A program made the translations under genes and the position numbers. From the IMG/VR virus record IMGVR_UViG_3300044623_000633, positions 1-42,040 of that record: 42,040 nucleotides of DNA; one strand, written 5' to 3'. Each line of letters begins with the position of its first letter. Within the stretch, counting starts at the first letter, position 1. Below, piece by piece: positions 1-42,040 of this stretch. The notes under the pieces were generated by a model, which was given only the letters and a program-made list of their open reading frames with translations, was not told the DNA's origin and did no database searches. The stretch is from a virus.

Positions 1-609
1 GAGCACGTCACGCATGGACTCGAACACGGGCAGCATGGCATCGATGCCGGGGGTTTCTTCCGTGCCGTAGGCGAGCTTGTACAGGCGCTTGTACTCGTCG
101 GTCATTTTGGTGAGCTCGTCCTTCTCATCTTTGGCCTTCTTGCGGATGATGCCGTCGAGCTGGTCGGTGTCGAGATCTCGGGTCGTGTCCTTGTTCTGCT
201 GCACCGCAACGTCATAGATTGCCTGATACACGTCCTTGACGTCGCCACCGGACTTCTTGATCTCGGCTCGCAGGTTGATGATCTGCGCTGCCGTGGCATC
301 GAAGTCCGGCGCACCGATGGCCGCCGCAATCATGGTGCTTACTTTCGAAGTATTCGAGGCGACCGACTTCGCATTGTCTTCCATGCCTGCGGCGATGGCG
401 CTGCGCCCGATGGTGTACTCGCGACCTGCGATGTACTCGGCATAGATGGACTTGGCGTCATCCTGATTGATGAGCCCCTCGCGGGCGGCACGAATGACGG
501 CAAGCGCCATCTGCGGCTTGGCGAGCGCCGACTTCACGGACTCGCGGCCAAGCTCCCGGATCTGATCGTTGAGCTTGTCGAGGAGCGGCTGGCGATTGGA
601 AATGGTCAT
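1..609 (-). CDS. Partial early protein, N-terminal 203 residues (runs off left edge)
   Basis: The reading frame opens with an ATG at 609 preceded by GGAGAACACGA, a good ribosome binding site, and stays open to base 1 without a stop. The product is charged and helical (starts MTISNRQPLLDKLNDQIREL) with no motif I can name. The last complete codon ends exactly at base 1, and the frame entering from the other end of the window (42040-41789, minus strand) is in phase with it. If the molecule is circular, the two parts form one protein of 286 residues with an Ala/Pro-rich linker and an acidic tail. In that arrangement it sits just upstream of the primase-helicase, so a replication or recombination role, for instance single-strand DNA binding, is possible but not shown. 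A dispersed dyad lies 29 bp upstream of the start (638-653), and a 3-bp-spacer version lies inside the gene (339-353). Confidence 0.8.
   Translation of the reverse strand, partial: MTISNRQPLLDKLNDQIRELGRESVKSALAKPQMALAVIRAAREGLINQDDAKSIYAEYIAGREYTIGRSAIAAGMEDNAKSVASNTSKVSTMIAAAIGAPDFDATAAQIINLRAEIKKSGGDVKDVYQAIYDVAVQQNKDTTRDLDTDQLDGIIRKKAKDEKDELTKMTDEYKRLYKLAYGTEETPGIDAMLPVFESMRDVL
339..353. repeat. Dispersed dyad, 3-bp spacer variant
   Basis: TTACTTTCGAAGTAT: both half-sites with one mismatch and a spacer of 3 instead of 4. It lies inside the partial minus-strand gene. Confidence 0.5.
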
Positions 610-637
610 TCGTGTTCTCCGTGGGGTTTCTAGTGGG

Positions 638-653
638 TTACTTTGATAAGTAC
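638..653. repeat. Dispersed 16-bp dyad (TTACTT-N4-AAGTAA)
   Basis: TTACTTTGATAAGTAC, one mismatch. It lies in the leader of the minus-strand gene that starts at 609, where a bound protein could block its promoter or leader. Confidence 0.75.
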
Positions 654-700
654 CGTCAGCGGTGGTGCGCTGGCGTCACTCTAGGCATGAGTCGGCATTG

Positions 701-717
701 CCTTCCATGATGGAAGG
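701..717. repeat. Perfect 8-bp palindrome
   Basis: CCTTCCAT and ATGGAAGG separated by a single G. It lies in the 368-bp non-coding stretch 610-977 upstream of the minus-strand gene at 609, so it could be an operator or form a small hairpin in the leader. Confidence 0.4.
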
Positions 718-748
718 GTTACAGAATGGTGATAGGGAAAGGGCGCAT

Positions 749-970
749 ATGACTAATGACTAATAACTAGAGTAGGTAATGCCGGGAGTAAGACGGTGTT
801 ACGGGGTCGATCACACCGTCGCTCCTTTGGAGGAAACTCAGGGGGTCTCCTTCTCTATTAGTTATTAGTTATTAGTTATATCATATAGAAAGAGAGTTTC
901 TCACTGACGAAACAAGGGGTTACGAGGAAATGTAATGACTAATGGATTTTTTGGACTGCTAGTCATTAAC
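749..970. repeat. Iteron-like heptamer cluster ACTAATR in both orientations
   Basis: This gene-free stretch holds copies of a heptamer ACTAATA/G. They occur as a forward run at 752-770, an inverted run of three perfect ATTAGTT units at 857-877, and a forward copy at 938-944 followed by an inverted TAGTCATTA near 961-968. The 10-mer ATGACTAATG is repeated exactly at 749-758 and 935-944. The forward and inverted runs could pair as a long stem around the 792-820 inverted repeat. Clustered short repeats in an AT-rich patch of a GC-rich genome resemble iterons at replication origins or clustered operators. Neither role is proven. No gene is seen from 610 to 977. Confidence 0.55.
792..820. repeat. 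Inverted repeat, 8-bp arms
   Basis: GACGGTGT at 792-799 pairs perfectly with ACACCGTC at 813-820 around a 13-bp loop. No T-run follows on either strand, so it is more likely a protein site or part of the repeat cluster around it than a terminator. Confidence 0.45.
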
Positions 971-977
971 TTTATTG

Positions 978-993
978 TTACTTCGCGAGGTAG
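978..993. repeat. Dispersed 16-bp dyad at a stop codon
   Basis: TTACTTCGCGAGGTAG, two mismatches. Its first three bases are the stop codon of the minus-strand gene 978-1319. Confidence 0.6.
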
Positions 994-1319
994 CGGATGA
1001 CTTTTACTACATCGATGGCGTACTGGGGCACGCGCTTGGTCTCATGGAATGATGTGATGCCGTTGACCTGAGTATTCTTCACGATAGGCGCTGGCGTGGA
1101 GACCGGGAGAGCGGCTTTGTTGGTGGTGCGGGCCTTGGTGAACCGTGTACGCTTCTTGAAGACACGGTCCTTGGGATTGCACATCGGAAGTGCCGAGCGA
1201 GTGGCGGCCTTGCGGATAGCGATGGGATCGCGAACTTCTTCGAGCTTGGCGAGGGTCTTCTCGGCAAGTTTCAGCGTGATCTGCGCATTGCGTGCGGCAG
1301 CTTCCGTGGGTGAAAACAT
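978..1319 (-). CDS. Small basic protein, possible regulator
   Basis: The product is a 113-residue, lysine/arginine-rich protein (MFSPTEAAARNAQITLKLAE...). I chose the ATG at 1319 because GGAG lies seven bases upstream, on GGAGAAGTAAG. A longer frame with an upstream start at 1361 lacks such a site. A predicted N-terminal helical stretch (residues 1-35) is followed by a basic middle (RVFKKRTRFTKARTTNKAAL) that could bind nucleic acid. I do not recognise the family. It is the first gene read leftward from the control region, and the dyad at 1321-1336 overlaps its ribosome binding site while another covers its stop. That position is typical for an autoregulated phage regulator, which makes it one of the two best candidates for the dyad-binding protein. 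This is inference from position and charge only. Confidence 0.65.
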   Translation of the reverse strand: MFSPTEAAARNAQITLKLAEKTLAKLEEVRDPIAIRKAATRSALPMCNPKDRVFKKRTRFTKARTTNKAALPVSTPAPIVKNTQVNGITSFHETKRVPQYAIDVVKVIRYLAK

Positions 1320-1320
1320 C

Positions 1321-1336
1321 TTACTTCTCCAAGTTA
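1321..1336. repeat. Dispersed 16-bp dyad over a ribosome binding site
   Basis: TTACTTCTCCAAGTTA, one mismatch. On the minus strand it contains the GGAGAAGTAAG ribosome binding site of the 978-1319 gene. Confidence 0.65.
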
Positions 1337-1387
1337 CATCATAGCACCGGGGAAAGCTCACGCGCTCCAGCGGTGTTATGATGTAAC
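1333..1387. repeat. Long inverted repeat, 16-bp arms
   Basis: GTTACATCATAGCACC (1333-1348) and GGTGTTATGATGTAAC (1372-1387) are inverted copies with one mismatch, separated by 23 bp. The repeat lies immediately upstream of the leftward gene at 1319, and its left arm overlaps the end of the dyad at 1321-1336. It could be an operator for a dimeric or tetrameric regulator, or a leader hairpin. The inner part, CATAACACC, recurs at 1881 and 2190. Confidence 0.6.
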
Positions 1388-1621
1388 CCCGGCTTTTGTC
1401 ATGGCCGGGAACATCGAGCGTACACGCTCATGTTATGTTGGGCCGCCTCATTTCGGCGATTAAGCAGCGCTCCCAGTCCGGTCGAGGGACAGCACAAGAG
1501 GGAGACGACACCCGAGAACCTGCCCTTGTCGCAGGGGTCGCTCTTACAGGGCGACCTTCCGTGTCGCAGGTCCGGGGATCATTTGATCATTTTACCGTCT
1601 GGACACCCAAGGTGCGGGGAG

Positions 1622-1637
1622 TTACTTGGTGCAGTAA
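1622..1637. repeat. Dispersed 16-bp dyad, intergenic
   Basis: TTACTTGGTGCAGTAA, one mismatch, in the gene-free control region. Confidence 0.75.
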
Positions 1638-1755
1638 GGCAGGCACCCCCCACCCCCATCTGGACAGGGGGGCGGCCCACCCCCACCCTCTGTTTGGGGG
1701 TACCTTACAAACACGCAGCCTATAAAAATGAAATTGTAACCTTGCTGTAACTTAG

Positions 1756-1771
1756 TTACTTCGCAAAGTAA
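1756..1771. repeat. Perfect dispersed dyad, intergenic
   Basis: TTACTTCGCAAAGTAA, no mismatch. It lies 27 bp upstream of the TTGACA at 1799, so it is the best placed copy to act as a classical operator. Confidence 0.85.
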
Positions 1772-1798
1772 GTTTGGAAATATCCGCCAGGGCGAATT

Positions 1799-1827
1799 TT
1801 GACAAACACGTTCAACAGAAAATCTTG
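1799..1827 (+). promoter_or_regulatory. Possible sigma70-type promoter for the rightward early gene
   Basis: A consensus TTGACA (1799-1804) is followed 17 bp later by a poor -10 (ATCTTG or the overlapping AATCTT). It points to the gene at 1914. The weak -10 makes this tentative, unless an activator is involved. Confidence 0.3.
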
Positions 1828-1880
1828 GACGCCACCAAACAAAACTAGACGCCAGGATGTTTCGTGGCGAATCCTAAAAT

Positions 1881-1891
1881 CATAACACCAT
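1881..1891. repeat. CATAACACCAT repeat, copy 1
   Basis: This 11-mer occurs identically at 2190-2200, and its core is inverted at 1372-1380. The copies flank the 1914-2147 gene. Confidence 0.4.
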
Positions 1892-1913
1892 ACCAAGGGA
1901 CAGAAATCGCACC

Positions 1914-2147
1914 ATGACACCAAAACATCTGTGGAAGATCAGCTTCTGGCTGGTGACAAAAGCCGACGGTACCGGAGCAAAGTACGTTCACGGACCCTCA
2001 TTCTTCGATGGTGGTATGGCGACGATCCACGCCGCCCGCATGGCGGCATCTGCCGAACACGCCCAGGATATCCTCCAGCGCCACTACAAGGGCGTTGACG
2101 GGAGCTTTGGAAACAAGTGGATCGAGTGGGAGATTACACGAGCGTAA
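1914..2147 (+). CDS. Small protein of unknown function
   Basis: The product is a 77-residue protein (MTPKHLWKISFWLVTKADGT...), soluble in appearance, mixed alpha/beta, ending EWEITRA. The ATG has AAGGGACAG about ten bases upstream. It is the first rightward gene after the control region and stands alone, with gaps before (526 bp) and after (over 150 bp). I do not recognise a family. Position suggests an early or lysogeny-related gene, expressed separately from the late tail-fibre block. Confidence 0.6.
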   Translation: MTPKHLWKISFWLVTKADGTGAKYVHGPSFFDGGMATIHAARMAASAEHAQDILQRHYKGVDGSFGNKWIEWEITRA

Positions 2148-2189
2148 AGCTGCGGCTAAATGCAGACCCCGTGCTGCTGCAGTTCACAC

Positions 2190-2200
2190 CATAACACCAT
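2190..2200. repeat. CATAACACCAT repeat, copy 2
   Basis: Identical to 1881-1891. It lies just after the 1914-2147 gene and just before the short dyad GTTACTGAGTAGTAAC (2212-2227), in the leader region of the tail-fibre block. Confidence 0.4.
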
Positions 2201-2211
2201 GTAATCATTTC

Positions 2212-2227
2212 GTTACTGAGTAGTAAC
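2212..2227. repeat. Short dyad related to the dispersed dyad
   Basis: GTTACT-GAGT-AGTAAC is a perfect 6-bp inverted repeat built from the same GTTACT/AGTAAC ends as the dispersed dyad, but two bases shorter overall. It precedes the possible promoter at 2244-2270. Confidence 0.4.
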
Positions 2228-2243
2228 TTACTACAAAAATGCT

Positions 2244-2270
2244 TTGTACTGAATCGTGATGTGGTATATT
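2244..2270 (+). promoter_or_regulatory. Possible promoter of the tail-fibre block
   Basis: TTGTAC (2244-2249) and TATATT (2265-2270) have a short 15-bp spacer. They lie upstream of the 2299 and 2352 starts and downstream of the 2212-2227 dyad. Confidence 0.3.
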
Positions 2271-2298
2271 CCGGCCGCTCAACTAGAGAACCGGTGCC

Positions 2299-2355
2299 AT
2301 GGCCGAAGGTATCACCATCACACGCAATTCATGTTTGCATGAACGGTTCGCATGA
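2299..2355 (+). CDS. Possible 18-residue leader peptide
   Basis: ATG at 2299 opens an 18-codon frame (MAEGITITRNSCLHERFA) whose TGA overlaps the ATG of the next gene as ATGA. Such overlap suggests translational coupling, so the frame may exist to feed ribosomes into 2352. The upstream ribosome binding site is weak (GAGAACC). It is too short to judge by composition. Confidence 0.3.
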   Translation: MAEGITITRNSCLHERFA

Positions 2356-2702
2356 GCGCCGGTATATATGACATCTTGATTGAGCAGGGTGCCACGTTCC
2401 GCATGAGCGCGACGTGGAAGGACAGTGCTGGCGTGCCGGTGAACATCACCGGTTACACTGCCCGCATGCAGGTGCGCCGCCGCTACAATGATCCCACCAT
2501 CTTGCTGAACTTCAGCACCACCAATGGCGCAATCGTGCTCGGTGGCGGTGCTGGGACCATCACGATCACTGGTGCTGCAACGGTTACGGATGATGTGACC
2601 GCCCGCACTGGCGTCTACGATCTCGAACTTGTCAGCGCTGACGGCACAGTGACTCGCCTCCTCGAAGGTGGCGTAATAATTTCTCCGGAGGTAACACGTT
2701 GA
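2352..2702 (+). CDS. Tail-fibre-associated beta-rich phage protein
   Basis: The product is 116 residues and beta-strand rich, beginning MSAGIYDILIEQGATFRMSA. The pattern IEQGATF, then WKDSAGVPVNITGYTARMQVR, then GVYDLELV and a final SPEVTR, is that of a common phage family encoded next to tail fibres. I know it from memory as a conserved virion-associated family without a settled function. The stop overlaps the TTG start of the giant fibre gene, so the two are probably translated together. It may help attach or fold the fibre. The start overlaps the possible leader peptide at 2299. Confidence 0.6.
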   Translation: MSAGIYDILIEQGATFRMSATWKDSAGVPVNITGYTARMQVRRRYNDPTILLNFSTTNGAIVLGGGAGTITITGAATVTDDVTARTGVYDLELVSADGTVTRLLEGGVIISPEVTR

Positions 2703-5700
2703 CCGACAGTGTTGTTGTGGTGACCGACAGCTCGACCAACACCATCGAGATCATTGGTGCCGGTCCGCAGGGTGCCCAGGGTCCGCAGGGCGTCAAGGGT
2801 GACGTCGGTGATGTGAACCCGGAGATGTATACGCTGCGCGACCAGGCTGCGGCCAGCGCAGTCAATGCGGCCACCAGTGCCACTGACGCCAATACTGCCA
2901 AAGTGGCTGCGCAGACTGCCAAGACGGGTGCGGAGACGGCCCAGACGGGTGCCCAGACGGCCAGAACCGGGGCTGAGACTGCCCAGACCGCCGCTGAGAC
3001 TGCCCAGACGGCGGCCGAGACCGCCCAGACGGCGGCTGCCGCGAGTGCGTCTACGGCCACTACACAGGCATCTGAGGCGGCTACTTCGGCTACCACGGCC
3101 ACCACCAAGGCATCTGAGGCGGCTACTTCGGCAAGTAACGCATCGGCGTCGGCTACCACGGCCACCACGCAGGCTGGTATTTCTACGACCAAGGCGGGTG
3201 AGGCGGCTACTTCGGCGACGAATGCTGCCACGTCGGCGACCAATGCTGCTTCGTCGGCTACTTCTGCGTCCACGTCGGTAACGACGGCCACAACGAAGGC
3301 CAGCGAAGCTTCTGCCTTTGCGACCAACTCTGCCAATAGCGCGTCTTCGGCCACCACTCAGGCTGCCTCTGCCACATCAAGTGCCTCGGCGGCCGCTACT
3401 TCGGCAAGTAACGCCTCGGGCCATTCGACACAGGCAGGCGTGCAGGCTTCAAACGCTGCGGCCAGCGCTGCTACTGCAACCACTCAGGCTGGTATCGCAA
3501 CAACGCAGGCTACTAACTCCGCGACAAGTGCTACCACTTCGGCCACACAGGCGGGTCTTGCCGCTGCCGGTGCCGCCACTTCGACCGCCAAGGCATCCGA
3601 AGCCGCTGGCTCAGCCGCAGCTATTCAGGCAACCTTCGGCAACGCGGCCTCCGTCGCCGCCCTGGCCCAGAACGCGCAGGCGGCAGCATCCCTGGCGCAG
3701 GGCTACGCTGCCAGCGCATCGAGCGTCGTGCAGCAGGATCTGTCTGGCGTCACCGCCCAGGCGCTCCACCGCAGCCCCAACGCCATCACGGCGATGACGA
3801 TCTACGACACGTCCAAGGACAGCGACGGCGGCGCGTGGACCAAGAAGTGCCAGCAGACGAGCTGGTACAACGAAGCACTTGCAGGGAAGTGGCTCGGGCC
3901 GCAGGCGAGTGAAACATTTGCGCGTTATGAAGGTGCCACACTCGGTTCTGAGTTGGTCACGAATGGTAGCTTCAACAGTGGCACGACTGGGTGGAGCAAT
4001 ACTGGCGTCGGTACTGGTTCGTTGTCGGCGGCTGGCGGTAAGGCAACTTGTACGACAGTCAACGGGTCAAACTATGTGGTGCTTTCGCAGGCACTTACAA
4101 CTGTATCAGGAGCACTCTACAAAGTTTCGTTTAATATCACGCGCATCTCTGGATCAGTGGATTACTACGTGCAATTTGGAAGCGCTACGCAGAACTACGC
4201 TAGTGGTCCTAGAACGCTCTATTTGATAGCTAACAGCTCTTCCGTTTTGCTGACATTTCAGACGTCCGGAAATGCCGCTGGCGTCTTCGAGATAGATGAC
4301 ATCACCGTCAAACAAGTCACCGCGCTCACCACCGCGAGCAACGACTACTTCCAGCTCACGTCTGACGGCAAGTTCTACCGGCTGTGGAAGAACATTTTTA
4401 CGAACTCCAACACATTTACGAACTACAATTACCCGACTACCCCGACGACCTTCACGGCGAACAGCCCAACGGTAACTGCGCCCGACGGAACGAACACCGC
4501 TACAGAAATCATATTTGCGGGCGGCGCTGGCAACGATTTTGCCTACCGCTCCCAAGCTATAACAGCGGGAGTTACCTTCTCTGTCTGGATGCGTACTGCA
4601 AGCGGCACGCGCACTGTTGGTCTACGCTGCTGGGCAAACATGCAGGTTGTCTCCTGCACCGTCACTACGACGTGGCAGCGTTTCTCCATCACATTGACCT
4701 CTAACGAAAACACTGCAATCGGCTTCGACAACCGTACCGGCCTGGGCGGCGCTGGCGGAGCAGGATCAATCTTTGTCGCCAACGCGCAGCTTGAGTACGG
4801 CTATTCCGCAACTGAATACGAAGCCAAGACCACCATCGGCTCCACCTCCGAAATCTTCCGTGGCAACAAGGCAGAGTTCCCGAAGCTCGCGGCTATTGTG
4901 GCGGAAGCTGGCAACGTCAACATCTACGACCTGACTGAGCCGGGGCGTCCCATGTGGATGCGGTTTTGGAAGCCTGGCACCGATGGTATTGCCAATTTTC
5001 TATCGCACTCTTCATCTCCCGTGTCTTCAATCAATGCGCTCAATGGGTATGTGGCAGTCGGCCAGTCCAATGGTCAGCCTTTCTATGGGCACTTGAGGAT
5101 CGCCAATTTTGCCGCAGACCAAATGCGCAAGTACACCGGTTACTACGGCACAAACTATGTTTCTCCGGTGCGGATCAGCCAGAGGAACGACCATGCTGTT
5201 TATTTCTCGATTACGAGCGATTATGGCAGCGATGGTCCAGGTATAGGCGGCAGCGGAAGTGTGTCTTCTATCGCTATGACCGTCCTCCCCGACGCACCCA
5301 TGGACACTTCCACTGGCCTGCGCGTGCCGACGATTGCGGTGGCAACGTCGGGCGGCGTGTCTGTGATCAAGCACAATGGCACGGTGGTGAATAGCTCCAA
5401 TACGACTGCCGCAAATGCGGTCGTGCTTTCGCCCAACTTGCTGGAGTGGGGAATTTCTTCTTCGGCTATCCAAGCCAACTGGCTATTGGCAAAGAACCCC
5501 GGCATTCTTGGGGCCAGTTTTGCTGGTACGGCATCCAATTGGTTTAAGGCATTCGTCAACGCCGAGACGAGTTTCTATTCACAAGTTCTGGTCCCTGCCA
5601 GTAGATTGAGGGGGCGAATTTCAAAGGTAGCGACCAACAGCTACGTCAGCCTGACGGCTCATAACGTCGACAACACTGCTAAAAACCTTGGTGCGGCAGT

Positions 5701-8395
5701 CACCAACACCTTCAACACCGGCTGGATGACCGGCGACATCCGCCGCGCGTACCTGAGCGATGTTACTGCGGAAAGTATCAGCAACGCATCACTCATTACA
5801 AATGGCACTTTCGATACTAATACTACTGGTTGGACTGCTCTTCAGTCAGCTCTTAGCGTTGATACGCAGAGGCTCAAGGTTGCAAACTCTGGCGCGCAAT
5901 TCGGTGTTGCCTGGCAATTGCTATCCACTGTTACGGGCAAGTCGTATCGAGTTGAAGTCGATGTAACGATTGGCACAGCGACACAGGCGTATCTCAGGGT
6001 CGGTCTTACCGCAGCAGGGTTACAGCTGTTGGATGTGAATAGAAATTCGAGTGGAAAGCTGTCCGGTATATTCACCGCAATCGGCACCACGACATACGTT
6101 CATGTTCTCAACACAAACGAAAACAACGGTTATAACTTCTATGACAATATTTCCGTAGTCGAGGTGGTTGCAGACCGATCCTATAGGGCAGCATCCGCTC
6201 CGATCTTCGGAACCCTCACCAAATCCCAACTCGCCAGCGGCACATCGCTCGTAGGCTTCTCTGGCTTCAGCGCATCCAACTACCTCCGCGAACCCTACAG
6301 CGCCGACCTTGACTTCGGCACTGGCGAGTTCACCGCGACCGCGTGGGTGAATGTTCCGGCTACGTTGCCGGATACGAGCTTCCCTAATGTTGGCTCTGAA
6401 TTGGTCACAAACGGTGATTTTAGCAGTGGAACGACTGGCTGGAACCTTTTCCAAACTAGCGGAACAGCAACCATTACCGTTTCCAGCGGCGCTGCAACTC
6501 TGACAAACCCTGCTGGGTCAACATACTCAACAGCCTATCAAGGGTTTACAACTGTTATTGGCCGCACATACAAGGCAACCGGACAGATTATATCTGCTTC
6601 CGGAGCGGACTTTAACGCACTCAGGAAAAGCGATATTATATCTGGCGGATCAAACGACGTTAATATTTACGGTGGAAATGGCGTCTTAACTCCCGGTACT
6701 GGTTCTGTTTATTTTCAAGCGACAGCCACAACGACTTATGTTTTGGCTCAGGTCAACAACGCAACAAACACTATAACCTTTGATAACGTCTCAGTCCGAG
6801 AAGTCGGACCCACCGTTATCGCGGATCGCGCCTTCTCTTCTGGCCCCCGGATCAGGCTTGCGGTCAACAGCCTTGGACGCCTTACCGCCGAAGCCTTCGA
6901 CGGCACCACCACGCGCACGGTCATCACGACCGCCGCATACAACACCGCAACATGGTTGAAGGCCCGCGTGCGCTACACCACCGACGGTTCCCTGGCGATC
7001 ACAGTCAACGGGCGCGAGGTGGCTGTCACGCGCGGCACGCCGCTTGCCAGCATGACGCTGGGCAAGAACATGATTAGCCAGAGTGAGAGTTTTGATCTCG
7101 CTCCGTGGAATAACTCCGCCGGTGGCACTGGTGTCGCTTGCGTAGTCACTTCAAATGCTGGCAACGACCCGAACGGCAACCCCGCCGCAGATCGCATCCA
7201 GTTCAATCTTGGCGGCGGTACAGTTGCCGCTGACTTTACGCGCCGCATTCAGGCCGTCAACACACCGGCCACTGCGCATGTCTTCAGTATCTACGTGAAG
7301 TCCTACGATGGCACCTCCACCTATAGCATGCACATCGTTGGCCCTACTGGCGCTACGACAGCGATTGCGGTCACTGGATCATGGCAGCGGTTTGAAGTGA
7401 CTGGAACTGGACCCGGTTCAAACCTCAGCTACGCTATCGGCCTCCGTGGCGGCCAGACCCCGACCAACGACAACACCGCTGACGTTCTTGTGTGGGGCGC
7501 TCAGGTTGAGACTGGTTCGACAGCGACCGCCTACGCGGCGACCAATGTTGCGCCCCTCACCATCGGCAACAACTTCGCCCTCGACGCTCCGTTCCCCGGC
7601 TCCATCGCGCTCCTCAAGCTGGGCGCAACGGTGCCGACCCCGGAGCAGGACCAGTTCATTTACGAGCAGGAGAAGCAGCTCTTCCGCGCTGGCGCACAGA
7701 GCGTCCTGCCGGACAGCGGCGCAGTCCTCGACATGGCCTACGACGACGCCACCGACCGCTGGGCCGCCGTGTCTGGCACCAACGAGAGCTACTGGACTGG
7801 CCTCGTTCGCAACTCTGTGACGCCTGTCCCGGCTGGCACCTACACCAGGATCGTCGCTAACTCTGGCGTCGAACTCAACTCCCGCATCACCACCAACCCC
7901 GGCGTCGATGTCTCGATCCCGGCCTATGGTCTCCGCGAGGAACTTGTTCGCCGCGCCGAGGCGGCTTCCCGCCTTGGGAAGGAACTTGCCACCTACGACT
8001 ACGTGGGCGGTTTCACGGGAAACATCACAACTGGCTCAACCGCCATCGCCAGTGTCGCTGGCCTGACCTACCCGACCAGCTACATCGGTGCCCGCATCTC
8101 TGGCACCGGCATCCCGACGAACGCCACGGTTGTCGCCGTGTCTGGCACCACGATCTACATCTCCGCCGCCGCAACTGCGACGACGTCCACGCTGTCGATC
8201 TCCTTCTTCGACTTCATTCTCCCGGCAGGCATGGAGGCCAAGACCGTGTTCAACGCCGGGGTCCAGACGCGCGAGGGAACAACCGGGGCCACATTTAGCA
8301 GGCTCTACGACGGCTTCATCGAGACGATCCGGTTTGCCGTTGTCCCCGGCGCAACCGCCCTTGTCACCATCCAGGCACAGAGGATTTCGCAATGA
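2699..8395 (+). CDS. Giant modular tail fibre / receptor-binding protein
   Basis: The product is 1898 residues, starting at TTG 2699 (TTGA overlap with the previous stop; GGAGG about eight bases upstream). Order of parts: a short collagen-like stretch (GAGPQGAQGPQGVKGDVGDV, about residues 20-40); a long Ala/Thr/Ser repeat likely to form a trimeric coiled coil (about 45-340); then beta-rich modules. Three carbohydrate-binding-like modules begin with ELVTNGSF or similar (about 417-540, 1027-1158, 1232-1370). Two modules of a second type begin KNIFTN/KNMISQ (about 564-711, 1456-1619). A LamG-like segment surrounds module 1232-1370, as if split by it. The C-terminal part ends with a compact beta region. 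It should form the host-binding fibre. The modules are lower in GC than the rest, a sign of recent shuffling. Confidence 0.85.
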   Translation: MTDSVVVVTDSSTNTIEIIGAGPQGAQGPQGVKGDVGDVNPEMYTLRDQAAASAVNAATSATDANTAKVAAQTAKTGAETAQTGAQTARTGAETAQTAAETAQTAAETAQTAAAASASTATTQASEAATSATTATTKASEAATSASNASASATTATTQAGISTTKAGEAATSATNAATSATNAASSATSASTSVTTATTKASEASAFATNSANSASSATTQAASATSSASAAATSASNASGHSTQAGVQASNAAASAATATTQAGIATTQATNSATSATTSATQAGLAAAGAATSTAKASEAAGSAAAIQATFGNAASVAALAQNAQAAASLAQGYAASASSVVQQDLSGVTAQALHRSPNAITAMTIYDTSKDSDGGAWTKKCQQTSWYNEALAGKWLGPQASETFARYEGATLGSELVTNGSFNSGTTGWSNTGVGTGSLSAAGGKATCTTVNGSNYVVLSQALTTVSGALYKVSFNITRISGSVDYYVQFGSATQNYASGPRTLYLIANSSSVLLTFQTSGNAAGVFEIDDITVKQVTALTTASNDYFQLTSDGKFYRLWKNIFTNSNTFTNYNYPTTPTTFTANSPTVTAPDGTNTATEIIFAGGAGNDFAYRSQAITAGVTFSVWMRTASGTRTVGLRCWANMQVVSCTVTTTWQRFSITLTSNENTAIGFDNRTGLGGAGGAGSIFVANAQLEYGYSATEYEAKTTIGSTSEIFRGNKAEFPKLAAIVAEAGNVNIYDLTEPGRPMWMRFWKPGTDGIANFLSHSSSPVSSINALNGYVAVGQSNGQPFYGHLRIANFAADQMRKYTGYYGTNYVSPVRISQRNDHAVYFSITSDYGSDGPGIGGSGSVSSIAMTVLPDAPMDTSTGLRVPTIAVATSGGVSVIKHNGTVVNSSNTTAANAVVLSPNLLEWGISSSAIQANWLLAKNPGILGASFAGTASNWFKAFVNAETSFYSQVLVPASRLRGRISKVATNSYVSLTAHNVDNTAKNLGAAVTNTFNTGWMTGDIRRAYLSDVTAESISNASLITNGTFDTNTTGWTALQSALSVDTQRLKVANSGAQFGVAWQLLSTVTGKSYRVEVDVTIGTATQAYLRVGLTAAGLQLLDVNRNSSGKLSGIFTAIGTTTYVHVLNTNENNGYNFYDNISVVEVVADRSYRAASAPIFGTLTKSQLASGTSLVGFSGFSASNYLREPYSADLDFGTGEFTATAWVNVPATLPDTSFPNVGSELVTNGDFSSGTTGWNLFQTSGTATITVSSGAATLTNPAGSTYSTAYQGFTTVIGRTYKATGQIISASGADFNALRKSDIISGGSNDVNIYGGNGVLTPGTGSVYFQATATTTYVLAQVNNATNTITFDNVSVREVGPTVIADRAFSSGPRIRLAVNSLGRLTAEAFDGTTTRTVITTAAYNTATWLKARVRYTTDGSLAITVNGREVAVTRGTPLASMTLGKNMISQSESFDLAPWNNSAGGTGVACVVTSNAGNDPNGNPAADRIQFNLGGGTVAADFTRRIQAVNTPATAHVFSIYVKSYDGTSTYSMHIVGPTGATTAIAVTGSWQRFEVTGTGPGSNLSYAIGLRGGQTPTNDNTADVLVWGAQVETGSTATAYAATNVAPLTIGNNFALDAPFPGSIALLKLGATVPTPEQDQFIYEQEKQLFRAGAQSVLPDSGAVLDMAYDDATDRWAAVSGTNESYWTGLVRNSVTPVPAGTYTRIVANSGVELNSRITTNPGVDVSIPAYGLREELVRRAEAASRLGKELATYDYVGGFTGNITTGSTAIASVAGLTYPTSYIGARISGTGIPTNATVVAVSGTTIYISAAATATTSTLSISFFDFILPAGMEAKTVFNAGVQTREGTTGATFSRLYDGFIETIRFAVVPGATALVTIQAQRISQ
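2924..3028 (+). repeat. Five 21-bp tandem repeats coding heptads
   Basis: Units of 21 bp starting at 2924, 2945, 2966, 2987 and 3008 encode T-(G/A)-A-(E/Q)-T-A-Q/R heptads inside the fibre coiled coil. The period fits a heptad repeat, and copy number may vary between relatives. Confidence 0.75.
3123..3138. repeat. Dispersed 16-bp dyad in fibre gene
   Basis: CTACTTCGGCAAGTAA, one mismatch. It lies in the repetitive Ala/Thr/Ser coding region, so repeat coding (ATSASN) alone could have produced it. Confidence 0.5.
3396..3411. repeat. Dispersed 16-bp dyad in fibre gene
   Basis: CTACTTCGGCAAGTAA, identical to 3123-3138 and subject to the same caution about the ATSASN repeat. Confidence 0.5.
5763..5778. 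repeat. Dispersed 16-bp dyad in fibre gene
   Basis: TTACTGCGGAAAGTAT, two mismatches. It is at the junction where a low-GC carbohydrate-binding-like module begins. Confidence 0.5.
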
Positions 8396-8880
8396 CCTCG
8401 TTCATCAACCTGATGGCTAACGACATCTGGCCCGATGCAGACATCACTCGGCGCACAGAAGCCATGGTCCGCAGCGAGTTCTCGCTCGAAGCCGAGACCA
8501 TCCTCAACCGGAAAGTGGCTGGCATCAGCTTGAACCAGTACACCCCGACCCCCGAAGACTTGGCCGAGATGGCCCGCTTCAAAGTGGTCGTCGACGCCGC
8601 CCAAGGCGAGGGCGTACTGGCCCGCGCCGACATGGCCCTCCTGATTCAGGTGTTCCCCCTGGAGGATGCCCAGCGCCGCCTGGATAAGCCCCTCCCGCCC
8701 GAGGATGCGACCGACGAGGAAAAGGCCCAAGACGCCGACGAGCGCGCTGCTGCTCAGGCGGTAATCGACGGTGCCCCTCAGAATGTGCGTGATTTGTTTG
8801 AGGCCCGCCGCCAACCGGTGGTGATTGACTCAGCACCTGAAGAAGTGCTCGATTTAGCTGGGAATCTTCCCGCCGAGTAG
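8392..8880 (+). CDS. Fibre-linked protein, possible fibre chaperone
   Basis: The product is 162 residues, and its ATG overlaps the fibre stop as ATGA. It is mostly helical and acidic, with no membrane segment. The middle (residues about 40-100) holds TPTPEDLAEMARFKVVVDAA, and the C-terminal half is Asp/Glu/Ala-rich. I do not recognise a family. Small genes directly behind and coupled to a fibre gene are often fibre assembly chaperones, which is the most likely role here by position. A dispersed dyad follows the stop at once (8882-8897). Confidence 0.6.
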   Translation: MTSFINLMANDIWPDADITRRTEAMVRSEFSLEAETILNRKVAGISLNQYTPTPEDLAEMARFKVVVDAAQGEGVLARADMALLIQVFPLEDAQRRLDKPLPPEDATDEEKAQDADERAAAQAVIDGAPQNVRDLFEARRQPVVIDSAPEEVLDLAGNLPAE

Positions 8881-8881
8881 G

Positions 8882-8897
8882 TTACTGCACGAAGTAG
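8882..8897. repeat. Dispersed 16-bp dyad after the fibre block
   Basis: TTACTGCACGAAGTAG, two mismatches. It starts two bases after the stop of the 8392-8880 gene, at the junction with the integration region. Confidence 0.55.
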
Positions 8898-8955
8898 CCC
8901 TCACTGCACACAATTTGCACACAGCTAATGTTATGTGATTGATATGATTGGTAAG

Positions 8956-8980
8956 CTAATTCCATGGGACATGGAACTAG
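8956..8980. repeat. Inverted repeat, 11-bp arms
   Basis: CTAATTCCATG (8956-8966) and CATGGAACTAG (8970-8980) pair with one mismatch around GGA. It lies in the centre of the presumed attP and abuts the next inverted repeat. Confidence 0.55.
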
Positions 8981-9007
8981 CCTTCGCCAATCCTATCGTG
9001 GCGAAGG
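8981..9007. repeat. Inverted repeat, 9-bp perfect arms
   Basis: CCTTCGCCA (8981-8989) and TGGCGAAGG (8999-9007) pair perfectly around a 9-bp loop. It could be a terminator of the fibre block (followed by GCTGAAAAACC, not a clean T-run), an integrase core site, or both. Confidence 0.5.
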
Positions 9008-9066
9008 GCTGAAAAACCTCAGAAAACCCAGTAAACAGTAGGTTTCTGCTCGGTTACATGAACTGT

Positions 9067-9094
9067 TTGACACCCCTTTCGATCCAAGTATGTT
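9067..9094 (+). promoter_or_regulatory. Probable integrase promoter
   Basis: TTGACA (9067-9072), 16-bp spacer, TATGTT (9089-9094), 45 bp upstream of the integrase ATG. The presumed integrase arm sites at 9104-9133 lie over the start of the transcript, so integrase could repress its own gene. Confidence 0.45.
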
Positions 9095-9139
9095 GGGTTT
9101 CCCACTGCACACCACTGCACACGGATTGCACACAACACC

Positions 9140-10189
9140 ATGGCATCAATTTATCGTCTACGCTCAAAGTGGCGCGCTCAGGTACGCCTGAAGAATAAAC
9201 CCCCTCAGTCGGAAGTATTTAAGACAAAATCCGAGGCGCAGGCTTGGGCAAGGGCGATGGAAGGCGCACTGCACACGACTAAGGGCGGTGACGAGTTTGT
9301 ATTATACTCTGCAATACATGATCAATACTTCGATACACTCAATCGTGTTGGCTATACGAAGCAGCAAGTCTGCAAGAAGTTGCTTGAGTACTGGAAAGAC
9401 TATCGTCTGGGTGAGATAACTACTTCAAAGATCTCGGATTACGCCGTAAAGCGGCAGCGTGACGGGCTCGCACCGAACACCGTGCTGGGTGAGTTGATCT
9501 ACATGGGCGTCGTCCTCCAGCATGGCGGCATCCTCGCCAGCAACCAGGATGCGCTGCGGGCAAAACTCTCCCTTGCCGGTGCCATCAAGACACTGCGCAA
9601 TGTTGGGGTGGTGGGGGACGCGAGGAAGCGCAAGCGCCGCCCGACCGACGAGGAGCTCAAGAAGCTCAGAGATTACTTTTTGAACCGGCCGCGCTCCCAG
9701 GTGCCGGTGTGGGAGATGATCCTGTTCGCCATTGGCACCTGCATGCGGCTGGGCGAGATCGTTGGCGCTGGCGGCGTGGTCTGGGATGACGTGGATGAAG
9801 CCAAGCGCACCCTCGTCATCCGGGGACGCAAAGATCCCACTGACCCCGATGGATTTGATCAGACCATTCCGCTGCTTACCGGGCACGCCACGGTACTTGG
9901 TCAAGTAATCGACCCGCTGGCCATCATCCTGCGCCAGCAGTCGGCCTACCGTAAGCAGGGACGAATTTTCCCCCACTCGTTGAACTCAGTGAGCCTGCCG
10001 TTCTCCGAGGCGTGCAAGAAGTTGCATATCGAAGACCTGCATTTTCATGATCTCAGGCATGACGGGATTTCGCGAATGTTCGTGCCGGGAGGTTACTCGA
10101 TCCCCGAGGTCGCTGCCGTATCTGGCCATAAAAGTTGGAAAAACCTACAGCGCTACACGCAGATAAGGCCCGAGGAGTTACATCGGTAG
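9140..10189 (+). CDS. int: Tyrosine recombinase (phage integrase)
   Basis: The product is 349 residues, a full-length tyrosine recombinase that catalyses site-specific recombination between phage and host DNA. The catalytic residues are visible: Arg203 in GTCMRLGEI, His303 and Arg306 in HFHDLRHDG, His330 in SGHKSW, and the nucleophile Tyr339 in LQRYTQ. The N-terminal part (about 1-55) resembles a small arm-binding domain, followed by a core-binding helical domain (about 55-160). The gene lies beside repeats that look like integrase arm sites, and one such repeat (9268-9276) is inside the gene. A dispersed dyad (9893-9908) is also inside it. All key residues are present, so the enzyme should be active, and the phage is probably temperate. 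Confidence 0.95.
   Translation: MASIYRLRSKWRAQVRLKNKPPQSEVFKTKSEAQAWARAMEGALHTTKGGDEFVLYSAIHDQYFDTLNRVGYTKQQVCKKLLEYWKDYRLGEITTSKISDYAVKRQRDGLAPNTVLGELIYMGVVLQHGGILASNQDALRAKLSLAGAIKTLRNVGVVGDARKRKRRPTDEELKKLRDYFLNRPRSQVPVWEMILFAIGTCMRLGEIVGAGGVVWDDVDEAKRTLVIRGRKDPTDPDGFDQTIPLLTGHATVLGQVIDPLAIILRQQSAYRKQGRIFPHSLNSVSLPFSEACKKLHIEDLHFHDLRHDGISRMFVPGGYSIPEVAAVSGHKSWKNLQRYTQIRPEELHR
9893..9908. repeat. Dispersed 16-bp dyad in integrase gene
   Basis: GTACTTGGTCAAGTAA, one mismatch. It is read in the frame coding TVLGQVI, unlike the TSxSN frame used in most other genes. Confidence 0.7.
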
Positions 10190-10207
10190 GTGCTAATTAT
10201 TTATAAT
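10178..10207 (+). promoter_or_regulatory. Possible promoter for the small HTH gene
   Basis: TTACAT (10178-10183), 18-bp spacer, perfect TATAAT (10202-10207) in a short AT-rich gap. It points to the 10282 gene. Confidence 0.4.
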
Positions 10208-10281
10208 TTATAGCAGTATTGTTACTCATTGCACCGCGCCATCTCCCTACGCAATACTGATTACGGCTCTGAATAACAGAA

Positions 10282-10587
10282 ATGGGGTGTTTGGTGGGTC
10301 GTACTGAGGCGTTGCGCGGCAAGCTGGAATTGCTAACTCAGGAAGAACTTGCGCAGGTGCTAGACGTTACATCCGACACACTCCGAGAATGGCGAAGGCT
10401 CAAGCAGGGTCCTGACTTTGTAAAGGCGGGCAAGAACGTGATGTACCGCGAGCGTGACGTGCTCGCATGGCTGACGGTCAACGTTGTTATCGTCATGCGA
10501 ACCGCGCTCGCAGTGGCCTGCGCCACCATAACATCATTGCACCATTATATGTGCCCGTACTGGTGCCCACTCGTACAGATGGTTTGA
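10282..10587 (+). CDS. Small helix-turn-helix protein (excisionase or regulator type)
   Basis: The product is 101 residues with an N-terminal helix-turn-helix: LTQEELAQVLDVTSDTLREW (about residues 18-37), followed by FVKAGKNVMYRERDVLAWL. This order (helix-turn-helix, then a Y-R-x-x-D-V-x-x-W stretch) is that of the HTH_17/excisionase family of small DNA-binding proteins. The C-terminal 35 residues are hydrophobic, cysteine-containing and unlike the family, so the frame may have lost its original stop. The start is uncertain: ATG 10282 and GTG 10294 are both possible and neither has a strong ribosome binding site. Next to an integrase, a directionality factor is the simplest role. It is also one of the candidate binders of the dispersed dyad. 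Confidence 0.65.
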   Translation: MGCLVGRTEALRGKLELLTQEELAQVLDVTSDTLREWRRLKQGPDFVKAGKNVMYRERDVLAWLTVNVVIVMRTALAVACATITSLHHYMCPYWCPLVQMV

Positions 10588-10636
10588 TACCGAGCTGTAA
10601 TAGACGGGCAGAATCCCGCCATGGTACGACTGCACC

Positions 10637-10831
10637 ATGTACGAGCCCGAAGACTTCCTGAATACCCTCGAACACATGATCGAGCTCACGCTTGGCGTCC
10701 TGTCTGACGAGGACGGGCAGCCACTTTCCGAAGAGGCGCGCAACGAGATTGTTTTGGACCTCGCGGTGCTGCGCGATCTTCAGGAGCGTATCAGGATACA
10801 GTTTGGGATCGATAAAGTGATCCTGAACTAG
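10637..10831 (+). CDS. Small acidic helical protein
   Basis: The product is 64 residues (MYEPEDFLNTLEHMIELTLG...), acidic and almost wholly helical, with no cysteine and no membrane segment. No clear ribosome binding site is seen, although the frame has convincing amphipathic composition (heptad-like L/I spacing). Family unknown. It lies between the HTH gene and the HNH gene in a region of small accessory genes. Confidence 0.5.
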   Translation: MYEPEDFLNTLEHMIELTLGVLSDEDGQPLSEEARNEIVLDLAVLRDLQERIRIQFGIDKVILN

Positions 10832-10858
10832 ACGCCATTGAAAATTGGAATGCGTCTA
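10829..10858. repeat. Inverted repeat, 7-bp arms
   Basis: TAGACGC (10829-10835) and GCGTCTA (10852-10858) pair perfectly around 16 bp, overlapping the stop of the 10637 gene. It lies between that gene and the HNH gene and might be a weak terminator or an operator. Confidence 0.35.
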
Positions 10859-10892
10859 TTATATAAACTCCAATTAGAAAGGGAGTTTGTAT

Positions 10893-11435
10893 ATGGGCGG
10901 CGTGCGCGGGAAACCGGTCGTTATTGAGGGGTTTCGCTCAGGTATGCTGGTCGTGACCAAGAAGATTTCTGCCAAGCGAGTAATGGTCAAGTGCGATTGT
11001 GGCACTGAGAAGGAGGTATACAACCACTCCCTTACCAGTAGCCACCGCGCCACCTCGTGCGGGTGTTTGAAGCTCGCCCTGTTCAAGACTTCCAATACCA
11101 CGCACGGGCTCAGCAAGAAGCCTGAGTATTTTATCTGGACGTCAATGCGGCAGCGGTGCGGCAACCCCAAAAATCCCGGCTATCCGGATTATGGGGCGCG
11201 GGGGATCAAGGTTGATCCGTCGTGGGAGTCCTTCGAGCAGTTCTATAAGGATATGGGCGACAAGCCGAAGTGTCACTCGCTGGACCGGATCGACCCAAAT
11301 GGCCCCTACTCGAAGCAGAACTGTGTCTGGGCCTCGACCAAGACCCAGGCCAATAACAAGCGCCCCCGCGTGCGGCATCGGAATGCCCATCTCGTCGGGG
11401 TTGATACTAGCGTCCTGCTGTCGTTCGGAGCTTAG
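10893..11435 (+). CDS. Homing-type HNH endonuclease
   Basis: The product is 180 residues. I chose the ATG at 10893 with AAAGGGAG eight bases upstream. The N-terminal part carries a zinc-type stretch (VKCDCGTEKEV ... ATSCGC, about residues 35-60). The C-terminal part has the typical arrangement of phage homing endonucleases: YFIWTSMRQRCGNP, YGARGIKVDPSW, then HSLDRIDPNGPYSKQNCVWA with the catalytic-type core, and NNKRPR. These enzymes cut DNA to spread their own gene. It stands alone beside the terminase genes and ends convergently with the large terminase (stops overlap by three bases), which is typical of a mobile insertion. Its own AT-rich leader (10859-10880) differs from the surroundings. 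Confidence 0.85.
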   Translation: MGGVRGKPVVIEGFRSGMLVVTKKISAKRVMVKCDCGTEKEVYNHSLTSSHRATSCGCLKLALFKTSNTTHGLSKKPEYFIWTSMRQRCGNPKNPGYPDYGARGIKVDPSWESFEQFYKDMGDKPKCHSLDRIDPNGPYSKQNCVWASTKTQANNKRPRVRHRNAHLVGVDTSVLLSFGA

Positions 11436-12874
11436 GTCCAGGCAGCAGAGCCCACGTTCTTTGGGACGCGCCTCCTCGGGTTAATTAGCCTTGAGGCAAT
11501 CATATCCGTCATCCCGCCATGCGTAGCGACACACGCATATTGAAGAGCATCCATAATATGGCTGAAATCATTTTTATCGGGCAGTGCCTTGCGCTGGCCG
11601 CTGCGTGTTCTCCCGAAGCGGTAGCCGCCATTGAGGGCGCGCACCAGTGTCGGGCAGCGTGAGCCATCAATGAGCATGGCCGGGCCGCCGTCACGCTGGC
11701 CCAGGAGCCATGACTCCACTGCATTGATGCGCTTGTCGACGTCGTTGGTGGGGGCGGGGTACGCCTTGAAGCCGTGGCGCTTCACCATATCAAATGACGT
11801 CTCCTCATAGAGGGTGCTGCGCTGCTTGCCAGCCGGGTCGCCCACGATCACCACGGCCTTGCCGAGATAACGCTCCTGCGTGAGGGCAGGGCGTATGCCG
11901 CGCTGGAGCTGGAGCTCAAGGCCGATATCCTCGGCGATTACTTCCTCAAGTACCAAGAGCCTTCCACGGTGGTCGGGCTGGCAGATGATTGCGCAGGGGT
12001 CGCGGCCGAAGTCGAGGCCCACGACAAGGGGGTATGTCGAGACGGGGTCGACCTCGTCGAACACATGGAAGTGGGAGTTGAAGCTCTCCCTGAAGACTGC
12101 GGTGCCCGAGGGGTCGTCACCGAACTGGGCATGCACATAGCGCCTGCACCATGAGTCAGAGTTCGAGCGGATGAAGCGCTCGTAGTAGGTTCTGCCCTGC
12201 GCGCGGCGGCGCTCATCGGTCACCGGGAGCTTCAGGGTCTCCGGCGTCTGGGTCAGCCACTCCAGGTTCTCGGCGTCTTCCGTCATACCACCGGGCTGAA
12301 TGAAGATCTGCCCGTCCGGCGGTGGGTCCGTCATGAACTTCCACCAGTCGGAGCCCTCTTCGGGCATGTTGGTGTCGGCGATCAGGCCGAACCATGTGGG
12401 GGCTCCGCGCTTGGCCGAGGGGTAGCGGCCGAGACGACCGGCGAGCGGGCTCATGATGGCGAGCGGCATCTCGATGGCCTCCGACATCCACGCGCCCGTG
12501 AGCTGCATGGAGAGAAGCCTGCGCTGGTCCTCGGGGGTTTCAAGGGGGATCAAGATCCACTCGGAGCGAACGTCGCCCATGTTGATGTAGATCGTGTTCT
12601 CGGAGACTTTGTATTCGGCGATGCCCTCCAGCCAGGAGGTGATATCCTTGAGAACCGTGTCCTTGAGCTGCTTCAAAGTGGAGCGCACGATGGCCCAGCG
12701 GGTGTATCTGAGGCCATCTTCGGCTGGCTGCTGTTCGCAGGAGCGGCGGAACACCTCGAAAAGGCAGGCTGTGGTCTTGCCAGAGCCCACCGGACCCGCG
12801 ATCAGCCTCGTAAATGAGTCACTTTTCATGAAAGAAGCGCATGTGGGGGGCGCTGAGTAGGTAATCTGGGCCAA
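11432..12874 (-). CDS. terL: Terminase large subunit (packaging ATPase-nuclease)
   Basis: The product is 480 residues. It translocates phage DNA into the procapsid and cuts the concatemer. The ATPase Walker A is AGPVGSGKTT (residues 26-35), followed by an acidic region around LTGAWMSEA that fits Walker B. The nuclease domain has GLDFGRD (Asp288) and HIMDALQY (Asp442), conserved metal-binding positions of this fold. The TTG start at 12874 is chosen because it follows the small-subunit stop by one base, with GAGGAA upstream. The gene is on the minus strand, opposite to the portal and the rest of the virion genes. Its stop is shared by overlap with the stop of the HNH gene coming the other way. 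A dispersed dyad (11938-11953) is inside. Confidence 0.92.
   Translation of the reverse strand: MAQITYSAPPTCASFMKSDSFTRLIAGPVGSGKTTACLFEVFRRSCEQQPAEDGLRYTRWAIVRSTLKQLKDTVLKDITSWLEGIAEYKVSENTIYINMGDVRSEWILIPLETPEDQRRLLSMQLTGAWMSEAIEMPLAIMSPLAGRLGRYPSAKRGAPTWFGLIADTNMPEEGSDWWKFMTDPPPDGQIFIQPGGMTEDAENLEWLTQTPETLKLPVTDERRRAQGRTYYERFIRSNSDSWCRRYVHAQFGDDPSGTAVFRESFNSHFHVFDEVDPVSTYPLVVGLDFGRDPCAIICQPDHRGRLLVLEEVIAEDIGLELQLQRGIRPALTQERYLGKAVVIVGDPAGKQRSTLYEETSFDMVKRHGFKAYPAPTNDVDKRINAVESWLLGQRDGGPAMLIDGSRCPTLVRALNGGYRFGRTRSGQRKALPDKNDFSHIMDALQYACVATHGGMTDMIASRLINPRRRVPKNVGSAAWT
11938..11953. repeat. Dispersed 16-bp dyad in large terminase gene
   Basis: TTACTTCCTCAAGTAC, one mismatch. Confidence 0.7.
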
Positions 12875-12875
12875 A

Positions 12876-13349
12876 TCAGGCTTCCTCGTGCTCGATTACT
12901 TTGGAAGTAACGTCTTTTTCGATCTTCAATGAGTGGTCCGAGCCCAGATTGATGGTCACGGTGAGCTTTTCACCGATATTTCCCCCGTCAACCGAGCCGC
13001 CGACACCTGCAAACTTTGAAACAGTCTTCAACACTTCAACTTTGGCGTTGAGGGGCTCCTTTGGGTCGTGAGCCCGCCCAAAGAACTCGGGAAGGGCCTC
13101 TTCTACGAAGGCCAAAGACTTCAGCTTGACCCGCTCAGCGGTATTTGTGGCTGCTTCCCAGGCTTCGACTTCGCTCTGAAGCAGCTTCTGGAACACTGGT
13201 GCCTGCTTGATTGCTTCCCAGTCAGTTCCACTCACTCCGTGCATCGTAAGTATATCCGGCAGTGGACGCAAGTCCATCGCGATCTCGCGCGCGAGTTTCA
13301 AGTGAGTAATGTGAGTATAACCAGTAAGTAACATCGCATTGTCAGACAC
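12876..13349 (-). CDS. Probable terminase small subunit
   Basis: The product is 157 residues. I chose the GTG at 13349 because GGAG lies eight bases upstream. A longer frame further upstream, overlapping the portal gene, is not credible. The sequence holds MDLRPLPDILTMHGVSGTDW, then ATNTAERVKLKSLAFVEEAL, LPEFFGRAHDPKEPLNAKVE and a beta-rich C-terminal end. This matches proteins that precede the large terminase in podovirus genomes, where they act as the DNA-recognition subunit. The gene is one base upstream of the large subunit on the same strand. A dyad (13352-13367) covers its ribosome binding site, and a 3-bp-spacer dyad (12896-12910) is near its end. Confidence 0.7.
   Translation of the reverse strand: MSDNAMLLTGYTHITHLKLAREIAMDLRPLPDILTMHGVSGTDWEAIKQAPVFQKLLQSEVEAWEAATNTAERVKLKSLAFVEEALPEFFGRAHDPKEPLNAKVEVLKTVSKFAGVGGSVDGGNIGEKLTVTINLGSDHSLKIEKDVTSKVIEHEEA
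12896..12910. repeat. Dispersed dyad, 3-bp spacer, perfect arms
   Basis: TTACTTTGGAAGTAA: both 6-bp arms perfect with a 3-bp spacer. It lies near the 3' end of the small terminase gene. Confidence 0.65.
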
Positions 13350-13351
13350 TA

Positions 13352-13367
13352 TTACTTCTCCATGTAA
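13352..13367. repeat. Dispersed 16-bp dyad over a ribosome binding site
   Basis: TTACTTCTCCATGTAA, one mismatch. On the minus strand it contains GGAGAAGTAA, the ribosome binding site of the small terminase gene, in the short divergent gap before the portal gene. Confidence 0.65.
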
Positions 13368-13410
13368 GCCTAAATAGTTGCATTGACCCCCGACTATACT
13401 GTATTTAGTA

Positions 13411-15528
13411 ATGGATCGTCGAGATCTAGAAAGTATATACATGGCGATAGCACCAACGGGCTCGGTATTACGGGTTGTCGGCCCGCAAGAGCTCAACGCG
13501 GCAATCAAGGCGCGCGATGAGGAGATGGCGGCTGCCAAGGATGCCGCCAACGCCGGGGACATGGTGCTGACCAATATCGCCAGCTTCATCCGGCGTGAGT
13601 TCGACGTCATGAAGCGCCACCGCAACAACTCGGCGGCTGGCTGGTCGAACCGGCTGCTCAACGCGCTCCGCGTGTTCAACGGCGAGTACGACGCCAACAA
13701 GCTCTCGGAAATTCGCCGCTTCGGTGGTTCGGAAGTCTACGCCCGCGTCGTCGCCATGAAGTGCCGTGGTGCTTCTTCGTTGCTCCGCGACGTCTATCTG
13801 GCACCCGACCGCCCGTGGGGCCTCGACCCCGCTGACGATCCCAAGATCCCCACTGACATCATGAAGTCGATCACGGACCTCATTGAGGCCGAGCTTGGCA
13901 CGATGACACAGATGGGCGCGAAGCCCGATATCGACCAAATTCGGTCCCGCACCCAACAGCTCGTAGAGAGCGCGCGGCAGGCGGCCAAGAAGAAGTACGC
14001 GGGCCAGGCCCGCATCGCCGAGGACAAGCTCGACGAAATCCTGAAGCAGGGCGGCTTCTACAAGGCCCTCACTGAGTTCATCACTGATCTGCCGCTGTTC
14101 CCCTTCGCCTGCATCAAGGGGCCGGTGGTCAGGATCATTCCGACCGTGACATGGGAGAATGGCGCAGCCGTCATCAAGCAGATGCCGCGCCTGACCTGGA
14201 CCCGCGTCTCGCCTTTCGACATTTGGTGGACGCCGGGTGTCTCCGACATTGAGGATGCTGCCGTCATTGAGCGCACCCGCCTGACGCGCTCTGACCTCAA
14301 CGACCTTCTTGATCTCCCCGGCTACAACCAGGAAGCCATCCGCGCGGTGCTCGATGAGTACGGCCGTGGCGGCATCGTCGACAACTGGGACACGACGGAC
14401 GCCGAGCGTGCCGTGCAGGAGTCGCGCGAGAACCCGCTGGTCAACCAGTCTGGCCTGCTTACCTGCCTTGAGTACACGGGCAATGTGCAGGGCCGCATGC
14501 TGCTTGAGTATGGCATGGAGGAAGAACTCGTACCCGACGAGCTGCGCGATTACTATGTTCAGGCATGGGTTATCGGCCGCCATGTCATCAAGGTGCAGAT
14601 GGCACCGAGCCCGCGCAAGCGTCACTCTTACTATGTGACAAGCTTCGAGAAGGTGCCCGGCACCCCCGTCGGCAACGGGCTCCCCGACATTCTCAACGAC
14701 ATTCAGGAAGCGTCCAACGCGACGCTCCGCGCCCTCGTCAATAACCTCTCCATCTCGTCCGGCCCGCAGGTCGTGGTCAACGATGACCGGCTTGCCCCCG
14801 ACGAAGACGGCGAGGAGCTTTACCCGTGGAAGCGCTGGCACGTTCAGTCTGATCCCATGGGCAACAACGGCTCGGCCCCGATCAACTTCTTCCAGCCCTC
14901 CTCGAATGCCCAGGAGCTTCTTGGCGTGTATCAGAAGTTCGTCGATATGGCCGACGAGCTCTCGGCTATTCCGAAGTATCTCTCTGGTGCGGGCGCTGGT
15001 TCTGGTGCCGGTCGCACGGCGTCGGGCCTCGCCATGCTCATGGGCAACGCCTCGAAAATACTTCAGACAGTAGCTGCCAACATTGACCGGGACATCTTGG
15101 ACCCGCTCCTCTCCGCGCTCTACGACATGGTCATGCTGACCGACGACTCCGGTATCCTGACCGGCGAGGAAAAGGTGCGGGTGCTCGGTGTCTCGGTCGC
15201 CGTGCAGAAGGAAACCCAGCGGGCTCGCCAGCTTGAGTTTCTTCAGATTACTGCCAACCCCACCGACGCGCAGATCGTCGGTCCAAAGGGCAGGGCGGCC
15301 ATTCTCCGCAACGTCGCATCCACCATTGGCCTCCCCGGCGAAGAGATCGTGCCGTCGGGTGAGCAGCTCGATGCCATGGAGCGGCAGGCCCAGATGGCAG
15401 CAGAACAGCAAGGTATCCCCGGCCATGGCGGCATGGGAGAGCAGGCGGCCCAGGCGCAAGGCGGCCAGACCAATACCGGTGCATCCGGCGATATGGGACC
15501 GCGCACCAACATTTCAGGAGGCCAGTAA
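13411..15528 (+). CDS. Portal protein
   Basis: The product is 705 residues, a podovirus-type portal that forms the dodecameric channel at one capsid vertex through which DNA enters and leaves. The sequence has the expected order: helical N-terminus, FIRREFDVMKRHRN, SEIRRFGGSEVYARVVAMKC, a long central domain with PFDIWWTPGVSDIEDA, and the Gln/Gly-rich C-terminal tail (about 650-705). Two starts are possible: ATG 13411, with no ribosome binding site, and ATG 13441, preceded by AGAAAG and giving MAIAPTGSVL. The second looks better. It is divergent from the terminase genes, and a weak dyad (3 mismatches) overlaps the 13411 start. The stop overlaps the next start. Confidence 0.88.
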   Translation: MDRRDLESIYMAIAPTGSVLRVVGPQELNAAIKARDEEMAAAKDAANAGDMVLTNIASFIRREFDVMKRHRNNSAAGWSNRLLNALRVFNGEYDANKLSEIRRFGGSEVYARVVAMKCRGASSLLRDVYLAPDRPWGLDPADDPKIPTDIMKSITDLIEAELGTMTQMGAKPDIDQIRSRTQQLVESARQAAKKKYAGQARIAEDKLDEILKQGGFYKALTEFITDLPLFPFACIKGPVVRIIPTVTWENGAAVIKQMPRLTWTRVSPFDIWWTPGVSDIEDAAVIERTRLTRSDLNDLLDLPGYNQEAIRAVLDEYGRGGIVDNWDTTDAERAVQESRENPLVNQSGLLTCLEYTGNVQGRMLLEYGMEEELVPDELRDYYVQAWVIGRHVIKVQMAPSPRKRHSYYVTSFEKVPGTPVGNGLPDILNDIQEASNATLRALVNNLSISSGPQVVVNDDRLAPDEDGEELYPWKRWHVQSDPMGNNGSAPINFFQPSSNAQELLGVYQKFVDMADELSAIPKYLSGAGAGSGAGRTASGLAMLMGNASKILQTVAANIDRDILDPLLSALYDMVMLTDDSGILTGEEKVRVLGVSVAVQKETQRARQLEFLQITANPTDAQIVGPKGRAAILRNVASTIGLPGEEIVPSGEQLDAMERQAQMAAEQQGIPGHGGMGEQAAQAQGGQTNTGASGDMGPRTNISGGQ

Positions 15529-16061
15529 TGAAGAGCAAGATCGCGGGCTGCACGCATCACAGCAGCAAGGTCATTTCCAAGTTCCGCAATGGCGGTGAAG
15601 TTGGTGGCATCGGCGGCGGCTCCGGCGTTGATGGTTCTGGTAACCGTGGCAATGGCGGCTTTGGCGGCGGTAACTCTTCCAGTCAGGGTGGCGGCGGCAT
15701 GGGTGGTGGCGGCAAGGGCGGCGTTGGCGGCACTGGCGTGAACTCCACCACGAAGACCGGCACCACGATGCGTAACTCGTCCCCCGCAGTGAAGACCAAC
15801 AAGGGCGTCGTTGTCCCGGCTTCGGGCAAGCCGGGTGTTCCGGCAAATATGTACGGTGCTGCGGCACCCACCAAGCGCACAATTGGGAATGTGTTTAATC
15901 CGGATGCTTTATCCAAAGTGGCAAACTTTCGTCAGGCAGTAAAAGGCCACTACGGTGTGCCGCTTAAAACTCCGGGTAGTCACAACCGAAAGCCCGTCTC
16001 TCAGAGTGCACCCCTTAACGGCGACTATCGTACCAGCCGCTACAGCAAGGGCGGGAAGTGA
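15528..16061 (+). CDS. Glycine-rich virion protein
   Basis: The product is 177 residues. The N-terminus is short and basic (MKSKIAGCTHHSSKVISKFRNG), followed by a glycine-dominated stretch (about 25-65) and a Ser/Thr/Lys-rich C-terminal half ending TSRYSKGGK. It is disordered in appearance. It is coupled to the portal by TAATG, and the next gene follows by TGATG. Lying between portal and scaffold suggests a minor head protein or an internal DNA-associated protein. I do not recognise a family. Confidence 0.65.
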   Translation: MKSKIAGCTHHSSKVISKFRNGGEVGGIGGGSGVDGSGNRGNGGFGGGNSSSQGGGGMGGGGKGGVGGTGVNSTTKTGTTMRNSSPAVKTNKGVVVPASGKPGVPANMYGAAAPTKRTIGNVFNPDALSKVANFRQAVKGHYGVPLKTPGSHNRKPVSQSAPLNGDYRTSRYSKGGK

Positions 16062-16330
16062 TGGCCAAGGACTATAAAAAAACATCCGCGCGCTCCCAGC
16101 GTCCCTCGGGGAAACAAGTCGCCCACTTCGCAGAAGGTGGCACCGTAAAACGTGAAGGGCTGAAGGACTGGATGTCGAACTTCAAGGCTAATATCAAAAA
16201 TCCGCGCAATTCGCAGTTCGTCTTGCCGAAGTTTGGCAATGAGCCCGGTAACTCGGCGCGTCGTAGCAGAGGGCAGGCAATGGCCACGATGCTGTTTGGA
16301 TTCCTCCCGCAGAGAAAGTCACCCAAGTAA
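16061..16330 (+). CDS. Small basic protein, paralogue A
   Basis: The product is 89 residues. The ATG at 16061 overlaps the previous stop (TGATG). A GTG just before it would add one residue. It is strongly basic (MAKDYKKTSARSQRPSGKQV...) with no cysteine. Its first 20 residues resemble those of the next gene (MAKDFTKTSSGAAKGGVKQM), so the two are probably a tandem duplication. It may bind the packaged DNA or the inner head surface. Function not known. Confidence 0.65.
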   Translation: MAKDYKKTSARSQRPSGKQVAHFAEGGTVKREGLKDWMSNFKANIKNPRNSQFVLPKFGNEPGNSARRSRGQAMATMLFGFLPQRKSPK

Positions 16331-16545
16331 TGGCTAAGGATTTCACCAAGACATCGTCAGGCGCTGCCAAGGGCGGCGTGAAGCAGATGAAGGGTCCGGG
16401 GATGAACCTCGGCCTCAAGAAGCCGCGCAAGAAGATGGCGCAGCCCAAGGATTACGGCAAACCCCGAATGGCAAAGGGGCCTGCCTTCACCGGTTCCTAC
16501 CTGCCCGACACGCTTGGGATGGGTAGGAAGAAGTCCAAGCCATGA
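16330..16545 (+). CDS. Small basic protein, paralogue B
   Basis: The product is 71 residues, starting by TAATG on the previous stop. It is Lys/Gly/Pro-rich (KQMKGPGMNLGLKKPRKKMA) and ends LGMGRKKSKP. It shares its N-terminus with the protein before it. Such low-complexity basic proteins in the head block suggest nucleic-acid contact, but that is inference. Confidence 0.65.
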   Translation: MAKDFTKTSSGAAKGGVKQMKGPGMNLGLKKPRKKMAQPKDYGKPRMAKGPAFTGSYLPDTLGMGRKKSKP

Positions 16546-16591
16546 AGATGGCAAGGGCAATTTAACTCTTGTCAATTTTCGAGGTCATTTC

Positions 16592-16927
16592 ATGAAGAAC
16601 AATCATTCCATGCCGAACAGCAAGACGAAAGAAAAGACTGAGCGCACGAACATTGGAGCCAAGGGTGGCACCGGCAAGATGTTCGGTAAGTCCGGTGCTG
16701 CACCGATGGAGGCTGGCGTCTCCATGCGTAGCAAGTCTGCGCCGTTCTCCAAGGACAACGCCAAAGGCGGCCGCTCTGGCGTCATGGGTAAGCAGCATGG
16801 CGCTGCTCCGGTCACTTCGGGTCAGGTGTCGTCCGGTGGTCGCGGCGGCGACAACACCTTCAAGGCGTCTGGTGGTAGCGGTCACATGGCTGGCAATACC
16901 GGTTCCCAGATCGCTCGTCCCCGTTAA
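16592..16927 (+). CDS. Gly/Ser/Lys-rich small protein
   Basis: The product is 111 residues. I chose the ATG at 16592 with GAGG ten bases upstream. The sequence is basic and low in complexity (MKNNHSMPNSKTKEKTERTN..., later GGRSGVMGKQHGAAPV). It is third in the series of small basic proteins between portal and scaffold and probably belongs to the same functional group. Family unknown. Confidence 0.65.
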   Translation: MKNNHSMPNSKTKEKTERTNIGAKGGTGKMFGKSGAAPMEAGVSMRSKSAPFSKDNAKGGRSGVMGKQHGAAPVTSGQVSSGGRGGDNTFKASGGSGHMAGNTGSQIARPR

Positions 16928-16945
16928 ACAAGAAGGATATTTAGA

Positions 16946-17320
16946 ATGGTTGCTTTTCCCAAACTCCACATCGACAGCAGCGATCTTCCCGGCGCTGTCG
17001 AGGACGCCTACTCGGCTCAGGGCGCAATTACCGCGACTGCCGGTGGCGGCCAGGCCAACGGCTTGCTGCTGACGCGCAGCTTTAGCCGTGTGAGCACGGT
17101 TGCTACCGCCGCTGACTCGGTCAAGCTGCCGCCCGCCAAGGCTGGCGCGCAGATGATCGTCTTCAACAAGGCTGCTGCCAACTCGCTCAACGTATTCCCG
17201 AGCACTGGCGACATCATCAACGCACTCTCGGCCAACTCAGCATACGCTCTCGCTGTGACCAAGGGCGCGATGTTTGTCTGCACGGTCGACGGCACCTGGG
17301 ACACGATCCTGACCGCCTGA
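16946..17320 (+). CDS. Probable capsid decoration or head protein
   Basis: The product is 124 residues and beta-rich, with a strong AAGGAT ribosome binding site. It contains LPPAKAGAQMIVFNKAAAN followed by SLNVFPSTGDIINAL, a pattern I know from small phage head-associated proteins. It sits between the basic protein cluster and the scaffold. A decoration or minor capsid role is likely by sequence type and position, but not proven. Confidence 0.6.
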   Translation: MVAFPKLHIDSSDLPGAVEDAYSAQGAITATAGGGQANGLLLTRSFSRVSTVATAADSVKLPPAKAGAQMIVFNKAAANSLNVFPSTGDIINALSANSAYALAVTKGAMFVCTVDGTWDTILTA

Positions 17321-17562
17321 TGACCGGTGACCGGGATCTGATCCTAAAGGCAGCGAACCTAGCCCGAAGCGCCCCTGGAACTTGGCAAGAGTTTCTCGGG
17401 GCGCTTCAGGCGTTCGCTGATCGTCAGAAAGACAACTGCATACAGTCTCCCCTCGAACAGCTCCCGGTAGCACAGGGACGCGCCCAGCTTGCTGCGCGCC
17501 TCCATGAGCTCATGGCGACCTGTCTTCAGAGCGCAGACAAGATCGAAGGAAAGTCCAAGTGA
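17320..17562 (+). CDS. Small helical head-block protein
   Basis: The product is 80 residues, its ATG overlapping the previous stop (TGATG). It is wholly helical (RDLILKAANLARSAPGTWQE...LAARLHELMATCLQ). Its stop overlaps the GTG of the scaffold gene (GTGA). Its role is unknown. Placement just ahead of the scaffold suggests a part in head assembly. Confidence 0.6.
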   Translation: MTGDRDLILKAANLARSAPGTWQEFLGALQAFADRQKDNCIQSPLEQLPVAQGRAQLAARLHELMATCLQSADKIEGKSK

Positions 17563-18605
17563 GCGAAGTTACTCTCCCCCACGACCCGAATGTGAAGCTC
17601 CCCGCTGCCGTTCGTGCAGCCGCAGCTAAGTCCGACCAGATCTTCAATGCCATGAAGGCAAGCCAGGAAGTTACTGCGGAAAGTAATGGACAGGCCCCCG
17701 AGGCACCCCAGAACGACGGCCAGCCCCCTCTCACCGCCCAACAGCCTGAGCCTGAAGCCCAGAGCGAAGCACCGAGGGAAGCCGAGAAGCCCGCTGAAAA
17801 GGCAGACGATGACTCCACTTGGGAGCGTCGCTACAACTCGATGAAGGGTCGCTTTGATCGCGCCCAGACCCAGCTCAAGGACATGAGCGAGCAGGTGCAG
17901 AACCTGCACGGCGTCATCGCAACAATGCAGGTTCAGGCCACTTCGGCTCCGCTCCCCCAGCTCAAGGCTGAGAGACTGATCACCGAGGACGAAGAACGCG
18001 ACTATGGCGAGGACTTCCTCAAGGTGGTCGGCAAGAAGGCCAAGGAAGAAATCGTGCCCTTCATGGAGGCACAGGCCCAGAAAATCGCCGAACTTGAGAA
18101 GAAACTCCAGGGCGTGAACAGCGTCATGGTGCAGGATACGCACAGCAAACTTATGTCGTCGCTCGACGATAAGCTGCCCAACTGGCGTGACCTGAACACT
18201 AACGAAGAGTTTCTAACTTGGTTAAAGTTGCCAGATCCATTTTCTGGTGCTATTAGACATGATATGCTGAAGGCGGCATACGCCGCAGGGAACTCCTCCC
18301 GCGTACTCGCCTTCTTTAATGGCTTCCTCGCTGAAGAGGCTGCCGTGGCCCCCGCAAGGGGCGACTCGGACGATGTACCGACCCAGACGGTCGCCAAAGT
18401 CCCACTCGCGAAACTTGCGGCACCTGGCAGAGCTAAGACAGCGGCTGGTACTTCGGCCCCCGCTGAGAAGCCCATCTTCACACGCGCACAGATCGCCACT
18501 TTCTATGCGGACGTTGCCAACGGTAAGTTCCGGGGCAGGGACGCAGAGAAGGGCAGGGTCGAAGCTCAGATCTTCGACGCACAGCGTGAAGGGCGCATTC
18601 GCTAA
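17559..18605 (+). CDS. Capsid scaffolding protein
   Basis: The product is 348 residues starting at GTG 17559. The composition is typical: an acidic, Pro/Glu-rich N-terminal third, a long coiled coil (about 85-190, for example RRYNSMKGRFDRAQTQLKDM) and a basic helical C-terminal end that would contact the coat protein. It lies directly before the major capsid gene, as scaffolds usually do. It should organise coat subunits into the procapsid and then leave. A dyad (17671-17686) is in the 5' part. Confidence 0.75.
   Translation: MSEVTLPHDPNVKLPAAVRAAAAKSDQIFNAMKASQEVTAESNGQAPEAPQNDGQPPLTAQQPEPEAQSEAPREAEKPAEKADDDSTWERRYNSMKGRFDRAQTQLKDMSEQVQNLHGVIATMQVQATSAPLPQLKAERLITEDEERDYGEDFLKVVGKKAKEEIVPFMEAQAQKIAELEKKLQGVNSVMVQDTHSKLMSSLDDKLPNWRDLNTNEEFLTWLKLPDPFSGAIRHDMLKAAYAAGNSSRVLAFFNGFLAEEAAVAPARGDSDDVPTQTVAKVPLAKLAAPGRAKTAAGTSAPAEKPIFTRAQIATFYADVANGKFRGRDAEKGRVEAQIFDAQREGRIR
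17671..17686. repeat. Dispersed 16-bp dyad in scaffold gene
   Basis: TTACTGCGGAAAGTAA, one mismatch, coding VTAESN. Confidence 0.7.
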
Positions 18606-18629
18606 CCTCTTCAATTAGGTTTTTCAAAA

Positions 18630-19634
18630 ATGGCAATTCCTACCAGTTCATTTCCAGTAGCCACTGGCTCTGGCTCGCCCCTCATCTATCCGACCGGTGG
18701 TACGGGTAACGCTTTCCAGACCAACGGGTTCATCCCCGAAATTTGGTCCGGCAAGCTGATTGAGAAGTTCTACGCCTCGACGGTTCTGTCGGTGATTTCC
18801 AACACCGACTACGAAGGCGAGATCCGCAATCAGGGCGACCGCGTGAAGATCCGCACCAAGCCGACGATCACCATTCGTGATTATAAGGCCGACGGTGCGT
18901 TGACTCTTGAGCGCCCCGAAGGTTCTTCGCTGACGCTGTACATCGGCAACGGCAAGTACTTCAATACGATCCTCGACGACGTCATGGACATCCAGTCTGA
19001 CCTGGACGCCCTGTCGATCTGGTCCGATGACGCTGCCCAGCAGCTCAAGATCCAGGTTGATACCGACGTTCTCGGTGGCATCCTCGGCGGTGCAAACAGC
19101 AAGAACCGTGGCACGACGGCTGGTCAAATCACCAGCTCGATCAACCTCGGTGTGACTTCGACCGGCCCGCTCGCGGTTGTCTCGCGCTCGCCGTCGGCTG
19201 GTCAGGTGGAAGTTCTCGACGTGATCCTGCGCCTCGGCCAGGCTCTCGACGAGCAGAACGTCCCCGAGGAAGGCCGCTGGGTCGTCCTCCCGGTGTGGGC
19301 CGTCGCGCAGCTCAAGTTCTCTGATCTGCGTCAGGCTTACATCACCGGTGACTCGGTGTCCCCGCTCCGCAACGGCCGCGTCGGCATGATCGACCGGTTC
19401 ACCATCTACTCGTCCAACCTGCTCCCCGCTGGCGTCGCTGGTGGTCTGGCTGCTGGCGAGTATGCGATCTACGCCGGTCATGCCCACGGTCTGACCTTCG
19501 CTTCGCAGGTTTCCAAGGTTGAAACCCTGCGTTCGGAGCTCACCTTCGGCACCATCCTGCGCGGTCTTCAGGTCTACGGCTACCAGGTCGTCGACAACAA
19601 GGCCATCGCCCAGGCTGTCGTCACCAAGGCTTAA
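18630..19634 (+). CDS. Major capsid protein
   Basis: The product is 334 residues, the coat subunit of the head. It follows the scaffold gene and is followed by a strong hairpin, as in most tailed phages. The body has IPEIWSGKLIEKFYASTVLS (about 34-53), GDRVKIRTKPTITIRDYKAD (about 71-90) and the long dimer-type region with IWSDDAAQQLKI. The C-terminal part ends in a typical TFGTILRGLQVYGYQVVDNK. This fits HK97-fold coat proteins of podoviruses. Expected to be the most abundant late product. Confidence 0.85.
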   Translation: MAIPTSSFPVATGSGSPLIYPTGGTGNAFQTNGFIPEIWSGKLIEKFYASTVLSVISNTDYEGEIRNQGDRVKIRTKPTITIRDYKADGALTLERPEGSSLTLYIGNGKYFNTILDDVMDIQSDLDALSIWSDDAAQQLKIQVDTDVLGGILGGANSKNRGTTAGQITSSINLGVTSTGPLAVVSRSPSAGQVEVLDVILRLGQALDEQNVPEEGRWVVLPVWAVAQLKFSDLRQAYITGDSVSPLRNGRVGMIDRFTIYSSNLLPAGVAGGLAAGEYAIYAGHAHGLTFASQVSKVETLRSELTFGTILRGLQVYGYQVVDNKAIAQAVVTKA

Positions 19635-19644
19635 TCAAGTCCGA

Positions 19645-19670
19645 CCGGGGGAGGGGTGACTCTCCCCCGG
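19645..19670 (+). terminator. Strong hairpin after the major capsid gene
   Basis: CCGGGGGAG (19645-19653) and CTCCCCCGG (19662-19670) form a perfect 9-bp stem around an 8-base loop. It is followed by ATTCTTACTTT, so it can work as a leaky terminator or as an mRNA end stabiliser that sets the high capsid level relative to downstream genes. Confidence 0.65.
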
Positions 19671-19674
19671 ATTC

Positions 19675-19690
19675 TTACTTTGCGAGGTAG
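19675..19690. repeat. Dispersed 16-bp dyad over a ribosome binding site
   Basis: TTACTTTGCGAGGTAG, two mismatches, ending two bases before the ATG at 19693 and containing its GAGG. Confidence 0.6.
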
Positions 19691-19692
19691 CA

Positions 19693-20046
19693 ATGGCACT
19701 TGATACTGTTCAGGACTACATCGACCGCGCTCGCGTGTTGCTACTCGATCAGGTGCCTCCGTACCGCTATTCGGAAGTAGATCTTGTCGAGAACCTGAAC
19801 ATGGGCGTCTTAGAAGCACGCCGGTTGAGGCCCGACCTCCTCAAGTCCTATTTCCGCTCCTCGCTACCAGACTTCTCAACGTCCAGCATGGCGGCGGCTG
19901 TTAATATCGACCCACAGTATCGGGTGGCGTTTGTATATTACATCTGCGGGATGTCGCAGCTCCGGGACGACGAAAATGTACAAGATTCGCGTGCCGTAAC
20001 CTTCCTAAATAAGTTCACCGCCCAACTTCTTTCGATTGCTGCGTGA
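19693..20046 (+). CDS. Head-tail connector / adaptor protein
   Basis: The product is 117 residues, mostly helical (MALDTVQDYIDRARVLLLDQ...). It fits the DUF6682-like family of small adaptors that lie directly after the major capsid gene and bind the portal ring. The ribosome binding site GAGG is inside the dyad 19675-19690. The next gene starts seven bases after its stop. Assigned on position plus sequence pattern. Confidence 0.7.
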   Translation: MALDTVQDYIDRARVLLLDQVPPYRYSEVDLVENLNMGVLEARRLRPDLLKSYFRSSLPDFSTSSMAAAVNIDPQYRVAFVYYICGMSQLRDDENVQDSRAVTFLNKFTAQLLSIAA

Positions 20047-20053
20047 GGGGTGA

Positions 20054-20677
20054 ATGGCAAACGCTGACATGAACCGCCTGATGGACAATGCAAGGGTAAA
20101 GCTGCCCGGCGCGCTGGATGCGACTATTCAGCTTGAGCTCTTTGCTGTCGTGAACGAGTTCTTTCAGACGTCCAATCTCTGGTATGAGGACATCGCGTTC
20201 AGCGTGACGCCGACGACCCAGACCTATTTGGAAAACCCAAGCGCCTACACCTACGAGCTGATCCCCCTTCAGGACGGCACCATCAATCGTCTGATGACCA
20301 TCGTAGACTCCGCTGGTTTTCCCCAGGCAGGCATCATGCCGACGCCGGGCTCCGTCATCCTTCAGCACTCGCCCAACAAGGCAGACACGTTTACTGCGCG
20401 CGTGGCGAAGACGGTCACAGATCCCACGGCTACAGATGGAAGCCCGATTTTCCCAGAATGGGTAATGAACAAGTACGGGAATGAAATCCTTGATGGTGTC
20501 CTTGGGCGCATGATGGCCCAAATTGCCAAGCCCTATTCCTCGCCCGCTCTGGCAGCGCTCTACGTTCGTAAGTTCAGGCAAAGCGTTAGTAGGGCAAAAG
20601 CCGAGGCCATGCACGGCAACCTCTATCGCGGGCAAAGCTGGCGTTTTCCGAGTTCGTTTTCAGCGCGGCACTATTAG
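20054..20677 (+). CDS. Tail adaptor (tail tubular A-like position)
   Basis: The product is 207 residues. It has an N-terminal helical stretch (MDNARVKLPGALDATIQLEL), a beta middle with YTYELIPLQDGTINRLMTI, and a C-terminal helical part ending in a basic stretch. The position between the connector and the fibre/lysis genes, and the mixed fold, suit the protein that links the portal to the tail nozzle. Function inferred. Confidence 0.6.
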   Translation: MANADMNRLMDNARVKLPGALDATIQLELFAVVNEFFQTSNLWYEDIAFSVTPTTQTYLENPSAYTYELIPLQDGTINRLMTIVDSAGFPQAGIMPTPGSVILQHSPNKADTFTARVAKTVTDPTATDGSPIFPEWVMNKYGNEILDGVLGRMMAQIAKPYSSPALAALYVRKFRQSVSRAKAEAMHGNLYRGQSWRFPSSFSARHY

Positions 20678-20694
20678 GCGGGTGGAAGTAAGTA

Positions 20695-21522
20695 ATGGCA
20701 ATCCAGGTTAAACATACCAAGAGTCTCACGAAGGCAGACGGTATCGACAACACAGTCGTACAGCCGTCGGATTGGAATGCCACCCACACCATGACTGCTG
20801 CGGCGGGTAAGGTGCTGGGCACGTTCTCCGGTTCGACCACGGTTGGCGAACTTCCAATCACGGTAGAACCCGGTGGGCAGGCAATGCTGCCGCCGACCGG
20901 AACGACTGCTCAGAGGCCAGCAAGCCCTGCTACCGGTATGTTCCGCTACAATACTACCACGTCATTTCTGGAGTCTTACAACGGCACGGCGTGGTCCCCT
21001 GTCGACGCATTCCCGACTGGCACCAAGATGCTCTTTCAGCAGACTTCGGCACCGATAGGTTGGACGAAGGACGCTACTCACAATGATAAGGCCCTGCGCG
21101 TCGTTAGTGGAACGGTAAGTTCTGGCGGTACAGTTGACTTCAGCTCTGCTTTCGCCAGTCGCGGCTTCTCTGGTTCGACCAGCTCTGAAACGGTGACCGG
21201 CGTTGTTGGTGGAACAGCACTGACTAACGGCCAGCTTCCGATCCACAGGCACGCTATGGCTGCCAATGATACAGTGGCTACAACTCCGGCCCTTTCAGCC
21301 AGTAATACTGTGGCATACCGAAGGAACACTGGCGCTACGGATGCTAACAATTACTCCCTTACTGGCTCGACATTAGACGCCTCGCTTGGTATTTCCGGCG
21401 CGACGGGCTCAGGCGAAACACACACGCACTCATTCAGTGGCGGCGCGCACGCTCACTCATTCTCCGGCTCCATCGACATGGCTGTCAAGTACGTCGACCT
21501 CATCATCGCGACGAAGAATTAA
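20695..21522 (+). CDS. Collar-type short tail fibre
   Basis: The product is 275 residues. The N-terminal part (about 1-60) probably anchors it to the virion. A beta segment with TGMFRYNTTTSFLESYNGTA is followed by PTGTKMLFQQTSAPIGWTKD, a well-known opening of phage tail-collar domains. The C-terminal part has histidine pairs (ETHTHSFSGGAHAHSFSG), which in related fibres hold a metal ion at the trimer axis. It is probably a second host-contact fibre beside the giant fibre at 2699. Confidence 0.75.
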   Translation: MAIQVKHTKSLTKADGIDNTVVQPSDWNATHTMTAAAGKVLGTFSGSTTVGELPITVEPGGQAMLPPTGTTAQRPASPATGMFRYNTTTSFLESYNGTAWSPVDAFPTGTKMLFQQTSAPIGWTKDATHNDKALRVVSGTVSSGGTVDFSSAFASRGFSGSTSSETVTGVVGGTALTNGQLPIHRHAMAANDTVATTPALSASNTVAYRRNTGATDANNYSLTGSTLDASLGISGATGSGETHTHSFSGGAHAHSFSGSIDMAVKYVDLIIATKN

Positions 21523-21524
21523 TC

Positions 21525-21824
21525 ATGCAGCTTAAACCCGGCACCTTCTGTCCGCTGATCAAGGGTGAGTGCAAGGGGCTCCAGTGCAACTGGTTCACCC
21601 AAGTGCGCGGCACGAACCCGAACACTGGCAAGGACGTTGACGAGTGGGGCTGCGCGATTACTTGGTTGCCCGTTTTGCTCATTGAGAACTCGCAGCAGCA
21701 GCGTCACACTGGTGCTGCCGTTGAGTCATTTCGTAATGAGATGGTGAGGGCTACCGAGATGAGCCAACAGGTTCTTCTGGCAGCTACGGGCGTCCCATCT
21801 GATGTAAAGCTTATTGGGGACTGA
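21525..21824 (+). CDS. Conserved cysteine-containing podovirus protein
   Basis: The product is 99 residues, with its ATG two bases after the previous stop. It has four cysteines (FCPLIKGECKGLQCNWF and WGCAITWLP) and a helical C-terminal half. I know this pattern from many podovirus genomes, always near the lysis genes, without an assigned function. The cysteines could bind a metal. Confidence 0.65.
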   Translation: MQLKPGTFCPLIKGECKGLQCNWFTQVRGTNPNTGKDVDEWGCAITWLPVLLIENSQQQRHTGAAVESFRNEMVRATEMSQQVLLAATGVPSDVKLIGD

Positions 21825-21826
21825 CG

Positions 21827-22075
21827 ATGAACGATCAACAGCTTCAGATGCTAATCGAGCAAGCAGCCGAAGCAGGTGCGAAGCGCGCCCTCGAAAAAGT
21901 CGGTCTGCACGATGAGAGCGCCGGGACTGACGTCCGTGAGTTGCGCGGCCTTCTTGATGTATGGCGCGAAACAAAGAAGGGCGTCACCCAGACCATCGCC
22001 AAAACCGTCACCAGTGCCATACTGGCCGCCCTCGCCGCTGGCCTCTGGTACAATTACTGGCCCAAAGGCAAATGA
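21827..22075 (+). CDS. Membrane-anchored small protein of the lysis block (DUF6127-like)
   Basis: The product is 82 residues. The helical soluble part (residues 1-55) is followed by one membrane segment (TVTSAILAALAAGLWYNYW). The pattern fits a small family I recall as DUF6127, found beside endolysins in alphaproteobacterial phages. Its stop overlaps the endolysin ATG (ATGA). It may be a holin or a pinholin regulator. Confidence 0.6.
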   Translation: MNDQQLQMLIEQAAEAGAKRALEKVGLHDESAGTDVRELRGLLDVWRETKKGVTQTIAKTVTSAILAALAAGLWYNYWPKGK

Positions 22076-22482
22076 TCCTCAACACCTCATCTCTCGCAAA
22101 GCTTAAGTCGGTCCACCCGGACCTCGTCCGCGTCGTCAAGCGCTGTGCTGCCGACTGGCGGGACAAGACCTTCCAGTTCATCGTCACCTGCGGCCCGCGC
22201 ACCCTCGAAGAGCAGAAGCTCCTCGTGCGCAAGGGCGCATCCACGACCATGCGGTCCCGCCACCTTGTGGCCAAGAACGGCTACTCACACGCGGTCGACC
22301 TTGCTGCCACCCTTAACGGCAAAGCCCGTTGGGACTGGCCGCTCTACGTGAAGATGGCCGCTGCCATGAAGGCCGCAGCCAAATCCGAAAACGTGCCTAT
22401 CGAAGCTGGCCTTGACTGGAAAACCTTCAAGGACGGTCCCCACTACCAACTCCCCTGGGCCACGCACCCAGGCAACAAGTAG
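22072..22482 (+). CDS. Endolysin, M15 (VanY-type) peptidase
   Basis: The product is 136 residues. It cuts peptide cross-links in the cell wall at the end of infection. The zinc ligands are visible as His73 and Asp76 in YSHAVDLAA and His124 in GPHYQLP, with STTMRSRHL ahead of them. The usual WGGDW motif reads IEAGLDWKTFKDGPHYQLP here, so the first part is changed but the catalytic region is intact. It has no signal peptide, so release depends on a holin. The start overlaps the previous stop. Confidence 0.85.
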   Translation: MILNTSSLAKLKSVHPDLVRVVKRCAADWRDKTFQFIVTCGPRTLEEQKLLVRKGASTTMRSRHLVAKNGYSHAVDLAATLNGKARWDWPLYVKMAAAMKAAAKSENVPIEAGLDWKTFKDGPHYQLPWATHPGNK

Positions 22483-22491
22483 GAAAAGCAG

Positions 22492-22665
22492 ATGCTCAAA
22501 GGCTATCGCACTTACATTCTCGGCGCTGTCACCATCATCGGCGCAGTTGCCGCCTACCTCGTTGGCGACGTCGGCCTCACGGAGACCGTCAACCTGGCCA
22601 TCGGCGCTGCAATGGCGATGTTCATCCGCAGCGGCGTGACGACCGAAGTCGCAAAGCTGAAGTGA
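22492..22665 (+). CDS. Small two-segment membrane protein, probable holin
   Basis: The product is 57 residues, with a possible ribosome binding site (AGGAAAAGCAG) about nine bases upstream of the ATG. Two hydrophobic segments (YILGAVTIIGAVAAYLVG and VNLAIGAAMAMFI) separated by an acidic turn fit a class II-type holin that lets the endolysin through the inner membrane. It is directly after the endolysin and overlaps the next gene (TGATG). Confidence 0.65.
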   Translation: MLKGYRTYILGAVTIIGAVAAYLVGDVGLTETVNLAIGAAMAMFIRSGVTTEVAKLK

Positions 22666-22922
22666 TGAGCGGCGTCGACGCAGCGCTCACGATTGCGCTG
22701 TTCGTCACGTTGCTCCTCGCCGTGGCTGCTGGCGGCTTCCTCGCCGCCCGCAACCCGGCCTTCTGGTACACGCTAACAAGTGCCGTCATCTCGGCGGTTC
22801 TCCCCAAGATCGTAGAGTACATCACGCGCCGCAACACGCCTGAAGTCGAAGCTAAGATGCAGGAGTGCATCCGTCGCGGCGGCGAGTGGGACAACTTCAA
22901 GAAGCAGTGCCGATACAAGTAA
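22665..22922 (+). CDS. Membrane protein, spanin- or holin-like
   Basis: The product is 85 residues. An N-terminal membrane segment (ALTIALFVTLLLAVAAGGFL) is followed by a second, weaker one, then a charged tail with MQECIRRGGEWDNFKKQCRY, which I know from lysis blocks of similar phages. It ends the lysis block. A spanin or accessory holin role is plausible. An earlier GTG is possible, but the ATG overlapping the previous stop is preferred. Confidence 0.6.
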   Translation: MSGVDAALTIALFVTLLLAVAAGGFLAARNPAFWYTLTSAVISAVLPKIVEYITRRNTPEVEAKMQECIRRGGEWDNFKKQCRYK

Positions 22923-22950
22923 TTCTAAATTGTTTCTCTAGGAGACCCCA

Positions 22951-23046
22951 ATGAAGAAGCCGATGCCGATGAAGCCGGGCAAGATGAAGATGTGGATGGG
23001 AAAGCCCGTGGCGAAGTCTGCTGCCAAGCCAAAGGGCATGAAGTGA
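22951..23046 (+). CDS. 31-residue Met/Lys-rich peptide
   Basis: ATG 22951 has an excellent ribosome binding site (TAGGAG), and the stop overlaps the next start (TGATG). The peptide is extremely rich in Met, Lys and Pro (MKKPMPMKPGKMKMWMGKPV...). The clear start and the coupling make it real, though too short for most annotation. It may bind nucleic acid, or act mainly to couple translation. Confidence 0.5.
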   Translation: MKKPMPMKPGKMKMWMGKPVAKSAAKPKGMK

Positions 23047-23201
23047 TGGCGAAGGCTCCTTGGGAAAAGGCGCGTCCGGCTAAGTTGGGTAAGTCCAAGC
23101 CCCTGAGCCCCGCTCAGAAGACGAAGGCAAAGGCCGCTGCCAAGAAGTCGGGGCGACCTTACCCGAACCTCATCGACAACATGAATGCGAGCAAGAAGTA
23201 A
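23046..23201 (+). CDS. Small basic phage protein
   Basis: The product is 51 residues. It starts on the previous stop and ends in TAATG. It is rich in Lys/Ala/Pro (LSPAQKTKAKAAAKKSGRPY...) and ends PNLIDNMNASKK. I know the AQKxKAKAxAKxxGRPYPN pattern from other tailed phages, without an assigned role. Confidence 0.6.
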   Translation: MAKAPWEKARPAKLGKSKPLSPAQKTKAKAAAKKSGRPYPNLIDNMNASKK

Positions 23202-23440
23202 TGGCGAAGACCCCTGCATGGCAAAGAAAAGAGGGCAAGAACCCAAATGGTGGCCTCAACGCCAAAGGTCGCGCATCCGCCAAAAAGCAGGGGATGAACC
23301 TGAAGCCGCCGCAGCCTGAAGGTGGCAAACGCCAACGCAGCTTCTGCGCCCGCTCAGAGGGCCAGATGAGGATGTGGCCGGAAGCAGCGAAAGACCCGAA
23401 CAGCCGCCTTCGTAAGGCGAGGAAAGCATGGAACTGTTAG
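23201..23440 (+). CDS. Conserved small basic protein (AWQRKEGKNP family)
   Basis: The product is 79 residues. It opens MAKTPAWQRKEGKNPNGGLN and continues KGRASAKKQG, the marks of a small family common in phages (I recall it as DUF6321). The C-terminal half has SFCARSEGQMRMWPEAAKDP. The role is unknown, but it is widespread in phage late regions, so a minor virion part is likely. Confidence 0.7.
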   Translation: MAKTPAWQRKEGKNPNGGLNAKGRASAKKQGMNLKPPQPEGGKRQRSFCARSEGQMRMWPEAAKDPNSRLRKARKAWNC

Positions 23441-23451
23441 AGGAGAAACTG

Positions 23452-23667
23452 ATGACTGAAGTAGTGAAAGAACCCACCATCCAGAGGCGCACTCGTCCCC
23501 GCGTGGAAGAGCCCGTTGAGCCAGGAAATACCATCATCGATCTCGGCACGCCGAAGATCATAATCACCAAGGCCGAGGAACCCGCCGAGGAAGTCGAAGC
23601 TCCGATCTCAGAGCAGACCCGTCGCGAGATGGAAGCTGGTCGGAAGATCGTTGACGGTTACAAGTAA
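23452..23667 (+). CDS. Small acidic protein
   Basis: The product is 71 residues. The start at 23452 is chosen because GAGGAG lies six bases upstream. An earlier ATG at 23428 is inside the previous gene. The sequence is acidic (VEEPVEPGNTIIDLGTPKII...), with no motif I recognise, and ends MEAGRKIVDGYK. It is the last of the small genes before the tail nozzle-like gene. Confidence 0.6.
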   Translation: MTEVVKEPTIQRRTRPRVEEPVEPGNTIIDLGTPKIIITKAEEPAEEVEAPISEQTRREMEAGRKIVDGYK

Positions 23668-23678
23668 GGCAAACTGAA

Positions 23679-25700
23679 ATGGTGTCGCTCAAGCTCGAAA
23701 ACTTTGGCGGGATGATCCCGGCGGTAAATGATTATTACCTGCCGCAGAACCAGTCGTCCTCATGTGAAAATGCTTGGGTGTACTCCGGAGCAATTGAGGG
23801 ATTCCGTGACCTCCGGCTGGCGTTTACTTGTCAAAGTAACGCCACCCGGAAGGTCTTTCGTATCCCGCTTGGCTTCCTTGATGCCACTCGTATCGCCAAT
23901 TCGTATTGGATGGAGTTCGACAACCCCGACACCGACGTGGTTCGCAGCCCCATTGCCAGCGATTCCTATGATCGTTTCTATTGGGCAAGCGAGGGCCTTA
24001 CTCCCTCCTACAACACTAAAAATCGTATCACGGCAGACAAGAAGTCTGGCACCGTCACCATCACGATTGCGTCACCCGCTGTTGGCACTCTCGCAGACCA
24101 CGGCTTGGTTGTTGGCGATCCGGTGTATTTCACCACTACCGGTGCACTTCCGACAGGTATTGTCGCCAGTCAGTATTACTTCGTCACGGCGGTTCCGAGC
24201 GCAAGTAACTTCCGGTTCTCGTCTACGCCCAATGGCGCGGATGTTGACACCAGCGGCACGCAGTCCGGTGTTCACACGCTCTACCTTAACCAGCCGATGC
24301 TGCTTGGTGTACCCGCGCCGAGTACAGCTCCGACTGTCTCTACGACTGGCGGTTCCGGCACGCTTGAATCCCGCAGCTACATCTATACGTGGGTTACTGC
24401 CTATGGTGAGGAGGGGCCACCTTCTAACCCCTCAACCGTTCTATCGGGCTATCCGAACGGTACGTGGTCCATCGCAGTAACGAATCCTCTGAACACCGAG
24501 GCCAGTCAGCGAAATCTCAAATTCGTCAATATCTACCGTGCCGTGACGGCTTCGACTGGTGTTGCCACCTATTTCTTGGTGACCCAGATTGCCGTGGGCA
24601 CGACGTCTTACAGCGACACAATAGTCAATGTCAGTGCGAACAACCAGCTCCAGAGCACCTACTGGGGCGCACCGCCGTCTGATCTCAGCGGGCTGATCAC
24701 GATGCCAAACGGCATGATTGCCGGGTTTAGGTCAAACGAGATCTGGTTCTGCGAGCCATACCGGCCGCACGCTTGGCCAGCCCCGTACACGATGTCCGTC
24801 GAGTACGACATCATCGGACTGGGTGTAATCGGCCAGACACTAATCGTTTGTACTGCTGTTTCACCTTACGCCATTTCCGGCGTCAACCCATCGACAATGG
24901 CAATGTCGCGCGTTGCGGTTACGCAGCCATGCACGTCTCGCGGTTCAATTGTATCGACGCCGGTTGGGGTCGTTTACTGTTCCCCCGAGGGTTTGGCACT
25001 TGTTACGCCGGGCGGTGCGATTAATCTAACGAAGGAAATGTTCACGAAGGACAGGTGGCAGAGACTGCTTACTACCCAGAGCCTTCGCGGAGCGGTCTAC
25101 AATAATGGATACTACTGCTGGGGTTCTCAGCAGGGTACCGTGTTTCAGGTTGACAGCTTTCAGACCGATGCGTTCCAGCAGGCGGATCTCACTGGCGGTT
25201 TTACTGGTGGTTTCATCGACTTTAATAATAGTCGAGTGGCATTTACCGGCCTGAACACAATCACCCCCGCCTACAACACCTTCAATGATGTGTGGACCAA
25301 TGAGGTGTTCATCGTCAAAGAGGGCGCGGTTTACTGGCTGGATACAAGTGAAGGTCAACCACCGGGACCATATAGATGGCGTTCTAAAATCTTCTCTATG
25401 CCGAACCGCCGCAACCTAGAGGCTATGCGGGTGTGGTTTGACACCTTTTCGACGTCACCGACGCTGAACCCGGTGCGGAATACCAACCTTGTTCAGACGC
25501 TCCAAGCGAACCAGTGGGGCTTGGTGCGAGTGTATGCCGACGATACACTTGTAATGTGCCGGGAGTTCAGGGTTGATGGCGAGCTAATGCGCTTGCCGTC
25601 TGGCTTCAAAGCCGCCACTTACCAGGTCGAGATTGAGGCCCGTGTGCGGGTTATCTCTATCGAGTTGGCGTCGGTAGCGAAGGAGCTGACTAATGTCTAA
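23679..25700 (+). CDS. Tail nozzle-like protein (tail tubular B analogue)
   Basis: The product is 673 residues and beta-rich. The opening LENFGGMIPAVNDYYLPQNQ followed by SSSCENAWVYSGAIEGFRDL is typical of the podovirus protein that forms the distal tail tube or stabilises DNA in the head (T7 gp12 or similar by position). The body looks like a beta-propeller with immunoglobulin-like inserts. It is followed by a small associated gene and then the internal core proteins, the standard order in this class. A perfect copy of the dispersed dyad lies at 23824-23839. Confidence 0.65.
   Translation: MVSLKLENFGGMIPAVNDYYLPQNQSSSCENAWVYSGAIEGFRDLRLAFTCQSNATRKVFRIPLGFLDATRIANSYWMEFDNPDTDVVRSPIASDSYDRFYWASEGLTPSYNTKNRITADKKSGTVTITIASPAVGTLADHGLVVGDPVYFTTTGALPTGIVASQYYFVTAVPSASNFRFSSTPNGADVDTSGTQSGVHTLYLNQPMLLGVPAPSTAPTVSTTGGSGTLESRSYIYTWVTAYGEEGPPSNPSTVLSGYPNGTWSIAVTNPLNTEASQRNLKFVNIYRAVTASTGVATYFLVTQIAVGTTSYSDTIVNVSANNQLQSTYWGAPPSDLSGLITMPNGMIAGFRSNEIWFCEPYRPHAWPAPYTMSVEYDIIGLGVIGQTLIVCTAVSPYAISGVNPSTMAMSRVAVTQPCTSRGSIVSTPVGVVYCSPEGLALVTPGGAINLTKEMFTKDRWQRLLTTQSLRGAVYNNGYYCWGSQQGTVFQVDSFQTDAFQQADLTGGFTGGFIDFNNSRVAFTGLNTITPAYNTFNDVWTNEVFIVKEGAVYWLDTSEGQPPGPYRWRSKIFSMPNRRNLEAMRVWFDTFSTSPTLNPVRNTNLVQTLQANQWGLVRVYADDTLVMCREFRVDGELMRLPSGFKAATYQVEIEARVRVISIELASVAKELTNV
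23824..23839. repeat. Perfect dispersed dyad in nozzle gene
   Basis: TTACTTGTCAAAGTAA, no mismatch, deep within coding sequence (FTCQSN). Confidence 0.8.
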
Positions 25701-25953
25701 CTTTCCGACGATCCCTGAGTTTACGAATAGTCTGGAAGAGCTGTCCACGGCTGTTCGCGCACTCAAGCAGTCGGTGGAATTGTTGGCAGGACTCCGCCAG
25801 GGCGAGGCTCTCGGAGCTCCGCAAATGTTTGTTCAAAACGAGGAGCCAAATCGAGGTAAGCAGGGCCTCTACAAGAAGGGTGACATCTGGATTAACACCA
25901 CGACTAACCGGCTCTACTTTTGGACCGGAAGCGTGTGGCAGATCAGCGTATGA
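25693..25953 (+). CDS. Small tail-associated protein
   Basis: The product is 86 residues. Its ATG lies eight bases inside the previous gene, and its stop overlaps the next start. The N-terminal half is helical, and the C-terminal half is a beta hairpin pattern (KKGDIWINTTTNRLYFWTGS) seen at the ends of fibre-like virion proteins. Likely structural; function unknown. Confidence 0.6.
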   Translation: MSNFPTIPEFTNSLEELSTAVRALKQSVELLAGLRQGEALGAPQMFVQNEEPNRGKQGLYKKGDIWINTTTNRLYFWTGSVWQISV

Positions 25954-26387
25954 TCGTATTCAATAACCATGACCACGGGGATGCGATTGCACGGGCGGCG
26001 GGCTGTAACTTTAACCCGCGCTGCGATATCGCTATTACGAGGGTAGCGGGGGACGAGTTACTTGGCGGAGTAATTTATCAAAACTATACCCATGAAAGTA
26101 TTTCAATCCATGTGGCATCGTTTGATAAGCGAGCAGCAACCAGAGAGTTACTTTGGGTGATTTTCCACTACCCGTTTGTACAGTTAGGTGTTAAAAGAAT
26201 ATTCGGCCAAGTACCCGAAACAAATACTAAAGCTCTCGAATTTGACTTAGCACTTGGTTTTAAGATTTTGACAAAAGTTGACGGTGTATTCCCCGACGGG
26301 GGTGTCATCGTTCTCGTATTGGAAAAGGCCGATTGCCGCTGGCTTAATTTCAAGCCGAAGACGCTGCGGGCCGGACAGGAGATGTGA
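25950..26387 (+). CDS. GNAT-like acetyltransferase-fold protein
   Basis: The product is 145 residues, starting by ATGA on the previous stop. It has the outline of a GNAT fold: a beta strand (LLGGVIYQNYTHESISIHVA), an alpha region (LLWVIFHYPFVQLGVKRIF) and PETNTKALEFDLALGFKILT, which corresponds to the end-of-domain part where acetyl-CoA transferases carry N-x-x-A-x-x-x-x-x-x-x-G-F. Proteins of this shape occur in the tail block of many podoviruses, with an unproven role in modifying virion or host proteins. A dyad (26058-26073) is inside. Confidence 0.65.
   Translation: MIVFNNHDHGDAIARAAGCNFNPRCDIAITRVAGDELLGGVIYQNYTHESISIHVASFDKRAATRELLWVIFHYPFVQLGVKRIFGQVPETNTKALEFDLALGFKILTKVDGVFPDGGVIVLVLEKADCRWLNFKPKTLRAGQEM
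26058..26073. repeat. Dispersed 16-bp dyad in GNAT-like gene
   Basis: TTACTTGGCGGAGTAA, one mismatch, read in the frame coding ELLGGVI. Confidence 0.7.
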
Positions 26388-26388
26388 G

Positions 26389-27471
26389 ATGGGTGGCAAG
26401 AACGACGCTCCAGAGCCGCCAGACTATTCGGGCATTGTCAAAGCCAGCAAGGAATCTGCCGCGCTCGCCTACAAGACGAGCAAGGAGCAGCTCGACTGGG
26501 CCAAGGAAAAGTATGCGTCCGACAAGGCCATCTCCGAGAAGGTCATCGATTCTGCGCTGAAGCGGCAGGATACCAACGACGCCAACGCTGCCAAGGACCG
26601 CGAGCGTTACGAGAGCATTTACCAGCCTCTTGAGGATCAGCTTGCGCAGGAAGCGCAGGACTATGCGAGCCCCGAGAGGATGGAATCCAACGCCGCCCGC
26701 GCTCAGGCTGACGTTGCCCAACAGTTCGATGCGTCGCGCACCCGCGCCATGCAGAACCTCCAGTCGTTCGGTGTCGACCCTTCATCGCTGCGGTATGCGG
26801 CCCTTGATCGTGCGGCCAACGTCCAGCAGGGCGCTGCCTCCTCTGCCGCCGGTAACCAGTCGCGCCAGCAGGATGAAGGCATTGGTCGCGCACTGCGGTC
26901 AGAAGCCATCAACGTCGGCCGTGGCTACCCCGGTCAGATCGCTGGCACCTACGGCACCGCACTTCAGTCTGGCAATCAGGGCATCAACTCGGCTCTGGCA
27001 ACAACGGCGTCCGGTGCCAGCTCAATGGGTACGGGCATTGGTTGGCAGGGTGCTGGCAATCAGGCGCTTGGCACTTGGGGTAATGCCCTCAATTCCGGTT
27101 ACAACAATGCGCTTGCTGGGTGGCAGGCAAATCAGGACTCCAGCTCGGGTATCGGCGGTCTTCTGGGTACGGCACTCGGTGTGGGCCTCTCCTACGAGGA
27201 CGGCGGCTCGGTTACTTCGGGCGGTAATGTCCCCGTCGGCGCATCCCCCAGCCGTGGCAAGGCCATCGACGATGTACCGGCCCGCCTCAATGTTGGTGAG
27301 TTCGTGGTTCCGCGCGAGGCCGTGGCCTGGAAGGGCGAGGAGTTCTTCCAGAATCTCATCAAGAAATCCCGCGAAGACAAGCAGAAGGCGACGGCCAAGC
27401 CCGAGTACGCCATCGCACCGCCTGAGCGTCCGACCTTCGATACCACCCGTTCCGCACTGCCTGTGGGGTAA
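26389..27471 (+). CDS. Internal virion protein (gp14-like ejection protein)
   Basis: The product is 360 residues. I chose the ATG at 26389 (AGGAG about ten bases upstream). An earlier frame start lies inside the GNAT-like gene. The N-terminal half is a coiled coil with many Ala/Gln (about 20-190). The middle is Gly/Ser/Asn-rich with small hydrophobic stretches. The C-terminal part carries SYEDGGSVTSGGNVPVGASP then DDVPARLNVGEFVVPREAVA, a typical end of this family. It should be one of the proteins stored in the head and ejected through the cell envelope with the DNA. A dyad (27212-27227) is inside. Confidence 0.7.
   Translation: MGGKNDAPEPPDYSGIVKASKESAALAYKTSKEQLDWAKEKYASDKAISEKVIDSALKRQDTNDANAAKDRERYESIYQPLEDQLAQEAQDYASPERMESNAARAQADVAQQFDASRTRAMQNLQSFGVDPSSLRYAALDRAANVQQGAASSAAGNQSRQQDEGIGRALRSEAINVGRGYPGQIAGTYGTALQSGNQGINSALATTASGASSMGTGIGWQGAGNQALGTWGNALNSGYNNALAGWQANQDSSSGIGGLLGTALGVGLSYEDGGSVTSGGNVPVGASPSRGKAIDDVPARLNVGEFVVPREAVAWKGEEFFQNLIKKSREDKQKATAKPEYAIAPPERPTFDTTRSALPVG
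27212..27227. repeat. Dispersed 16-bp dyad in internal protein gene
   Basis: TTACTTCGGGCGGTAA, two mismatches, coding VTSGGN. Confidence 0.55.
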
Positions 27472-27474
27472 GAG

Positions 27475-29247
27475 ATGAGCTTTTCTGCTGAGATCAACGA
27501 CTTCGTCAACGGTGCCAAGGCTGGTGCCTCCATTGGCGGCGACATTCAGGACCGCAAGCTCAGGCGCGAGAAGTTTGAGGCTGACCAGGTGTTTCGCGAG
27601 GGCTCGGCTTCCCGTGCTGATCGTGCCTTGGATATCCGTGAGAAGGGCATCGGTGCCCGTGCCGCTGATAGGGAAGCCCGCGCCGCTGCCAAGGCATCTG
27701 GCAAGGCCGCAAAGGACGCCGCAAAGGAAGAAGAGAAGGCCCACAAGGCGGAGATCAAGGACGCGAACGATACTGTTAGGAGTGTTCCGAAGTCCAGCAG
27801 TAGCGACGACTCCACCTCCGATGACGATATGTTCTCGGTAGATGATCAGCAGTCGTTTGATGAGCAGTTCCCCGAGGGTGATCCCGCCGAAGAGGAACTG
27901 CCCACTTCTTCGTATGAAGCAATCCCGGTTGGTAGTGAAACCGTGCGTTTCACAGACGCTGGCGGCTTGATGGAAGCTGACGAGGAAGTTGAAGCCGTTG
28001 CCGCCAAGGCCGACAGCGAGGCTCCTCAATCAGCAATTCCCGAGGAGATGCCCGCCAAGGGTGCTGCGGTAGTTCCAGCCGATCCTAAGCCTGCCGAGGG
28101 AAAGAGCGATCCAATTTTTAAGGAAGCCGCAAACATCACCAAAGAGGTGTTTGACACAATGGAGAGTGAGCTTTCGGAAAAGGAAGAGGCTGTATCGACT
28201 AAGCCGAAGAAGTCGCAGGATCGTCTTTCGTCCGTTCCGGCAGCTACCCCTGAAGAAATGAAAGCCATCATGAAAACCATCGATCCTATGGGGGAGATGG
28301 ACCAAAGGTTGTTAGGCGCAAAAGCACTTGTTACAGCCTATAACTCGTTCATCAAGAAAGGTGATGCGTTTAAGGCTCGGAGCATTGCCACACAGATCAT
28401 CAATAACTACCGGGATACCTCAAAGACGCGGGGTATGCTTGCGCTTCAGGCTCTTCGCGAAGGAGATCTGGCGTCAGCATCCAAGCTCGTATCCGATGCC
28501 GCAAACGACGACGTCCCCGACGATGTCCAGGTCCAAGCCGAACCTACGCCGACTGGCACCGTCCTCTACAAGATTGACAAGGCCGGATATGCCCAGCAGC
28601 AGGGCGAGCTTGGTGCGAAAGAGATGTGGGCGCTGGCAACAGGCGTGGCCGATGGCAGTATGTTCATCAAGCGCATGGCTGCTTTGGCCGGTGAGGCTGA
28701 TCCTACTTTGGGAAGTAACAAGCCCGCTATTGGCGAAGCGGTCCCCTCTGATGGAAAAAAGAGCTCAAAGACGTTCTCTTACAAGGAAGTTGTCAGAGGA
28801 GCTGCGGTAGCCAAAAAGCAGTTTGATGCGCTTCAGAAGAAGTACGATTCCGAAGTCGGGCTCAACGGCGAGGACTCCGACAGCGCGTTGTCGCTGAAGT
28901 CGGAGCTTGATGAGTCGTATACCGCATACAACAAGGCCATGAAGCTCGCCCAGATGGGGGCAAAGAAACTCAAGAAGGACAAGCGGTTCTCTACCGATTT
29001 CCAGAGCGCCCTTCGTGACACCGTTCTCCCGCCGGATGGCTATGTTGATCCAGATGCTCCCGCGAAAACCGATGCGGCGGCGATCCCGGAGATGCCCACG
29101 GCTCCTACGCCGACCGCTCCCGCCGTTGGTAAGCCCATTGACCCCGCCACGATGGCGGCGGCCAAGGCAGCGATTGGGCAGGGGCGCAGCCGCGCTGGCG
29201 TGCTCAAGAAACTTCAGGATGCAGGTTACGACACTAGGGGCCTCTAA
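27475..29247 (+). CDS. Internal virion protein (gp15-like)
   Basis: The product is 590 residues, highly charged and helical. It has Ala/Lys/Asp-rich coiled-coil stretches (about 20-110) and acidic disordered linkers (about 115-250). The C-terminal tail has GRSRAGVLKKLQDAGYDTRG, a motif I know from the ends of internal core proteins. It sits between the gp14-like and giant internal genes, as in T7-type phages, and should be part of the ejected core. The stop overlaps the next start (TAATG). A dyad (28703-28718) is inside. Confidence 0.65.
   Translation: MSFSAEINDFVNGAKAGASIGGDIQDRKLRREKFEADQVFREGSASRADRALDIREKGIGARAADREARAAAKASGKAAKDAAKEEEKAHKAEIKDANDTVRSVPKSSSSDDSTSDDDMFSVDDQQSFDEQFPEGDPAEEELPTSSYEAIPVGSETVRFTDAGGLMEADEEVEAVAAKADSEAPQSAIPEEMPAKGAAVVPADPKPAEGKSDPIFKEAANITKEVFDTMESELSEKEEAVSTKPKKSQDRLSSVPAATPEEMKAIMKTIDPMGEMDQRLLGAKALVTAYNSFIKKGDAFKARSIATQIINNYRDTSKTRGMLALQALREGDLASASKLVSDAANDDVPDDVQVQAEPTPTGTVLYKIDKAGYAQQQGELGAKEMWALATGVADGSMFIKRMAALAGEADPTLGSNKPAIGEAVPSDGKKSSKTFSYKEVVRGAAVAKKQFDALQKKYDSEVGLNGEDSDSALSLKSELDESYTAYNKAMKLAQMGAKKLKKDKRFSTDFQSALRDTVLPPDGYVDPDAPAKTDAAAIPEMPTAPTPTAPAVGKPIDPATMAAAKAAIGQGRSRAGVLKKLQDAGYDTRGL
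28703..28718. repeat. Dispersed 16-bp dyad in internal protein gene
   Basis: CTACTTTGGGAAGTAA, one mismatch, coding PTLGSN. Confidence 0.7.
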
Positions 29248-32200
29248 TGGACGCTTTGACTTTTGACGACGTCCCGTTCGAGCGTGACACTGAGGAAGTG
29301 GCTGCTGAAAAGGTAGACTATGCTGACGTCTCTCGCCCGAGCGGCACGGCCCCGGCACAGCCCAGGCGCGTCCCGGCTATCAGCTTCGATGATGTGCCGT
29401 TTGAAGATGCCACACCTGAAGAAACTGCACCAGAAGAAGCTCTCTTCTCGGGCATTTCGTCCGACCCGATGGGCGACTTTAACCCCGCCGCCCTGGGTGT
29501 CTCTAATAGCTTGTTGCAGCGCGGTCGCCAGTTTGCGACAGGCGTCACTGAGTCGGCGGCGTCGGTGCCCGAGGGCATGGCGATCACCGGGGCGTCTCTT
29601 GATTACAAGGTCAAGACAAATGCTTCGCAGGCTATCGCGATGCGGCAGGCGCAGATCGATAATCTCCAAGGCGCTCTGGATGCAAATCCCGAAATGCCCG
29701 CGCAGCAGCGGGAATGGATGCAGGCGCAGATCGATGCGCTGAATGAAGGCATCCAGAAGTCCGAGCAGCTCGCCGTCGCGCCGATTATTCCGGCTCGCGA
29801 CCGGGATGTCTACAAGCTGGGCGACGCGACGAGAGAGGCCGTCAAGAGCGCAATTGGTGCTCCCGATCCGAACGACGACAGTTTGGCGGGGAAGGTTGTT
29901 ACCGGAGCAGGTAACCTGTCGGGTATCGTTGTAAGCTCGCTTGTCGCCTCTGCGGCTGGTGGCCCGTGGGCTGGTATTGCTGTCGGTACCGGCGTCGGCG
30001 TGACCATGAACCAATCCCAGGTCTACAAGGAAGCCATCGAGGCTGGTGTAGATGAAGAAACCGCATTGCGCGCCAGTGACTGGGCTGCTTTGGTCGGCGC
30101 TACCGATATCATCCCGGTGTCTCGCGCTCTAAAGCTTTTGCCGCAGAGTGTGCGACGCGAGGTTGGCAATGCGGTAATGAAGCGCATTGTCGAACTTGGT
30201 CAGAACGGCGCTGAAGAAGGTATTCAGGAGTACCTTCAGACCGTCGGCAATAACATCATTGCCCAGAAATTCTACGACCCGGAGCGCGGCTGGACAGAGG
30301 ATGCGACCGAGTCAGCCCTGATTGGCTCAATCCTTGGCGTCGGCGTCGGCGTCATTGGTCAGGCTTTGGACAAAACCCCCGTTGAAAAGGTCGACGATAA
30401 GAAGGCGACCTTAGAGCAGCAAACCGCTCTCGGCGGTGATGCGCCCAGCGCTCCCCCCGATGTCGATCCGGCCATGGCACAGGCTGTCGCCGGTAAACCC
30501 GTTGAAACGCCCGGCGAGTACGCAATCCGTGTTGCAAAGGAACGCGCCGCTGCTCAGGCGTCTGCGCAGCCCGCACCTGCCTCACCTGCCGCACCGCCAC
30601 CCGTTCCTATGGCACCGGGTAAGCCCACCGCCCCACCGGTCGATCCCATTACTCCAACCGTTAACCAGCAGGCGGCTCCTCCTTCCGCTGTCGCTGGCCA
30701 GGAGCCGTCGGTCACCGTGGGGGTTGCGCCGACGGCTCCGCCCCCTTCAGAGCCCGCCGCTCCTGCACCGGCAAATGATCTTGCTGAGCGTGCCGCTGCC
30801 GCCATCCAGGAGAGCGGCGTCACGTCGCCTTACTGGCTTGGCCGTATGCTTGGCGTCAGCGCCAATCAGGCTGGCGACGTCATGTTACAGCTTGCCCAGA
30901 ACAAGCGCCTGCTGGAGTTCAAGAACAACAAGTTCAAGATGCTCCCGGTTACCTCAGCAAGTAATCCAGACGTCAATACGCTTCAAGAAACCGAGGCCAC
31001 CCTTGCCGAGCAGCAGAAAGCTCTGGTCGAGGGTAAGCGCCGTACTGTGTTCTACCCGGAGGGCACGAAGCCCGCCACGCCGCCGCCCGGCTCCAAGCGT
31101 ACCAAGATCGAAGGCGTCGGCATCTTTGATTATATGTCCGACAAGATCACCCCGCAGGAAATTCGCGCCGCCGCCAAGGCTGGCCGCCTGAACGAGCTTC
31201 TTGACCTGGGACCATTCAACAAGCAGCAGGTTGCCGCGAGCGCCACTGCTGGTGCTGCCCCCGTCGCCGTTACAGAGCGCACGCCGGGTGGCACCGAAGT
31301 CAAGGCCGCTACGGGTACGACCGAGACGGCTCCCGTCCAGCAGCAGGTGCTGGAAGCCACGAAGGCTGAGCCGGGTAACACCGTCGCAGTGGAAGACCCC
31401 AACACCGTCGTCGCTGGGCGTCAGCCGGGGCGCAAGCTCGGCGATATGCTCAAGCCGTATCCCGGTGAGGGCTACCGCCTTGGCCCGTTCTCGTTTGCCT
31501 TCTACGAGCGCGGCGATGGCCGGTATCTCCGCGTCCGTGACCGGTCTGGCAATAACATTCTTCAGGGCACCGATGGTGGCGAGGCGAATGTTGACGTCAC
31601 TGATATCTGGAGCTCCGCCGATCCGAACCAGTACGAGCCCCGGCAGGGTAACAAGGTCGGCATCAACTCGCTCGAAAACAATGTGCCACCGCAGATGGTG
31701 GGCATTGTCCGTGACTGGCTGAGCGGTAAGATCGACGAAAACGAAGCCCTCGCCCGTATCGCCGACCAAGACTTGGATGGCGGGCAGGCTGCTGCACCCA
31801 GCGCCCCGGCCGCTACGCCCGCCCCGAAGCCCCCCGTCGTGGAGACAAAGAAGCCACGCGTCCTGAAAGATATGTCTACCGCGTCGGTTCGCGCCGAGCA
31901 GGAGCAGGCCGAGCAGAACGAAATCCTGGCCGACCGCATCAAGGGGACGCTGAAGGGACCGAAGAACCAGAAGGTCTTCAAGGAAGAGGCCGAATCCACT
32001 GGTAAAAATTGGACGAAGGCCCAGCGGGAAGCACGCAGCAAGATCGACACTGAGGGTCGGAAGATCGCAGAAGCAAATCCGCCTGCCGCAAACGAGGATG
32101 GTTTCCTTGACCCGAACGCTGGCAAGCAGACGGTAGCCCGCGCAGCCATTCGTGCCCGCGCCGAAGCAATGGTGCAGGGTGCGAAGGCTGCTGGTGTGAC

Positions 32201-35200
32201 TATCCCCGACAAGGTGTCTGGCAATATCGACGAGACGATGAACCTGGGGCAGGGCGGCATGCAGCTTGTAGTTGCCCGCGACTTCCTCAAGTCTCTGGCG
32301 ACCCCCTACAAGCCGGTGGCCGACCACTACACTGACTTCGTGTCGCGTGATCTGCGTCTCCGCAACGGACTTACTGATGAAGTAATCTCCGAGCGCCGTG
32401 CGGAGATTGACGACAAGATGCGCCGCAGTCAGGGCGGCGATATCGAGCAAATTGCCGATACGCGCCAGACGGTCGAGAGCGATGCCCCCGACAACGCTGC
32501 GCAGTCGCTAGACGGCCGCGACGAAACGCTGAGTGCCGAGCAACAAGCTCAGTTGGACGACGGCAAGACGGCGTCCGACACTGTCGAGATGCAGGGCGAT
32601 GAGCGGATCGTCGGCAAGGACGACGTGGAGACGAAGGTATCGCGCACGGCTAAGAAGTCGATCATCCTCATGGACGAGGAGCGCGCGGCGAAGCCCGAGC
32701 CCCTCAAGGAGATCACAGCAGATAAGAAGAAGGAGATCGAAGAGAAGCTCCGCGCTGCCGGGATCATAATGCGTGAAGACGGGGAAAGCATCGACACCAC
32801 GCCGTCTCGCCCGCTTGAGAAATCTGATATCCTCGACACTTACTCTCTGGCCGACGCAATCGCAGAGGCAAGCGCGGCCAAGGGTAACCTTGTAAACCGT
32901 ACCGTGCTGAACCGCATTCTACAGCAGCTTGGCCAGAAGATCGCCAAGACAAAGGTCTTGGTGGTAGATGCCGAGACATTGGCCGAGCTGTATCCTGGTC
33001 GGAACGTGGACGGCTTCTATGATCCCGTCGGCAAGCACATCATCTTTTCAACCGACTTCTTGAAGAACGGCCAGTTCGATGCGGAGCTTCTCGCCCATGA
33101 GGGCCTGCACGCTTACCTTGCCAATGCCATTGATTCTGACACGAACCTGAAAACTGACATTCAGGAGCTGCTTGACTTTGTGAAGGACCGGGCTGGCAAC
33201 ATGAAGGGTGCCCGTGGGCTCCTTGATGTTCATGAGTTCCTCTCGGAAGCCATGTCCAACCCACGTTTCCAGAACTTCCTCATGAACGTGGAAGTCACCG
33301 GCAGTCTGGCATCTAAGTACGACGTACCCGGCAAGAAGACGCTGTGGAGCGCAATGGTCAATGCTATCGCGAAGCATCTTGGCATCAGCGGGACTAAGAA
33401 CGTCGACGCCTTGGCGGTTGCTATCCGCCTTACCGAGCGCGCCGAGGAAGCCCGGACCCGTGCTACTTCGCAAGGTAACGCGACACCTATCTTTAAGTTT
33501 CTCAGCAAGAAGCCGGAAATCACCAAAAGCCCGCTTTTCTCCGGTAAGCCCGAGCGGTTCAAGGAAGACGCTCAGGGCTGGAGTTCGGCAGGTGAGGCTG
33601 CTGACTGGCTGATCGCAAACAGCCGCGATGAGGCAACGCGAGAGATCATTGCCAAAATTCGACCGGCCATCGAGAACAGCTCATTCAGCGTAGTGAAGAC
33701 CGGCGACAATGTCCCTGGAATTATCGCCCGCAACCTCAACAGTGGGGCGATGGGTGTTTACTGGTCAAAGTTCGACACGGGTGAGCGGGCGCTTTACATT
33801 CGTGCCGATTTCCTGACAGAAGAAGTCGTTGCCCATGAACTGCTTCACGCTGCGACAAATACCCGCCTGAAAGAGGGCAATCTTACCAAGAACAAGGGTA
33901 CAGAGCTCGCACAGATCACTGCCGAGTTCTACGATCTTCAGCGAGTTGTCGTGTCTCGCTACAACCAATTGGTTCGCGGAAAGGTCAACCCGGAGCTCAC
34001 CCGGAACCTTCAAATTCTCTCGGCGGTGTCCTCCGTCGAGGAGCTGGCTACCTATGGTCTGACAAATGCAAAGGTTCGGGAGTTCTTCAAGTCGATCCCG
34101 TATCGGGGCGGCAACGTCTACACGAAGTTCGTCGATAACATCCGTCGCCTCTTCAGCATTCCGAAGAGCGACACGAACGCTCTGACGAAGATAATTGAGT
34201 TGACCGAGCGTCTGGTCGACGAGAAATTCGAACAGGACACAAAGCCTTATGCTGCCGACTTCTTGCGGGACATCGGTACCGCTGGTGGAAGCCTCACGCC
34301 CATGTTCCGCGAGCGCAACTTCGGTGACGAGCTGCGCAATGCTGGCGTGCCCAACGATATCGCTGCCGAGCTTGAAGCCGTACTGAGCAACGACCTCAAG
34401 GACATGGACGATGCCACGTTGGCATTTGTCATGGACGACCTGAAGTCGAAGTACGGTACTTCGGAAAGTAATGATCCAACCGACGACCAGGTGAACAAGG
34501 CCGCCGGGAAGCAGGCCGACGCCATCAACAAGGCGGCCGAAAAGCTCCAGAAGGAAGCTGAAGAGTTCGTTCCCAGGAAGAACCCCGGCAAGCGCCGCCT
34601 GCTGAGTGTGAAGTCGAACTACCAGCTTGGCGTGGACTCCGACGATTACTTCGGAAAGTACTCCAACCCGCTGCGCAAGATTGCCGAGTACATTGAGCGT
34701 AGGCGCGTTCGCAAGGCTGAGATCCTTCAGGGGCTGGGCAAGGTCGTTGAGAAGCTCGCCGCTGCCCAGAGCAAGTACAGCGGCAGTAAAGCAAATCGTG
34801 CCATCTGGGAGAACTTCACATCTCTGATGAACGATGCCACCATGGCAGAGGTGCATCCTGACCGGCCTCTGGATCAGCAGAAGCATCTCGGCAAGGACAC
34901 GCTTCGCTACAAGTGGGCGAAGGCCCAGTACCCTGAGCTTGCCGCCCGCTATCGTGCGCTTCCCCCGGACCTGATGAAACTCTGGCAGGAGACACGCGAC
35001 ACCTATACCGACACGCAGGACGAGATGAACCTTGGCCGCCTGTCGAACCTGCTCAAGCTTGCGGGCCACCCGGACCCGGCTCTGGCTCAGCGGTTCTTCA
35101 CGAAGAAGGCAACGGAAGCTGACAAGAAGCTGATCGGCCCCCGTGTGGCCGACCTCATCGATGATACCGTCGAGCTCTCCAAGATCGAAGGCCCGTACTT

Positions 35201-37538
35201 CCCGCTGGCCCGCCGTGGCGAGTGGCGAGTGCAGGGCGTCTACAAAATCGAGGCACCCAAGAACGCCCGCAAGCTGTCGGACAACGAGTTCGAGTTCAAG
35301 TCGCGCGATGAGGCGTCTGCCTATGCTGAGAAGCAGGACACGAAGCCGACGATCAAGCAGGTCTACGTGGACAAGACTACCAATGAGATGTTTGGCGTCG
35401 ACAAGGACGGCGTCAAGGTCAAGATCTCGAAGAACGACACCGATGCCGAGCCCCGCTGGCGCGTTACTGTCCAGAACCGCCACGTTGAGTTCGCCAACTC
35501 AGACAAGGAAGCCAAGAAGATCGCCGACCAGCTTCGCGCTGACGGCCTGAAGGACGTTGACGACGTGCAGCGGCGCACCAATGATCTCCCCAACGGTGCC
35601 AATGCAGACATGCTCTCGGAGCAGATGAAGCAGTTGGCTTCAACGCTGGACCGGCGGGAGGCGTTTTCCGACCTCTCGTCTACGCAGCGCGAGGAGCTCC
35701 GTCAGGTACTTCAGGAAGTAAGTCTCCGCTACCTGGGGTCGACCCGCATCCAGTCGCACCTGATCCGCCGCCGCAACGTCGAGGGCGCTTCCCTGGACGC
35801 AGTGCGCAACGCCAATGACTATGTGGATGCCGCGTCCGGCTACATCGCCAAACTCGAAATCCAACCCCAGATTGACGCTGCCTTCAAGGAAGGAGATCGT
35901 CGCCTTGCGGTTCTTGGAAAGCAGGGAACCGGCGCTGCCGCTGGCGCGAGCGAGCTTGTTCGCGAACTGAAGAAGCGGGCTCAGTCGTCGAACATCGATG
36001 AGGCGAACGGTCTGGCCGACGTGGCCATCCGCCGCCTGACGCAGTTGGCGTTCCTCCGCTACCTCGCTTCGCCCGCATACTCGTTCTTCAACGCCATGCA
36101 GCCCAACCTCGTTGCACTCCCGGCCCTTGCGGCAGAGTACGGCGAGGGTCGGGCGGTCATCGAAATGAATGTCTCCTACTATGACCTTGGTGGGCCAAAG
36201 ATGATCGCTACCGGCGTCGTCGATACCGTCAAGGCATTTGGCGGCAGCGAAGGCACTGATCATCTGAAGGTTGCCTCGGCCAAGCTCAAGAACGCGAAAG
36301 AGCGGGAAATGCTGGAGGAGCTCCGCAAGATCGGCTTCATCGACTTCGACGCCGGTATGATGGTTGCTCGGAACCTCCAGCAGCCCGATACCCTGATGGG
36401 CCGCACCTACGATCCGGCCATGGCCTTTATCGACAACATCGGAAGGCAGGCTCCCAAGGCCATCGAAGCATTGAACCGTAGCGTCGTTGCCCTGACGGCC
36501 TACCGCCTTGCCATGAAGAAGCACGGCAGCCATGAGAAGGCCGTTCAGGACGCCAAGGACTTCGTCGACCTGACGCAGGGCACTTACTCGCAAAGTAACC
36601 AGGCCCCTGTCTTCCGCAGCAAGGGTGGCCGGATCGCGCTTCAGTTCAAGAAGTACGGCCAGATGATGTACTACAACCTCGGCCGTCAGGCTGGGCGCGT
36701 TATCCGTGGCATGAAGCCCGGTGACCGGAAGGCTGGCTTCAAGGCTCTGGCCTACACGCTTGCCGCCCACCAGATCGCTGCCGGTACGATGGGCCTGCCG
36801 TGGGAACCGGCCAAGGTGCTGATGTCTGTCCTCAACGGGCTTGGCTTCGTTGAATATGACTGGGAAGACTTCAAGGAAGATGTCGAGGAGTTCTACAAGT
36901 CGCTCGTCGGCGGAACCTTTGCGGAGATGCTGACCTACGGTGCCTCGCGTGGCCTCGGTGACTTCGCCTTCGATATGTCCAGCCGTGTTGGCATGGACAG
37001 CCTTCTCACCTTTGGATCTCCGAAGTCCTACAAGGATGAAGACGTCAAGGCGTACCTCTGGGACACGGCGGCGGGTGCGTCCGGTTCGATGGTGTCATCT
37101 GTAGCGAAGGCAGTAAGCGCGGCCTCCAACGGCGAGTGGGGCAAGTTCCTCGACGCCCTGCCGCTGAAGTTCGCGGTTGACGTTAGCAAGGCAGTCGAGA
37201 AGGGTGCGAGCGGCGACTACACTGTGCCCGAGGCAATCCTCAAGGGCACTGGCCTCACCCCGGCTTCCCAGGCCCGTGAACAGCGCAAGACCGGTATGGA
37301 AACGAAGCTGAACCGCCGCGTCAAGAGCGAGCATGACCGCCTGTTCTACGGCTACATCGATGCCGGGAACGACATGGGTAAGATCGCCAAGCTGAAGGGC
37401 CAGATCCGCGAGTGGAACGCCAAGCAGGCGAAGCTGCCCAAGGACCAGCGCGGCCAGAAGATCCGGTTCGAGACGGTTGAGAAGCGCCGCCGGGAGGAGC
37501 TGCGCGAGAAAGCAAAGAACAAGAGCGTCGATGAATAA
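29247..37538 (+). CDS. Giant 2763-residue internal virion protein with two metallopeptidase-like motifs
   Basis: This gene takes about 20% of the window. Order: acidic helical N-terminus; a glycine-rich hydrophobic region (about 211-255 and 358-372) that could contact membranes; Ala/Pro-rich linkers (about 400-505); a winged-helix-like domain (about 509-568); long charged regions; a first HExxH motif (HEGLHAY, His1284, with Glu1334 in HEFLSEA downstream); a second HExxH (HELLHAA, His1530, with VEELATYG near 1598); long coiled-coil regions; and a C-terminal domain (about 2268-2500) with FLRYLASPAYSFFNAMQPNL and VFRSKGGRIALQFKKYGQMM, the mark of PLxRFG-type phage large proteins. It is the likely third ejection protein, used to cross the envelope and perhaps to process wall or host proteins. 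Two peptidase-like sites in one chain are unusual. Six of the confident dyads are inside. Confidence 0.8.
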   Translation: MDALTFDDVPFERDTEEVAAEKVDYADVSRPSGTAPAQPRRVPAISFDDVPFEDATPEETAPEEALFSGISSDPMGDFNPAALGVSNSLLQRGRQFATGVTESAASVPEGMAITGASLDYKVKTNASQAIAMRQAQIDNLQGALDANPEMPAQQREWMQAQIDALNEGIQKSEQLAVAPIIPARDRDVYKLGDATREAVKSAIGAPDPNDDSLAGKVVTGAGNLSGIVVSSLVASAAGGPWAGIAVGTGVGVTMNQSQVYKEAIEAGVDEETALRASDWAALVGATDIIPVSRALKLLPQSVRREVGNAVMKRIVELGQNGAEEGIQEYLQTVGNNIIAQKFYDPERGWTEDATESALIGSILGVGVGVIGQALDKTPVEKVDDKKATLEQQTALGGDAPSAPPDVDPAMAQAVAGKPVETPGEYAIRVAKERAAAQASAQPAPASPAAPPPVPMAPGKPTAPPVDPITPTVNQQAAPPSAVAGQEPSVTVGVAPTAPPPSEPAAPAPANDLAERAAAAIQESGVTSPYWLGRMLGVSANQAGDVMLQLAQNKRLLEFKNNKFKMLPVTSASNPDVNTLQETEATLAEQQKALVEGKRRTVFYPEGTKPATPPPGSKRTKIEGVGIFDYMSDKITPQEIRAAAKAGRLNELLDLGPFNKQQVAASATAGAAPVAVTERTPGGTEVKAATGTTETAPVQQQVLEATKAEPGNTVAVEDPNTVVAGRQPGRKLGDMLKPYPGEGYRLGPFSFAFYERGDGRYLRVRDRSGNNILQGTDGGEANVDVTDIWSSADPNQYEPRQGNKVGINSLENNVPPQMVGIVRDWLSGKIDENEALARIADQDLDGGQAAAPSAPAATPAPKPPVVETKKPRVLKDMSTASVRAEQEQAEQNEILADRIKGTLKGPKNQKVFKEEAESTGKNWTKAQREARSKIDTEGRKIAEANPPAANEDGFLDPNAGKQTVARAAIRARAEAMVQGAKAAGVTIPDKVSGNIDETMNLGQGGMQLVVARDFLKSLATPYKPVADHYTDFVSRDLRLRNGLTDEVISERRAEIDDKMRRSQGGDIEQIADTRQTVESDAPDNAAQSLDGRDETLSAEQQAQLDDGKTASDTVEMQGDERIVGKDDVETKVSRTAKKSIILMDEERAAKPEPLKEITADKKKEIEEKLRAAGIIMREDGESIDTTPSRPLEKSDILDTYSLADAIAEASAAKGNLVNRTVLNRILQQLGQKIAKTKVLVVDAETLAELYPGRNVDGFYDPVGKHIIFSTDFLKNGQFDAELLAHEGLHAYLANAIDSDTNLKTDIQELLDFVKDRAGNMKGARGLLDVHEFLSEAMSNPRFQNFLMNVEVTGSLASKYDVPGKKTLWSAMVNAIAKHLGISGTKNVDALAVAIRLTERAEEARTRATSQGNATPIFKFLSKKPEITKSPLFSGKPERFKEDAQGWSSAGEAADWLIANSRDEATREIIAKIRPAIENSSFSVVKTGDNVPGIIARNLNSGAMGVYWSKFDTGERALYIRADFLTEEVVAHELLHAATNTRLKEGNLTKNKGTELAQITAEFYDLQRVVVSRYNQLVRGKVNPELTRNLQILSAVSSVEELATYGLTNAKVREFFKSIPYRGGNVYTKFVDNIRRLFSIPKSDTNALTKIIELTERLVDEKFEQDTKPYAADFLRDIGTAGGSLTPMFRERNFGDELRNAGVPNDIAAELEAVLSNDLKDMDDATLAFVMDDLKSKYGTSESNDPTDDQVNKAAGKQADAINKAAEKLQKEAEEFVPRKNPGKRRLLSVKSNYQLGVDSDDYFGKYSNPLRKIAEYIERRRVRKAEILQGLGKVVEKLAAAQSKYSGSKANRAIWENFTSLMNDATMAEVHPDRPLDQQKHLGKDTLRYKWAKAQYPELAARYRALPPDLMKLWQETRDTYTDTQDEMNLGRLSNLLKLAGHPDPALAQRFFTKKATEADKKLIGPRVADLIDDTVELSKIEGPYFPLARRGEWRVQGVYKIEAPKNARKLSDNEFEFKSRDEASAYAEKQDTKPTIKQVYVDKTTNEMFGVDKDGVKVKISKNDTDAEPRWRVTVQNRHVEFANSDKEAKKIADQLRADGLKDVDDVQRRTNDLPNGANADMLSEQMKQLASTLDRREAFSDLSSTQREELRQVLQEVSLRYLGSTRIQSHLIRRRNVEGASLDAVRNANDYVDAASGYIAKLEIQPQIDAAFKEGDRRLAVLGKQGTGAAAGASELVRELKKRAQSSNIDEANGLADVAIRRLTQLAFLRYLASPAYSFFNAMQPNLVALPALAAEYGEGRAVIEMNVSYYDLGGPKMIATGVVDTVKAFGGSEGTDHLKVASAKLKNAKEREMLEELRKIGFIDFDAGMMVARNLQQPDTLMGRTYDPAMAFIDNIGRQAPKAIEALNRSVVALTAYRLAMKKHGSHEKAVQDAKDFVDLTQGTYSQSNQAPVFRSKGGRIALQFKKYGQMMYYNLGRQAGRVIRGMKPGDRKAGFKALAYTLAAHQIAAGTMGLPWEPAKVLMSVLNGLGFVEYDWEDFKEDVEEFYKSLVGGTFAEMLTYGASRGLGDFAFDMSSRVGMDSLLTFGSPKSYKDEDVKAYLWDTAAGASGSMVSSVAKAVSAASNGEWGKFLDALPLKFAVDVSKAVEKGASGDYTVPEAILKGTGLTPASQAREQRKTGMETKLNRRVKSEHDRLFYGYIDAGNDMGKIAKLKGQIREWNAKQAKLPKDQRGQKIRFETVEKRRREELREKAKNKSVDE
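29899..29914. repeat. Weak copy of the dispersed dyad
   Basis: TTACCGGAGCAGGTAA, three mismatches to the consensus but itself a perfect GTTACC/GGTAAC dyad. Weak on its own. It fits the about 1-kb spacing of neighbours. Confidence 0.35.
30949..30964. repeat. Dispersed 16-bp dyad in giant gene
   Basis: TTACCTCAGCAAGTAA, one mismatch, coding VTSASN. Confidence 0.7.
32371..32385. repeat. Dispersed dyad, 3-bp spacer, in giant gene
   Basis: TTACTGATGAAGTAA, one mismatch with a 3-bp spacer. Confidence 0.5.
33463..33478. repeat. Dispersed 16-bp dyad in giant gene
   Basis: CTACTTCGCAAGGTAA, two mismatches, coding ATSQGN. Confidence 0.6.
34456..34471. repeat. Dispersed 16-bp dyad in giant gene
   Basis: GTACTTCGGAAAGTAA, one mismatch, coding GTSESN. 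A second palindrome, GAAGTACGGTACTTC, overlaps it on the left. Confidence 0.7.
34646..34661. repeat. Dispersed 16-bp dyad in giant gene
   Basis: TTACTTCGGAAAGTAC, one mismatch, 190 bp after the previous copy and in a different reading frame (DYFGKYS). Confidence 0.75.
35706..35721. repeat. Dispersed 16-bp dyad in giant gene
   Basis: GTACTTCAGGAAGTAA, one mismatch, in the frame coding QVLQEVS. Confidence 0.7.
36584..36598. repeat. Dispersed dyad, 3-bp spacer, in giant gene
   Basis: TTACTCGCAAAGTAA, one mismatch with a 3-bp spacer, coding TYSQSN. Confidence 0.5.
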
Positions 37539-38124
37539 CTGTCTTACCTGCGGAGCGGAGTTCGAGCAGGTTGTTCGATGGCAGAAGTACTGCTCCGTGA
37601 AGTGCAACAAGAAGGCGCGGGCTTGGCCCGCCGACCGGCAGCGGCGGTGGATCAGCGGCAACTGGCGACGATATCTCAACAGGTTGGCAAACTCTGCCAA
37701 GGAGCGAGCCGAGCTGACGACAGATTTACTTCTTGAAGTACTAGAAGAGCAGGATGGTCGCTGTGCGTTGACCGGGGTTGGGCTGACAAATATCCTGATC
37801 AAGGACAGGAAGATCTGGACGAATGCGAGCGTTGACCGGATTGTTTCCGGGGGACCATATATCAGGAGCAACATCCAGTTAGTGTGTGCTGCGGTCAATA
37901 TTTTCAGATCGCAAATGTCTGTAGAAGAATTTCGAGAATGGTGCCGATTAGTTTCTAAATTTGAGGGTCTTCCCAATGCCAAAGCGCGACTATCCCAACG
38001 AGTACCAGACCTACCACGCAAAGCCGGAACAGAAGAAAAAGCGGGCAGTGCGGAACGCAGCAAGGCGGGAGATGACCGCCGAGGGGCGGGTGAAGAAGGG
38101 CGACGGAAAGGACGTCGGGCATAA
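37531..38124 (+). CDS. HNH endonuclease with N-terminal zinc finger
   Basis: The product is 197 residues. I chose the ATG at 37531, eight bases inside the end of the giant gene. Four cysteines at 4, 7, 21 and 25 (CLTCGAEF...YCSVKC) form a zinc finger. The HNH-type core follows: DGRCALTGVGLTN, then ASVDRIVSGGPYIRSNIQLV and NIFRSQMSVEEFREW, which closely matches the A-S-x-D-R-I ... G-Y-x-x-x-N-x-Q pattern of phage HNH enzymes. The last about 50 residues are read over the next gene in another frame and look random, suggesting the original stop was lost. A dyad (37726-37741) is inside. It may act in packaging or as a homing enzyme. Confidence 0.8.
   Translation: MNNCLTCGAEFEQVVRWQKYCSVKCNKKARAWPADRQRRWISGNWRRYLNRLANSAKERAELTTDLLLEVLEEQDGRCALTGVGLTNILIKDRKIWTNASVDRIVSGGPYIRSNIQLVCAAVNIFRSQMSVEEFREWCRLVSKFEGLPNAKARLSQRVPDLPRKAGTEEKAGSAERSKAGDDRRGAGEEGRRKGRRA
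37726..37741. repeat. Dispersed 16-bp dyad in HNH gene
   Basis: TTACTTCTTGAAGTAC, one mismatch, in the frame coding DLLLEVL. Confidence 0.75.
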
Positions 38125-38224
38125 GGTTCCCTTGCGCCGTGGCGGCACCAACGCGCCGAAGAACCTCGCCGTGCAGACCAAGCAGTTTAACCGTGGCTGG
38201 TCCGGGGGCGGGAAGAACCGCTGA
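37976..38224 (+). CDS. Small HNH-like protein
   Basis: The product is 82 residues, overlapping the previous gene by 149 bp. The ATG at 37976 has GAGGG eight bases upstream. A TTG further up would add five residues. It opens MPKRDYPNEYQTYHAKPEQK and continues KKGDGKDVGHKVPLRRGGTN then APKNLAVQTKQFNRGW. The G-H-x-x-P-L-x-x-G-G-x-N core is an HNH-type site, in which the first residue pair (DV-GH instead of the common DH) is slightly changed. Very similar small proteins follow the largest gene in many podoviruses. They may nick DNA during packaging. Confidence 0.75.
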   Translation: MPKRDYPNEYQTYHAKPEQKKKRAVRNAARREMTAEGRVKKGDGKDVGHKVPLRRGGTNAPKNLAVQTKQFNRGWSGGGKNR

Positions 38225-38487
38225 TGCGCCCGCTCCAGCCCGTCACCGTCGAATGGAATGACATCTTCGATGAGGGCTCGGAGTGGATACACCACGATGC
38301 GAAACCAACGAAGCCGGTGAAGGTTCGCTCCACCGGCTTCTTGCTTGAGAAGAATCTAAAGTTCCTAGTCCTGGTACGGGACTACTATGACCACGAATTT
38401 AAGCGCGTGTTTGGCGGGCGCGTGGCCATCCCGGTCGGCTGCATCGACAAGATCGTCTACCTGACGAAGAAGCCTAGTAAAACTTAA
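38224..38487 (+). CDS. Conserved small phage protein (IPxGCI motif)
   Basis: The product is 87 residues, its ATG overlapping the previous stop (TGATG). It is beta-rich with VTVEWNDIFDEGSEWI, VKVRSTGFLLEKNLKFLVLV and VAIPVGCIDKIVYL at the end. The outline is of a small conserved phage family with an SH3-like appearance and unknown function. It is the last gene of the late block, and its end overlaps the end of the opposing minus-strand gene by 14 bp. Confidence 0.6.
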   Translation: MRPLQPVTVEWNDIFDEGSEWIHHDAKPTKPVKVRSTGFLLEKNLKFLVLVRDYYDHEFKRVFGGRVAIPVGCIDKIVYLTKKPSKT

Positions 38488-38632
38488 GCTGCCGCGCAAA
38501 GCGTAGGATAATCCCCCGTGTGGTGGAGATCCCCTCCATGTGGACGAGCTCCCCCAGCGCAACCTCAATCGTATTGAGCAGAAGCCGTTTCCGCCTAGCC
38601 TTGACGGCTTGCTCGGCAAGGGCATCAGTCAT
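38474..38632 (-). CDS. Small basic helical protein, coupled
   Basis: The product is 52 residues. I chose the ATG at 38632 because it overlaps the preceding stop as ATGA. An earlier ATG at 38656 lies inside that gene. It is helical and basic (ALAEQAVKARRKRLLLNTIE ... RGIILRFARQLKFY). Family unknown. It is the last gene of the leftward replication block, and it ends convergently with the late block. Confidence 0.55.
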   Translation of the reverse strand: MTDALAEQAVKARRKRLLLNTIEVALGELVHMEGISTTRGIILRFARQLKFY

Positions 38633-38859
38633 TGCTGTTCCAGTTGGCTCTTCCACCGCTTCACATCCGATCTGAAGTTCATGAGTGCCCTGTGGTCCGA
38701 TGAGGAATACGAGGCGATGAAAAATTTACAGTTACCGCATGCAGTAACTTTAAACTTGTAATGGCAAGACCCGGTCATCTCGGTGTCGACGATCTCAATC
38801 CCGAGTTCGTCGAACACCTTCAAGAAGGGCTGTGCTCTCTTGCGGTTATATGTGCTCAT
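38629..38859 (-). CDS. Small protein, HicA/dsRBD-like in outline
   Basis: The product is 76 residues, its ATG overlapping the primase-helicase stop (ATGA). The order helix, two or three beta strands (CHYKFKVTACGNCKFFIAS) and a C-terminal helix with SSDHRALMNFRSDVKRW is that of small dsRBD-fold phage proteins related in outline to HicA. No antitoxin partner is visible, so a toxin role should not be assumed. Coupling to the primase-helicase suggests an accessory replication role. Confidence 0.6.
   Translation of the reverse strand: MSTYNRKRAQPFLKVFDELGIEIVDTEMTGSCHYKFKVTACGNCKFFIASYSSSDHRALMNFRSDVKRWKSQLEQQ
38732..38747. repeat. Weak copy of the dispersed dyad
   Basis: TTACCGCATGCAGTAA, three mismatches, but with perfect GTTAC/GTAAC ends. 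It fits the about 1-kb spacing. Weak on its own. Confidence 0.3.
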
Positions 38860-41708
38860 CCCAGAATGTTCGCCAGCTTGGGGTGGTTCATGTCTACGTG
38901 GACCAAATACTCCTGCGCCGAAACAAGGTCGGTTCCGCCTCCGAGGCGACCGGTCTTCATTTCCACGCCATATTCCTTTTCCAGCCGGTCGAGGAAGATT
39001 TTGCGGGAGTGCCCGTTCTTGGCCATCCAGTCGCTGAAGAAGCTGCTGGAGATACGCAGGATGCCATCCTCGCGCGACAGATGGATCGCCAGCCTGTTGA
39101 TGCGGGTGATATCGTTCAGTACCTGAATGGCACCCTTCGCGGGCTTGCCCCGTGATACCCAGGTCCGGTTCGTCTCCAGCATGGTCTGGCGGTTGGAGTT
39201 GAGGAAGTCAGCCAGCACCGAGCTGAGCGCCAATTCGGTGTTCATGTCGGTCGAGCTCTTGCCGATTTCCGTCCGCATGCCATTCATCGTTTCAATGAGG
39301 AACTGCTTCATTGCGGGGATATCAACCGATAGGAAGCCAAGCTCATTGGCATACTCAGCGCCCTTGAGGACAACAGACATGGCCGAGGTCCAGAAGCGCT
39401 CTGCCTGATCCGCGTTGAGCTCGCGGCTAAGGCTCACTTCATAGTCTGCGAGCTTGTCGTTGATGCTCTCATAGTTTGAGCCGAGGAACTTCGCGTACTC
39501 AAGACCGACGTGCCCAAAGTTGTATTCGAGGCTACCGACAAGGCGCTGCATGTGGGAAGTATCCACCAGTCCGTTGGTCGACTTTGATACCTGAAACTCA
39601 AACAGACGCATGAGGCCAGCCGTGGTGGACTTATTCTTCGCCGTCATCGCATCGATGAGCGTATTGTTAGTAGCTGAGACGAGCAGCGTGTTCCACGATC
39701 CCGACTCGCGGAGCGTCGTGTCGGCGTTCATGCGGGACTTCTCGCGACCGCCCGTAATGTTGAAGACGAGGTTGGTGAAGTTCTTGACCTGCTCCTCGCT
39801 CTTGATCTCGTCCCAGTAGTAGGGGAGGTGCTTGAGCTTACCAATCTTGCCAAGGATCGAGTTACTTGTGTCAGTAAGAGCCGCCATCGCCATGACGGGG
39901 TGGCCCCACACAGCCTGAGCGCACTTCATGGCGGTCGTCTTGCCGATACCGGACTCGGTCGAGTAGGAACTCAACAGCAAGCCACCGTGGCCGGTAAGCT
40001 GCACCAGAGGGCCAGCGAACGCCGAGGCGAGGATCACATTGAGTGCTGGGCGGTTCTGGGCGCAGATGATGTCGGCAACGTCCTGCCATACCCGGCGCTC
40101 ACCCTTGGGAGAGTACTGATACGACAGCACCGCATCGGGATCTGCGGCAGGGCGGTCACTGTGTTTACCCCAGACGCGCCCGCCGTAAGCGAAGCCGTCG
40201 ATCTTGCCGTCAGGTATAGACCACCCGAACGGCTGGGCAGCGACCACGCAGTCTTTGGTCGCCTGAAGTTTCTGAATCCATGACATGAAAAATTCCTTCA
40301 AATATTTCGCTTCTTTCTCGCTTGTAAACATCCCCTTGGAGCAGAGGAATTTGGACAGGCCGTCCTTCGCGCCAATTACTTCAGCAGGTATGTCGAACGC
40401 GGTGCGCTTCTTGTCGGCCAGAATAGTCGTGAAGTGGAGCGACCAGGGGGAGGGCGAGAGCCACCCGGACCAAATTGGATAATGCGATAGCGTGATGGAG
40501 AAGGGTGTACCGTCGTCATGAACAGCCCGCACGGCGATGGTGCCGTTGGGGTTGCGCGTGAAGCGATCCGGCAAGGTCTTATCCACGTCATTTGCCGCCG
40601 CCTGCGGGAAGTTCAGCGGGCTCTTGTTCTGGATCAGGAGCGGGCAGCCTTTGCACTCAGGAGCGCCGTAACCGGCGATCTTGGAGCACTTGGGCCAGCC
40701 GAGGTTCTTCTCCTTCTGCTTCGCAACGGCGCGGTCAAAGAGTTCGTCCGTGGCGTCCTTGTTGTAGCCGGGATGCTTCTCCGACATTTTATGGAAGGCA
40801 TCGCGCCCGTCCTCAACAAAGGTGGCCAGTGACGCAGTCATGAACCAGAGCGGGTTGGGGTTGTCCTTGCCGCCTGTCCCAATCGTGCGGGATACAAAGC
40901 CGCAGTGCCGGGCAACGTCGTCGATTATGATAGGCGGTGCTGCCCTCGTCTCGATGCCAGCACCTAGCTCGTCATTGGCCGTAAGGTTGGTAGCCGTGCC
41001 CATGGGAAGGGCCGGTGCTTCGCCAATGTAATGGTGTAATGCCTGACGGACCTCGTCCACTGAGACGTCTGCGCCGAGGCTCAGCAACTTCACGGGCTTG
41101 GGGTCAGCGCCCTTGTGGTTGAAGGTGCCGGGAACGCGGAGGATGCGGGCAGCGTCCACCGTGCATTGGCTGTCGCACTTAAGGCCCAAGTCCTGGGCCG
41201 CGCGGGCGAGGGCGTCAGCCAGCACCTGCCACTCCTCGCGGGAGAGCTCCCGGTCCAGCGCCCAGTGGACGTGGAAGCCGCCAGATCCTGATGCCACGAC
41301 GGCCGTGGGCTTGGGCATACCTGTTGAAGTAATGAAGTCCTTCAGGGCTTGGAGGGCTTCCTTGGTGTCGGCGTATGCACCTTCCTTCACGTCGATGTCG
41401 ATGTAGAGGGATTTGACCGCTACGGCGTCATTGGTTGATCGGAGAGCCTTCCGGTACTTGAAGCCACGCTTCGAGGTCTTCTCTTCCATGCGCCCTTGGG
41501 CGCTCATGGCTGCGTAGATATCCTTCGGCTCGTTGGTCTTTTGTAGCCACTCCAGCGTCTTGACAAACTCGTCTACGCTGGCGCAAGCCCGGCCGTCCCA
41601 GAATTTCCTGCCGTTCTCTCCCGGTTGGCTCCAATGGACGTTGATCCAGGACTTGCCATCTACGGGGGTCGGCAGCATTCGAGACGCGAATTGATGCGCG
41701 TTTTCCAA
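38856..41708 (-). CDS. Primase-helicase with DUF927-type ATPase domain
   Basis: The product is 950 residues from a TTG at 41708, with AGGAGC eight bases upstream. The N-terminal primase-type domain has the acidic motif LYIDIDV (Asp104, Asp106), SGSGGFHVHW (140-149) and DAARILRVPGTFNHK (185-199), as in archaeo-eukaryotic-type primases of plasmids and phages. A zinc-type knot follows (Cys341, Cys352, Cys355). The C-terminal half is DUF927-like: STESGIGKTT (583-592) is Walker A and HLPYYWDEI (627-635) is Walker B. It should unwind and prime DNA at the origin. Since no phage DNA polymerase is seen, host polymerase is probably recruited. Dyads lie at 39862, 40376 and 41317 inside and at 41718 over the ribosome binding region. 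Confidence 0.85.
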   Translation of the reverse strand: MENAHQFASRMLPTPVDGKSWINVHWSQPGENGRKFWDGRACASVDEFVKTLEWLQKTNEPKDIYAAMSAQGRMEEKTSKRGFKYRKALRSTNDAVAVKSLYIDIDVKEGAYADTKEALQALKDFITSTGMPKPTAVVASGSGGFHVHWALDRELSREEWQVLADALARAAQDLGLKCDSQCTVDAARILRVPGTFNHKGADPKPVKLLSLGADVSVDEVRQALHHYIGEAPALPMGTATNLTANDELGAGIETRAAPPIIIDDVARHCGFVSRTIGTGGKDNPNPLWFMTASLATFVEDGRDAFHKMSEKHPGYNKDATDELFDRAVAKQKEKNLGWPKCSKIAGYGAPECKGCPLLIQNKSPLNFPQAAANDVDKTLPDRFTRNPNGTIAVRAVHDDGTPFSITLSHYPIWSGWLSPSPWSLHFTTILADKKRTAFDIPAEVIGAKDGLSKFLCSKGMFTSEKEAKYLKEFFMSWIQKLQATKDCVVAAQPFGWSIPDGKIDGFAYGGRVWGKHSDRPAADPDAVLSYQYSPKGERRVWQDVADIICAQNRPALNVILASAFAGPLVQLTGHGGLLLSSYSTESGIGKTTAMKCAQAVWGHPVMAMAALTDTSNSILGKIGKLKHLPYYWDEIKSEEQVKNFTNLVFNITGGREKSRMNADTTLRESGSWNTLLVSATNNTLIDAMTAKNKSTTAGLMRLFEFQVSKSTNGLVDTSHMQRLVGSLEYNFGHVGLEYAKFLGSNYESINDKLADYEVSLSRELNADQAERFWTSAMSVVLKGAEYANELGFLSVDIPAMKQFLIETMNGMRTEIGKSSTDMNTELALSSVLADFLNSNRQTMLETNRTWVSRGKPAKGAIQVLNDITRINRLAIHLSREDGILRISSSFFSDWMAKNGHSRKIFLDRLEKEYGVEMKTGRLGGGTDLVSAQEYLVHVDMNHPKLANILG
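39862..39877. repeat. Dispersed 16-bp dyad in primase-helicase gene
   Basis: TTACTTGTGTCAGTAA, one mismatch. Confidence 0.7.
40376..40391. repeat. Dispersed 16-bp dyad in primase-helicase gene
   Basis: TTACTTCAGCAGGTAT, two mismatches. Confidence 0.6.
41317..41332. repeat. Dispersed 16-bp dyad in primase-helicase gene
   Basis: ATACCTGTTGAAGTAA, two mismatches. Confidence 0.55.
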
Positions 41709-41717
41709 TCGCTGCTC

Positions 41718-41733
41718 CTACTTCAAAAAGTAA
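41718..41733. repeat. Dispersed 16-bp dyad at the primase-helicase start
   Basis: CTACTTCAAAAAGTAA, one mismatch. On the minus strand it runs into the AGGAGC ribosome binding site of the TTG at 41708. Confidence 0.75.
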
Positions 41734-41752
41734 TAAAAAATTAAGGAGGAAG

Positions 41753-41780
41753 AAGGGGGTAGTAAAATAACTACCCCCTT
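41753..41780 (-). terminator. Perfect 11-bp hairpin between early genes
   Basis: AAGGGGGTAGT (41753-41763) and ACTACCCCCTT (41770-41780) pair perfectly around AAAATA. Read on the minus strand, it follows the stop of the 286-residue protein by eight bases and precedes a pyrimidine-rich stretch and AATTTTTTATTAC. It probably acts as an attenuator or partial terminator that lowers the primase-helicase relative to the gene before it. Confidence 0.65.
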
Positions 41781-41788
41781 GGGTAGGC

Positions 41789-42040
41789 TCAGAGAATGTT
41801 GTCGAGCATCTCATCAAACGAAGCCGGTGCCGCCTGAGCGGGAGCCGGTGTAGCCTTGGGAATTACTTTAGCCTTCGCAGGAGGAGCAGATGCTGCCATA
41901 GCCGCAGGTGCCGCCGCAGGCGTGGCAGGTGCCTGCTGCTCGAAAGGGCTGGACGCAACCTGCGTTGCCTCCTGACGCGGAGCCAGATCGGTCGCCTCGT
42001 TGAGGATGTTCGCCACGCGCTTGTCGTCACGGAGTTCGAG
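41789..42040 (-). CDS. Partial early protein, C-terminal 83 residues (enters from right edge)
   Basis: The frame is open from base 42040, continues through GTG 42016 (which could be mistaken for a start) and stops at 41789. The sequence begins LELRDDKRVANILNEATDLA, then becomes an Ala/Pro-rich flexible stretch (about 30-70) and ends ASFDEMLDNIL, an acidic amphipathic tail. Such a linker plus acidic tail is typical of single-strand DNA-binding proteins that recruit partners through the tail, but the core is in the other half (1-609). It is in phase with that half across the window ends. The hairpin at 41753-41780 follows it, then the primase-helicase. Confidence 0.75.
   Translation of the reverse strand, partial: LELRDDKRVANILNEATDLAPRQEATQVASSPFEQQAPATPAAAPAAMAASAPPAKAKVIPKATPAPAQAAPASFDEMLDNIL

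Follow-up and report, generated by a model that had tools for sequence, protein, structure and literature searches.

The window analysed here, a stretch of viral DNA of 42,040 nucleotides, is linear and incomplete: at each end a different early gene is interrupted. The left end (1-609, minus strand) holds the N-terminal 203 aa of a gene of the W028 family, recognized by a family HMM (E=7e-25 before its inclusion), and the right end (41789-42040) resembles the C-terminal part of W074. A circular genome joined at the window ends was rejected, as the ORF formed across the junction resembles W028 in one half and W074 in the other. A tyrosine integrase (9140-10189, plus strand; phrog_1 E=7e-39, PF00589) is, judging from its sequence, a temperate trait of this phage. 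It adjoins a gene for an excisionase-like HTH_17 protein (10282-10587, plus strand), and the pair recurs in a Bradyrhizobium contig.

A 16-bp dyad, TTACTT-N4-AAGTAA, is dispersed through these genes in 28 copies with at most two mismatches (two perfect, 18 with one, eight with two). Five copies are bunched in the early control region (638-1771), where no sigma-70-like promoters were found between 600 and 2400. The first (TTACTTTGATAAGTAC, 638-653) lies directly upstream of the W028-like gene, 28 bp from its ATG. The next two flank a leftward ORF (978-1361, minus strand; probable start near 1318), one including its stop codon (978-993) and the other covering its Shine-Dalgarno-like sequence (1321-1336); a fourth lies at 1622-1637, and a perfect copy in a non-coding stretch (1756-1771). 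Further along, dyads are found within a tail-fibre-like gene (3123-3138, 3396-3411, and 5763-5778), immediately past a gene end at 8880 (8882-8897), within the integrase gene (9893-9908), within the large terminase gene (11938-11953) and between the small terminase and portal genes (13352-13367). The copy at 17671-17686 shares an alignment column with a site in the related phage G004, and that at 19675-19690 occupies the gap after the major capsid gene, which holds a dyad in many relatives. The second perfect copy (23824-23839) is within an internal virion protein gene, followed by dyads at 26058-26073, 27212-27227, and 28703-28718. A 2763-aa gene contains those at 30949-30964, 33463-33478, 34456-34471, 34646-34661, and 35706-35721; the copy at 37726-37741 is non-coding by the gene set used. 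A primase-helicase-like gene (38856-41708, minus strand) contains those at 39862-39877, 40376-40391, and 41317-41332, and has one directly upstream (41718-41733).

The N4 spacer is essentially fixed in the window: spacers of 0-2 and 5-12 yield at most one match with up to one mismatch. A minor set with spacer 3 is found at 339-353 (TTACTT-N3-AAGTAT, inside the W028-like gene), 12896-12910 (TTACTT-N3-AAGTAA, perfect arms), and 32371-32385 and 36584-36598 (one mismatch each), bringing the total to 28+4. It corresponds to a second spacing class found in relatives. Outside the 16 bp there is only weak flanking G/C, with at most ~0.3 bit of information.

The sequence-only reading had listed the same 28 starts (20 with no more than one mismatch) and proposed checking them by codon-preserving shuffling and in related phages. 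The rescan reproduces its list exactly, and both checks bear it out. One hundred dinucleotide-preserving shuffles of the window give a mean of 0.38 copies and a maximum of 3. The coding part holds 18 dyads, in all three codon offsets, against a mean of 1.5 and a maximum of 4 after synonymous-codon shuffling (n=100). The remaining 10 of the 28 fall in non-coding DNA, even though coding sequence was taken to fill 92% of the window.

Most relatives have the core TTAC-N7/8-GTAA as their highest-ranking dispersed dyad. RHph_TM29, an isolated phage of Rhizobium, has 59-61 copies, two IMG/VR phages have 60-odd each (59-66 across RHph_TM29, G004, and G010), and dyads are also present in an integrated Bradyrhizobium prophage. 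Density in these viruses of rhizobia-like bacteria is about one copy per 1-2 kb along the whole genome. The description of the set as genome-wide thus holds for relatives of ~57-66 kb, the window itself being only a fragment. The full core in relatives is GTTAC..GTAAC, while the inner arm bases and the spacing vary from phage to phage, with a geometry of 6-4-6 or 7-3-7. Versions include TTACCT-N4-AGGTAA in G010 and TTACTT in G000 and G004; N3 versions include TTACCG-N3-CGGTAA in G007, G011, and G012, TTACGG-N3 in G014, and TTACAG-N3 in G013. Among 46 unrelated phage or prophage loci, 45 had no comparable dyad better than 10^-6.5, and the sole exception (L164) consists of REP-like arrays.

Base counts show that the dyads of RHph_TM29 are symmetric and unoriented relative to transcription, and in 12 genomes wobble and C/A mismatches relative to the coding strand occur in a ratio of 100:90. 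Because of this symmetry and near-equal ratio, the dyads are better regarded as double-stranded DNA elements than as RNA elements. They favor gene boundaries (before starts, 11 versus 1.2; at stops, 15 versus 2.5), and in several phages they are spaced more evenly than chance (CV 0.6 versus 0.98); spacing in the window is no more even than chance. They are also largely restricted to phage DNA. In two Bradyrhizobium genomes of 7.9-8.7 Mb, the ~57-61 kb of phage or prophage DNA carry 18 of the 26 and 11 of the 19 exact N8 sites.

One gene family tracks the dyads. W028 (EVB31_028 in RHph_TM29) was found in every dyad-bearing relative tested whose sequence is long enough to reveal it. The family alignment is poor in conserved stretches, and pattern searches used single members as queries. 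Dyads are present in 18 of 18 W028-bearing phages and prophages, and relatives without W028 are without dyads. Of 66 conserved families tested, W028 alone occurs in all 10 of the large relatives with dyads and in none of five dyad-poor ones, only one of the five being a near-complete genome. In a blind test, two contigs retrieved solely for encoding W028 carried dyads whose spacing class agreed with the prediction from their type of W028, and the class with only short spacers (15-bp core) groups as a single clade in the tree of W028 (90/88). The match of spacing class is only moderate evidence, since other genes roughly follow the W028 phylogeny. Of the 18 copies of W028, 15 have a dyad 6-71 bp upstream, compared with 19 of 88 genes of RHph_TM29 (binomial 4e-8).

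The relative G006 has neither W028 nor dyads; in portal, capsid, primase, and helicase trees it falls within or next to the short-spacer class, a placement that suggests joint loss. Compared site by site with G012, only three sites could be aligned. The loss would not be specific to W028, because its neighbors W050, W053, W054, and W055 are missing too. G021, a fragment, retains W050 and W054 and has neither W028 nor dyads.

The sequence-only reading had put forward the products of the ORFs at 978 and 10282 as possible binders. The former has no homolog in 25 relatives and belongs to no family that was found, and the latter has no blastp match in RHph_TM29, G004, or G010, each with 59-66 sites. 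The cut gene at 1-609 is a better candidate. As to the suggested role in partition, the ParB N-terminal domain PF02195 is absent from 23 records, control genomes being positive, and ParB-parS sites were rejected.

We propose that the dyads are bound by a dimer that the phage encodes, probably W028, with effects across the whole genome, a reading to which we assign a probability of about 60%. A dimeric, sequence-specific protein made by the phage would bind the dyads as double-stranded DNA; we infer from the co-occurrence and the upstream site that the product of the early W028-family gene is the most likely binder. It would control its own early operon via the dyad just ahead of its start codon, and would occupy 25-65 sites throughout the genome, within coding DNA as well as at the beginnings and ends of genes. 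The target of its effect may be the entire phage DNA molecule, with transcription shut down or damped, the DNA organized, or both. In temperate members this would mean silencing and superinfection immunity; organization could keep phage DNA apart from host DNA. Lineage-specific versions of arm and spacer would fit a protein that has to know its own genome.

The foremost alternative is that the sites are classical stoperators, at which the immunity repressor of a temperate phage stops prophage transcription. Temperate members do exist, the window with its integrase among them, and the integrated prophage of Bradyrhizobium sp. 139 has a serine-recombinase-like gene at its edge. The clustering in the early control region and the site upstream of an early gene are also as expected. 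Conserved inverted repeats of Streptomyces phage phiC31 are also a set of phage palindromes, bound by the phage repressor, though mostly at intergenic early-region sites. Most relatives with the densest sets, RHph_TM29 included, have no recognizable tyrosine or serine integrase, so that the lysogenic role proposed from sequence has integrated-prophage examples but is not supported as a purely lysogenic one. Nor does any repressor-type HTH gene track the sites. Stoperators of the cluster A mycobacteriophage L5 are asymmetric 13-mers oriented to transcription, and the repressor that binds them is monomeric and contains an HTH (PMC9283540). The dyads share with them twenty or more dispersed copies, many near gene boundaries; in contrast, they are symmetric, as the sequence-only reading had recognized, with 15/16-bp cores and no orientation, and no HTH repressor was found. 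We consider stoperators unlikely, though the most serious competitor.

It is somewhat less likely still that sites of the same type are bound by another dimeric phage protein, such as a small or fast-evolving HTH protein, with W028 as co-factor or as a regulated neighbor in the early operon. W028 has no recognizable DNA-binding domain, HTH included, in Pfam, PHROGs, or NCBIfam; its structure models are helical (pLDDT 84 and 82) and match no solved structure, and several members are acidic. More early families occur in many relatives, for example a small, winged-helix-looking protein (G010_46473). No other family, however, matches dyad presence as well; the winged-helix-looking one is present in G006 too, which has no dyads, and no member of it was found in G018 or G023.

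Sites for a host protein (a nucleoid protein, global regulator, or methyltransferase) are disfavored and quite improbable. Phages of one host group could have a host factor in common, and bipartite palindromes resemble some methyltransferase and regulator targets. However, only ~8 exact N8 sites per Bradyrhizobium genome lie outside phage DNA, arms differ among related phages, and sites disappear along with a phage gene. RNA hairpins (translation or antitermination signals) or ribosome-binding elements are marginally less probable again. The arm of TTACCT-type phages contains AGGT, and 11 of 59 sites in RHph_TM29 lie 5-20 bp ahead of a start codon, but most sites are away from starts, AGGT is missing from the window and short-spacer arms, and G-U is not preferred over C-A. 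Mobile repeats or a protein-motif artefact (several window dyads read Tyr-Phe-x-Lys-Tyr in one frame) are refuted by the codon shuffle, the use of every codon offset, and the mostly different positions of coding sites in alignments of different phages, and nothing beyond the palindrome is conserved, in contrast to the REP-like arrays of L164.

The sequence-only reading knew of no such palindromic set in a podovirus of this kind; cluster O mycobacteriophages (Corndog) have a comparable one and are the closest precedent. Their 17-bp dyads, TGTTCGG-N3-CCGAACA, occur at >30 symmetric sites genome-wide, enriched in intergenic regions, also present within genes and not linked to promoters. These phages lack an integrase, and their dyads, unexplained in function, were predicted to be bound by a dimeric protein (PMC4351075). 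At least 30 symmetric genome-wide sites, one third or more in genes, are likewise found here. The arms differ (TGTTCGG in 7-3-7 versus GTTAC-based in 6-4-6 or 7-3-7), as do the hosts, and temperate members are known here. Neither variation in specificity among relatives nor a partner protein was reported for Corndog, whereas here the sites drift and a partner gene is proposed. In Bacillus phage SPbeta, a 15-bp element (SPBRE) in about ten promoter regions is bound by MrpR, a repressor of tyrosine-recombinase fold (PMC10516654). There too a single phage protein binds a short element that is repeated many times in its own prophage, as proposed for the candidate here, but the dyads occur about once per kb, coding DNA included, with most not before genes, and W028 has no structural match to any solved fold.

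The dyads may thus represent a new genome-organizing or silencing class, a suggestion we rate at somewhat less than even odds: a fast-diverging early protein of unmatched fold would read a self-specific GTTAC-type palindrome about once per kb, as a whole-genome self tag and not as a promoter operator, both in relatives that lack an integrase and in temperate ones. Dispersed dyads of the Corndog type have so far been without a known binder or role. In this family, the site varies by phage and tracks one gene, in an isolated Rhizobium phage (RHph_TM29, for which no literature was found under that name) and in sequenced Bradyrhizobium genomes; a direct partner-swap test, one protein against one dyad, is therefore possible. 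That the dyad is gained and lost together with one uncharacterized early gene suggests a virus-made protein that binds the viral genome over its full length. If true, this would add a new DNA-binding family and provide a system for studying how phages label and manage their own DNA inside the cell.

Dispersed dyads with a TTAC..GTAA core are a trait of this phage family, and TTACTT-N4-AAGTAA is the version carried by the window. In the window, all 28 starts listed in the sequence-only reading were recovered exactly by pattern search, while dinucleotide shuffles gave a mean of 0.38 and a maximum of 3 (n = 100). The excess also persists at the codon level: 18 coding dyads were observed against a mean of 1.5 and a maximum of 4 in 100 synonymous-codon shuffles, and they use all three codon offsets. 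The other 10 of the 28 are non-coding, with coding DNA taken as 92% of the window. Spacer 4 alone gives an excess, with a minor second set at spacer 3.

The dyads also occur in related phages. Eighty related viral loci were fetched via the capsid protein, and 24 related records plus the isolated Rhizobium phage RHph_TM29 were read whole or nearly whole. When every 5-mer dyad with spacers of 0–14 was scored by Poisson values, without a preset motif, TTAC..GTAA was the top dyad in most records, with values as low as 10^-72 and an expectation of about 0.1. As a control, 46 loci from distant phages or prophages were scored; 45 of them showed no comparable dyad, the exception being a REP-like array. 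A Candidatus Magnetomicrobium locus (L164) holds 18 REP-like copies of GTGCG-N4-CGCAC, partly tandem and with shared flanks.

Relatives share the invariant core TTAC-N7/8-GTAA, in most cases as GTTAC..GTAAC, with variable inner bases. The related genomes carry TTACTT-N4 (window, G004), TTACCT-N4 (G010, RHph_TM29), TTACC(C)-N4 (G018, G020), TTACCG-N3 (G007, G011, G012), TTACGG-N3 (G014), TTACAG-N3 (G013) or TTACCC-N3 (G023). Under a slightly wider rule the counts reach 66 in G004, 62 in G010, 60 in G023 and 59 in RHph_TM29, for which another count gave 61. In G005 (L103-L104) and G026 (L095-L098) the inner arms differ between the 15- and 16-bp classes inside one genome (GTTACCAC-c-GTGGTAAC vs GTTACCtcgcgaGGTAAC in G005), as if there were two binding modes or two proteins. 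Another relative, G017 (L137-L138), lacks the GTTAC dyad; its 26.8 kb contain TCACT-N4-AGTGA six times, which may represent a switched specificity.

The RHph_TM29 consensus, GTTACCTY-NN-RAGGTAAC, is symmetric and unbiased relative to transcription. Its dyads are enriched 5–20 bp before starts (11 observed, 1.2 expected) and at stops (15 observed, 2.5 expected), although the majority are intragenic. Compared with random placement, sites are more evenly spaced in RHph_TM29, G010, G023, G005, G012 and G014 (CV 0.59–0.68 vs 0.94–0.98), but not in the window, G018 and G026 by the same CV comparison. About 20 dyad-bearing loci have a dyad, of differing sequence, in the gap that follows the capsid gene. 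Within coding genes, positions are mostly unlike from phage to phage; the primase-like gene and the gene for the internal virion protein are the only ones in which coincidences clearly exceed chance. The sites therefore turn over, with their number maintained.

When 66 conserved families, with G010 proteins as seeds, were screened for co-occurrence with the dyads, W028 stood out. This early protein of 219–381 aa is the one family present in 10/10 large dyad-bearing genomes and 0/5 dyad-poor relatives, only one of the latter being near-complete. The window copy lies at 1-609 (-). Two contigs fetched by W028 similarity alone both carry dyads, one per spacing class, each in the class predicted from its W028 type. 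With at most one core mismatch allowed, a dyad lies 6–71 bp upstream of the W028 gene in 15 of 18 copies (binomial 4e-8), the 18 including those of the two fetched contigs and two Bradyrhizobium copies; the RHph_TM29 baseline is 19 of 88 genes with a site in a comparable stretch. Phages with only the short spacer form a single clade on the W028 tree (90/88). The dyad-free G006 falls inside or beside this group on portal, capsid, primase and helicase trees, as a well-supported sister to G011/G012, so W028 and the dyads seem to have been lost together; G006 also lacks the early genes neighbouring W028, which limits the inference from joint loss. G021, a fragment, keeps two W028-neighbour genes and has neither W028 nor dyads. 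An ATPase gene by the depositors' annotation (L086, 26608-27714) and a DUF2201 VWA/metallopeptidase-like gene (28796-30079) are kept together in most relatives, and are close to W028 in several.

AlphaFold models of two W028 members are all-helical (pLDDT 84 and 82). They had no structural match in the PDB, and family-library searches returned no named family. In a viral structure library significant matches were limited to two phage proteins, both uncharacterised; the better match, a 242-aa protein with 67% identity, is presumably W028 of RHph_TM29 itself. A conserved basic stretch, K-x-N-x-S-K-x-R-Q, is a possible DNA contact. No homologue was found for the binder candidate of the sequence-only reading at 978-1361 (-). 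This ORF probably encodes a basic protein of 112 aa whose start is near 1318, with one dyad lying over the ribosome-binding region and a second containing the stop codon.

The window, a viral contig of 42,040 bases, has a podovirus-like complement of genes, among them those for portal, terminase and internal virion protein, and a tyrosine integrase adjoining an HTH_17 gene. It is a genome fragment: the ORF across its joined ends combines a W028-like first part with a second part resembling the C-terminal end of another protein, W074. Its closest isolated phages are Rhizobium phages RHph_TM29, TM27A, TM27B and TM3_14A, with 56% identity in terminase and 38% in the primase-like protein. A single 2763-aa ORF (29247-37538) in the virion gene block has homologues in several relatives, and 42-base periodic repeats, alanine/threonine-rich, occupy 2894-3554 within a 1898-aa tail-fibre-like gene.

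Relatives also occur in two Bradyrhizobium genomes. In Bradyrhizobium sp. 139 the phage genes are spread over two contigs, filling 29–61 kb of one and the first 25 kb of the other, which is 170 kb long. This region is an integrated prophage, because the ORFs beyond it are ones we take to be ordinary chromosomal genes (e.g., glycyl-tRNA synthetase beta-like) and a large ORF at its edge is presumably serine-recombinase-like. The prophage (L223-L228), a member of this phage family, looks undescribed. Its close relative (L219-L222), in the second genome, has instead a probable tyrosine recombinase gene adjoining an HTH_17 gene, a difference that may reflect integrase exchange within one lineage. 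Exact N8 sites are concentrated on phage DNA in both genomes, with 18 of the 26 in 7.9 Mb of sp. 139 falling within 57 kb of phage DNA and 11 of the 19 in the 8.7-Mb second genome on one 60.6-kb phage contig. A host factor is therefore an unlikely binder, and host-factor sites are a disfavoured reading of the dyads. PF00589/PF00239 matches were absent from RHph_TM29, G004, G010 and most other relatives; dyads are dense in such phages, and thus are not tied to integration.

The site is symmetric, unoriented and spacer-constrained, and the dyads are phage-specific in version, confined to phage DNA and linked to W028; these features fit a phage-encoded dimer, probably W028 itself, that would bind along the whole phage genome and would control its own gene through the upstream dyad. 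Binding may serve silencing and immunity, as favoured by the prophages that carry dyads, or the physical organisation of phage DNA, as favoured by dyads in integrase-free phages and by their even spacing. Partition sites are disfavoured, with no ParB match among 23 records tested, as are RNA hairpins, given 100 wobble against 90 C/A mismatches at dyads, and mobile repeats.

L5 stoperators are asymmetric, oriented and monomer-bound (PMC9283540), whereas the present dyads are symmetric and unoriented; in SPbeta, MrpR binds the SPBRE element at some ten promoter regions (PMC10516654). The closest resemblance in way of working is to Corndog-type cluster O mycobacteriophages, in which a 17-bp dyad of unknown function occurs 34 times, integrase is absent and no binder has been identified (PMC4351075). 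The two sets have different arm sequences and no demonstrated protein in common, but the GTTAC-type set could be a functional counterpart of the Corndog-type dyads.
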